A DNA stretch of 64,000 bases, from positions 91,333 to 155,332 of the forward strand of contig JAJEKV010000536.1 of NCBI GenBank assembly GCA_021234155.1. The letters are read 5' to 3'. This DNA comes from Isoetes taiwanensis (lineage: Eukaryota; Streptophyta; Lycopodiopsida; Isoetales; Isoetaceae). Position numbers and translations under genes: made by a program. The notes beneath the pieces were generated by a model. That model had not been told where the DNA came from and searched no databases. It was given only the letters and a program-made list of their open reading frames with translations. Of this stretch, positions 1 through 64,000 are shown one piece after another (the stretch's first letter is position 1; every line of letters starts with the position of its first letter).

Positions 1-148
1 TGCGCTTGAGGATCTGCCGGAATTGCATGGTAAGGGCATCACTTTTTTTCTTGAGCAACTGGTGCCCTTTGATGGCACCCTGGAGTCTGGCTTTGATGGC
101 ACCTAAGACTGTAACTGTGGGAACTACGTTCAATCTGTTGGTCGCCAT
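1..148 (-). CDS. VHA-D: V-type proton ATPase subunit D, N-terminal part (partial at window edge)
   Basis: Reading the minus strand from the ATG at 148-146 gives 49 codons open to the left edge, without a stop. The start reads MATNRLNVVPTVTVLGAIKA and continues with GHQLLKKKSDALTMQFRQIL. This is the conserved N-terminal helix of V-ATPase subunit D, where the family has RLNVVPTVT, a KARL motif and LLKKKSDAL. Subunit D forms the central rotor shaft that couples ATP hydrolysis in V1 to proton pumping through Vo at the vacuolar membrane and other endomembranes. The family is about 250-260 residues, so roughly four fifths lies outside the window. An odd point is the near-repeat GAIKARLQGAIKG, where relatives have different residues in the first half. 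Frame and motif order are clean, so this is probably a working gene. Its promoter and 5' UTR should lie in 149-900. Confidence 0.9.
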   Translation of the reverse strand, partial: MATNRLNVVPTVTVLGAIKARLQGAIKGHQLLKKKSDALTMQFRQILKR

Positions 149-901
149 AGCTGCCGGATCGAAGGCGCTCCTTCTGTTACATTAGATAATTTATACTAGG
201 TTGAATTTGGATCTGTTCCACACCTTTTACGCACATATTAAAAGTGTCCTAACCCTTGTTCCACATGTTAAAAGGTGCCAATTTTAGATATTTATACCCT
301 TGCCTCTATAATATCTTTTGGCCTTCAGGTGTATGTATCCCCAATGTTGGGCCACTTGTAAATACAACTTATAACATACATATTGTTCCTAAGGTTTGCA
401 CTTTTGGAAGCATTGTAAAAATGTAAATGGTATGTGCCTTGACAAAGTCCCCCACAAAATGGAAATAGGGTCGTCATTATTCTCTGGCGACCACTCTTAT
501 GACGACACGTGGCGTCAGCCAATAATACAGAATGGAAGTAGGGTTTATTGATTCCGCGTGACCGGCGGCGCAAGTTCCTCTGTTTTTAGGGTTCGTGGAG
601 CTCCTTTGCCGCAGATCCTTCATGCAGCTTCTTCATGTAGATTCTTCGCCGCAGATCCTTCATGCAGCTTCTTCATACAGTTTTTGGAGTCACAGGTTCG
701 CAAGTCGCAAGTTCGCGAGCTTCTTCAAGCTTTTTCAAGCTTTTTCGTTTTGCAATGGCATCTCTGTAATTGCCGGCAGCAAGAATAGAAGATCTGCAAC
801 AAAAATCTCTGTAAATCCTTTTCTTTTTGCAAATCTCTCTCTTTTTTCCTTCTTCGAGTTGCACCAGCTCTGTAAATCTTTCCTCCCCTATTTCCATTTT
901 G
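149..901. other. 5' flank of V-ATPase D: intergenic with short direct repeat
   Basis: No convincing gene. It should hold the 5' UTR and promoter of the minus-strand V-ATPase D gene. At about 609-690 a stretch of roughly 40 bp containing GCCGCAGATCCTTCATGCAG occurs twice in tandem. A pyrimidine-rich stretch follows at 720-900. Open frames here on both strands are short and overlap each other, with no recognisable motif. Confidence 0.5.
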
Positions 902-1020
902 TAGGGGAATGGAGGTTGGTCCTCCATTCCCGGTTTTGCAGGTGACGCGCTCCCGGCTAACGCCGGTCGCGGGACCCCACCTGCAAATCCGGGAATGGAG
1001 TCCCAACCTCCATTCCCCTA
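902..1020. mobile_element. MITE-like inverted-repeat element (about 119 bp)
   Basis: The two ends are mirror images over about 43 bp: the left begins TAGGGGAATGGAGGTTGG and the right ends CCAACCTCCATTCCCCTA, with only a few mismatches further in (CATTCCCGG and TTTGCAGGTG on both sides). The central GC-rich spacer is about 33 bp. A TA dinucleotide stands at each outer end, consistent with a TA target duplication as in Stowaway or Tc1/mariner-type MITEs. It has no coding capacity. It lies between the V-ATPase D promoter side and the ACP gene. Confidence 0.75.
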
Positions 1021-1957
1021 TACATATTCCAAACTTGTTAGACTCCAATGTTCTCGAGCTTTTTTCCCATCAACATTCTTTACAAATTGCATGCTTCCAT
1101 AGTATAACTGGGGTGTCGGATATTGTTAATGTGGTAGTCTTATGTAAGATTCACAAGCTTTTGCAGCGGCTGAGTCCACGTTGCCCCTACGCTGCAAGCA
1201 ATCCTTCAGCCCATCATTCACATGCTGGCTACACTGCCATAAATTCCCGCCAAGGTAAAGCATCCAGAGGTTTTTCCTTTTGTAATCAAGTAATAGGCAT
1301 GTGAATAAAATCAGGAATGAGCAGTTGATTCTGTGTTGAGGCATCAACTACAAAGTTTGGGCTAGTATTTGCTCCCCATCGCTAAAAATACAAGGCTAAA
1401 AATGGCTCATTTGAATCACCCATTAGTCATTTTATGACACAAGATGGTAGGAACTAATAATATATGTATACTACATTAGATGCGAAACTGTAAAAGAATC
1501 TTGTTGGTGGAACTACATTCATTATATATGCATTGGATCTGGTGTCTACCATAAAAAAAATCACATTATGCTTAACCTCCCAACTACGTGAACATATAAT
1601 AAACAATACAACTAGTTCATATCTTATTACTCATTGCAAATGCTTGTCCAACTTATTTCAACATAATTGTAGCCATTACTAGAATACGTATGCAATAACT
1701 CACTAGATTGAGAACTACGAGTGAGGCAAATACAAAACAAATAGCAATTAATATAAGATCATTTTACTTTATTAGTTCAAGGAATATTCTAGAAATATTC
1801 AATGAAATATTTCCTCATATTCCACAAAGCTGTAACACCAAAAAAACATATGGTTGTAGGTGGATTTTTCATATCCGATAAATCTTCCATCTTTCATAGC
1901 ATTGTTTTGATCTCAACCATAGAAGAAGAATTATTGCAATTAAAGGAATCGTCCTAA
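1021..1957. other. Intergenic, AT-rich
   Basis: No gene is recognised. A 73-codon minus-strand frame at 1126-1347 has Cys residues in a gene-like segment (LWQCSQHVNDGLKDCL), but no family could be named and no splice sites or start support it. The rest is AT-rich. The 3' UTR of the ACP gene should extend left from 1957. Confidence 0.4.
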
Positions 1958-2797
1958 CTAGCTTTGCTTAGAAACAAGTTGTTGGATCATGTTTGCAGCA
2001 TCTCCCACTGTCACAATATTGCTTGCTCCATCTTCGGCAATCGAGATTTTAAAGCTCTCCTCTAAGTTCATCATGATCTCCACCTGAAAATGCCATCATT
2101 AAAATGAAACCAAGTTTCACCATATTATAACCAAGTTAAACACACATCTATGAAGAAAAAACTCAACTTCATTGTTATAACCAAGTTAAACACACATCTA
2201 TGAAGAAAAAACTCAACTTCATTGTTATTTTATGGAAAAGAACTGCTAAACGTTTTAGAATAGAATAGAATATGATTTTTTATCGTCCACGGAGAAGAGG
2301 AACTGTAATTATTAAATTTATTAAATGTTCAACACTTAGAACAAGAACTCACAGTGTCAAGTGAATCTGCTCCAAGATCAGCAAACTTGGCATCTGGAGT
2401 AACGGTAGAAACATCCACAGACAATTGATTTGCAATTACTTGTTGAACTTTCTCAAGTGTTTGTGGCTCGGCCTTCAATTTCAGAATAAAAAATCAATAC
2501 CATAGCAAAAAGCATTACATCCCTGAACAAAATACTAACAACTAAAAGTAATACTGTGAATTACCAGAGCACATGATATCCGGAAAGCTGGAAATGATTT
2601 GATCCGGAAAGAAACAGAGTTTCGGAGTCCTTGGTTGCCGGAACTAAATTCTTTGTTGGAATGCAAAGATGCCTAAAAAACATCCGCATTGTGTAGGGTT
2701 AGGGTTTGAATCTACATTTTCAAGAAATCAAAGAAACGGAGATAAGTACCTGTTGCGGCTTTGAAGCGGCCATGAGTGAGGTGCATGCAGCGGCCAT
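1958..2797 (-). CDS. ACP: Acyl carrier protein, chloroplast type (4 exons, intact)
   Basis: Four minus-strand exons join in frame: 2797-2750, 2672-2565, 2472-2353 and 2083-1958 (stop TAG at 1960-1958). Every intron has GT...AG ends. The product is 133 residues, normal for a plastid ACP. Residues 1-52 (MAAACTSLMAASKPQQ, then a Ser/Arg/Asn-rich stretch) resemble a chloroplast transit peptide. The mature part starts near AEPQTLEKVQQVIANQLSVD. The motif FADLGADSLDTVEIMMNLEE holds the Ser that receives 4'-phosphopantetheine, and the intron after DSLDT splits this helix. The C-terminus reads VTVGDAANMIQQLVSK. The protein carries growing acyl chains in plastid type II fatty acid synthesis. No frameshift or missing key residue was seen, so the gene looks functional. 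The last intron holds a tandem 50-bp repeat and a LINE-like tail (see separate entries). Confidence 0.95.
2129..2230. repeat. Tandem 50-bp duplication inside the last ACP intron
   Basis: A 50-bp unit containing AACCAAGTTAAACACACATC and ending in CTCAACTTCATTGTTAT occurs twice head to tail with no visible differences. It lies wholly within the intron 2084-2352 of the ACP gene and does not touch the splice sites. Perfect identity suggests a recent slip or local duplication. Confidence 0.85.
2250..2305 (-). mobile_element. LINE-like 3' tail remnant in ACP intron
   Basis: On the minus strand the segment reads ...CCGTGGACGATAAAAAATC, then ATTCTATTCTATTC. The same GTGGACGATAAAA signature follows the end of the decayed LINE at 54590-54605 (plus), and a similar ...GACAATAAAAACTC then ATTCTATTC tail ends the minus-strand LINE remnant at 44590-44640. 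It is therefore probably a strongly 5'-truncated LINE insertion. Too short for certainty. Confidence 0.45.
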
Positions 2798-4210
2798 ATT
2801 TCTGTGTTGCGAAGAATGAAGCGAAAATGATAAACGAGAGAAAACAGACTCAATTCCGGTGGATTGATTGAGAAGAAAAAGAAGAGGAAGATGATAAATA
2901 GTGGAAAAGATGCTCAACTAATGGCAGGAGAAGAGTTAAAAATTGACGGACCATTTTTACCCCTTCTTATTCTTCAATTTGATTTTTACTGCATGCCGGT
3001 TTTTCTAAACCGGTCATTTTTCACACTTTGTGGTAATGACACGTGGTGGATAGTAAAAAGAAACGTCTTCAGCATTCAGATTTGCATTTCATGTTGCATA
3101 TAAGTGCATTTTAATGGAAGGTCCATTCAATTGACCTTGACCAGGGTATGTTGTATATGGTTATCGAAGGTTTATAGTATGCATCTATATTAAAAATGTT
3201 ATAAATCTGACCTGGCAGAACGGATTTATTTATGGCAGCATAGAAACTAGGGAGCAGATTCCAGGGGTCCCCCGACCGGCGGGAACTGGGAGTGGGTCTG
3301 AAATCGGCAGCCCAGTTCCAGGCTGCCACAACATGGCAACTGGGGAGGATTACTTGCTGCTTACATGTTGCTTATCTCTTGAGCAGCGCCACTTTCCATC
3401 CAACCGGAACGAGCTTCGCAGTTGCATGTTGTGCTAGGGAACCCACCAGTCGGAGCTGCCACTTTCGCGCCGGAAAACCAGCGACGACCGACGGGTTTAC
3501 GCACGTGGCCCATAGGTAGGGGGAAACTCCATCGATGGGCTTGTAGGGGCGATTCAAACTGATTCAATGCAAATTCATTAATTTAAGCTGGTTTTTTGCA
3601 GATTCTTGCGATTTTAACAGACAAATGAAGCTTTGAAGCACATACAACGTTTCTTCTTCATCAACATACAGGAGTTCTTCCCATGTTTCCTATTTTTTTC
3701 TATGGTTCCTCTGTATGAAAGCGGACAAGGGTTAGTTCCAAGCCGATCCGGCAAAAAAAAACGTCTGGATCCACAACTTATCTTGCCTCTAGGAGCTCCA
3801 GGGGTTATCCATTCCGTTGGCCAGTAGCTAGCAAAGCTCCAGGTTCTGGAGCCATTCTTGCATCAAAAAGACCAAAACTCAATTTTCCAAAAATATATAG
3901 ATGGAAGGGTAGCCATAACCAAGCAGGTAACGTTGAACCTGTAGAAACGCCTATTTTCTTTTCGATCTGCCATAGCCTACACGCTCGAAATTGAACTTCC
4001 TAATTTATACTCTAAAACAGCTCGCCTCAATGCCAGAATGAACACTCTGCAGTGGCTCGCTCGGAGGCTTCAATGCTTCTTTAGAAATAGTGCAACCTCA
4101 TTCCGCCGTAGCCATTGAAGGGAAGGGGAGAAAGTTTTCCAAAACCTTCTGGAAGTTTCTTAGCGGAGCAATGGCGGTGATGCTTGAGCCTCCAATAACC
4201 TTGATTACCT
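2798..4210. other. ACP 5' flank and intergenic DNA
   Basis: 2798-3000 should carry the ACP 5' UTR and promoter; it is purine-rich on the plus strand. 3240-3560 is distinctly more GC-rich than its surroundings, but its frames in both directions carry no recognised motif. 3600-4210 is AT-rich flank of the retrotransposon. No gene supported. Confidence 0.4.
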
Positions 4211-6049
4211 TGTGACGCTCCCAAATCTATACGATGCTCCCATCGTATAAATTTGGGAAATCCCCTCTTCCATGGCGATTATATCACCATAGAAAGGCCC
4301 TTTGTCTACCTCAGACCACCTGTGATGGCCAGATGTCTGGGTGAAGGACACAGAGGTGGCATTCGTCCCATGCCTTCTATGGGAATCCTATATATAGCGG
4401 AAGCGTACATACATGTTAGCACCTAGCAATAATACAAATAAATAATATGCCATCACGAAGGGTGGCCCATCCATCATCACATGAATAACAACTGAATACC
4501 ATTATAACATAGGAAATGCATCAGAAATAAGGATTCTATCCCGGGCATAGACTCAAGGGGGTCAACTGACAGTCAAGGCCTCTGGATAACAACAGACGAA
4601 ATCATGGCAATGGCGTTGGCTGGCATAGAACAATGGCTAGGGTAGTCCACTCCATCCGCCTCTCCTATGCACACTTTGCAGATAGGCTGAATGATGCTAT
4701 GACGTGGTTATAGCCTTCCAGAGATGCAATCTCGTGGATTCACCCTATGAGACTACTCTGGATTGCATCTCCCCAGTCCGACGAGGCAGGGAAGAAATGA
4801 ATTCACTCCCAGAAATGATGGTTTCATGGGTGGCTAGAGGATCATGGTTCCTTCAGGCAACCACGCATCTGTACCTGACTTTAACCCTCCAAAATCCATA
4901 GGCCACCCCGGCGCGCCCATCGAGCCCAAGAATCCCTTTAGGTATGTATCCTGCGATCCAGTAGGTGTCAAACCCATACCTGGCCTTAAGCGGTGACCGA
5001 CTATAAGCCTAGCACACTATAGGAATCGTGTAGTCAAACTAGGCAGGATTCCACCTCCATTTCACCACCATGCTCCTTATCTGGTGCTGAAACACAGCAT
5101 ATTATCCACAGCCTGGTGGGCTCTTGTGCACAGGCCACATTTATTGGGATTTAAGGGATTCTAGCCCCGGGGGATGCACTTATACATAAGGGGGGTATGG
5201 CATCTGCGTTCGCAGGGTAGCAAAAACCCCCCTTGTATACGCAATTTCAAAAGGCAATTTGACCCCTCTGTGTATAGATATTGCTCCAAATCAGTGCCTA
5301 AAAACACCCCTAACCCCTAAGTATACGTAGTAAATGGTCCAAAAAACACCCCTCCGTTGAACTCTCATGGGTTATACGCTGATCAAAGGTGAATCCCCCG
5401 GGATTCTAGCTAGGAGCATCTCTACTTCTACATAGCCTTTAGGTCTCTAACCCCCTTAATCCTCATAGATACATGAGGAACAAAAGAGGACTATCATTAA
5501 ACATCCGTCCATCCATAGCTTCGAATAGAACATAAAATAGAGATTAACCATACATCTATTCATACAAGGACTAATCCTAGCTATCTTCTATACATACAAG
5601 GGTTAATCCTATGACTATCTAGAAATCCAAACTATCTACGTACTAACCAGAAGCATAGCTAGATCCACTATCTCTCTGGTTCTCCATCCTTCTGGCTAGA
5701 ACAGGGTTGAACAACAGCTCCTCATCCACTAGTCTCCTCCAATTTGAATTGGGGCAAATTGAGGCCCCAATTTGGGTGTCCCAAATTAGCAAGCCCACCT
5801 TGCCCAATCGATTTGGGCCAGGTGGCAACTCTAGATTGGTTATTATTAAGTAATTTAATAATTTAACCCCTTTTAATATTAGGTTAAGCCCTAAATTCGA
5901 ATTAGGGTTTAGGGTTAGGTTTCCACCTTAATAATTAATGATTAATATAGTTACACTTAGCTTATGAATAATTATTGCACCATTAGTTATTCATAGTGAC
6001 GTGTCATGTATTTATACTCAAAAGGCGTATAAATACGTGGAACGTCACA
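4211..6049 (-). repeat. 3' LTR of the minus-strand retrotransposon (1.84 kb)
   Basis: It begins TGTGACGCTCCC and ends GAACGTCACA on the plus strand, with short terminal inverted repeats TGTGACG/CGTCACA. It is about 90% identical by eye to the copy at 41068-42594. It is longer because of a roughly 235-bp MITE at 5166-5401, which the other copy lacks. A polypurine tract adjoins its right side. Confidence 0.85.
5166..5401. mobile_element. MITE inserted in the LTR, with target-site duplication
   Basis: The insertion is defined by comparison with the sister LTR, which runs straight through (GGGATTTTAGCTAGGAGC). Here GATTCTAGC stands on both sides (5157-5165 and 5402-5410), a 9-bp target duplication. 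The termini are inverted: the left starts CCCGGGGGATGCAC and the right ends GTGAATCCCCCGG. No coding potential. A 9-bp duplication fits the Mutator superfamily; if only GATTCTAG is counted (8 bp), hAT is possible. Internally C-rich runs such as CACCCCTAACCCCTAAG are seen. Confidence 0.85.
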
Positions 6050-6062
6050 TTCTCCCCACCTT
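6050..6062 (-). promoter_or_regulatory. Polypurine tract of the retrotransposon
   Basis: On the minus strand AAGGTGGGGAGAA directly precedes TGTGACG, the start of the 3' LTR. This is the expected position of the plus-strand primer for reverse transcription. Confidence 0.8.
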
Positions 6063-6390
6063 GAAATTGATGTTGCCCTCAGCATCAAGATTATTCTTAC
6101 TCTGCGCCAACACATGACATGTTGGAAGCAAGTCTCCCCACCTTAAAGAGATAAGGCGAAATTATAACTTACACAAGTTGACATGTTGACATGTTCAAGG
6201 TGATCAAGTTTGAAATGATACGTAATATGCAATTTATAACTCGAAGAAAGTTAACGGTAATTAATGGAACAATGTTATGCGGAAAGGGACATAAAGATTT
6301 ATGTTGTCCTCGGCATTTGCGTTAGGTGGTTAACTTACAAGCAAACTTAAATTAAGGAAGGTGGACAGATTTAGATAAGTGATATAAAAG

Positions 6391-6690
6391 ATATATCCTT
6401 ATATATATACAATTATATGAGTGCCTGCCAACATGAAGTAGAGATGAAGTAGAGATTGATCTCGGCCGTCCATCTCTGAGATAGACGGCCCAGACGGTGC
6501 CACCTCGTAACACCCAAGCATCCCCCCTTATTTGGGGCTTTTAATCTGGGCCCTTGAAATTGGGGCATTTTATCTAGACCGTCGATTAAAATTATTTGGG
6601 GCTTTTCATATGGGCCGTCGGATTTGAGCACCCTTTATTTGGGGCTTTTCATATCGGCCGTCGGATTTGAGAATCATGTCCGGATTTTTA
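6391..6690 (+). repeat. Left terminal inverted repeat with subterminal tandem units
   Basis: The outer 155 bp pairs closely with 34858-35012 on the opposite strand. The inner part holds three copies of TTTGGGGCTTTT; the last two are followed by ATATGGGCCGTCGGATTTGA or a close variant. These inner units are diverged from those at the right end, so the strict mirror symmetry is limited to the outer part. Confidence 0.8.
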
Positions 6691-6738
6691 TTTTGATGAG
6701 TGGCATTCAATACTCTTAGGCTTTCCCTCTCCATGCGG

Positions 6739-7344
6739 CTATGGCTCTTTACCACACTTTTGATCCGTCCTCTGATCGATTGCATTCGAGAAATTTAGTG
6801 GAAGCGTGTTTAAATCCGGATGCTGGATTGGTACCGACTCATTCTTCACCATCATTCCTCCATGCTGGTATGGCCAGAGCCCCATAGCCTCCATTGGACG
6901 GTCTCTGCCTTCGCATTTTGGCATTCTCGGCTCACCCTTAGCCCCCTTGATGCAGAGCCGATTATGTATATTCTTTCAGGATTTGTTGGTTTTACACGAT
7001 CCGGATCAGACCTGAACTTGAGATGTTGATACAAACGGTTCTTTCGGCTTTGTCTTTAAGCCGATTTCCTAAACGGGAGGTTTCAATGCATGTCTTCTTT
7101 AAAAGCCCGGTAAATTATTCATCAATCATGTTCTAAAATGCATCACAGTGGTGAAGTTAATGATTTTACACGTAAAAAAAGTACGCTTTAACGTGGTCTA
7201 TGGAGGATCAAACAAACCTAATCCCGTCCAAGAAGCAATTACAGATCAAGATCAAGCTCAAGCTTTACATTTTGGCCTTCTTTGGTGTCAACGGTGATCG
7301 GGTCAAGCTTCAAGCAACATCGAGTCAATATTATGTTTAAGGTC
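6739..7344 (+). pseudogene. Unidentified exon-like segments just inside the left inverted repeat
   Basis: A frame opens with an ATG about 50 bp inside the inverted repeat (6743) and reads MALYHTFDPSSDRLHSRNLV before stops appear. A second frame at 7201-7344 starts MEDQTNLIPSKKQLQIKIKL and ends near a possible splice donor. The second has a faint resemblance to a Pro-Ser-Lys-rich stretch of DUF810 proteins, whose fragment begins at 7800, but this is not enough to assign it. Treat as possible captured coding sequence. Confidence 0.25.
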
Positions 7345-7799
7345 GATTTTTTTTTTTTCTTGCATTCATCTCTCTGCTTTCTTCGCTTTTATTTCTTTCG
7401 ATTTCAAGCTCATTTTTACTTAACAAAATTAGTTCGGCATTCTTCATTCACGGCATTTGATTAAGCTAGACTTCGATTGATGAAGCTTCACAAGTACTAA
7501 TGTGGATCCGAATTAGATCTTCCTCTTTGTTGCCCCTTACGGAACCTTAAAAAGGTGTTCTGCTTGAAAAAGAAGTCATGTTCGAATATAAATTTGCACA
7601 GGTTGTGAAAGGAAGTTCACTGGGTGTATTCTTTTTGCAAAAGAAGTCCACTGGGTTTATTTTTTTTCGGCAACACAACTGCGAAACTTGGCAGTACGAC
7701 AATAGAGGTATTTGGTAGTTTAAACATTATCAGCTTTTTTCTTGCGCAAGAAAACAAGCCAACATCTTTTAAAGATCACATTCTTCTTCTCGCTAAAGA

Positions 7800-8754
7800 G
7801 ACGTAATTGTGGAAAACTCTCAACATAGCTTGGCCGATGTTCTAATTGTTCCCTTAGAACTCCTACAGCATGTCAGTGCTTCTGATTTCTCTGGCTCTCA
7901 AGAATATTGAAATTGGCAAAAATGCCAGCTCAAGGTCCTTTAAGTTGGCCTGTTTACTCATCCTTCTCTTAAACATGAAGCTTTGGATGATTACTTCAAT
8001 GACTTAAAGAAGGCAATCTTAGACATCAATAATAGAGCTGTTAAGGCCGGAAAGAACAAACAGCATTTCAAACAAGACTGCTGTAATTATATATAGCAAA
8101 AGCTTGCCATTAGCGATGGTTTTCCATTTAATATTCATCTATATACCATGGTCTTGAGGTGTTTGTTTGACAATTTGGAGGAAAATAACTTTGTTGAACA
8201 TAGTGACAAATTATGGATTTGATGAAGAAGACGTGGAGGATTGTTGAATTGAGTGACCTTACACCACACATGCTTTGCATGGGTGTCGCTTCGTCGATTC
8301 ATAGCCACGGGACAAACAGAGGTATCTCTATTGAAAGCTGCGAGAGAAAACGAAATGAAGGAAGTTGACAAGTTTATCAAGGCAAAAGATCCCTATCCGA
8401 ATAGATTTCCTTCTCTCTACACGCATAAAGATTTCACCTACACTTATATGATAGGTGTCTATATTCAATCATCAATGAGTTCTCTGCTTTTCCGTGTAAT
8501 CTCTTTTTCTTTGATGTTTGGTAAATTTTGATTGATCAAAACTAGGAACTAAACTTTGATGTGTTATGTTTCAGGTGGTAGAACATCTGCACAGTGAACA
8601 TTCCAATGGGCATGAACCTTTTAGCTCAAGGTTGGCAGAAGAAATTGCCACCTTAGCAAAAGACGAGGAAGAAAAATATAGGCCTATATGGAATCAATGC
8701 CATCCATGTCCAGCCAAACGGCAAGGAGATGCAGATGCCGAAAGTTGGGACTAA
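7800..8754 (+). pseudogene. DUF810/PATROL1-like (MUN-domain) gene fragment
   Basis: Plus-strand frames, interrupted by stops and shifts, read LADVLIVPLELLQHVSASDF, then EY*NWQKCQLKVL, GFPFNIHLYTMVLRCLFDNL, TLHHTCFAWVSLRRFIATGQ and, after an acceptor TTTCAG at 8574, RLAEEIATLAKDEEEKYRPI. The order and content match plant DUF810 proteins of the PATROL1 type, Munc13/MUN-domain relatives that help deliver proton ATPase to the guard-cell plasma membrane: LLVPLELL, a WQKRQL motif, a GF/Y...LN.RLY motif, a CFAWVLF.R.V.TG-like motif, then an LAE..EKL stretch. At least four disruptions make it non-functional. It lies inside the inverted-repeat element, so it is probably a captured copy with introns. 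Identification is from remembered family motifs. Confidence 0.7.
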
Positions 8755-10454
8755 TTGCAGCTCATATAACATGTCCAAGGGTGACAGATCATTGTGTAGC
8801 TTGTTGTAGCATTCTCCAATATCCAACCCGTGATTAAATGTTTTTCTTGCAAGCCCTTAAGCTGGTAAATAGCTGGTATATTAGGTAGTGCATGGACATT
8901 CATGATGCATTATTTTGTTTTTGATTTCATCGAAATATTTCCTATTAAATGTATAAGGTGCAATTGGTGTATGGCAGCCCTTATAGAGCAAGATGTGAAC
9001 ATTGTTGGAATATGAGCGGAACATTTGCTTCTGTTCCCTTTGTTGTTGTAAATTTTCTTCAGCAAAGAAGTCGGTGGCAAAAGATCACATTCTTCTAGAT
9101 GAGGTATTATTACCAAAATTAAAATATAGATTAATAGAGTAACGTCAAGATTGTCATCACGTTGGATGATGTATGGGACATGCAATCGTGATAATGTTTG
9201 GCGTTTTGTGTAAAGATATGAAGGTACTTATTGATTAATTTTGTATCATGCAAGACCGACTATGGATATGTAGCCATCAACCCAGGAACTTACTTAGATG
9301 CTTGCTTTTCTTAGGATGCTCGCTTTTACGTGAAGGTGGAGTTCCAAGAGTTCCCTCACGTGAGTGCATTCTCTTAATTGATCTTGATAGCCGAATTTTC
9401 CTCAGGATGTTTCTGTAGTAGAATCCAATATGGTAGATATTAGGGAATTAGATTAACTATCATGATCTTTAAGATACGCTGATCATAGATTCCGTGCAGA
9501 TGCATTCTAAAGGCACAAAACCATGCAAGACCTGACTATGGATATGTAGCCATCAACCCAGGAACTTACTTAGGATGCTTGCTTTTCTTAGGATGCTCGC
9601 TTTTAAGGAAGGTGGAGTTCCAAGAGTTCCCACGCGAGTGCATTCTCTTAATTGATCTTGATAGCCTAATTTTCCCGAGGATGTTTTACGTAGTAGAATC
9701 CAATATGGTAGATATGGGGGAATTAGATTAACTATTATGATCTTTAAGATATCATCATAGATTCCGTGCTGGATTTGGCTATTGAATGGTTTGAGCAGAT
9801 GCATTCTAAAGGCACAAAACCAAATAAAATGATGACTTTAGATATTTGCGAGTATAGGCGAGAAGCATTAGTGCCTTTCATTGGATTTGGCATATTGTGA
9901 GGTCGATTTAGTCAAATTTGGATGCTCCGATAAATCAACTGTCGACCGTTATTGAATTGTGCTACCTTTTATGCGATTCAAAGATTGGAGCTTGAAGTCA
10001 TTGTTTTTTTTTTTTTTTCGGCTAACGCCCATTGTAAGATAACCGAGGATGCAATGATAATGCTAGGTATGCACTTTAGATATTGTCATCATTGCAATAT
10101 ATTATCCGCGTGATCCATCTGCAAGGCCCGATATATTTCATTGCAAAGGTTATGGTTGGCTTTGGAAATGCCCTAATGCCGGGTACTTATTTTCACTTCC
10201 GATTCATCCACTGGGCCTTGGTTGTTGTTAAAGCTTTGAGAAAATTCTAACCCATGGAGCATGGAGGGCTTATTCTTGTGTTGTAATCTGGCAGCCCTAT
10301 GCTTTTGTTTATAGTATTTTAAGTTTGCTAGATAAACTAGCGTGAGGAGAAAGGGAAGGCGAAGCTTCGTGATTCCCAGAGGCAACAAATTTTATGAAGT
10401 TACATCTTCAATTAATGGAGCAGGTGATTCAAAGGCATGACGATTTGAAGCAAT
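8755..10454. other. Interior of the giant element: intron-like and repeat DNA
   Basis: Apart from the 275-bp tandem repeat, no coding sequence is recognised. A T15 run lies near 10005-10020. It could contain intron sequence flanking captured exons. Confidence 0.4.
9247..9822. repeat. Tandem duplication, 275-bp unit
   Basis: The block starting CATGCAAGACC at 9247 is repeated from 9522. The second copy contains an additional 25-bp stretch (GGATTTGGCTATTGAATGG). Other differences are mostly 1-2 base changes at C-N-G sites, such as GACCGAC versus GACCTGAC and CCTCAGG versus CCCGAGG. Confidence 0.85.
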
Positions 10455-10691
10455 GTGGCACTACTTCTCGACAATGATAGCCGCAAGAGCACATCAGAAA
10501 AAGTAGAATATGTTTTAGATATGAATGATCCAAAGATTAAATTTAGTGCCATGAAGAGGCTTTCCAACAAACGTAGATATGTTCCGTCAATGCCAAATGA
10601 TGCAAGGCCATTGCTAGTCTTTATCAACCGGGTGAAAAGTGGAGCCCAACATGGAGCCAGTCTATGCCGAAGATTCAATATGTTGCTGAAC
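10455..10691 (+). pseudogene. Diacylglycerol kinase (DGK1/2-like) exon fragment
   Basis: The plus-strand frame holds KRRYVPSMPNDARPLLVFIN, then KSGAQHGASLCRRFNMLLN. This is the opening of the DAGK catalytic domain; plant DGK1/DGK2 proteins have ...RPLLVFIN.KSGAQ.G..L..RL..LLNPVQVFEL. The enzyme phosphorylates diacylglycerol to phosphatidic acid at membranes. The homologous stretch stops exactly after LLN, a likely exon edge, where intron-like sequence follows. An extra Val sits between INR and KSG, inside a motif that is normally uninterrupted. The upstream Cys-rich C1 domains and the rest of the kinase domain are not found nearby, so this is one captured exon in the inverted-repeat element. 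Confidence 0.8.
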
Positions 10692-11850
10692 TGCTCGTGT
10701 ATTCATTATATAGAAAATAAGGTTTTGATTGTTAAAATTAGAAGTACTTTGAAGTGACAAGACATCATACATGTTTAGATGTCTCAAACGCTTGTCGCAC
10801 CAAAGATTTTCCAATCGATTCAAAAGATTGATCCGAAACATCTAAGATGTCTCAAATTGTCGCTAAAACTGGTAATTTGAGATATTTGACTATTCAGCCT
10901 AAGCATTTTGATGGAAGTGCAAGTTGGCAAGAAAGAAAGATTATTATAACATATACTAGAGACCACTTGGGTCTATGAGACCATTTATACAAAGAATCAT
11001 GTACGTAGCCTATAGCATTTAGACGCCTCCTAGAAAGAGAGAAAGAAAAAATTAAAGCTTACAAAGCTTATTGTTGATTCCCGCGATCTAATCTTGATAT
11101 TTTAGTTCTAGTCCCCGATCAAAGCCTTGTTCTATTACATCGCTTTTTGCATGCTTTGAATGAATATCGTGTTTGTTTGTTGCTACTTCAATGTTCCCTT
11201 TTCACTTGAGACCTAATATTTTTTTTCTTCTTGAGCGTAGTTTTGCTTGGGATGTACATCCTTGAGGTAATCTTTTTCTCTGCCTCTTCTTTTCCTAGTG
11301 TAGAAAAAAGAGTAAGCAAACAAGAGGTGGTTGTGTTGACCAATCATAGAACTGCTCGCATCCCAAGCTTGGTAAAGTTATGAGTATTTTGGCCATGTTC
11401 ATGTTGTATATGTCAATTATGTGCATGGTGTATCAATTTGTGTAGAAATCATTCTAAATACTTGCTCATTGCTATGGGACAACTTGCTCATTATTCCTTC
11501 CTTCCTAGGTTTTTGTATGTTTTGCCATTTTTCCATTAGTTCCGTTACTAGTTTTGACGTTCTTATTTCGGGTTTTAGTTTTGTCGCTTTTTTATTCTAT
11601 TTTCAATTTAAGCTTCTTCCCTTCTTTGTAGCAAGACTCATTCACCCATATAAATCCGTTGTTAAATCATGTCTTTGTTGCTCTATTCTTGGCAAATCAT
11701 ATAGCGTAGAGCCATGTATGAGAAGGCGGCCCGCATGATCTTTGACCGCCATAGCAACTCGAGGCTATGCTTTGAGTTTATCTTGCATTTTTTGAAGAAG
11801 CATAATCTTAAAAGTTGTAACTAACATGCAATATATGAGCGTTTATGTAG

Positions 11851-11989
11851 GGCTTGCAGACAAGCGTTTGATGAAGCTATTGGGTAGCTTGATGCATTGA
11901 ACTAAGAATCCTACAAGGATAGCACATTGATTATGACTTCCGGGAACAACTTAACTTTGTGGACCTCTCGATTCGCGGGGAGGATGGAG
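11851..11989 (+). pseudogene. 14-3-3 protein exon fragment
   Basis: After TTTATGTAG (splice acceptor) the DNA encodes, across small frameshifts, ACRQAFDEAI, then LDALN, [10 protein letters not shown] and NLTLWTS, and ends at GATGGAG|GTATGT (a splice donor). This is the conserved 14-3-3 C-terminal exon ([34 protein letters not shown]), which builds part of the phosphopeptide-binding groove. At least two frame breaks, one replacing QLLRD, make it non-coding. It keeps both exon borders, so it derives from genomic DNA rather than a processed transcript. It lies on the same strand as, and downstream of, the DUF810-like and DGK fragments. Confidence 0.8.
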
Positions 11990-14900
11990 GTATGTTTTGT
12001 TCCTTTGACTTATTTATACTCTTATGAACTTCCACTACTATGGACTTGCTTGTTACTGTGAGAAGACCGGTGAAAGGTGATGAGGTGGCATGTTTGATGA
12101 TGGAGGCTTGATGATCAGAGCTTCATGCACATGACCTAAGAACATCTTATTATGAATGTGCAAAGGATGTGTTCCATATTAAAGATCGATTGTATGCCTT
12201 TCAAGGCAAGCATGTAATGAATGACAACACGATTCTGTTAGTTACCTCGAATCACTTCTTCCTCTTGCACCGCTTAGTAGAGGAGGTTCGAGAGAACTCT
12301 TTATTTTTCTAAGGTCTCCAGAGATCCTCTAGATTCTGCTTGTTTTATGGCCATAAGAGTTTCTATGATGTCGCTCATTTTTTTTGAAAGGAATCTATTT
12401 GATAATTTGTATATATCTGTTTTGTTATGCTAAAGATGTGACTTGTGTGGATCGCCTCGCTATGAATAAATTCTTTTGTATGTGTTTTTGAGTAGCATGG
12501 TTATATGGTTGTATGTGTCCTGTTAAGGTGGGAATTGAAAAAAGATCGGGCTACAAAGACTGAAAACTGGTTTCAGTTTGTAACTGAGATATTTCTGGAC
12601 ATTTTTGGCTTGTGTTGGTTAAAATATAACGGAGACGTGCAGACCTGTCGTAACGTTGTTACAAAGTTGTAAGGCGGGCAAAACGGTTGCCACATTTCCA
12701 GGAAGGTTTAGCCGAGGAGCACGATCCTGGCCCAAGGTTAGGGTTTTGGAAATTGGAATAGGGGTTTGATTTTGGGTCAAGATGTTGCAAGTTTATTGTA
12801 TCTTACTTTAATTATATTCATAAGACGTTATCTATATTGTAGAAAACTTTTTGGGAACTTGCCTTCATGGTGAGGTGTATTTTTTACCGTAGATGTTCTT
12901 AAAGCTCTTAGTGAGAATTTTGAACCACTAGGAAATAATTTTAGCATGACCGTTTGCTAAACCAGTCTCAAAAACATTCAAAATCTGGGATGCCTAGGAT
13001 GTTGCATGTTCTAACAATCCTAGGGTCAAAGAATTAAATGAAAATCTTGCATGCATTCCTTTGAATTTCGACCTCTACAGTAGTGTTGACTACAACAAAG
13101 CTGCTTAAAAGAACTTGGAACTTTTCTAGGAAATGACATGTATGACCCTATAAGGCTTGTGTTTGAAAGAAATCTTGGCCCGTTGGAAGACATCCGTGGT
13201 TCCGATTAAAAAAGAAACAACTTAGAAAAATTCGAGTAGTGAAAAACAAAAAGTTGGGCTTTATGTAGATTTGGACGATAGCCTTAGTGTTGTCGCATCT
13301 AAAACCGAATTGCAAGAAGCCGCTTTTCGATTCTCGCCATGTTCATATGATTCATGTGCTTGGAAAAAGCAACATCCGTGTTTTGACTCAAAATAGTGCT
13401 ATGATATAGATGGGATTTCTGATACCAACCGCTTCTTAGATTTGCTTTTCATGGGTAGGACAAAGCGAGATTTTGCCATATCTTTGCATCATGCAAAACT
13501 TGCAAAGCGCGCAGCACATGCAATCTAGAAACCATGGCGAAGCTTCCTTTTAACGGCCAAGCCTCGCTGTTAGGCAATGACCAGAGGCATGCAGGCATCT
13601 CTTTCTTTGAGCCTGCGATACACTGTAATATTTGCATTGTTCATGTCTTCAATGGCTTGTTTTTTTTGCCTTGCAGGAACCTTTTTGCTCGTCCATCCGC
13701 TCAGAATACTCGTGAATGGCTATGGCATATTGAAGATCCACCCTCTTTCCTGTAAGAACTCCATTTCTTTTTTTTGTTGGGATTCTCATCCACCGTTCAA
13801 CTTGAGTCCAAATAGCAAAATGATCTGCTCCTCTATCAGGCATTTAGTTATGGCAGCCCACAGATTGGTAGATGTGGCTTTAAAGAAGGATTTCACAATT
13901 GTGATGCCCAAACAAACTAACATAACTACTATGAACATTAATTAACACAAACCATTACATTAGACATGTTTAAAATTAAATTCCCCCTTAAACCCCCTTT
14001 TGTTTGGGTGCATATTCACACGGGGGTGACTGGCACCCAGAGCTGTTGGATAGGCATATTCATCCCTTATTCCTTTTAAACCTTTTCATGATTGTGCAAT
14101 GTATATGAGGTTAATGGAGGTGAAACAGTTCCAATGAATTATAGCGACGGGAAGAGGGAGAGAGGTACAGGAATGGGCATGGTTCGAGCGTGAGTATTTT
14201 TTTTTTAATAGTCTTACATATTAAGGAATGACTAAAATCAATGTCTCAATTTTAGATAACTTAATAAATATATACTAGTTTGCTTATCACCATCGATATT
14301 GTTTGCAAGCATTGGAAGGGGTGGGAATATGAAGCCGGTGACCATTGAACCATGATAGCCTTTTCTCACTCCTTTTGCATTTAACTTGCCTAAGCATTAT
14401 CTTTTTTATCCTCTCATGCATGAAGGCTCAATCTTTGGTGTTTGCTTAAGAATTTTGTGAAGCCCGGGCCTTAGATTGTTCTCAATTGGTTTGCGATGGA
14501 TATGGCTATCAACAATTTTGCTCCAAATTTGACTTTTTTCTTTGCTCAAGCCGGCGTGAGAATCGAGAGGATTTAGCTACTGGGCTTTGTGTTCGAAGTT
14601 CACCTTGCACCTCCCGGAGTTTACACCATCCTTGATGAATAGGTTTATAACCACCTCTCGAGGAAGACAGGTTTGGGGTTTTGGTAGGCCGCAGCTTGTG
14701 TTTATGGGTCTTAGAGTTTAGATTTCTTGTCGAACAAGCATGTATTTATCTTTGTGGATTTTTATTTGCAGGTTTTGAAAGATGGGTTGAGTTCTGGTCA
14801 ATATTCCTTTGCCATTGTCTAAACAACAGTACAATTTCTTCTTATAAATGCAAGGACGATAGCATCCATGTCTAAATAATAATTGCACAAGTAATATTTT

Positions 14901-17900
14901 GAATATTGGTTTCACGCCCTTAGCAATTCACTTCCTTTGTTTTTGAATTACGCCCAGCCATTCTCATGGTTTGGTAGCCAAGGGCAATGTATGTGAGACC
15001 CGTTATTGAGATGATAATTATGGTTTTAGCTACCTCAAGTATAGCAAAGTAAAAGCCCAAAAATGAGGTCCTAATCATAATGCGTAAAATGTTGAGCTAA
15101 TTGGGCGGATGATCCACTCAACTATAGACGCGTTTGAAGGAAGGATGGTGATTTAGTCTTGACTCGCACTAATTGATACTTATACAAGAACCATGTAGAA
15201 GAACGGGTCATATGGTAAACTTCTCTACTTGCTTGTTTATGTGGCCGAATGAGGCAAAAGTCCGTGCTCCCAGAGCCTTCACATTTTACATACCTTTGGA
15301 CTGGACATTATGAATGGTGCCTATCACATGGAGAATGAATCTTGCAAGTTATAGGAAATCCATCATGGGTAACTCAAAGATATAGATCATGGTGCATTCT
15401 CGATAAGAATATCATAGCCATTTTTTAAAAACATGGGGAACAATTTGGGCTTTCCGTTTTTATACATTGCATGTCCATATTGATGTTTTGCTTTAAGGGC
15501 TCAACATTTACATTACAAATAGAGTTTTGTGGCCAATTGAAGATCATATCCCCGATTCACATTTCAGAACATTTGTAGCTGGTTTAAAAAGCTCGGAGAG
15601 CCTATACAAAAGGCATCTCTCTATAGGGCTTCACAAAGTGTCAGAGATCTTCGGATTTAGAGTAAAACCATGTTTTTGTTTGTTGTGTCTTGATTGTGTA
15701 ATGCACATCTTTGATTATTCATGCGTTGCCTATTTGCAGTGAACGGTTTGATCAGATGACTAGGTTATTTGGAGTATCACAAGATTGCCGAAGCGAGAAT
15801 GCCAAACTCGGAATTTCGTGTTTGATTCTCGTGCAGTTGTAGAGTTGTTTTATTTTGCTTGCCGAAGCTTGAAGAGTTACAATTTTCGGGGCTATTCTTG
15901 GAGCTGGAAGTGTGATTGATTCAAAACTAAACCTTTAAAGGTCACGTATCCCCTTTTACGCTCTGCTTTAGAATAAGGGCGATCTGCAGATCTCTTTGAT
16001 TATTTTAATGGTTCTTTCAGCGGCTCCATGTTCTTAAGTGCGAGATAATGAAATTAAGAAATCACAAGAACTGGCAATCTTTCTATTGTAAATGCCCAAT
16101 AAAAAGGCGGATCTTTTATGCTATTGTTTTGGCATCTTTTAAATGCTTAGGCATGTTGTGCTATTCGTTCTACAGTAGTTGGACTCAGCTTTATAGGGTG
16201 GTTGGTTTCCTCATCATGTTTGCGGGCTTTCAAAGCTTTAGATATCTAAATATTCTAATCAAATATCCAAAATGTTTTAGTACCAGACTCCGCAGTGAAA
16301 GACTCAGTGGATGCAAAATGGATCCAGTTTTTTGTTCGACGGATCAACTAAAGATTTTTGAAGGCTTTAAAACTTTAATATCGTGATAGTTGAAGGAAGC
16401 GTATCTAATATAACTCTGCATTTCTTTACAGATTAAATTTTTTATCTGAGCCTCTCATTTCTTTATTTTGTGGGTAATCTTTGAAAAAGACCTTTGAACA
16501 TATGACATTTTAATGCAAGGTAATCAATGAATGACAATGCAACCACCTTTTGATAAAATAAAGACTGGTTCAATGCAATAACGGACCAATGGATTTGGGA
16601 TTGCGGGGTTATGGAATTATTTTGGAAGACCATGAACACCGATTCTTTAAGAATGGCTTAATCACAACAATGGTAATTGGTTGAAATTGCCGATGCTTGG
16701 GTTCTTATTTCATGGTTTGAAATTTGTATCTATTTGGAACATGGTAATTGGTTCAAAATTACTAGATGCTTGTCGGGCACCTACATGATAAAATATAGTA
16801 CATTTTTTCTTAATTGTTTTTCTCGATTAAATGGGTGACCCTAATCATCTACGGTCTTGATGCAGTTTATCTATTTTTTACGTTATGAAAGAAACCTTCA
16901 TTAGACAAGATTTTGAAGTTCCTTATTGATGCATAAGATGCCTTTATTAGACGACTTTTGAGAGATGTTTTATTGGTACATAACTTAAGATTTCATCGAG
17001 AAGGGCTTAATGTAAGAAGATTTTATATTTTGAGAAGAGTGGTTCATGGGTCATAGACAGAGAGATCAAACTCCTCGTTGACTTCATCCAAGCCTTAATT
17101 GTGTTTGATAATGTACACCTCGATAGCTTGAACTGGATATTACAAGTTGAGGCCTGGAAAACATGCTTCCTTTGTATATATCTAGAATATCGTGATTGAC
17201 AGAGATATGAAGCCCATATGAGGGCTATCCGTCAAGATGAAAGTTGCTTCTGTTATGGAGCTTGACATAAAATTTAGTGCATTAAGGGACAATATTTAGT
17301 TTGTTATACCTTAAGCTACCTCAAATTTACGAGAACTTATTCATGTTGTTTAATGGAAAAGACTCAATGAACAACTCATGTTCTTTGCATACACGTCAAA
17401 CATTGCTTTTTATAGAAAGAAAGCTATACCTCCTTTACAACCTGGCCTATAGTCTTATAATCATCAAATGTTGTTCCTTTTCTCTTTTGATTGCTCCAAT
17501 CCAATTTGTTTGTTGAGTTATAATTGTATATTTGACTATGTCATTTGTGGTATGAGGATGTTGAACCATTTATGCATTTCGTGAAACAAGGAACTGCAAA
17601 AACGAAGCATACCAAATCAAGGTAAAATTTGGCCAGGAAAGCAATTCAATACAATATTCCTCTCCACAAGTTCATCTCAAGAAGATGTAGTTCCTCTCCA
17701 TAATTTGACACGCAGAGTTGATTTGAACTTGCTAGAGCATCATTATATGGAAAATCAAAAGCCATTGCAAGTCCCGATACTACATTGCAAAAGGTGGCTT
17801 GATTGACTACGAGGATCTTGATTTACTATTTTGGTGAATGCCTTGCAAGATTGTCAATGCAAAGTATTGAATTAGAAATAGAAACCCGTAGGAGAGTTAC

Positions 17901-19293
17901 ATTTTATGCTCAAGAATAGTCCGCAATGCCATGTCTACATTCTTTGTTGTTTGTGAAGCTTGTGGATTTTGGAATTTAGTGTCACTGGATTCCAATTGGT
18001 GCACTTTCAAATGTGCTTTTTTGTGTTATCTTATTATAATAAAACATGTATAAAGCTTATAAAAACACCAAGGCCCCTATCTCTGATTTTATAGCATCGG
18101 GCTTGCAACAACTCATAGAAGTCCAAAACCGTGGGTAATGGTAGTTTATGATTTGTTCTATTTTATTTAGTAATGCAATATTTGCTATAGTCTAAATAAC
18201 AATGAAAATCTAATTTTGCAATTTTGAAACAATATGCGAGTAAAAAATCATAGCTGGCATTGTCAACTTCCAATATTAACGACGCAAGCTTTGTCAACTA
18301 TAACTTGAAAACAGTGTGGATGCTTGCTAAGTCGATGCTTTAATGTGGTGGCATGTCATTCCATCTTTTTGTGTCCCACGTGCTCCACACTTATGACCTG
18401 TCAATTCCCACAATCTATTTGCAGGCGATGGCAACAGTTTTTCATCAAAAGGACAATAGAATGTTGCACTATTTGTTTTTCCATTGCAATCTGAAACTAC
18501 TGACACTTTTTATGAAAGATGTTGTAGCAAGAAAGCATAAGTGTTGCTCCAACGGCTTTCATGGTCGCTACGATTTTTTTCGTGGCAATATGCTTTGCTC
18601 GAATGGTAAATTCCAAGTTGCTGCCTCGGATTTGTTTGCGGCAAAATGCGATTATATCTGAATTTCATGTGGGAGATCTTGCCCATTTGGGTTTCTTGAT
18701 TACTTGCTTTCCCGGCATAGCTCTAGTGGCATAGCTTGAGGAGGTTGTCCATCCTTTTATGCCAAATATTAACATCGACTTCTTTCCATTCTTTCCATCA
18801 CCATAGGCATTACGTGGGTTTGTGCGGTTGGATTACGGGGAAGAGTTGGAATTGGCACATGATTTCCCAAGTAGCATGTGGATATTGAGCTTGGTGCTTT
18901 GTGAGGTGATAATAAGCTCAAATGTTAAGTAACGGGGGAGGCTGGGCCGGTGGGCTTAGGACAACTTTAGAACTAGCTCTATATTGAGAAAGATTAAAAG
19001 TAAGCTTTTCAAGTGGAGGTTGAGAATATGAAAGCATTGGCGGTCGATCCATGTTTGGACCTCGGTCCTTTAGGTCCTTTAGGTCCTTTTAATTAGAAAG
19101 GGCAAAGTGAAGTATTTTAGGCAACAAAAAAAATTCGATGTGATAGCAATAAATTAGTGGATTATGATATTCGATGTAAGCAAATAGAATTTTGGGATTT
19201 ACCAATGATTACTTGTTGTAGATTGTTAAATGACTAGTAGACAATTATATAAATCTATATGGCATTGTTGATCGATCCAACTTCCACTATTAT
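11990..19293 (+). other. Interior of the giant element: gene-like but unidentified sequence
   Basis: Several plus-strand patches look like exon remnants with intron-like borders but match no family I can name. Around 13260-13510 the frame reads FLDLLFMGRTKRDFAISLHH then AKLAKRAAHAI. At 13672-13755, after TTGCCTTGCAG, an exon-like piece ends at CTGTAAG. At 18425-18660, after CTATTTGCAG, the frame reads AMATVFHQKDNRMLHYLFFH. 13910-14045 contains a dispersed repeat end (AAACCCCC...TTTGGGTGCATATTCACACG) shared with the inverted duplication at 45.6-46.4 kb. The remainder is AT-rich and intron-like. Confidence 0.35.
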
Positions 19294-20370
19294 ATTGACT
19301 TCTTTGAACTTAATTTTTGACACTCAATTTTAGATACTCTATTTAAGCTCAAATTTCACTTTCACGATATTTTGAGAATTTGGTGACAATACTACAACGT
19401 GCAGAATAATTTGAAAATTTGGCGACAATACTGCCAATAACTTCGTTCGCCATGTGCTCCCTTGATAGTTGGTAGTAAAAAGGTCTTAGCCCTTGAGGTT
19501 GAGGTTCTGCATTACTAGAAACTTGAAACGTGCAGGACGTATTTTGGCATTGTTTTGTAGGGGATCTCAAGGAAGGGTGTGCTTTGCAATGATTTTTTGA
19601 ATAATCTTAAGGAATACTCCAGTAGCTTGGGGAATGTTAATATATCTCTGGAAACTCTCGAAGAATCTTATAGAATATTTTCAAAATATTGGATAGTCTT
19701 AATGGAATGCTGATAAAGTTAAAAATCTTATAGAAACTTACGTACGTACATTCGTCTCCGTACACTAAAAATTTGGTGACAATACTACCAATAACTTCTT
19801 TCACCATGTTCTCCCTTGAAAGTTGGTAGTAAAAAGGTCTTAGCCCTTAAGGTGAGGTTCTGCATTGCCAGAAACTTAAAACATGCAGGACGTATTGACT
19901 TCTTCTAACTTAATTTTTGACACTCAACTTTAGATACTTATCTATTTAAGCTCAAATTTTACTTTCACGATATTTTGAGAATTTGGTGACAATACTACAA
20001 CGTGCAGAATAATTTGAAAATTTGGCGACAATCGCTAATAACCGTTCGCCATGTGCTCCCATGATAGTTGGTAGTAAAAAGGTCTTACCCCTTGAGGTTG
20101 AGGTTACGCATTGCTAGAAACTTGAAACGCAAGGGGACGATTTTGGCATTGTTTTGTAGGGGATCTTAAGGAAGGGTGTGCTTTGCAATGATTTTTTGAA
20201 TAATCTTAAGGAATACTCCAGTAGCTTGGGGAATGTTAATATATCTCTAGAAACTCTCGAAGAATCTTATAGAATATTTTCAAAATATTGGATAGTCTTA
20301 ATGGAATGCTGATAAACTTAAAAATCTTATAGAAACTCACGTACGTACATTCGTCTCCGTACACCCCTTA
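19294..20370. repeat. Tandem duplication, about 0.6-kb unit
   Basis: The block starting TTGACTTCTT...GAACTTAATTTTTGACACTC at 19294 recurs at 19893. Both contain GAGAATTTGGTGACAATACT, GTAGTAAAAAGGTCTTA and AGTAGCTTGGGGAATG, and end ACGTACGTACATTCGTCTCC. The first copy also carries a partial internal duplicate (about 19771-19892). Confidence 0.85.
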
Positions 20371-23330
20371 TAGTACACATACTTGTATATATATATATAT
20401 ATATAAATATAAATATATATAACAGGTTGGAGACGGTTGCAACATAAGAGCTAGTTACGGCACTTGTGAAGCTCATACCGCTGTAGGAGAACACTGGCTC
20501 AAAATACTAAGAGCTGTGTAGTCTCCTTTATTGCATACGCTCAAAGTACTAGAGCTATGTTTTATCTGGAGCTTTTTGCATAGCGTCCAGACTTTATTTA
20601 AGGCAGACTTTCCTTGGATATTTATGGTCACCTAGACATTGGCCATTACATGCACATCTTGGCTAGGGTCAACAAAATTGATGATAGTAATTGTGGACTT
20701 ATCGAGGGCTTGAATGCTCCCTTGCCTTGCATACTGCAATGAGTATGGCAAGAAAAATAATTTGGAGACCTTGGCTATATGCTTAGGCTTTGTTAAACAA
20801 AATTGACAAAAACATGAAAAATGGCTTAATGCCATACAAAATTAATAAGTATAATTTTGACCTTTAAATTTTTCATGTCAATCATGTAAATTGGTTTAGG
20901 GCATGGGGCCAACGACCCTGGTTGCTACCAACCCCCAGGCTGGTTGCTACCAACCCGGAAGATTCGGATATGGCAAACAAAGCTCCGGATCTCGGATTTT
21001 ATGCTCATTGCTCATCTTTGATGAAGCGGAAGATTCTATCACGACCGATACAAAGCCACACAAAGAACACATATCAGGTGTGTCTTACATTCTATTCTAC
21101 TTGTGAAATCCTCTAGTTATGGAGTAGGAAATCCCAGAAAAGAAACTTTGAAGAATAAAGCTTCATAAGAAAGTCTGCAGATCACATTTAGGTCGGATTT
21201 CAGAAATCGTTTTCTGACATAGCTAATCTCGTCAAAACTTGACTGTTTTTTCATGAAAAGATAGAGCGTATTGTGCCGTTTCCGAAACATATAATTAATA
21301 AAAAAGCGAGCTCTGCTAAGAGCTATGCCTGTTTTTGTAGGGGCTGTCATTTTATGGCAGCAAGTACTTTATCTTCCATTTTTACAAGCTTAGACTTAAA
21401 ATTTGATGGAGATGCACCTAAGATGAAATATAGACTTAAGAAAGGGGCTTCTTTTGCTTCTATTCTCAAGAAGTTTGGTTGCTTATATCTCTTACTATCG
21501 TCGGTTAACTAACAAATCATGTAGCTTTACATATGATTTTCAATGCAAAGGTGCTAAGCTATGGGCTTGAGCAAAAGCCAGCGCCTTTGGCACTCTTTAT
21601 CAAGATTGAAACTATCTTACAGATCTGATTTTAAGATCAATGGTAGTTCTTAAAATAATGATCTAATTTGAGAACTTGGAAACTACCCAAATAAGACATA
21701 ATGTAAATACATCTTTGAAATAATGTTTCTTAGAATGCAAATGCATAACCGAGATAATTCATTGATAGGCTAAATTATTCTTGAACTAGTTATGTTCTAC
21801 TTTGTATATCTCCGGGTTATGGGTAGAAAATCCTAGAAAGAAACTTTGAAGCAAAAGTTTCATAATAAAAGCCGCAGATTTCATTAGGTCGGATTTTAAA
21901 TCGTTTTTCGACATAGCAAATCTCTTCAAAACTTGACTGTTTTCCTTGAAAAGATAGAGCATATCATGCCGTTTCCAAAACATATAATTAATAAAAAAAA
22001 CAGAGTCTTGTGCTAAGAGTTATGGCGGTTTATGCGGGCTGTTATTTCATGGCAAAGAAATACTTATTCTTCATTTTTGACATGCTTAGACTTAAAATTT
22101 CAGAGAGATGCACCTAAGTCAAAATGTAGACTCAGAAAAGGAGCTTCTTTTGCTTCTATTCTTGAGAAGTTTGGTTGCTTATATCTCTTGCTATTGTCAT
22201 TTAGATAACAAACTATGTAGCTCTCCGTCTACTTTTTGGAGGCTATCAATAATTTTGATTATACTATTATATTTTGAACTGCAATTTTTGGGATTTAAGA
22301 AAATCTCAAGTTTTAATTCCATTTCTCTTTCTTGTTGCGCGTTTACTCGGGGCAAAAGGATACAATTGGTGATCAGTGATAAACGAGAGACCCAATGTAC
22401 CTTTTGGCCCTTGCATCGCTTCTCGGATTCTCGCTAACGCGTTTGCATGATTGGGCTGCAGTGCACGGGTTCTCTCCTCCAATTGTCTCATTTTTTGCTA
22501 CCGGGGTTGGCGTTAACATGGAAGGTTATGGAATTATGGAAAAAAAATGTAGCTGTATGCTATAATACGTTTTACAAGTTATTGTTTAAACTATACACTT
22601 TCAAGAAAAGTCTACTTTGCAATTTGCTCTCTACTTTATGCGTATGCTTTAGAATTTGTCTCAACTACTTTTCATTAAGGATGCATAGTTTTGGGGCTTG
22701 AGAAATCAGCCCCTAACTAAATATCCTAAATGTTAAGTGTTGAGATATGCTTAAGAATCGCTTGTAAATTTTTTTCATTAAGGACACATAGTTTTGGGGC
22801 TTGAGAAATCAGCCCTCTACTAGGTAGCCCGAATGTGAAAGTAATGAACGATTTGAGACTAATATGGAGCTTATTTAGTATTCTTGTTGGACTCATTTGG
22901 TTTAGGGCTGGGTAGTGCAGACGAGAACTTCTCTAACCGGTTAAGTGACCAAGTTAGGAGTATGGACTTGGCTAGATTAGACCCCTAGGCAAAGGAAAGT
23001 ATATATCTTTGAAACATCATTATCATATTCAAGGATATGAAACTCTATCCTTTTTGAGTCCACCTGAATTAATTGAACCACAATTACACCTCTCGTGATT
23101 TATTGAACATTATGTTTTCCATTACCTTTGCTCTACCATTACATTGGCTATTACTTATTTGCTACTTACTTCTTTGTTTGCTATTTACTTATGCATTGGG
23201 ACATTTTAAAAATGACAAGTAATGAGCCACGAGAATGATGGCGGATTTCTATGGTTTATGAACATTAAAAACCGGGCTTCTTGAAACCCGGGAGCATGAC
23301 CATAAAGGTATGAATATCTGCTATGAGATT
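20371..23330. repeat. Segmental duplication, copy A (about 2.95 kb)
   Basis: This block, from a TA-rich start (CTTGTATATATAT) through AACAGGTTGGAGACGGTTGC to GGAGCATGACCATAAAGG, is repeated in the same orientation at 24935-27870. Inside it, 21119-21650 and 21805-22290 are themselves diverged copies of one another (both hold AACTTGACTGTTTT, ACATATAATTAATAAAAAA and GAAGTTTGGTTGCTTATATC). No coding sequence is recognised. Copy A has no TG...CA ends, primer site or polypurine tract, so it is not an obvious LTR. Confidence 0.85.
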
Positions 23331-24934
23331 TATCTTTTATCTTTTAACATTGTAACTATTTACAGGTAACGTAGGGTCCTAGCAGAATGCTAGGTACCCT
23401 ACGCTACCTAGCAATATACTAAATTTTCTTTTAGGACCCTACATCCTGCGGTAGGAGGTAGGTTGCTATCATTATATTTATATAATTATTCTATGTGTCC
23501 CAGGGAAACGATGCACCCATGGTTTATATAATGTGTTAAAAATATGTGACATGCTTCTTTTGGGGTGAATTGGGGGCACTTGGTTATGGCTTAAAAACAG
23601 GCCATTGGATTATGGATGGGTCATGCATGGGGCATGCATGGCCATGCATGAGGGCATGCAACACATCCCTGGACCATTGGATCAAAAAGGGGAGGTGAAA
23701 TCATGGCCCTTGATTTTTACAAAGAAGGTGCAAGGAAGCTTCCTCTCAAAGTGGATTTAGTGTAACCAATCTCCACCGTTAGATCAAAAGGGGGATGAGA
23801 AATCATAGCCATTCATTTTTTTATTAAATTAGAGTTTTTTATATTAAAGGAGGTGAGGTGTCACCCTTTTATTTAATGAAAAGGTAATGAGGTGGCATCC
23901 CATTAATTATGAAGCTTTTTTTATGGAAGCTTCCTTCTTTTGTGTTGCCTTCAAACGACTTTAACTTGCAATCGAGATCTCGGATCAAAGTAGGACCTAA
24001 ACCATTGGATTCCTCTCATCGAATGCTTTCCAATGAGTGGTGGTTTGACATCATTAAGTGCAACCTCCGGATAATCTAGGTGAATCTTCATAGAACCTAA
24101 GGGTATGTAGAAACTTGGGGAACTTAGAGGAATCTTGGGATAATATTTGGGAATCAAGTACATCTCAAGAGAATCTTAAGGAATCTATGGGAATCTCCAA
24201 AGAATCTAGGGGAATCTAAGAGAATCTTCAAAAATGCTTAAGAATCTAGGAAAATCTTGATGGAATCTTTGAGAATCTAGGGATCTTCATAGAATTTAAG
24301 GGAATCTAGGAGAATCTACATAGAATCTTGGGGAATCTAAGCGTGTTTAATAAAGGAATCTTGATAGAATCTAAAGGAATCTAAGAATCTAGGGAAATCT
24401 AGAGAACATTTGGGATAATCTTTGAGAATCTAGGGGAATCTTACGAGAATCTTAAATAATCTATGGGATTAAGAGAATCTAAGGCACTAAATATTTAAGA
24501 ATCTAGGATACTTTTAGGAATCTTGAAGAATCTAAGAGAACTTTTATAGAATCTAAGAGAATCTAGGGGAATCTCAGAGAATCTAAGGAATCTAATGAGA
24601 ATCTAATGAAATCTATGAGAATCTACATAGAATTTTGGAGAATTTAGAGGATTCTTGTGATAATGTTTGAAAATCTAGAGGAATCTTTATAGAATATTAA
24701 GAATGTAGGGAAGCTTGTGGAATCTTAGGAATCTTTCACAAGTAAGTGTGTTTAGTAGGGGAATCTAAGGGAATCTAAGGGAATCTATATAGAATCTATA
24801 TAGATTCTTAAAGAATCTAGAGAAAATTTGAGATAATCTTTGAGAATCTAAGGGAATCGTAAGAGAGTCTTAAGTAATCTATAGGATTAAGAGAATCTAA
24901 GAGAATCTTCATTGGATGGCTCAGAATTTGTGTA
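23331..24934. repeat. GAATCT-rich simple/minisatellite region between the duplicated blocks
   Basis: From about 24070 to 24910 the sequence is a degenerate array of GAATCT with AAGG or TAGG spacers (for example GGGAATCTAAGGGAATCT). 23380-23470 contains a small inverted motif around GGTACCCTACGC/TAGGGTCC. 23560-23900 has ACCATTGGATCAAAA-type segments, reminiscent of the subterminal units of the giant element. No gene. Confidence 0.7.
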
Positions 24935-27870
24935 CTCCCTCATAGTACAACCACTTGTATATATATATAAATATAAATATATATAACAGGTTGGAGACGG
25001 TTGCAACATAAGAGCTAGTTACGGCACTTGTGAAGCTCATACATTTGTGGGAGAACAACCGCTCAAAATACTAAGAGCTGTGTAGTCTCCTTTATTGCAT
25101 ACGCTCAAAGTACTAGAGCTATGTTTTATCTAGAGCTTTTTGCATAGCGTCCAGACTTTATTTAAGGCAGACTTTCCTTGGATATTTATGGTCACCTAGA
25201 CATTGGCCATTACATGCACATCTTGGCTAGGGTCAACAAAATTGATGATAGTAATTGACGGACTTATCGAGGGCGGAATGCTCCCTTGCCTTGCATACTG
25301 CAATGAGTATGGCAAGAAAAATAATTTGGAGACCTTGGCTATATGCTTAGGCTTTGTTAAACAAAATTGACAAAAACATGAAAAATGGCTTAATGCCATA
25401 CAAAATTAATAAGTATAATTTTGACCTTTAAATTTTCATGTCAATCATGTAAATTGGTTTAGGGCATGGGCGTAACGCGGCTTTTGGTTGCTACCAACCC
25501 CAGCTGGTTGCTACCAACCCAGAAGATTCGGATATGGCAAACAAAGCTCCAGATCTCGGATTTTATGCTCATTGCTCATCTTTGATGAAGCTGGAAGATT
25601 CTATCACGACCGATACAAAGCCACACAAAGAACACATATCAGGTGTGTCTTACATTCTATTCTGCCAGTAAATCCTCTAGTTATGGAGTAGGAAATCCCG
25701 AGAAAGAAACTTTGAAGAATAAAGCTTCATAAGAAAGCTGCCAGATCACATTTAGGTCGGATTTCAGAAATCGTTTTCTGACATAGCTAATCTCGTCAAA
25801 ACTTGACTGTTTTTTCATGAAAAGATAGAGCGTATTGTGCGTTTTCGAAACATATAATTAATAAAAAAACAGAGCTACGTGCTAAGAGCTATACTGTTTT
25901 TGTAGGGGCTGTCATTTTATGGCAGCAAGTACTTATCTTCCATTTTTACAAGCTTAGACTTAAAATTTGATGGAGATGCACCTAAGATGAAATATAGACT
26001 TAAGAAAGGGGCTTCTTTTTGCTTCTATTCTCAAGAAGTTTGGTTGCTTATATCTCTTACTATCGTCGGTTAACTAACAAATCATGTAGCTTTACATATG
26101 ATTTTCAATGCAAAGGTGCTAAGCTATGGGCTTGGAGCAAAAGCCGCCTTTGGCATTCTTTATCAAGATTGAAACTATCTTACAGATCTGATTTTAAGAT
26201 CAATGGTAGTTCTTAAAATAATGATCTAATTTGAGAACTTGGAAACTACCCAAATAAGACATAATGTAAATACATGCTGAAATAATGTTTCTTAGAATGC
26301 AAATGCATAACTGAGATAATTCATTGATAGGCTAAATTATTCTTGAACTAGTTATGTTCTACTTTGTATATCTCCGGGTTATGGGTAGAAAATCCTAGAA
26401 AGAAACTTTGAAGCAAAAGTTTCATAATAAAGCTGCAGATTTCATTAGGTCGGATTTCAGAAATCGTTTTCTGACATAGCAAATCTCTTCAAAACTTGAC
26501 TGTTTTTCCTTGAGAAGATAGAGCATATCATGCCGTTTCAAAACATATAATTAATAAAAAACAGAGTCTTGTGCTAAGAGTTATGGCAGTTTACATGCGG
26601 GCTGTTATTTCATGGCAGCAAATACTTATTCTTCATTTTGACATGCTTAGACTTAAAATTTCAGAGATGCACCTAAGTCAAAATGTAGACTCAGAAAAAG
26701 AGCTTCTTTTTGCTTCTATTCTTGAGAAGTTTGGTTGCTTATATCTCTTGCTATTGTCATTTAGATAACAAACTATGTAGCTCCCGTCTACTTTTTTTTG
26801 GAGGCTATCGGTAATTTTGATTATACTATTATATTTTGAACTGCAATTTTGGGATTTAAGAAAAATCTCAAGTTTTAATTCCATTTCTCTTTCTTGTTAA
26901 CGTTTACTCAGTAAAAAGGATACAATTGGTGATCAGTGATAAGGCGAGAGACCCAATGTACCTTTGGCCCTTGCATCTCTTGTTAGGGATTATCGCTAAC
27001 GTTTGCATGATTGGCCGCAGTAATGGGTTCTCTCCTCCAATTGTCTCTGTTTTTGCTACGGGGTTGGCGTTAACATGGAAGGTTATGGAATTACGGAAAA
27101 AAATGTAAGCGTATGCTATACGTTTTACAAGTTATTGTTTAAACTATACACTTTCAAGAAAAAGTCTACTTTGCAATTTGCTCTCTACTTTAATACGTAT
27201 GCTTTAGAATTTGTCTCAACTACTTTTCATTAAGGATGCATAGTTTTGGGGCTTGAGAAATCAGCCCTCGACTAAATATCCCTAAATGTTAAGTGTTGAG
27301 ATATGCTTAAGAATCGCCATATGAGTTTTCATTAAGGACACATAGTTTTGGGGCTTGAGAAATCAGCCCTCTACTAGGTAGCCCGAATGTGAAAGTAATG
27401 AGCGATTTTAGACTAATATGGAGCTTATTTAGTATTCTTGTTGGACTCATTTGGTTTAGGGCTGGGTAGTGCGGGACGGAACTTCTCTAGCCCGGTTAAG
27501 TGACCAAGTTAGGAGTATGGACTTGGCTAGGATTAGACCCTAGGCAAAGGAAAGTATATATCTTTGAAACAAACATTTATCATATTCAAGGATATGAAAC
27601 TCTATCCTTTTGAGTCCACCTGAATTAATTGAACACAGTACACCTCTCGTGATTTATTGAACATTATGTTTTCCATTAGCACTGCTCTACCATTACATTG
27701 GCTATTACTTATTTGCTACTTACTTACTGTTTGCTATTTACTTATGCATTGGGACATTTTAAAAAATGACAAGTACGAGCCACAGAATGATGACGGATTT
27801 CTATGGTTTATGAACATTAAAAAAGTGGGCTTCTTGAAACCTGAGCATGACCATAAAGGTATGACCATAA
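24935..27870. repeat. Segmental duplication, copy B (about 2.94 kb)
   Basis: The same unit order as 20371-23330, with the same nested duplication (25683-26220 and 26385-26870). Differences from copy A are many small indels and substitutions concentrated at CAG/CTG/CCG-like sites, for example GATGAAGCGGAAG in A versus GATGAAGCTGGAAG in B. The right end degenerates into GAATCT-type sequence again at 27960-28100. Confidence 0.85.
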
Positions 27871-30800
27871 AGGTATGACCATATATATATACAAGTTTTT
27901 GTACCATGAATGGGTTAATGAGCTATGGTTTATGAAGACATGGAAATAAAATCTAGGCTTAAACGGATTGGAATACACTGAAAGAGTCGAATTTAGTGGA
28001 ATCCTCATACAATGATCGAAAATCTAAGTGGATTAAGAAATCCTAAAGGATCTAGAAGAATCTTCATAAAACCTTAGAGAGTTTAAGGAAATATTAAGAT
28101 CCCTCTATAATTCTCATTCTTTCAAATTCTATAAAGATTCCAACATTATCTAGAAACATTTGCATTTGCCCTTTTTTTTTTATTCTACATAACCATGGAT
28201 TTATTTTTTGAGGCCGGGCATTTCGGCACATGTTATATTGCAAAATAACATTCTCAGAAAAAAATGTTACCTTTGGGAAGTGGCAATTTCTATACAAAAG
28301 ATTGTGTATGCGCATTGGGTGGGTTGTTACATCTTTTTCACAAAAAACATGTTTACGTTGCGTAACGGTTGGCATGAAACAATATAAATGTTTTATTTCT
28401 TCACAATGATCATAGATTGAATATTTTTCATTGTTTCTACTCACTTAGAAACCTTTGCCAAGCATTGCCGATCATTCTTTGATCGCCTTGTATATGCCAT
28501 TCCTATTTGTATTTTCATGCATTATATGTACATCGTCGGGGGCGCTCAAGTATCATCTGGGGGTGTGAGGTGTATACTTGTGGACCCTTGATCTAGCATA
28601 TTTGTAGAAATATGCGAAATCCAATGTCAACATTAAGATATTTAGAACATTAAAATACCATAGCTTTCATGTAAAATGTTAGGGTGGTTAAATGTGAAAT
28701 ATGTAATTGATTTTAGGGTTAATCTTAATGGCAAGTTCGAAGGTTGGCATGCAATTCTTGTATGTGACGCCCTACACACGGCAATGTCGACTTACCCGAC
28801 ACAATGGGCATTTGGGGCAATCGGTCTTCCATGGAGTGGATTCTAAAAAGGGTCGTCTACCCACATAAGAATGCAACCTTGTTCTTTGTGTTTTATGAAT
28901 ATTTGGACCCGTCAACAACGATACCAAATAATAGAACCCACATCCAAGGGGATCGAAAGCATGGGCGCACCGCTATGCTTATATCCTATTTGGGGAATGG
29001 ACATCATAAATAGAGACTTCAGGTCTCCAACAATAAATGCATGCATCTGGAAGGAAAGCGGATAATAAGGCCAAAGTTAACCTAGGCAAATCGGCAAAAA
29101 CTCATTGTGCAAGCTTCTATAACCACACATTCTTGCTAATTTCTCCAGGAAAGAGCTCGAAACAACAATGCATCTAAGAATCGTCCATAAGAAGTGTTCC
29201 ATACATGGAAGAAAAAGTATTCATATCAACATGGACAAACCCTCTCCGGCAAGCTCTCCTCTTAAACATCCCTTTAAAACATATGGCTGAAATAACATAT
29301 TTGCAAGCCTTTTATTCATTTCAATATGCTTAAGCGAGAGCCACCTATTTACGCAAAACAAAAGGACCTCGAGATTAGAGACAAAAAGCGGAGAAACATT
29401 CAACCATAAACACAACTTACACGAAGATGAAATGCAATGCAAGATGATGATGCAAGCCAACAATACCATGTTGTCGTGCCACAAAATCTTTATTGAAAAT
29501 GACTTTCATACACACAGACGTGAAGTCATCAACAATCTGGCGGTGTGCAAGCTAAGTATATAACCACTTTAGCCATAAAGATATGGAAAAGAGAAAATAC
29601 CATCTCAAAGTCCAAGTTGTTGCTCAAAATTAGCAAATTCCCCAATTCCAACACGCCTAAGTCCTTGAGGCTTAAGAAAGGGAAGTTGTCCTGGACTCGT
29701 CACAGAACTTTGGTGCCTTGGAAGGTAATGGGAATGATTTTTTTCTGGCTGGGTTTGCCATGTGGCAAAGTCAAGCCCTAGATAACGACCTAATGGGGAT
29801 CGCCCTTAGATTTAAGACTACCATAAATACACAAATTTATAGTGTACTTTCCTAGAAACCCTAGAAAATTTGATGGAAATGGCTGAAAAAAGTGCGAAAA
29901 CATTTTTTACGCTATTGAAAATTTTAGAATTTTTTGAATTCGGGGTCCCCCCCCCCCAAATTTCGATTGCCACCCCCAAATTTCAATTCCACGGTTCTAC
30001 CTTAAACAATGCCTTCTAAGGTCACCCATTCATTATGCCTATTGGACTATGTGCATTCTAGAGACAATGCCTTGGCATGTTTTGGATGGGATGGTAATAG
30101 AGTAGGTTTAATTTTGGTTGACCTTGCAATATTCTAGATGGAGGCTATCACACATATTCAAGGCAATATTAACCTTGCAATATTCTAAAAAAGGGGTATT
30201 GCACATATGAAGGCAAGATTGATTATGGTCACTCGTTACACTATTTTAGATAGAGGCATCAAACAAACTCAAAGCAAGATGACTATGGTCACTCACTCAT
30301 TCGTTGCACCCAACCGGTTCAATTCCTTGGAGGGTGATAACACATCAATCCAAGGCAAGATCATAGTCACCCATGTCCAATGGGTTCAATCGGGTGGATC
30401 TTACAATATTTCATTTGGGCAAGGTATCAAATCAACGTGGGGCAAAATTATTGTAACCCACTCCCGACGCCCTATCATTTACATTGTATAAGAACTACCT
30501 TCTTATGAAAATACCGTGACGTCGTTACTTAAAAAACATAATTCTAATTTTAAAATCCTTAAGGTACCACGGTTTTAAAATGCTACGGCGACAACAATTG
30601 GCTAATGAAGAACTAAAAGAAATCATGCGCCATGCAACGGAAATTATTCAAAGCCATTAGGTGAAACACTTTGGGAATGCATGTAAAGACATGATCAACG
30701 AACTCCAACTACTAACATCAACCATTAATCGTCACTAATATAAACTACCTCACAAACTTTAACCATTGTTACCCGGTCCCAGCCTACATCAAATTCCACA

Positions 30801-33800
30801 TACTCCTAGTTTGAAGATTTCCCGAAACTCATATTAAGATTGGTAAATAAATCTTTGCTGCAGCCCAAAATGCCAAGAGAACATGCAATGTCCGAACAAA
30901 TCTTGCACAATATCTTGCATCAACCATGCTAAACACGAGGAAAAATGCAGCGTTGCAAAACCTCAACATTTACTTGTGTGTATCGAATAACAAGATGTAA
31001 GCCACGAATCCTTCTCAAGAACAAGACCCCAATGAATGTGCATATGTTATTGTTGGGGAAAAAGCAACGGTTGAGAAATCAACAAATTGTATGATGCTCC
31101 ATGGCATCTATCATAACGCTCACTCATAGTCTTCATCGAAGGCACATTGGCACTTGTAATAATGCTAAAATGAAGACATCGTGTATGAGACCACACCAAG
31201 CCTATGAAATACACATCATTTAATAGCTAGTAAGCCTTTTACTTTGACCTTTGTTGTGCAATCAATAGCAAGAAAGGGATAGCCAATTTTCTATTATCTT
31301 TTGTGAGCAATGCATCCTCGCTTTGTTTCGACCGGATATGTGCTGTGTAGTAAGAAGAAAACATAATATTAGAGACATCATAACAAACAATATAACAGAT
31401 GACATAATGAAACAAAATCTTTGTCCATTACTCTCAATATGTTCACATTTGCCATTAGTTGAATTCACGTTCATATGAAGACATTTTGAGAAGCCAAAAG
31501 GACAATTTGTGCGAGTTAAATGTACAAAGATGAGTTACCCAAAATCTCGTAAATTCACACCTTGGCGATGAGCGTGCAGCCAAAACCCAAGTTGTACATT
31601 TTTTCATGAAAAATAAATCGTAAACAATGAGACTATTAGAGTTTAGCATTCTTTGTTAATTTATTTTCACAAATGCTTACCACTAGTTGGGATCTCAAAT
31701 TAGAGATGAGAAAAGGCGTAATTGAGCAGGGGCTAAATTGGCGCTCTCAGGCCGGAGTTGTGCGTAGAGGATAATTGTTGTAGTCATTTCCTCCAATAGT
31801 CCGCAAAACAAGGGCATTGGCGATAATATTTGCTTGCAGATCGGGGCTCCACGTTGGAAGGCAGAGTAAACTGTTGGGCATGGTTAATCTTCTCAACCGC
31901 CGGCATTTCTAGAAAGGTCATCTGAAATCCTCAAAATGCCTGCTCCTGCGGATGCAAAGTTGGCTCCTCATAATAGATCTTGGGTTGTCATACCAGGTGA
32001 TATGGTATCGTTTCGTTGTTGTCAAGAGAGGGTTTCGTGAAGAAACGGATAACAAACCCAAAATCAAAGCGGAAGTATGACAAAGTCACGGAAGCTTAAA
32101 TATCTTTGTTTCCTTTGCTGACACATTCTCGATGACAACCACTTTGAGATGCGGCGGATGATGGCATATCCAATCCAAAAGTGACATGTCTTCAACAAAG
32201 TCTCTCGTGCATATAAATAAACCAAATTTTAGGAATTTGCAATTTGCTTCTTAGACCGAGACCAACCGATGCACATATGTAGTCATGCAAGGATGCTTCA
32301 AGTTGCTCATGAACATTCTCTCAGTATATATATATCGAACCGGAAAGAATGATAGCCGTTAGGTAAAGTCACAAAAGTAGGATTTATAGCGTAATTCTCA
32401 TATACGGGAACAACGTTGTAGGTACCATACCTCAAGGGAAGAGCCCATCCCACAGACAATGCAAACATTATTAGTGGTTCCGGATAATCAATTGAAAATT
32501 TACTTTGCTCTCCTCGACAGTCTAACCTTGTGAAGGGCCAAGAACAATGCACGCATTAGGGTTAATCAAAAATTCATCATGCAGCGATTGAAATTGCTTT
32601 ACCAATAGTAACAAGTTGTGGCTTCTATAAAGGTAACCTATAGGGAAAGGGAATAAACTACTTACAACGGGGACATTACGCCAGAGGCCTTCCTTTTAAT
32701 AAAAGCATATTCAATGGCAAGAGCATTGAATGAGTGGCCCCCAACAATGTAGCATGCACGTGTGACAAAAAGCTTTAACTACATGGATAACCTAATGGAG
32801 AGATCGTGAAATTTTAGCTTAACCTTACGCATCAATTGGCAAACTTTGTGCTGCTCTGGGGACACCATATGCCAAAATGCACGTAAATTTTGTGCCAAAT
32901 TAGTAAATCAACTAACACTTATGCGTAAAGAAGTGCTCTAACCTGTTACCTCAATCATTTAGGAAGTATCTCTGATACGGGGCCGCATTAGGTACTACAT
33001 ACATTGGGAGGCTTCAAATGAGTTGATCAGACCTAATTAAGGCGTCGATTATCAAAGCCCATACGGCAGGTCCTGCAACAATATGCTCCCCCCGAGGTGA
33101 TTGAAATGGCAAAACCATCCGAATCGAGGCAATACATCCATTAGAATGATGGAAATGACAACTAAAATTGCAAAACGAACCCACCATAGCCTAAAATTAC
33201 CCAGTGCTTTGAATATAGAACTCACACCACAACATATGCAAAAGCGGACCTTTAGAACTCACACCATAACATGTCCATCGGGAGTCACCTTGCGTAACAA
33301 AGAGGGGAAGTAGTTGGGACAAATACCTATACTTTCAAAATTTGCTTTGCAAAGATATTCAAGTCGCATTCTTTATCGCGGAGATGTGTGTTACTTCCGG
33401 TGCCAACTGTAAACACCGTGTTCTGCCCAAGGTAGCTTTTCAGGTGTTGTGTATGGATCACAAGACTTCTCTATTCCCATCACATCATTTTGGCTGCACA
33501 GATCTACAAGCGGGACTTCTTCCAACAGACAATAGAGCTCGAGCTATGAAGAAGGCGTGAGCACACATGCAAATTTGTAATCGTTAGAGCAGTCTTAAAG
33601 CATTTGGATCAGGTTAAAAATCCAACAAAAGGGCGTATAAATAAACACAAGCCACACAAATCCAAATGTACTTCCGGATCTGAAGCTAGCAAACTCGAGG
33701 AGAATCGTAGCTTTTGGACCGTAAGATAGAAATATAAGCCTTGATTACCGGACAATGCATTAAATTAAAAAGCATTAAGATTGTAACAACTAGAAAAGCA

Positions 33801-34107
33801 TTTATAGAAAAGCATTTACGATGCAAGGAAATGGAAAAACATTCTGATTGCTCACCTTGCTCTATGCTCCATCGTGCTCCAAATCCAATGTCGGTTGTAG
33901 CAAGATAGAATTCAACCACCAAGTTGATAGACTGTTATGCCATTTTAGATTTCCACGGCGATGCATCACTTGCTATGGCAAAGTGCAATATATTAGTGAG
34001 ATACCGAGCAATGATTGAAAGCAAAAAGTTGACAACAACCACTTGAATAAAAGGAAAAAAAAACGCCCATATCGCATTTCAACTCAAGATAAATGTTTTG
34101 CACTAAC
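27871..34107. other. Interior of the giant element, right part: repeats and unidentified remnants
   Basis: 30110-30470 holds about five degenerate units around CAAGGCAAGATT and GGTCACTC. A C11 run is at 29948-29958. Minus-strand patches may be exon remnants: TACAACCGACATTGGATTTG at 33880-33900 reads TTDIGFGARWSIEQ before a GTGAGC donor. 33350-33460 reads LPWAEHGVYSWHR and NTHLRDKECDLNIFAKQILK in different frames, and 32400-32500 reads GTYNVVPVYENYAINPTFVT. None could be assigned to a family. Confidence 0.3.
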
Positions 34108-34354
34108 TTGTCCAAAGCCTCGGGTACTTTTGCTTCCGAATCCTGAAGAAAATCTTCATGGAATAACAGGTTGTCATCCACTTTTGTAAAACCAGAATCG
34201 ATTCTTGCTCCAACCCGCAGTGCAAGTTAGGTGGCGGAAAGGAGGGATTCCAAGATTGAGAAAGAGAAGACTTACTTATGAGCGGTTTCTCTAAATTTCT
34301 CCTCTTCGAGGAACTGAAGAATGAGGAAGACGAGCTCCGACCGAGGGAAGACAT
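34108..34354 (-). pseudogene. Unidentified gene 5' fragment: two exons with Ser-rich N-terminus
   Basis: Exon 1 runs 34354-34276, starts MSSLGRSSSSSFFSSSKRRN and ends at A|GTAAGT, a consensus donor. Exon 2 (34207-34108), after GTTGGAG, joins in the same phase and reads RIDSGFTKVDDNLLFHEDFL, then QDSEAKVPEALDK, before GTTAGT. The joined 59 codons have no stop. The Ser/Arg-rich start could be an organelle-targeting peptide. A likely third exon near 33960-33850 does not keep the frame. The fragment starts about 340 bp inside the right inverted repeat and points inward, mirroring the plus-strand fragments on the left. I do not recognise the protein. Confidence 0.5.
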
Positions 34355-34689
34355 CGCTAGGGCCCCCCGGAGTTTGCGGATCACAAAGGAATTGAGAGAG
34401 GTCGCGGAGGTCGCATGGATAAAAGCAGAAAGCGGGCTAACGATAAGAGCGGGCTAAGGGGGCAGCCCATAACCTCATCTCCTCCGTGTTCGACGCGCCA
34501 TAGCAGCCCTCATAAAAACTTGCATCTTCATCCCCCCTTCCACTCCTATACCACTTTTCCGACATCTCAGGCCTACCCTATTCCATGGGCAATAACACGT
34601 CATTCGCTTATGGGACACGAAAATTTGGCACGCCACCATTTTTAGGAAAAACTAGGGAAACAACATATAACGTGTCTGCCACTTCTTAG

Positions 34690-35012
34690 GATAGCATTAA
34701 TGTCAAGGACCTTTGTATGAACGGCCAAGATCAAACCCCTAAATCCAAGGGCCTAGGTCAAAAGCCCCAAATAAGGGGACATTTATGGTGGCATTTAATA
34801 TCATTAATTTTTTTATGGATGGCCTAGATCAAATCCCTAAATCCGATGGTCCAGGTTAAAAGCCCCAAATCAGGGGGATGCTTGGGGTGTTACGAGGTGG
34901 CACCGTCTGGACCGTCCATCTTAGAGATGGACGGCCGAGATCAATCTCTACCAAATCTCTACTTCATGTTGGCAGCACTCATATAATTGTATATATATAA
35001 GGATATATATAG
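34690..35012 (-). repeat. Right terminal inverted repeat with subterminal tandem units
   Basis: The outer part (34858-35012) is the reverse complement of 6391-6545. The inner part repeats AAAAGCCCCAAAT twice, with GGATGGCCTAGATCAAATCC or a variant between. It is the mirror of the left end in layout, though the inner units differ in sequence. Confidence 0.8.
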
Positions 35013-35980
35013 ATTGTATACGATCATCGTGTAGGACCGTAGTCTTGTCAAAAGTCGACACTCAAGATATAATACATAAGCAAGTACACTGTTAGTACTC
35101 GGTGGACCCTAACCTATAGGGCCTGGCAATGCAAACAGAAAATACGTATCACAACAAGAACATGGACCCAGAGTAACCCTTCAAAAAGAACTGCAGGCGC
35201 TAAGCTATACGCTTTTGGCCTGCAGAATTACAAGACATCAGTGTCTTTAAATTAATTTATATGTTGTGGTTGAAGGGACCACCCCCTTTGAAGAAGAAAA
35301 GGAAAAAATAAAAGGGGGAAGCCTATCGTGCCTAAGGCTTGCCATTCGTCTAGGTATAAGGAATGGCAATGTTCCCATTATAGTCGTAGACGAAGGCATC
35401 CTATTATGACTATATGCCCATCCCCATTCCGATGATGCATCTAGTCCAATCCCCACTGCATGAAGGCTGCATGATCCCTGCCGGATCTAAGATTCACGAG
35501 ATATCGGCTGGTGGTTGTAGCACGTGCCGCTTTCCGTCGAAGCCGGAGTATGATGGCATCGTTGTTGGCGCATGTGTGGCATTGCCGTAGAAAATTCAGA
35601 TAAGCCTCAACAAGAATCCCACTTGAGGACTGATGTTGGACCTTCCTTTGGTAAGTGATTCCACTTAATGAAGTAGGGCAGGCTATAGCCGTCCCTTGTC
35701 TGCTTGTATGCAGGATCGAGAAGAGGGTCTTCAACCAGACGAATTATGCAACCAGAATCCCCAACAAAGCGTACATGTCGGTGAGCAATCTAGGGTCAAA
35801 ATGTCGTAGTCATGGCGAGGTAGGTCTGTGTAGTGTTGTGTCTACCCGATATCGATGGTGCGACATGGCAGAATTTATGCCATTTTAGACAACTTGTCGA
35901 TCATGACTACGAAATAGCAAAGGCCCTCATGGTTTATGGAAGTCAAACTATTACATCTGTAGTGATGAGTTTCGCAATGG
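35013..35980. other. Retrotransposon interior, no recognisable genes
   Basis: This stretch, like 37440-41050, should be native interior of the minus-strand LTR element. Minus-strand frames at 35247-35456 and 35441-35734 are open but show no protease, reverse transcriptase, RNase H or integrase motif that I can name. Confidence 0.4.
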
Positions 35981-37430
35981 TTGGAACTCTTCTGGAATCC
36001 ATTACTAGTCACGTCTGCATTTTACTATACTTATCGATATATACCTTTCATTACGACACTATTCGTTATTCGTGTTATACCTTTAGAGATATACATTATA
36101 CTGACACTATATCATAATATACTCAATTTAGAAATTATTCTTTACTCACACACATTTAACGGATTATACATTATTCACCCATCCTTCACTGACCATTTCG
36201 CCTACCTTAACACCTACAGTTTCTAACATATCATCTTTCCTTTGTATTTGTTTTCTGTATACAGGTTTGGCTCATTTATATCTATATAGTTCTCATGAAC
36301 ACCTCAGAATGGAGAATTTTGGCTATATTTAGGTTGAAGACACCTCATGAACCAAATTTGCTAGTTCTAAATTTCAATGGTGGAAATATTTGAGACAATC
36401 ATTACCTTTTTTTTCTGATATGTTGCTCACATATACTATTATCTCCTTTGTCATCATAGCTTTTAAAGGACATGGTTTTTTGAATCCTTCTTGAATCATC
36501 CATTTGTCCCTAATGTACTTTTTATTCTATAATTAATGGAAAAACTCTCTCTTTTTTTCAAAAAAAAAATAAAAAATTATACATTATACGTACGCATCGA
36601 CATAGACAACATCTATTTCCGCTTTTAATATAAGACACCCTTATAATTCAAAAACTGTATAGTACAAATTCATTCTAATCAGATTAACTTCTTTTTATAT
36701 CTCTATTACACGGTCCATTCACTTTGCAATTTATTCTATTACACTCTGCCCTAAGTTTTGTTTATTATCAAATGTTTTGCTTATTTCTTATCCCCCCTTT
36801 TTTTTTGACAATTCATATATTGGTACTCTCTTTCTTATACATACCCATCAGATTTATAGTTATACTCTTTTATACCATTCACATACAGTACTTTATCCCT
36901 TATATCATTTAAGACACATATATATTCCATCTGTACATATATACTTTACATTAATTACACCCTCGTTCTTCATCGTTGCTCTTTATAATCATAATCTAAC
37001 TCTCAGTATTCCTGCTATAGTTTTTATGGCATATACATAATTATATTTTCCCATTCTATGATAGTTAACACTGCAGCCACTCTACACTTTATTCTATCAA
37101 CATTTTCTTTTCACTATATTTTTAAATACATTTCTCCTTTCGATTATCTTTCATGTTTCCACACTCACACTCTCTATCTTAACCATACATTATCTCGACA
37201 ACTGTACATGTTTTAGGTCATTATTTGTACCTATTCTCATTTACATACATTGATCACACATGCAGACACTCCTATATTTACGTTTTATAATATCCCTCTT
37301 CAATGTACTCCTCTGTTCGTCCTCACTGTTAGAATCCTTTATATTGTGTGTTATATATAGGACATTCACTTTGTACCTATTCCTTCTTACTTACTTATAT
37401 CTCTCACGCATGCACTTCATTTGGCACGGT
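35981..37430. repeat. AT-rich, pyrimidine-biased low-complexity block
   Basis: About 1.45 kb with very few G on the plus strand, made of T/A/C words such as TATACATTATACTGACAC and CATACAGTACTTTATCCC. The frames found in it are composition artefacts. At 36540-36575 ATGGAAAAACTCTCTC is followed by T7, C and A9, resembling the polyadenylated 3' end of a retroposon. Confidence 0.6.
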
Positions 37431-38100
37431 TAAGCCGATGCCAAAAGAACAAAATTGAAGCAAAACCACGAAATGAATCCGAGCCCAAGCTCCGAAGAGT
37501 CGCAATCATGATCCTTGAAAACAAGATCTAATATGAAATACTACAAAATCATTGTATTGCTTGGATAAACAAGAGACAAACTATGCAGAACTTTACATAA
37601 GTTTGGTAAGATTCGGACGGTATCTATGCAAACTAATACATTATCAATGCTTTCAATTGATAATGAGCCTCCAAACGACGACTTGGTGTTCCACCAGTGG
37701 AGATGCTAGTAAGATGTTGAAAAGTAAACACATCTCGACCTGCAGTCGCTGTGCCCGATCATTGAAAATTGCTGAGCACTGGCCCCGAGTAACCGACCTA
37801 AACAGTGGATCATTTCGCTCGCGGAGAATCAAGATGGTATTATCAACCACCAGCTGACACACTAGACCGAGCACTGTTCTTTTTGTCTACAACATCTTGG
37901 TTTGTAAGGCTGCGAGTAGCTATAGGTGCCTCGCTGCATGGAGTCATTGCTGTAGAAGCTCTCGTAGACACTAAAGCTGTCGGTCTACCTATAAACATAT
38001 CAGAGAGAAATTTAATTAAAAAAACGAAAAGCTTGGACTAGCTATAATGAGAATTGTATATGAATCAAATCAAAATTGATTTGACATACACAGGTATCAT

Positions 38101-38155
38101 CCATGGGTAAAGTATTCGAATCGTACCATTAACGATTCGAATGCTTTACCCATGG
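38101..38155. repeat. 24-bp inverted repeat with 7-nt loop (hairpin)
   Basis: The left arm CCATGGGTAAAGTATTCGAA plus TCGT pairs with the right arm over 24 bp with one mismatch, around the loop ACCATTA. Arms and loop span 55 bp. Confidence 0.9.
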
Positions 38156-38499
38156 ACATCCAATCTGATGACTACCAAGGTAGGCTGTTGTAGTTGGCAT
38201 GGCAAAATACAACAGAATAAAGCTCAAGATGATGAGGTTGCATCATACAATACTATAATTCCTGGCTGGATGACGAATAATAGTTATCTCCTGGAACTCA
38301 AATGTGGTTGTATAGACACGTAAGGGTAGATATCCAACATGATGCCTGCTTGGATGGGGGAGTCGAAATCAATGGGTTACGCGGAGTTATAATTTTAAAC
38401 GTCTAGGGCTAGAATATCAATGCAAGCTGGGGTGGCAGGAAATTAACTATCTAGGGAATACCAGATGTGGGGGTTTAGATAGAATTAGAAATCGCAAGG

Positions 38500-39330
38500 C
38501 AGGCGCCGTGATGATTCTAGGTAACTTACAAATCTCACAAAGGCTCACTCCCTAAATCAGAACATGATTATGGCTTATGGAGGTATGCCAAGTCATTTGT
38601 AATGCCATAATAGCGGCATGATGTCAACACAGAGGGACGCAACGTCCAACAGTTCTAAGGTAGATAACGACGGTAAATGATAACCCCCAATGATATGTGG
38701 GTTAAAAGGGTACAGGGAATTTTAACGACAAGATGTAGCCTTTAAGGAGACTATTGTATCATATGACATATAATAGTGAGTTAAAAACCAACAAGAGGGT
38801 TAAAAGATATCTGAAGGAGTAAATGGGTCGGTGATAACCCTACGGAGGACGGCTCACAACCAAAGGGGATGTAGAGAGCATATTAAAGAAGGAGAAGAAA
38901 ATAACGGACTACGATTCATTATGGGTAGGCCACTTGGTTGGGAGGGTTACTACCTGCACAACTTTGGGGATGAGTTACATAACATAAGGGTAACGGCGAT
39001 GCTCAAGAGGTTCGCTCTTGAAAATAGGGCATGACTGTGGCTTATATGCAAATGCCAAGTTACTTGTGATGGCACAACAGTGGCATGATTTCGGCATAGA
39101 AGAACATAAGAAATAACAATTCAAAGATCCATGAGGATGGTAAAGCATAGGGTTCCAATGATATGCAGGGTAAAAGTCATGGAGAAATTTGAGCGCATAA
39201 CTGTAACCTTGGAACATAGACTTATGGATCATACAGCATATAGCGGTAATTTAGAAGATAACAAGAGGGTGAAAGAAGATCTAAAATTTTAGGTTATTTG
39301 GTGATCCTATGGACGAATATATGTTATATC
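38500..39330. repeat. Diverged tandem repeat, unit about 460 bp
   Basis: The segment around 38563 (ACATGATTATGGCTTATG...TGCCAAGT...GGCATGAT) recurs about 460 bp later (GGCATGACTGTGGCTTATATG...TGCCAAGT...GGCATGAT). Both are followed by CAATGATATG..GGTTAAAAG/GGGTAAAAG and AACAAGAGGGT. Identity is moderate. Confidence 0.65.
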
Positions 39331-41051
39331 TAGCGTAAGGTGATGAGCAGCATTGGGAGTAAGAAGCAACATGTTTCAAGGCCAGGGTAAAGGAGATCGA
39401 TGATAGTCGCAAGAAGTTAGCAAAAAAGAAGACGAAATGAATGGACTATTATTTATTACATATGGGCTACCGGGTTGAAAGGCAGCAAGGGGGTTTGTGA
39501 AAAACGACGAGGACTTAATACGGGCCTTAGGGATAGAAGAATTTCAATTTTTAGGATAACATGGCGAACAATAATTTTACAAGGAACCCAAGAGTAGAAG
39601 GAATCGTTGTAGAAGGGTGCCTGATTGGTACTAATATTTGGGATTATTGTTCTGATTTTCCTGAGATATGTAGGTTATTCTTTAAATTTAGTGACCCTAA
39701 GACACTAAGATAATGGTTGGAAGGAGTTTGCTCCAATCAAATTTAGGTATCCTTGAAAGTGTTGATGAGTCAAGAATGGTAGCATACCTTCAAGTGTTAG
39801 GGTAGAACGACTTGAAAAGAGGTTTGGCCATCGCAAACAAGTATATGATGCAGATATATAATCACTACAATATAAGCGGTAAAGGGTGGTACAAATTGAT
39901 ACTAAAGTTTATGCTCTAGATAGATTCGAGTGAGGTGTTGACATGGCTGTGGGAGTTCGAACTCAAGCAAGCACTATATGTTACAGAGTGTGTCGTGACC
40001 TAAGAAAGGATTTTTTTTTATTTTTATTTTTTTAAGGAGCACGAACATAAAGAAAAGTAGTGAAGGGTGATGGTACAATTTACAAACCCAAGGCCTAGAG
40101 GTTGTTGCATGGCAGTGTCTAGTTGGTTGGGTCAAGAGAGGTCTATTCGCTGAGAAGTAAGGCGAGTCAAGGCTTAGAGACTAAAAGAAACAGCATTAGG
40201 TATGGTTGGCTCTATAGTGTTACTTAGCTCCTAACATGTGAAGCCGAATAAAATAGCATTTAAAGCTGTTGAAGGTAGTAGAGATTAAACGAAGGCAAGG
40301 TTGAACGAATTTTGCTACCAAGACATTTACTAGAGAAAAATTATTTAAACATCAGTACTGGAGAATTCCGTACTTCTAGGGTATTGCTGCGAGCGAACGT
40401 TTATCAAAGGGGAGGGCGGATTAGGATCCAACTAAGGAGATTCTATCTCGCTCAGAAGAGTCGTCGTTCATCTCGCATCGACAAAGTGCGATACTATGGT
40501 CGGGGAACCCATTTGCCGAGGCCAATAATGACCCTTGGTTGAGCGCGCCTTGCCATGGTTACACAAGTCCGGCGGAGTTGTTGCCATCACAGCATGGGTT
40601 TACGGAAAGCATGGGTTAGAAAGAACTTCTTTTTTTTTTTTTTCCACACGGTCAAAACCTGCATAAAATATTTTTTTGATGTTTAGAATCGAAAATTAAG
40701 GCCCCTTTTTCCCCAAGTACGTCGATTTGGGTTTTAGGCTCAAATGTCGATGCCAGGGAGTCGACCAAGGGGTGCCCTAGGCTAATTTAAATGTTCCCGA
40801 TTCAATGGAACAACAGTTGCCTCAATCCGAGAGAATGTTATGGCCTCTGGAAGAGAGGAACCGCATTCTGTCAAAACTCAACATAGTCTCACCCTTATAT
40901 CTTCAAATTTATCTTCTTAAATAACTCATTTACCACAAATTTGGCCATCAATCATACTACTTACGTGTTTCTAGGAGAATTTCCTATCCCAACTAATTAA
41001 CATTCTAAAGAGTTAGAACATGGCCAGTGCAATGATCTGGTCCACCAAAAT

Positions 41052-41066
41052 CATGCTCTGATACCA
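41052..41066 (-). promoter_or_regulatory. Primer binding site (initiator-Met tRNA type)
   Basis: On the minus strand TGGTATCAGAGCATG starts one base after the LTR end (...CGTCACA A). It is complementary to the 3' end of the initiator methionine tRNA, the usual primer of plant Ty1-copia and many Ty3-gypsy elements. It fixes the orientation of the element. Confidence 0.9.
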
Positions 41067-41067
41067 T

Positions 41068-42594
41068 TGTGACGCTCCCCAAACCTATACGATGCTCCCA
41101 TCATATAAATACGGGAAATCCCCTCTTCCATGGCGGCTAAGGCCCTTTATCTACCTCAGACCACATGTGATGGCCAGATGTCTGGGTGAAGGACATGGAG
41201 GTGTCATTCGTCCCATGCCTTCTATGGGAATCCCATATCGCGGAAGCGTGCATACATGTTAGCACCTGGCGACAATACAAATAAATAATATGCCACCACG
41301 AAGGTGGCCCATCCGTCATCACATGAATAACAACAGAGTGCCAATATAACATAAGAAGTGCATCAGAAATAAGGATTCTACCTCGGGCTTAGACTCAAGG
41401 GGGTCAACTGATAGTCAGGGCCTTCGGATAATAACAGACGGAATCATGGCAATGGTGTTGGCTGGCATAGAACAATGGCTAGAGTAGTCCACTCCATCCG
41501 CCCCTCCTATGCACACTTTGTAGATAGGCTGAATCATGCTATGATGTGGTTATAACCTTTCGGAGAGGCAATCTCATGGATTCCTCTGACGAGGCAGGGA
41601 GGAAATGAATTCACTCCCAGAACATGATGGTTTCATGGGTGTCTAGAGGATCGTAGTTCCTTTAGGCAACCACGCATTCGTACCCATCTTTAAACCCCCA
41701 AAATCCAATAGGCCGCCCCGCCACACCCATCGAGCCCAAGACGTCTTTTTAGGTATATATCCTGCGACCCAAGAGGTGTCAGACCCATACCCGGCACTAT
41801 ACGGTGACCGGCTATAAGTCTAGCACACGATAGGAATACTGTAGTCAAACTAGGCAGGATTCCACCTCCATTTCACCATCATGCTCGTTATCTGGTGATG
41901 AATCACAACATAGCATCCATAGCCTGGTGGCCTCTTGTGCACAGGCTACATTTATTGGGATTTAAGGGATTTTAGCTAGGAGCATCTCTACTTCTACATA
42001 GCCTTTAGGTCTCTACCCCCCCTTAATCCCCATAAACACAGGAGGAACAGAAGAGAACTATCATTAAACATCAACATAAAATAGAGATTAACCATACATC
42101 TATTCATACAAGGGTTAATCCTAGCTATGTTCTAACCATATAAGGGTTAATCCTATGACTATCTAGGAATCCAAGCTATCTACATACTAACCAGAATCAT
42201 AGCTAGATCCACTATCTCTCTAGTTCTCTATCATTCTGGCTAGAACAGGGTTGAAAAGCAGATCCTCCTCCACTAATCTCCCCCAATACGAATTGGGGCA
42301 AATTGGGGTGGAAGCCCCAATTTTGGTATCCCAAATTAGCAAGCCTGCCTTGCCCAATTGATTTGGGCCAGGTGGCAACTGTAGATTGGTTATTATTAAC
42401 TAGTTTAATATTTTAAGCCCTTTTAATATCAGGTTAAGCCCTAAATTCGAATTAGGGTTTAGGGTTAACACCTTAATAATTAATGATTAACATAGCTACA
42501 CTTAGCTTATGAATAATTAATGCACCATTAATTATTCATAGTCAACGTGCCATGTATTTATACCCAAAAGACATATAAATACGTGGAACGTCAC
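41068..42594 (-). repeat. 5' LTR of the minus-strand retrotransposon (1.53 kb)
   Basis: It begins TGTGACGCTCCCC and ends ACGTGGAACGTCAC on the plus strand. It lacks the 235-bp MITE present in the other LTR and about 70 bp of other sequence. About 10% divergence from the partner indicates an old insertion, if they are a pair. Confidence 0.85.
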
Positions 42595-44590
42595 GTGCAT
42601 CATATGCAACAATGTGCAGAGTGTATAGATGAGATTGATTTAGTGTAGATTGTACATTTTGTTGCTTGTTAATATTATGAATGAGTTGGCAATCATTAGA
42701 CGATATGGAAATGGGGATTTGACCCCGTCAACATTTGGAAAGGGTGGTGAGAATTCCATGTGATGAAATATTCCTTCCTCGGATGGAGGACCAGATTTAC
42801 CGTATAGTAGATATGGCCATATAGGATATGAGGGCCAATTTTGTCTCTAGAATGCAATGGAAGAATGATTAGACTTCCTTACATTGAAAATAAGATTTAT
42901 TGCAATCATTCTTTTAGCTCTTAAATTTTTGCGATTGCCTTTTCCATGTAAATACATGTTCTTTATGAAAATGCTTTTGCATTAGGCAAGATCAAATACC
43001 AAAATCCAATAAACACTGGACACACTATAAATTTGATCCCATCCAACTAGTAACTCCATAAGTTTCAAAAGTGATGATCTTGGGTTCGAGTCCTCATGAG
43101 AAAGAGAATGAAGTAGCATTTTTAACAGTTAAAGATGGGTGCCATTCATAGGCCAGTTGATCTTTGGAGCTCCTTCTCCTCTTTTCCTTTCACTTCTTCA
43201 AACGTTAGATGCTCTATTCTTTCATATCCTTGACGGATATATAAGCTTGTCTCGTCAATTGCTAAGGTGATGCTAGACCATTCTTGCTAGATCAAGGTGG
43301 AAAATACAGTTTTTATAATTCCCGTTGTGTTTATTAATCTTATAAAATGTGACAAAATGGGATGGTTACATGTAAACAACCAAGGAGACATTTTCTCTTC
43401 ATTGTTGACGTGATGTGAAATACGAAGGCAATGAGAAGTCTATGATAGATCCTAGATGTATTTTGGTGAATGACTCTTTTTCTTTAAAGAAAAGAATTTT
43501 TACTTTTACAAGAAATTAGCTTTGGTTCCAAACCTACAAAGTTGGACCCACTATTGATGTATATAAATGCAAAGTGTGCTTAGTAAATTTATGTCAGTTC
43601 GAAATGTTGTGAAAATAACTCAATGTGAGGACACAAAGAACACAAACCCCACCCCAGAGAATCCAGAGCACAAAAGAATATTGAGACAACTATGATGCAG
43701 TAATAAATACCTATTATACGTAATGTTCATTGGAATATTTTTGTAAATGGATTGGTACATATCATAAGTCCATCAAGTTATTATAATCTATGATTGGAAC
43801 ACAACATACGACACACTCTTTGCATTTACTGAATAAGCTCTGTACAGACTCCTATTTTGGAGCATATATAGACCTATAAGTTTACTAAAACATGAAAAGA
43901 AAAATAAAAATCACAAAGCTATCCTCCATTATCTTGATATAAAACCTTCCAAAACCTTCTTATTTTCTTCAATCACATTACAGAGTCCTCAAACTCATGC
44001 ACATCTTTTAGAGCTTCTTTAAGTCTTCCTTCTTAATCAATATTTAAAACCTTTTTATCTTCGATATCATAATGATACTGGCTAGTTATGAGTGATGTGG
44101 CACTCTCAAATTCCTCATAGCTTTGAACGGTAGGAAGAGTAGAATGCAAGCGCCTAGCGTCTACTTCAGAAGATATATTACATATGGTACCAAATGAAAA
44201 TTGACGCAGATTGCCAGTTGATAGACCTTTGCAGACTCATCGAAATGACTTAGAGTAGAATTAACTTGGTAGAAATTTTCCTAATGCAAAGACTCCATCT
44301 GCTGCAGATTCCAGTGCTCACCATCGGAATTAAAAATAGCATGGCCAAGGCCAAGCTGTTTTAATCAATGGGGCCGAATGAAGTGGCAAGCCCGTCCTGC
44401 AACAAAAGCAGAAAATCATGGGCAAATATGGAAGAAGAGCAAGCATGCAAATCTGTTCACATGCAAGCTAAGATTAAGTCTAGAAAATGAGGAACATATC
44501 CAAGGCTCAAATAGCTTAATATGCTAGTGCCCATAACTCCAAGTTGCCATAAACACTGCCATAGCGCCAACTTTTATATAAATGATCTGG
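42595..44590. other. Intergenic, AT-rich
   Basis: No gene, repeat or structured element is recognised. The stretch is AT-rich, with no reading frame long enough to be considered. Confidence 0.5.
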
Positions 44591-45270
44591 AAATAGAATA
44601 GAATAGAGTTTTTATTGTCTAGGGAGACCAGTCGGCCTATGGGTCCCAAAAAGGAGACGCAAAAAACATATTACTGTCAGGGTTAAAAAACCCCGTCTCG
44701 AGGGATTTTCGGGGGAAAAACTGTGACAGGAATGAGAGTGTTGTCAAACTGTACAGATCATGAGGACAGACATATATATACACACAAATCAGGCAAGTGC
44801 TTGAGGACTGAGCTGATCCTGGCGATCCATGACCTCTTGAAGGTATGATCCCAGCATCTGCATCGAGGTCGTGCTCAACATCACATGCAACGGCTGGCCA
44901 GGTCGGACTAGCTCAGCATAGCATGTCTGAATTTCATCATATGCTAGACAACTCTGAAGGATGTGGCATTCGACTTCTACATCTCAATCTTGTCAGTGTG
45001 GAAAGAGAGCTGAATTAAAATACTCAAAAACTTTACTTTACTGTAAGAATAGCTCTTAGGAAGAAAATCCAGTTCATAGACAAGCTTTTTCTGGCTCTTC
45101 GATTTTCTCACAATGCATCATGTTCTTGCGCGCCCAATCGAGAACGAAGGAAGGTTTGCAAGAGCTCCAACGAGAAGAAACAAAGGCAAACAGTGTCTTA
45201 TCTCTAATCTGGCCGTACATGTAGTGCATGAACATGTGCATGAACCCACATTTAGATTGCGGCATAGAAA
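44591..45270 (-). mobile_element. LINE 3'-part remnant
   Basis: The minus-strand frame at 44820-44960 reads ECHILQSCLAYDEIQTCYAE, then LVRPGQPLHVML and LGSYLQEVMDRQDQL. The H..QSC.AY..I pattern resembles the Cys-His (zf-RVT-like) end region of LINE reverse transcriptase polyproteins. It is followed by GACAATAAAAACTCTATTC, a LINE-like tail. 45265-45074 reads CGFMHMFMHYMYGQIRDKTL and may belong to the same element. Several stops separate the pieces. Confidence 0.4.
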
Positions 45271-45626
45271 CAAATATATTTCTAACAAAAATTACAAACT
45301 ACGTTACTTTTTTTTCTTTTGACGGATAAAAAAAGATGTCATTCACTTTGAGAGAACAATACATAGCCACGTGGCAGGGGTGTACCCATCTACGAACATG
45401 AGATGGGGATAGGTACATGGCTCCAGCTTGCACTCATTTGATAGCTACATGGCTCCAGCTTGCACTGTTCTCTTTTTCGACTAAGGTAAATTTAGAAAGG
45501 TGCCCCATATTTCTACTTTTACCTCTTCTTCACACTCTCCTAAATTACATATGATGTGATAAAAGAAAAAGAATCAATTTGTTGTCCAAATTTTCGTGTG
45601 TTTTACTCTATGTATCGTTGGATGTT

Positions 45627-46449
45627 AACAGGACTGCCAGATGAATTATATGATGCAATTGATGAGCCACCGTTTGAAGATAAAATTGATGTAAGCAATT
45701 TATTTCCATCAATGGCATTCATAATATAATAAGGTTCAGGCTTCAGATCAGTAGTTTACCTACGTTTGCTTTAGTTAAGGCCTGAAGGGCCCAAAAAATT
45801 TTTTAATATAACAATCAACACACAACTACCATTAACATTATTAACACAAACCATTGCATTTAACACATTTAAATTAAAATCCCCCTTAAACCCCCTTTGG
45901 TTTGGGTGCATATTCACACGGGGGGTTACATAGGGCAGCGAGAGCTCCAAAAATATATTTACAATACATGTATAAAATTAACACCATTAAGTACATTCTC
46001 TCAAACCTTATAGTATTTTGCAAACTTTGTTATATAGTATACAAAAACTTGTACATGCAATACCCCACAAACGAGGATCGCTATGTACGGTCCAGATCTT
46101 GGAATAAAGGGCAAATATGCCCATCCGACAGCTCTCGTTGCCCGGAGTAACCCCCCGTGTGAATATGCACCCAAACCAAAGGGGGTTTAAGGGAGATTTT
46201 AATTTAAATGTGTTAAATGCAATGGTTTGTGTTAATAATGTTAATGGTAGTTGTGTGTTGATTGTTATATTAAAAAATTTTTTGGGCCCTTCAGGCCTTA
46301 ACTAAAGCAAACGTAGGTAAACTACTGATCTGAAGCCTGAACCTTATTATATTATGAATGCCATTGATGGAAATAAATTGCCTACATCAATTTTATCTTC
46401 AAACGGTGGCTCATCAATTGCATCATATAATTCATCTGGCAGTCCTGTT
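45627..46449. repeat. Large inverted duplication (about 320-bp arms, 180-bp spacer) with a captured exon
   Basis: The left arm 45627-45947 is repeated in reverse complement at 46131-46449 with few differences. Both arms hold AACAGGACTGCCAGATGAAT at the outer side and GGTGCATATTCACACGGGGG at the inner side. In the left arm, AG (ending TTAACAG at 45631) and GT (GTAAGC near 45691) bracket a 59-bp exon reading LPDELYDAIDEPPFEDKID. The right arm keeps the same exon inverted, ending exactly where a PPR fragment starts. The inner-side sequence also occurs at 13910-14045, so it belongs to a dispersed transposon. A transcript through both arms would form a long hairpin. Confidence 0.85.
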
Positions 46450-46755
46450 GGGCTTAAGCCCTTGGCATTCCATTTGATTCAGTAGCCCAACAGCTTTCCT
46501 AGGTTGACCATGTTTACCATATGTTGAAATCATTGGGACCCGCGATACTACATTCCAGGCAAGGCATAGCATTAAAAGTGCGCAATGCTTTTTATCCAAA
46601 CTACCATATTTGCCATATAAACTCAAAAGGAGATTTCCCAAATACACATTTCCCTCCATGCCCCTTTGGACAATCTGTTCATGGATCTGTTCATTTGAAG
46701 CCAGAAATGCTCCTACCCATGTTGAATCAAAACCATTGCTTTGACAGCCACACAA
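46446..46755 (-). pseudogene. PPR protein fragment
   Basis: The frame reads IHEQIVQRGMEGNVYLGNLL, LSLYGKYGSLD, NVVSRVPMISTYGKHGQPRK and AVGLLNQMECQGLKPN. This matches the repeat grammar of plant PLS-class pentatricopeptide repeat proteins (LL.LYGK.GSL..A; NVVSW..MIS.YGKHG; A..L...M...G.KPN), RNA-binding factors of organelle RNA editing and processing. Trp of the SW..MI motif is Arg here. Only about two to three repeats remain, and the frame ends at the inverted duplication. PPR proteins usually have 10 or more repeats, so this is a fragment. Confidence 0.8.
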
Positions 46756-46973
46756 GTATTCAAGGCAATGAATGTTGTGCTATGACCTGTGTTCTACAAC
46801 TGTGAATGATAACTTGTTAATAAAACATCAAGTCTCCCAATCATTTACCTCGAGGTCATGAAACCCACTAGCTAAACAAGAGGTTCAATGCTGAATCCTT
46901 TATGTCATGTCCCACCAGACTAGAGATGCATAAAGCGTAAGCCCAGAATTATATGCATAGCCTCTGAAAGCAA

Positions 46974-47540
46974 TTAAAGCCCGTTTATAACCTTGTCGAG
47001 AAGAGAAAGACGCTGTCCTTGATCTTCAACCATCATCTCTTGCTTACGAACTATTTGTATGAGAGAAAAAGGTGCCTCGCATCGCATCAACACAATCTTT
47101 GTTTTATGGCACTCTGGGGCAAGATTGCCATGCAGCCTGTCTGTACAAAGGGACAACTAACTAACTTCATGGAGCAGGCTGTCACACAATGCCTATCCAT
47201 TTCCCCTCGCATCACAAGGGCTTTGCAATTCTGCTGCTCACAGGGCATTAATTTATAATGACAAGATCGGTCATGAACATCAAGCTGAAATGCAGAGCAT
47301 ACTTCAACACACCCATCATTTTGGAAAGTGACAGGCCTGAAGGGACACTTAGCTTTGTGTTCCACAAGCTCTTCACGCGTCTCGAATGCCATGTTGCAAT
47401 GGCTTATAAAACCTACATCCACCATCCCAAGAATTTGTGTCGCAAAACTTTCCCTGCGGCCTATAATCCAAGCTCCAGCTTGATCCAAGTCCCCCATAAA
47501 ATCCTCAACTCTATCATCCTTCCTATCACTCAAGAGCTAT
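46974..47540 (-). pseudogene. TRAF-type zinc-finger protein fragment
   Basis: The frame from about 47539 starts LLSDRKDDRVEDFMGDLDQ, then has CPFRPVTFQNDGC, CHYKLMPCEQQNCKALVMRG, MDRHCVTACSMKLVSCPFVQ and TGCMAILPQ. The spaced Cys/His pairs are those of plant TRAF-type zinc-finger proteins (relatives of Arabidopsis At1g09920). After LPQSAIKQ a one-base shift moves the reading to SLIQIVRKQEMMVEDQGQRL, the expected C-terminal helix, which ends at a stop at 46974-46976. The expected N-terminal half is missing: upstream the sequence changes abruptly into a DUF3128-like fragment. The shift and the truncation make it a pseudogene, unless the shift is a sequencing error. Confidence 0.75.
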
Positions 47541-47757
47541 GTGTGGCTTCTCTTCCTCGCGCTTTTTAAGAATAGCCTGAAGAATAAACACGGTATCGTC
47601 TCAAAAATTAGAAAGAAATGGAATGGGCAGTATCCACAAGCTACCTGAGCTTCTGCAGTGGGCTTTGTTTTCAAAACAGTCGAATAGATCTGTCCATTCT
47701 GCTTTGCAATTGTCAAATGTGCCTTCGCGGTAATACTGTGTCATTTGATACACAGGC
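47541..47757 (-). pseudogene. DUF3128-family protein fragment (two exon pieces)
   Basis: Piece 1 (47757-47645) reads APVYQMTQYYREGTFDNCKA, then EWTDLFDCFENK. Piece 2 (47576-47541), after TTATTCTTCAG, reads AILKKREEEKPHI. Plant DUF3128 proteins carry the same order: Q..QYY..G..DNC..KW.DL.DCL..K, then EIL..RE..KPHIW. They are small proteins with conserved Cys, thought to be of the mitochondrial intermembrane space type. The junction lacks one base for a clean frame. The fragment stops at KPHI, where TRAF-like sequence begins, so two unrelated gene pieces abut on the same strand. Confidence 0.65.
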
Positions 47758-47761
47758 GCTG

Positions 47762-48215
47762 TAGACTATGAGCTTCTCATCTCCGGCAGAGCTTGGAAAT
47801 CTGAAGAACTTAACAAGGTTGTGGCTTCATGCTAACAAACTAGATGGAAAAATTCCTGCTTCCTTGGTCAATATCGACTCTATGCAAAATCTCCTTTGTC
47901 TCCAATAATGCATTTGTGGGTAATATTTTCGTTTCTAGAAGGCATGCCGATTGCTTGCTTTCGACTTTGGCTTCGGAGAAACAACTTCTCCGCCCAATTC
48001 AAATGTTTCCTTCCCTATAACGGATGATCGGATTTGGGTTTTAACCAACTTCTGGGGAGAGAATTCACGTGGGCATGGCAAGCGCCAATTTGAAGCAATT
48101 CTTTGTTGGCCACAATAGGCTCACGGGATCCATTCCAACAAACTTTTCGGCCTTCTGAGAACTTGGCGATTCGATGTTTCCCACAACTCTTTGGTGGTTC
48201 AACAATTTCTCTTTG
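47762..48215 (+). pseudogene. LRR (receptor-like) protein fragment
   Basis: The plus strand reads AELGNLKNLTRLWLHANKLD, then GKIPASLVNIDSMQNL. After a break follow NLKQFFVGHNRLTGSIPTNF and FDVSHNSLV. These are typical plant extracellular leucine-rich repeats (LxxLxLxxNxLxGxIPxxL) of receptor-like kinases or LRR proteins. Stops and shifts lie between the pieces. It runs opposite to the DUF3128/TRAF/PPR fragments next to it. Confidence 0.75.
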
Positions 48216-49730
48216 ATTTCTTGATTCCTATGCTCTCTACATGATAGTAGGACGAATACTAGGAAAAATATAAAAGGCTTCCATTTTTCTGATTCACGTA
48301 CTAATGCAAAACAAGAGCTAGAGCTGCAGCCAAGATGCTTACAGTAGCAAGCAGACGTAAACCACATCCAGATATGGCATGCATATCCCACTGCGATAAT
48401 CCCGTTGTTGTTGTTTGCAAGCCCCTGTTTCGTGCCCTAAAATGCTATGCACAACGCTTGCATGTTCAGCCCCTAAAATAAAAAGAGGGCTTTTGTTGTG
48501 AGCCCTTGGATGTTGGACCATTGAAAAAAAAAAAAGCTAAATCAACGACTAAGAAATGGTGCACTCTAGATGTATGCATTAGTACATCCATTCGAATACG
48601 CCATGAAATCTTAGGAAAACCTTTGTGAAAAGCGTACAAAAACACAAAGAAAACCCCCTGTTATTATGCTACATATTCAAAATTAGTTCTAGCAGTTAAT
48701 GGATCCTTTTATCAAGGATAGGCTAATCTTAGCTACATAATCTACAAATTGTCACAATATTAACTTTGTAGAGCGAAAACATAAACAAATGCGTCATTGA
48801 GGAGTTACTAAGGAACACATCGGGGACATTTTATACAGTTACATTAAAATGTTAAAGCACTTTCAGAATTTTTATTGGCAATGCTGCGTTATTAGGCCTA
48901 GGGTTTACTTACGTTATATTTCAAGAAGTATATTTTGGTTATGGCACTGATAAGAACAACATGAAAATTGGGTCCCATTTTTTGTCGGAAGATGAATTCT
49001 GTTTTGCCATGTGGCATATCCCTACAATCCAGAATGGAAAGTGGTAAGCCAACTCCGTGCAGAGCAAAAATTACAGGTCACAGCCAGTTAGAGCACTACC
49101 ACTGTGGGATTCGAACCCACAAATCCCAGAAAGTATCATGGTAAAAATCTGACCGCGGCAGATCTCCTCATCAAAACGAAGCTCCAAACTTCTTTCGCTT
49201 CCAGGCAAAAGATCTGCTAAGAAACAACGGGGTTAAGAACAAAATACTTGCTTATCTATAATAGAACAAGTATTGACAGCTTCTGTAGCTATTGCCGGAG
49301 CTTCTGTTGCAAGAAATGAAATAATTAAAAGACATGGATGGAATGTGGCAGCTACATGCCTAGAAAGAAAGCCAGAACTGAAGAAGCTCGAAAGAACCTA
49401 GAAAGGAGCGATTTCTGCCATAGCCGACTTCACATCTACATAGCTCAAGCCGAAGACGATTCCCCTGAAAGAAGGAGAAGCAGACGACGATTCCTCTGAA
49501 AGATCAACTCAAGAGCTAAAAAATGTGCAAAAAAATCACTATAGCTCGCTTTTTCTCAAGAGCGCCATAGCCACTGAGCGCTAGAAGATGCGCCATAGCC
49601 GCCAATCACAAGGTCTCAGCCAGGAAGGAAAAAAAAAAAAAGGGTTTGCCAAAAAAATGGTCCCAATTTTCATGTTGTGGTGGCATGGCCACCGACCCCA
49701 CATTTCGGAGTCGCAAGGACCCACCGCTCC
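48216..49730. other. Intergenic with a tRNA-like box at 49097-49125
   Basis: No gene is supported. On the minus strand, around 49100-49116, GTGGGTTCGAATCCCAC forms a perfect T-arm with an internal RNA polymerase III B box (GGTTCGAATCC). No matching acceptor stem, D arm or anticodon arm is seen upstream, so it is at most a SINE or tRNA relic. 49250-49560 is AG-rich. Confidence 0.45.
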
Positions 49731-49732
49731 AC

Positions 49733-49920
49733 ACCGAAATGTGGTCCCAAGTGGCCATGCCACCATACATAAAAGCAGCATAGCATTGTGCATTCATTTT
49801 GTTTGTGTTTGTAGGCTTTCACACCCGAATGTGGTCCCAAGTGGCCATGCCACCATACATGAAAGTAGCATAGCATTGTGCATTCATTTTGTTTGTGTTT
49901 GTAGGCTTTCACACAAAAGC
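49733..49920. repeat. Tandem repeat, two units of about 93 bp
   Basis: The unit GAATGTGGTCCCAAGTGGCC...ATACAT..AAG.AGCATAGCATTGTGCAT...GTAGGCTTTCACAC occurs twice. Differences are few (AAAAGCAGC versus GAAAGTAGC). Just left, ACCCCACATTTCGG (49696-49709) is a partial inverted copy of CCGAAATGTGGT at the unit start. Confidence 0.85.
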
Positions 49921-50172
49921 TGGCGCATAATGGTTGTCTAGAATTTGCTCTAACCAAAGTTCACTCTTTGACTCATTGGACATCATCATAAGCTCCTTTT
50001 GGTCTATTTGGTAATTGAAATTATCTCTTGTCGTTGTCTCATCTAGAAAATTTGGAATTAATTTCTTATATTATCCTTCGTTTCTTTTTTTCTAAGACTT
50101 CCCAAGAAGCTCTTACAATGAAGTTGAGGAGTTACCCCGAGCTCATTTGTAAAAATAAAAGATGTCACGAGT

Positions 50173-53589
<3,417 letters not shown>

Positions 53590-54605
53590 CAAGTTCTAGG
53601 CATCGTATTCTTGATACTCTGCTGCAAACTTCAAACTGGCAGGCATGCAACTTGCTGCACACATTCTTGCAACAAAGGACATCATTTCTCTACAGGTTAT
53701 ATGAAACATGCTCAGCTCGAATGCCACCCTCATGCAGTATCATTAGTAGTATTGGAGACCGGTGAGTCTGCTCAATATCTCATATGTTGTTCGGGTTGTA
53801 CATCGATTAGATTGAGGATTGGCTCATGCATCATGGAGGGGGAGAGGACTTGCCATATCACCTGGCAACTAGTATATGCGGATGATATGGACCTCCTAGC
53901 ATACACTTCAACGAGTATGCAGTTGACATCGTATGCCAAGCAACCGGAATGCGCATCAACTTGACCAAAACTAAGGTGCTCCTAGTCTCATCCTCGAGGC
54001 AACAGAGACAACCTCGTTTCACTTATGGAGACCAAGATGTGAAGTTGGTGCAAATACACAAGTACCTGGGAGTGGAGTACATTACAACCACATATTGGGA
54101 TATTGTATTAGGCAGCGGGCAAGGGCAGGTTGAAAGGCATTCTATGCGATGCAGAACAACTATCTATAGAGCAGAGCCTTACGACTAGTCACGCTAACCG
54201 CCCTTGTCCTGAATGTAGTGGGGTTGGTTCTTATAGAAGTATGGGGACTTGTCGTATCACTTACTACTTGGGGTGACTTGGAATGGGTACATAAAGCATT
54301 CTTAACCCGAGCACTTGAGGTCAAGTCCACAGTCACATATCAAACTCTTCTACAAGACATTGGGTTTTTACCTCTTCAAAGAGCTGCTCTGGAGTGCCAC
54401 ATCTTATACTGCCAGGAAGTAGTAAGCATGAAGGGTTCACGCCTTCCAAACCTTGCTACAAAATGGTCATGGATCCACATTGCCTTAAGACTAGTTGGAA
54501 GAAGAAACAGGCCACCTAGTTCTCTAGATAAAATGTACAAGGACAAAGGTGCGTACAAGTGCATGACAATGAAGATCACAACTACCTACCGTGGACGATA
54601 AAACC
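53590..54605 (+). mobile_element. Decayed LINE reverse transcriptase fragment
   Basis: The plus strand encodes, in shifting frames, ITWQLVYADDMDLLAYT, with YADD being the catalytic box of reverse transcriptase. Then come GMRINLTKTKVLLVSSSRQQ, IHKYLGVEYITT and, further on, WGDLEWVHKAFLTRALEVKS and GFLPLQRAALECHILYCQ. This is the palm-thumb and C-terminal layout of plant LINE ORF2. Frameshifts at about 53945 and 54190 break it. The finger region and endonuclease are missing (5' truncation). It ends in GTGGACGATAAAACCC, a tail signature also seen in the ACP intron. Confidence 0.85.
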
Positions 54606-56690
54606 CAATCCAATTCTGTATTCTAGCATGAAATTCCTAATTTGCTGCCAATTCTTCACTAAATCAGGAATGGTCTAAGTCCATTATTAGAGGGCTACAT
54701 TGGCCATAGGTGGATCTTGGGAAACACCGTTGTTGCCAACTGTTGCAAGCCTGAAGGGACTTCTCCTTTGATGTCAAACTGTGGAAACACCCAAAATTTT
54801 GGACCCATGGAAAAAGACATGTAAACACCCATGCAATTTACCCCTAGTACATACAAAAACACCCCCAAAAAACTTATGGAAATTGGTAAACAACCCTAAA
54901 GTGCATTCAAGCATAAAATAGGGGGACAAATTGTGAACTTCCCCCTTGGAATCTCAAATGTTTATGATTATGCAAATTGTATAGATGCATTGCTTTTAAA
55001 TAAGGTTTCTATAAGATAGTGTAGGTGTATTTTTTTGTGGTATAACGTATAGTATTTCTAGATTGCGGACTAGTTTTATACTATTTTACTATTTTGTTCC
55101 ATTATGATTTGGTCTATTGTACATATTTTTGCTCTGTATTTGTACTTGATCCCATTAAAAAAAAATATGCAGAAGTTGAGCATCGTATTTTAGGGTAGCG
55201 AAGGCACAAGAAATTTGTAGCTCTGTAATAGCAGCAAAAATTAAGAATTTAAAGCAGAAAATGCAAAAGAGGAAAAATTTTGAAACTCGCTCTTTAGAAA
55301 AAGAGGGAGGGAGGATCCTGGATCACACTCCTTCCCTTAAACACAACCACAAGTTGTTTTACCAAGACATCTATGTCTCCACGTGTCTAGGCAGTTGAGA
55401 ACCATTCATTGCTGCATCATTATTTGCCTAAACAACAAGTAAGCATAAACTAGTGGCTTAAGCAGTAACTTCTAATTTTTTTTTTTCAAACGGTATTTTC
55501 TGGCAACCCATATGTGTATAACCAGTCATTTGCGATTGAAGTAAAGATTTTCTTTATGTTATGTGGATTTTAAAAATTAAACATCTAAGAGACGATGACC
55601 ATTTTTTTTTTTTAACCATTGATGAATTGATCTTAGTTAATTTAACCTCAGATAAAATTACTCATAGATTATATGACATCCTCCTTATGAAGATACTATA
55701 TTATTACAATCGCCCAATTTCAAGAACAACCAGTTGATATAAAGGTGTAAATGCAATAATTTGTATGCCACAAGGTGGTTATGTTGATCCTTTACGAATA
55801 ACCTTTGTTTCCTAAGGGGTTGCCTAATTCTTATATAGGAGAGTGAATATGGCCAAAATAACAAAAATGACTAAATTGTCATTATATTGAATTGGCTATG
55901 AAACTAGACTTGGAAACATCAAGAACTGGTTATCTACAGAATTGAAGCAATGTGATCCAGTATCCTAATAAAATCATTGAGTTAGAAGTTTCTCTAAAAT
56001 ATTCTATAAAATATTCTCTAAAATATTTGGCATGATTATGCACGCAGTATAGCTACAATTAATCCAGTGGTGGCCAAAAGCCAATAGAACTTGAGACGTT
56101 GAAGAGTGTTGCCCTCGTTGTCCAAAAGGAAGTTAAATATAGTTGTAATGCTTTGATATTTGATGGTGTAACTATCTAAAGATGTGCATTTACAGTTGTT
56201 GAAGCTATACAATTTGCATAATATGGGTTTGAGATCATTATCAAATGATCGTTGGTTAATGCAACAATATGAGGAGACTAAACACAATGCTTCATGATAG
56301 AGCACATGAAATCACTTTTATGCATATCTAATTATGCCCAATACTATTTAGACATGTGAATATCACTTGTTTGAAGGAACTTTAGTTGTATTGCTCTAGA
56401 AATGTGTAAAGATACTTGACATAATGTGCATGAAAACTCTGAGCTATATCAAATCAATGATATCAGATGATAGCAAAACAATTACATAGAAACTCTTTAA
56501 CCTTTTGGAACCTAAAAATGAATTTAATAGACTCGAAACAAAGAGATCAAGGGGTGTAAAATCGCTAGTGGGGTACAACTTTTGGCGAAGCGTTTAAGCA
56601 CTTTAAGTCTTTGAAACTTCACAGACGTCGGCCACGCCCTTCTCCCTCCTTTTCCCACAGGCGCAAAACTTCGGATCGGTGTTTCACCGT
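54606..56690. other. Intergenic, AT-rich
   Basis: No gene is recognised. 55130-55175 (TTTGTACTTGATCCCATT followed by A9) resembles the 3' end of a retroposon. A minus-strand 89-codon frame at 56036-56305 has no recognisable motif. Confidence 0.45.
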
Positions 56691-56695
56691 TGGCG

Positions 56696-58265
56696 ATGGA
56701 GGCATGGGCGGATGATTTTCACACCATCGAGGTCGATGTAATTGGGGTGAAGCCCAACGAGGAAGAAGCTTGGTTGGAAAATAATGTCCGCGGATCGAGA
56801 TTGGGATTGTTTGGACAAAGAAGTTGAACAAAGGGAAAGATAAAATGGCACTGCGTGCAAAGGAGCATCTTCAAGAGAAGTTGGAAACACTCTGCGCGAA
56901 AAATCTACAAGAATTGTCACAACAAAGAAGCAAAGAAAGCAACCGGCCCTTGCTTTTGCGTTTGAAAATAGCACTAGATCAATACTTGCACGAGGAACAC
57001 AAAGTAAACTGGTTTTGCATTCTTCATGCAATGTCAAAGATACCACAATAATAGACAAGTAAAAAGGAGGCAGATGTTGTAGCACATGTTAGGAAAAGCG
57101 AAATGAAGGCAAAGCCAAAGGTGGCAAATTTGGATCAAATGACGAGGTGCATGTGATGAAAACATAAAACCTTTAGGAGAATGCAAGACGGGGAGATTGG
57201 AAAATCAGTTTTACTTATCACAAAGAATCTGAAGGTAGGAAGTGAGCTGAAAGGCAATGAGAAGGCCTCCTGAATTCACGGAAAATGATGTTGGAAGAGG
57301 TTGACTTGCGGTTTTAAGACAAAGCCACAAATGATTTGGCTACAAAAAGCGGAGGAGTTCAAGCTTAATCCAACATGTGAGTTGGAGGCGTAAATTAAAG
57401 ATTTGGAGCGATTGTCCGGATGGAAACTTGGGGAACAAGGTACAAAAAGCAATGAACCCTACATCCGTTAATGAGCGGGTCAAGCGTAAACTCAAACTTG
57501 AGGAGGAGTTAAAAGTTCTCGAAGAAGAGCAGACTTTTGCATTTCTACATAAACAATTTGTGGAAGGCGAAAATGGATACTCACGCAACATTTAGCATCT
57601 CTACTATTATCACGAGATAAGTTGCTAGTGGAAGATTCATTTTATACATGTTAGGCATGTGGTGCGGAATTCACTAAAGCTTCAGGGGTTAAGTTTAGCA
57701 CCGGAATTGCCAACATGAGTATCATATAGCTTGTTGTTCATTGTTGAGAGGAGGACAATGTATTCATGGTTGCCCCTGAAAGGTGCCAGAGGGTGTATTT
57801 GTGAGCTAGGTTTTGGCCATGTTGCGCAGTGCTTCAAATAGTACACCAAAAAGGATGTGTTAATCCGAATCACGCAATTGAGTCTCACCGTTGAGGGTTC
57901 AAGAAGGACAATGGTGCCATTTGAAGATGCACAACACAAAAAAGTCCTATAGAGATCAGTCAATTGTGATCGATTTGATTGCAACAAAGAACCACCACCA
58001 CCGGTCAAGAAGGCATCAAGAAGCTATAGAAAACAGAACACAAAGACCGGTTGTGGAAAAACAACGGACCGATTGTACACCTTTGAAGCACCTAAGGAAG
58101 TTGAGGGAGTAATTCCATCGGATGAGGGCAACTTGGTCAATATTTGCGAAAGGAAAGGGCGGAAAAGAACAAAGAGGGTAAGCTGGAGGATAGCAAAGTA
58201 GTTGTTCGGGCTACAAGAAAGAGAACAAGAAGTAGCTATGCAAAAGATGCGAAGGAAGCGTCTCA
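56696..58265 (+). pseudogene. Degenerate plus-strand gene, basic/coiled-coil, unidentified
   Basis: Frames run on from an ATG at 56696 (MEAWADDFHTIEVDVIGVKP), then RAKEHLQEKLETLCAKNLQE and LLLRLKIALDQYLHEEHKVN (56848-57050). After a gap rich in Lys/Glu, RVKRKLKLEEELKVLEEEQT and FAFLHKQFVEGENG follow (57470-57585). The predicted product would be highly charged with coiled-coil character. Stops and shifts are frequent. It lies upstream of, and on the same strand as, the phosphatase-like segment at 58640-59331 and could be the N-terminal part of that gene. No family is recognised. Confidence 0.35.
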
Positions 58266-58639
58266 ATCATGACACCACACATATCGGTGTGTTACGAAGA
58301 AAATGCACGCAGGGCCCTCAAGTTTGGTGAGCGATCTTCAACAAGTGATTGCTGCCATTAATAACCCCGAAAGGGGGTATGGGCATTGTTGGGCAAGGCC
58401 ACAACACAGTGTTGATTAAAACATTGAATATTATTGATTTTCTTTTGTTGCATTCAGTAGGATTTAGGTTCATTCGTTGTTAGGTCGAGAGAATCCTGCT
58501 TTGTTGATACGAGAAGGGTTTCCACATTCAACCCATTTTTCATTTTCATCTTCATCTATTTATTCATGTAGTAATTCTGTTGTGTAGGTATTCGGGGATG
58601 TTCCAACGTACTAAATATTGATTTTGCCAGCCAAAGATA

Positions 58640-59331
58640 AACTCATTGTCTTGGATTTAAATAGTGTGTTGGTAAAAACATTTGGTGCAAATGAACACAT
58701 ACGCTTGGCGGGATTGACAATGACATACACTAGCAGAAAGAAAGTGATATTCGGACCAGAGCGTTGTTCTTCTTGAAGACTTTGTTACGAATGTTGTGTT
58801 GGTATATGGTCATCAATGCAACTCTCAATGTGGAAGATGTCTTTGCCAAGTACTATGTCATTTGAGGGAATGATTTGAATTTGTATGGGGACAGGAAAAA
58901 TGTGTGCGCACCAGTTTTCACCACCTAACAAACACCGGTCCCTCGATCATGATGAAGCCACTTGGGAAAATATATATGAGTCATACCCAAGATTCTCGGG
59001 TAAGACTTTGCTTCTTGATGATTCATTGTACAAGTCTTACCTTAGCAAACCACAGGAAATTTCTGCGGGTACTGCATTCAAGATGGATGTCCATGATGAA
59101 GTGCTACCAGTACTCACCCCAAAGATAGAAGAAATCTGCAGGCCAAGGCCTGAGGAAGAAATGAAGTTACTGGTGAAGAATACACATAGATACAAGCCTT
59201 GGCCTAAGACAGATAGAAAGATTATGAAGCTATGCTTGGAAAGACTTTCTGGAAAACAGTTGCAGTTCTGCAGGTTTGTGAAGGAGGAATTGGAGAAGGT
59301 TTATGGTGATGACGCTTGTCATTCTCCATGA
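58640..59331 (+). pseudogene. FCP1/NIF-type HAD phosphatase domain gene, decayed
   Basis: The frame around 58645 reads KLIVLDLNSVLVKTFGA, equivalent to the LDLNGLLV motif that starts plant NIF (FCP1-homology) domains. Then, in shifted frames, come VIFGPERCSS and VGIWSSMQLS (W-S-S motif). The last frame (58885-59331) reads YPRFSGKTLLLDDSLYKSYL; LLLDDS is the conserved third HAD motif. It continues with KNTHRYKPWP and a basic tail to a stop. In the usual DxDxT/V motif the second Asp is Asn, which is also common in plant members. The family dephosphorylates phosphoproteins such as RNA polymerase II CTD, but degenerate members may be inactive. At least two frame breaks are present. Confidence 0.6.
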
Positions 59332-59339
59332 TTATTGGT

Positions 59340-60130
59340 CTGTTTGTCATTTATTTAGGCCAAGGAATCCTACACTTTTCATGTACCATCTTTATCTTAA
59401 TTTAAGAATGTTTTGCTATATTGTTTATGTAGTTCAATGCGAGACTTGTCTATAAGTTTTTGCTATATTGTTTATATATACTTCAATGCTGACTGAAAGG
59501 GATGCTTAAAACTTATCAAGTGCTTAAAAAAAAAAATTGCCTGCAAGTGCTATGGTTTGAGTCTTAATGGCAGATACTGCTTATTGTCTTGCAGTGACAG
59601 ATACTTTTATGTAGTTGCTTAATGTCATCATGTGCTTACTGTCATGCAGGTAAGGTGCAGTGCTTATTGTTAAGCCATATAACTGTTTAAAGGTAGCTGT
59701 TTATTGCATAAGTGCTCGTGTGTTCGGTGCTTACTCACCGCACTTCGGCGAAAGTGATTAAAATGCTTAGTGTTTGAAACTAATGAAAGAGCTAGACCTT
59801 TTTACATTCATTCCAGAATCTGACCGAATGGATTTTCTGCGTGAATTGAACTTCATAAATTTGATAGATAGACAAAAATAACATTTCATAGATGAAGAAG
59901 AAGAGATCTCAATGAAACAAGAAACAAAGTTACAACAAAGTTTGATGGTAAACAAGATTTTTTATAAAAAAAAGGCCATTAGGCCAATGTACAAAATTTT
60001 TACAAAATTTTTACAAAATTTTATTACGAGGCGGTGTATTCTTCAAGGGGTTGTCTTCTTCATCAAGGGGGTGTCTTCTTCAAGGGGGTGTCTTCTTCAA
60101 GGGGTGTCTTCTTCATCTTCATACACTCCT
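59340..60130. other. Intergenic with short tandem repeats
   Basis: AT-rich. 60000-60022 repeats ACAAAATTTTT three times. 60040-60115 repeats GGGGTGTCTTCTTCAA(G) about four times (unit about 16-22 bp). 59480-59720 contains recurrent TGCTTA.TGTC words. No gene. Confidence 0.6.
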
Positions 60131-60134
60131 GCAT

Positions 60135-60560
60135 TCATTCTCCATCTTGCAACAAATGAAACAAAGCGAAAAAATTAAACAAGCGAAGATTAAACAAAGC
60201 GAAAAAATGAAAGCAGAAAACAAATAAAAATTTGCATGTACCTTTAAGGAAAGCCCCGAGCTCCTCCAAGTCGGCTTCCTCGTCTTCCTCTTCCTCTTCC
60301 TCTTCCTCTTCCTCTTCTTCCTCTTCCTCTTCCTCTTCCTCTTCCTCTTCCTCTTCTTCTTCTTCGCCTATCCATCCACGCATCACCCGGTGACATATTC
60401 CTGCGAATTCATTTCCGATTCCCTCATTTTCTCGATTCCTCATAGGAATGGAAGATGATGAATCTGGACCTCTCAAACCTGGGAGAGGCAAGGGAGTGAG
60501 AGGAGGCAGAGTGGGAGGCGACAAGCACTCCAAGAGGGCGGGGAAGAGTGGAGGGAACAC
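60135..60560 (-). CDS. Glu-rich ORF built on a (CTTCCT/CTCTTC)n repeat, uncertain
   Basis: The minus-strand frame reads MRNRENEGIGNEFAGICHRV, then MRGWIGEEE, about 30 consecutive Glu, and EDEEADLEELGAFLKG. A consensus-like donor, TTAAAG|GTACATG, follows at about 60240. The Glu run comes from the microsatellite at about 60275-60365, so the protein may be an artefact. The edges of the run and the donor resemble a first exon of an acidic protein. No homologue is recognised. Confidence 0.25.
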   Translation of the reverse strand: MFPPLFPALLECLSPPTLPPLTPLPLPGLRGPDSSSSIPMRNRENEGIGNEFAGICHRVMRGWIGEEEEEEEEEEEEEEEEEEEEEEEEEEEDEEADLEELGAFLKGTCKFLFVFCFHFFALFNLRLFNFFALFHLLQDGE

Positions 60561-60969
60561 CTCTTCGACGCTTAGTAAGCGCCCGGCTTGAGTGACCCCC
60601 CGGCTCCTAAGCTATGTGCTCGCTTCATCTTGGAGGATTGGGAGGATTGGGAGGATTGGTAGAGTGCGAGGAGGAATTCCCATGGGGATGAATCAGGAGA
60701 GCTTGTAGGCGGAGGCGTGAGCTTGTGGGAAACCTACCGCTTAAGTCCTGCTTAGAAGCGTCGATTAATGCGATAAACCTCACACGCCGGAACAATTAAT
60801 TCGTAACAGGCTACAATATTTGCATTATGACTACTCGAATTGACACATGTCACATCAAGGAATGCCTTGACAATATAATTTTTGCCAAGAATGTTGGGAT
60901 AGTGATGGTACCAAAATAAATAATTGAACCTTATTCCAATGTCACAAATCTACATTCTTATAAACAACA

Positions 60970-62330
60970 ATTCAATCTTCAATTCGAAGTACGTGTCCAC
61001 ACCACCCTTGTGCATCCTCACTATTGTTAATATATATAAAAATATGTGCTTACATGCTTAGGTGCTGGAACAACAAATCACTTGAAAAGAATAACATCAA
61101 TTTCGTTAAGTGTCAAACAATTACATTGTTATTGGGAGACTGGCCATAATTTTTTCATGGGTCTCCTGTGAAATTCTGTACATGTCTGTGCCTTCTACTT
61201 TTTCCATATCAATTTTAGGATATCTTACCACATGGCTGTGCACGGAGGCTTCGGGTTGTTTAGTGAGCAACATATACTTGAAATTACCCAAGAATTGATA
61301 ATACAATCCACTTAAGATAACCTCATGCACTCCAAATTTTTGCCCCCATCCATCTTTGTATGAATCTTCAAGTGTGCATTTGGGTTCTGTGCACTTGAGG
61401 ATGTAGAAGTCCACACCCTCTGAATTGTCTACCTCAGCATTCACTGCAAAATTGTCACCTACCTCTACCAAATTACTGATCCATTCATTGGCTTGTTCAA
61501 GAGTCTCCTTTTTCTTCTCAACTCCCGGTTTTAAGCTGGTAGAGTTACCTCCACTTTCCAAATCTACGTATTGATGCAGGAGTCCCAATTATGATCCATG
61601 CAAAACGGCGAGAAACATGACAGGGCATCTATGAGCAAGCTGTTTGGTCTAGTCTTGTGGCAGTGTCCGACATGGTGAATCTTCTTTGTGCCTTTGAGTG
61701 TTTCAATTTCATATTCTTCCATGTTTGCCACAACAAAGAGGTTCAATTTCCCAAAAATATCTTTTTTGATCTCATACATTTCATCGGTAGATTGGTATTT
61801 CTTTGAAATATGTACATGAAATTTTACAATATCTTTAGCATGCCTCGTTTGCACACCATTGGGTTTGAGTTGTTCCTTACTTAGCGACCTTTTTGATAAC
61901 AAGCACACGACCATCATGTTCACCTTTACCATGAGCAAGTGGCAAAGTAGTTCCACCACTATTTCCTTGTCATTGATTGTGAAGCACCGCCCTAAGAAAA
62001 AAAGGGTTTTCGGCTTGAATTGTGATGAGCGTCATCACTCCAAAACCAATGCTTCTCATACTCTATTTCACGTTTCCTAAGCCATGCAACATGCTTTTGT
62101 AGGCAGTGTTCCACAAATAATGAGTCATGCACTTTATCATCAGAAATGTAAAAGTGAGTCTCTTTTATGATCTTCCTACCGTTGTTGAGTCTATTCTGAT
62201 CCGCCCAACCTTCGTTTTTTCTTCTTTGGGCGGTCTTCTTACGTGCGACAGAACAGGAATATCGGCACTTTTGTCATGCCTACTTATGTTATGTGAACAA
62301 GTATAGAAACTTAGTTCTGTATGCGGTGCA
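60970..62330 (-). pseudogene. Transposase-like protein with HGKG..DG core, decayed
   Basis: Minus-strand pieces in order: LNNGRKIIKETHFYISDDKV, HDSLFVEHCLQKHVAWLRKR, KHWFWSDDAHHNSSRKPFF, a break, AHGKGEHDGR, KEQLKPNGVQTRHAKDIVKF, then IHHVGHCHKTRPNS and CFSPFCMDHNWDSC. The frame ending at 61121 reads VEVGDNFAVNAEVDNSEGVD and LSGLYYQFLGNFKYMLLTKQ. The W-SD...HGKG-DG arrangement recalls a widespread family of transposon-derived proteins in which a (F/W)SDG..QFK motif precedes GHGKG..DG.G..K, followed by a Cys-rich end. The Asp residues could be part of a DDE-type centre (inference). At least three frame breaks are present. I cannot name the superfamily. Confidence 0.5.
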
Positions 62331-62499
62331 TTGATGGGGCTCGATTTCGGATCTTGATGCTTTAATTTTACGCAAAGTCAATACCGTATACAATTGTATC
62401 TTCTCGAAATGATGACACACACCGGCGAACCCATTGGCGCCAATGTGCTATGTATTGTGTGGAACAAAATCTGACGTACCTTCTTTTCTTCCTCTTCTG

Positions 62500-63960
62500 A
62501 AATTCTTTTGGGACTTACGTCATACGTACTAATCTCAAGGCGTGTTTGTACCTCAAAGCCCTTTCTTTGATCCCCGAAATTCTCTCATTCCGGTCCAAGT
62601 TGCTTTTCAAATGTCTTCCAATTAGTACTTGAACCCGTGCCATCCATTTCCCTCGTGGACATTTTTCTAATTCTATCCAACCCATTATTTTTTCCGCCAA
62701 CATCAGCGATTATGATCAAACCACTCCTCATCATTTGCTTTCTTTAATTTCACTTGTCTCCATAAATAATGGTACACTTGATTGTATGCTCCTTGCACAT
62801 TTCCGGGCGGGCCACAAATCTCCGATGTTGGTTACAATTGTCATGAAACCCGATTTTTCAAGATGTTCAATTTTTGCATGATTCAAATTTCAAAAGTGGT
62901 AAATGCAACGGCATGCAACATGCTCTCCATCCTCCTTACAAAACTAGGTTTCAACCTCTCAAAGTCTGCGATACAATTTTGATATGAGGATTCTCCTCTC
63001 TACTTCGAGGTAAATTGCGAAGCTGCCGGAAATGGAGTGTGAATGCCAAATAAATGCTACATATAATGAACCCTACAATATAGGATGAATACTTGTTCGA
63101 CTTCAAAGAAGGTGGTGTAGATGTTCATCTTTATTCTTTTGTCCTACGATACATACTTCCTCCGTCTTTCTTGTATGGAGAAACTCTTGGCGGAACTTGT
63201 CTTGACTTCTCTGTGTGATCTAACATGCTATCCATCCGCTTCCTCCTCACGAACATTGACGGAAGGTCCTTCCCGCATTAGCTTACACCCTTCTGAAAAA
63301 GCATTTGAAATTGAAACTTTCACGGGATCTTTGGAAGCCCTGTCAGCCACTACCTTGATTCAATGGCTTAGAGCACATTTTGCAACTGGCATTACATAGG
63401 GTGGACTTCCTTACGCGGCATGTAAGCAATTCTCCTGAAAACACATGTTTTGCTACATTGTTGCAGCACAATTGCTTTACCCATTTGCTTTCGGCCATAG
63501 TAACTGTAGATTTCTTTATACTTGAAACGTTGGTAAATCCCCTTGCCCTCAAGAAATTTTATTTATCAGGATCGGCCTTTGTCGTACATCATGGCAACAT
63601 GCTGATTTGGTTGGAGCCGCTGCATACCATTTCTCACGAAATTTCACTATAAATGCGGTCACTTTCGGTCGCAATTTCTTATTATTCGTCTTTGAGATAG
63701 AAAGTACTTCTTCTGCTACCTTCTTTACGCCACCGATACGCCTCGATCTCTCTTCCTTCTTTGCATAAATGGCTCACAGCAGGTAGACGGGGGAAGGTGG
63801 GTTTCATCTATCGGGATTTGCGGCTCGCCAGCCCAGGGTGCGTGAGGAGCGAAGGTGTTGAATTTGGATTCGAACAATTCTTTGGGCTGTTAGAATTACT
63901 CATTTCTTGAATTCGGGGTGGAATTTGGCGCCCATCCGGGGAATATAAGCGGGCCTCTGA
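62500..63960 (-). pseudogene. Further minus-strand coding remnants, probably the N-terminal part of the same element
   Basis: Short clean stretches remain on the same strand as the transposase-like segment. At 62703-62515: MLAEKIMGWIELEKCPRGKW and RHLKSNLDRNERISGIKERA. At about 63365-63230: ADRASKDPVKVSISNAFSEG then REGPSVNVREEEADG. At about 63690-63500: RPKVTAFIVKFREKWYAAAP. No domain could be identified. The segment may extend beyond the right window edge. Confidence 0.3.
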
Positions 63961-64000
63961 GCGATATGTTCAGAGCACCCAAACATGTTCATGATTCTCG

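Follow-up and report, generated by a model that had tools for sequence, protein, structure and literature searches.

In Isoetes taiwanensis, an old LTR retrotransposon is occupied by a 28.6-kb block whose two ends look like mirror images of each other, and whose pieces of host genes point inward from both sides. Is such a block one very large transposon, or a set of separate ones? A preliminary description of the window (the whole stretch of 64,000 nucleotides analysed here) had noted these mirror-image ends and inward-pointing gene pieces and had read the block as a single, exceptionally large Pack-MULE. The observation as a whole is borne out. From the interpretation, the transposon ends, the inward-pointing captured host exons and the empty site all stand, and the single 28.6-kb element falls. 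In its place, our data support a modular row of independent DNA modules in the order A-E1-B, X1, E2, X2, B-E3-A, in which E1 and E3 have the outer end A in common and their inner ends, B, belong to a single second type. Support is good for the row as well as for its anatomy, and we put the probability of this reading at about 0.87. The row and its surroundings, in positions of the window, are as follows.

4206-6048, unstranded: left LTR of the host retrotransposon, pairing with 41062-42594 at 85-87%
6371-6390, unstranded: left target flank, beside a short TA run within the retrotransposon
6391-20405, plus strand: E1, a 14.0-kb module with its A end at the left and its B end and a TA tract at the right
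6391-6677, plus strand: A end of E1, including its subterminal tandem units
20364-20405, plus strand: B end of E1, finishing in TATAGTACACATACTTG and then a (TA)10 tract
20406-23476, plus strand: X1, the first of two copies of a TA-bounded unit of 3.1 kb
23477-24957, plus strand: E2, a small AGAATCT-repeat module between X1 and X2
24970-27881, plus strand: X2, second copy of X, its tail absent where E3 begins
27882-35011, minus strand: E3, a 7.1-kb module with its B end at 27882 and its A end at about 35011
34810-35011, minus strand: A end of E3
35012-35030, unstranded: right flank of the target
41062-42594, unstranded: right LTR of the host retrotransposon, pairing with 4206-6048 at 85-87%

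To find the site as it stands without the block, we joined both flanks into a query of 358 bases and scored the best 40 of 185 first-look candidates. The junction is crossed, with the block absent, in 38 of these 40 retrotransposon matches (79-87% identity), and the other two are the window's own flanks; the LTR family thus has the empty site that the preliminary description proposed to look for. Most of the empty sites read GATACATATATAGAT or a near variant (10 of the 38 aligned). The entire row sits in one short TA run of the retrotransposon. Target duplications of MULEs are usually 9-11 bp long. By a hand count with the element edge placed at TCC, the left and right flanks together exceed the empty target by about one TA unit, and therefore no 9-11-bp duplication is present at the window site. 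As the TA run is common to element and target, the exact borders of the block could be off by as much as about 8 bp.

The outer 155 bp at the two ends had been described as reverse complements. They are alike rather than identical: they agree at 94% over positions 1-154 (the right end lying at C260:126188-126340), and 6391-6591 and the reverse-complemented 34810-35008 are 88.6% identical in an alignment of 202 columns. Subterminal tandem units are present as described: 34712-34778 is a repeat of 34810-34876 (83.6%), and the left end has a related unit (81%). They are not among the output of a tandem-repeat finder. The block looks like a mirror image because the two A ends of E1 (plus strand) and E3 (minus strand) face outward. 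If the block were instead one 28.6-kb Pack-MULE or macrotransposon, these two A ends would act as its terminal inverted repeat pair, a reading that the clean empty site for the entire block also favors. Against it, E1 and E3 are each found without the other. The left 1,500 bases of the block are near-complete at six other places (C1025, C902, C1067, C1073, C75 and C370, among the best 40 of 1,234 candidates) and the right 1,500 bases at three (C1070, C1089 and C1056, among the best 40 of 1,131), with no locus common to the two lists. Searches with the ends and with inner parts (best 40 candidates scored each) returned no second copy of the whole block and no locus where its two outer ends occur together, and no 9-11-bp duplication was found at the block ends. 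Since its two ends recur apart, we rejected a single giant Pack-MULE, and we consider any single-element origin highly improbable.

The copies show where each module stops. Five copies of E1 follow the window for about 14 kb inward and end at 20391-20417, at TATAGTACACATACTTG followed by TA repeats. There is a 3-kb insert inside the C75 copy, the C1073 copy is a deletion derivative, and C1026 matches the inner part of E1 from 10321 on. The outer A-side flanks of five E1 copies (about 480 bp each) differ, except for one 90-column match at 73% between loci L002 and L003, which stands beside adjoining B ends. Complete copies of E3, in C1089 and C1056, match the window as far as 27881 and terminate in a motif of the E1 type; each has an insert of 0.6-0.7 kb, with an A-to-B distance of about 7-8 kb, and the C1070 copy is broken up. 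The distributions of E1 and E3 are thus separate, and the majority of the junctions are located in TA runs.

The E3 copy in C1056 gave a second site, as it is inserted in a repeat whose junction-crossing relatives, found with the joined flanks as query, share about 50 bp of its left flank. The nine empty relatives that we fetched read GTACATGTACATACATATACATATCTAGC or close variants, and the occupied site has the letters of GTACATGTACATACATATACATATCTAGC once, except for one C, plus additional TA repeats. We found no match spanning the joined flanks of the C1089 copy, and so no empty site for it. A target duplication of 9-10 bp was seen at neither of the two sites tested (the window, and the C1056 copy against its nine empty relatives); both targets are TA-rich, and TA growth could mask a duplication at these two sites.

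A 23-mer from the A end has 239 matches in the genome at up to 2 mismatches and its reversed control has none, which argues that the ends are not due to chance; a 25-mer from the B end has 2,394 matches at up to 3 mismatches, against 4 for the control. We counted spacings among the first 100 A matches (of 239) and the first 100 B matches (of 2,394) listed. Among these, at least 21 A ends are followed inward by a B end on the same strand at no more than 30 kb, at least 10 of them at 5.5-7.3 kb. The reverse order occurs at least seven times within 30 kb (the closest pair 149 bp apart, the second closest 15.5 kb), at least four more B ends directly adjoin an A end on its outer side, and at least five A/B pairs within 30 kb are on opposite strands, one of them at 7.1 kb. 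When A and B ends were compared over the terminal 300 bp, no long inverted repeat (40-250 bp, as in the guayule SaTar families) emerged in E1, where the alignment spans 29 columns that are mostly TA (score 16.5, against 12.5 for the highest of 100 shuffles), or in E3 (13 columns; score 13.0, best shuffle 13.0).

For a closer view of their surroundings, 20 A ends were fetched from the top-scoring left-end matches, which are not a random sample, and their flanks were sorted by eye. Thirteen adjoin another module (nine a B end, two an A-type end and two an X border), three have a TA tract only and four have neither, so that a TA tract or another module flanks 16 of the 20. The preliminary description had also named an outcome that would speak against it, namely ends that are independent short elements with their own target duplications. 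Independent elements do exist; these, though, are long, and none was seen to have its own target duplication. For this sample we rejected short independent end elements, as no B end (up to 4 edits) lies within about 1 kb inside any of the 20 A ends. Extending four A ends about 5.5-6 kb inward likewise gave no B end at up to 4 edits.

Between E1 and E3, the internal segmental duplication noted earlier is real (20365-23313 and 24937-27864, 93.9%) and reflects the two X units around E2. The B end of E2 is clear, at 24937-24957; its A end, at about 23479, is weak and inferred. A relative of E2 is present in locus L012. The X unit gave 1,920 first-look candidates genome-wide, and the best 40 of them, when scored, yielded 44 matching stretches. 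In C366 and C1034, X occurs in tandem with TA tracts at the unit borders, and the last unit is shorter, ending in GGCAAAGGAAAG.

Two other loci, C1067 and C75, have a row in common. Over about 20.5 kb, both carry E1, an inverted E2-like module, a 1-kb module and a TA-bounded stretch, E5, in this order, with left flanks that differ from the TA tract outward. To the left of the C1067 row lies another module, of about 8.4 kb, and the 430-bp left flank of C75 is absent from the 1.87 kb beyond that module. On the right side, the B end of another module stands in a TA run inside E5 in C1067, and therefore modules are not always uninterrupted: an end-to-end order without interruption fits the window row, with E2 between the X units and X2 shortened, and E5 in C1067 is interrupted. 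This four-part row counts against strictly one-at-a-time insertion, because such insertion does not predict the sharing, and it suggests that a whole row may be moved or recombined as one unit. To that extent, related rows with different left flanks also lend something to the single-element reading weighed above.

The same pair bears on whether the order of modules might come from segmental duplication or from assembly joins at TA tracts, and not from transposition. TA tracts are hard to assemble, and the breakpoints of the C1067/C75 row lie at TA tracts, as this explanation would have it. It fits poorly with the 38 retrotransposon copies that are contiguous at the window site, with the recurrence of complete E1 between different outer flanks, and with the missing 430-bp flank of C75 beyond the next C1067 module; we hold it to be quite implausible as the source of the row in the window. 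For the row common to C1067 and C75, a segmental duplication followed by further changes, or assembly joins at TA tracts, may also be the explanation.

The host-gene pieces lie as the preliminary description placed them, on the plus strand in the left part (PATROL1-like, diacylglycerol kinase and 14-3-3) and on the minus strand in the right part (MIP1/DUF547).

7815-8718, plus strand: PATROL1-like piece in E1, 89-94% to locus L029
10344-10987, plus strand: diacylglycerol kinase piece in E1, an exon and a presumed intron, 86% to locus L030, which matches PF00781
11777-12983, plus strand: 14-3-3 piece in E1, 75-84% to locus L031 in three stretches
30767-31924, minus strand: segment within E3 common to C1039, C1033 and C1066 (to 31748)
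31994-33537, minus strand: MIP1 leucine-zipper/DUF547 piece in E3, 88-90% to locus L032

Domain searches support these identities to different degrees. An open reading frame of L029, farther downstream in the same gene, matches PF25761 (1.6e-65). PF00244 reaches 241.8 bits in L031 and 26.3 bits in the E1 frame, below the cut-off of 33.2. In the reading frames of L032, PF04784 is above cut-off and PF14389 below. The C1039 version of the 30767-31924 segment has a weak GDSL-lipase match (PF00657, 18.7 bits, below the cut-off of 23.6), a LisH_TPL match in E3 is also below cut-off, and an exon-like frame at 34103-34453 has no Pfam match. The alignment of the diacylglycerol kinase piece continues past the open frame of its donor, into what is most likely an intron; this would make at least that capture one of genomic DNA. 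E1 and E3 are gene-packing elements that took up genomic DNA from several unrelated genes and were then multiplied, an order indicated by the presence of these pieces in their further copies.

Another four A-end loci were examined for about 5 kb inward. We found GATase_2 and CBM53 in L058, a gyrase C-terminal domain in L061, with a PPR match below cut-off, and PPR in L060; L059 had no domain match in three frames of one strand. As B ends were not found there, the domains in L058, L060 and L061 are only putatively inside elements. All four named pieces in E1 and E3, and the matches above cut-off in L058, L060 and L061, have their sense direction from A toward B. On the opposite strand (E1, two frames of E3, L058 and L060) there was a single sub-threshold match, to DUF4180, in E1. 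A one-sided, A-to-B orientation of captures may thus be a lead worth following.

We found neither a transposase nor a Rep/helicase in E1 (both strands, all frames), in E3 (three frames of the minus strand and two of three on the plus strand), in L058 or L060 (both strands), in L059 (three frames, one strand), in L061 (two frames, one strand), or in the plus strand of the C1039 element and a single minus-strand frame covering part of locus L028, in which a Tho2 match is below cut-off. Neither MULEs (150 of 1,021 candidates listed) nor Helitrons (150 of 1,813 listed) were seen by eye within 15 kb of visible positions of A and B ends. E1 and E3 would be non-autonomous and moved by an enzyme acting in trans.

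Could the modules be Helitron-like? The 3' end of a Helitron is CTRR with a hairpin. On such a reading the modules would be rolling-circle elements, their TA preference an A-T insertion preference and the X tandems rolling-circle multimers. Asymmetric ends without a clear target duplication, several gene pieces per element in one orientation, and tandem X units with a common end are all in keeping with this, and Helitrons exist in the genome. Set against these are B ends that read CTTG at the end where CTRR is expected, a count that is circular as the search motif itself required CTTG; the lack of a conserved hairpin at 10 distinct B ends (mean z +0.5); and the lack of a Rep/helicase in the frames scanned. 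Size is no obstacle, as maize Helitrons of up to 39 kb with up to nine gene fragments are described in the available text on giant transposons (PMC6431247). Overall, we view a rolling-circle origin as unlikely, though worth keeping in mind. If SaTar, MuTAnT and the pineapple mMITEs are a guide, an enzyme of the Mutator-like kind would be the most likely mobilizer of E1 and E3, at close to even odds.

How, then, would the row have formed? In our model, modules would arrive successively, each into the TA tract left by its predecessor, giving an end-to-end stack. In this the row works like TA-microsatellite arrays in print, at least as the available texts on SaTar and MuTAnT present them (elements of 0.2-1.9 kb, mostly with long inverted repeats). 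SaTar elements and arrays of guayule and rice insert in TA and other microsatellites, form end-to-end rows of unrelated modules and often have flanks that do not fit a 10-bp duplication; they measure 0.4-1.7 kb in guayule, with inverted repeats of 40-250 bp, and 0.38-1.9 kb in rice, and one autonomous example is 5.3 kb (PMC5907723). The window row resembles them in its TA tract, its end-to-end unrelated modules and its flanks without a 10-bp duplication, and differs in that E1 and E3 are 14.0 and 7.1 kb long, have no long inverted repeat and carry several host-gene pieces. MuTAnT of Medicago likewise targets TA microsatellites, and its occupied sites, as here, have more TA repeats than the empty ones (PMC4486113). 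In contrast to E1 and E3, MuTAnT elements are small (0.2-1.6 kb), with inverted repeats of 47 bp on average, 9-bp duplications at non-TA sites and an autonomous partner of 4.9 kb with a Jittery-like transposase (PMC4486113). Pineapple Ac-mMITEs form non-nested clusters joined by dinucleotide microsatellites, much as the modules here are joined; they are MITEs, and no identical clusters were found among them (PMC8449440), whereas here one four-part row occurs at two loci.

The host-gene pieces of E1 and E3 recall Pack-MULEs, which differ in having inverted repeats and 9-11-bp duplications, neither seen for E1 or E3. With Helitrons they share asymmetric ends, several gene fragments, large size and no clear target duplication, and they differ from these in the CTTG at the B end, the lack of a conserved hairpin and the stacking in TA tracts. 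Most Pack-MULEs are 1-2 kb, with none above 7 kb in Jiang et al. 2004 (as given in PMC6431247; gene capture is reviewed in PMC13317346). We do not class the row as SaTar, Pack-MULE or Helitron, because the end or duplication features that define these were looked for and not found. Among titles and abstract openings, a body of text largely outside subscription journals, we found no description of TA-targeted modules of such size with several donor genes.

The TA-seeking transposons described in these texts are small, with autonomous examples of about 5 kb; the modules here are 7-14 kb. The C1067/C75 pair makes movement of whole rows testable, a movement against which the pineapple study argued, by its available text (PMC8449440). 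Tentatively, I. taiwanensis may harbor a lineage of large elements (5.5-14 kb) that have asymmetric ends, seek TA tracts and regularly pack sense-oriented fragments of several unrelated genes together with introns. The rows of such elements would be shuffled or moved through their TA tracts in units of several modules, making TA microsatellites the assembly points for new gene mosaics; taken jointly, these proposals are possible rather than probable. If 7-14-kb multi-gene modules do share landing sites and stack there, a microsatellite would be a place that lines up unrelated gene pieces.

The CCTTAT adjoining the A end, the outer end that the 14.0-kb module E1 and the 7.1-kb module E3 have in common, is present as 2-4 repeats at three loci fetched elsewhere in the same genome (L042, L045 and L049), and it is absent from some other copies, such as L041. 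Two other such loci (L034 and L035) hold the common 3.1-kb unit X in head-to-tail tandem, with a period of about 3.1 kb. A TA tract lies at every X-unit border in these tandems, and a shorter last unit is common to both.

In the window, a foldback pair at 45627-46449 has 320-bp arms that are 98% complementary, separated by a 183-bp spacer. A related copy lies within E1 (13911-14073), and the five complete copies of E1 retrieved from other loci carry it too. Two tandem copies of a 90-bp unit, 95% alike, fall in an open frame (49730-49914). A TCTTCC microsatellite (60275-60365) yields a long glutamate run in a minus-strand frame at 60135-60611.

Elements at L025 (2456-8430, TA-bounded), L028 and L027 share different portions with E1 (8717-9500) and E3 (30767-31924). 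Given these different parts, E1 and E3 look as if they had been shuffled from one common relative.
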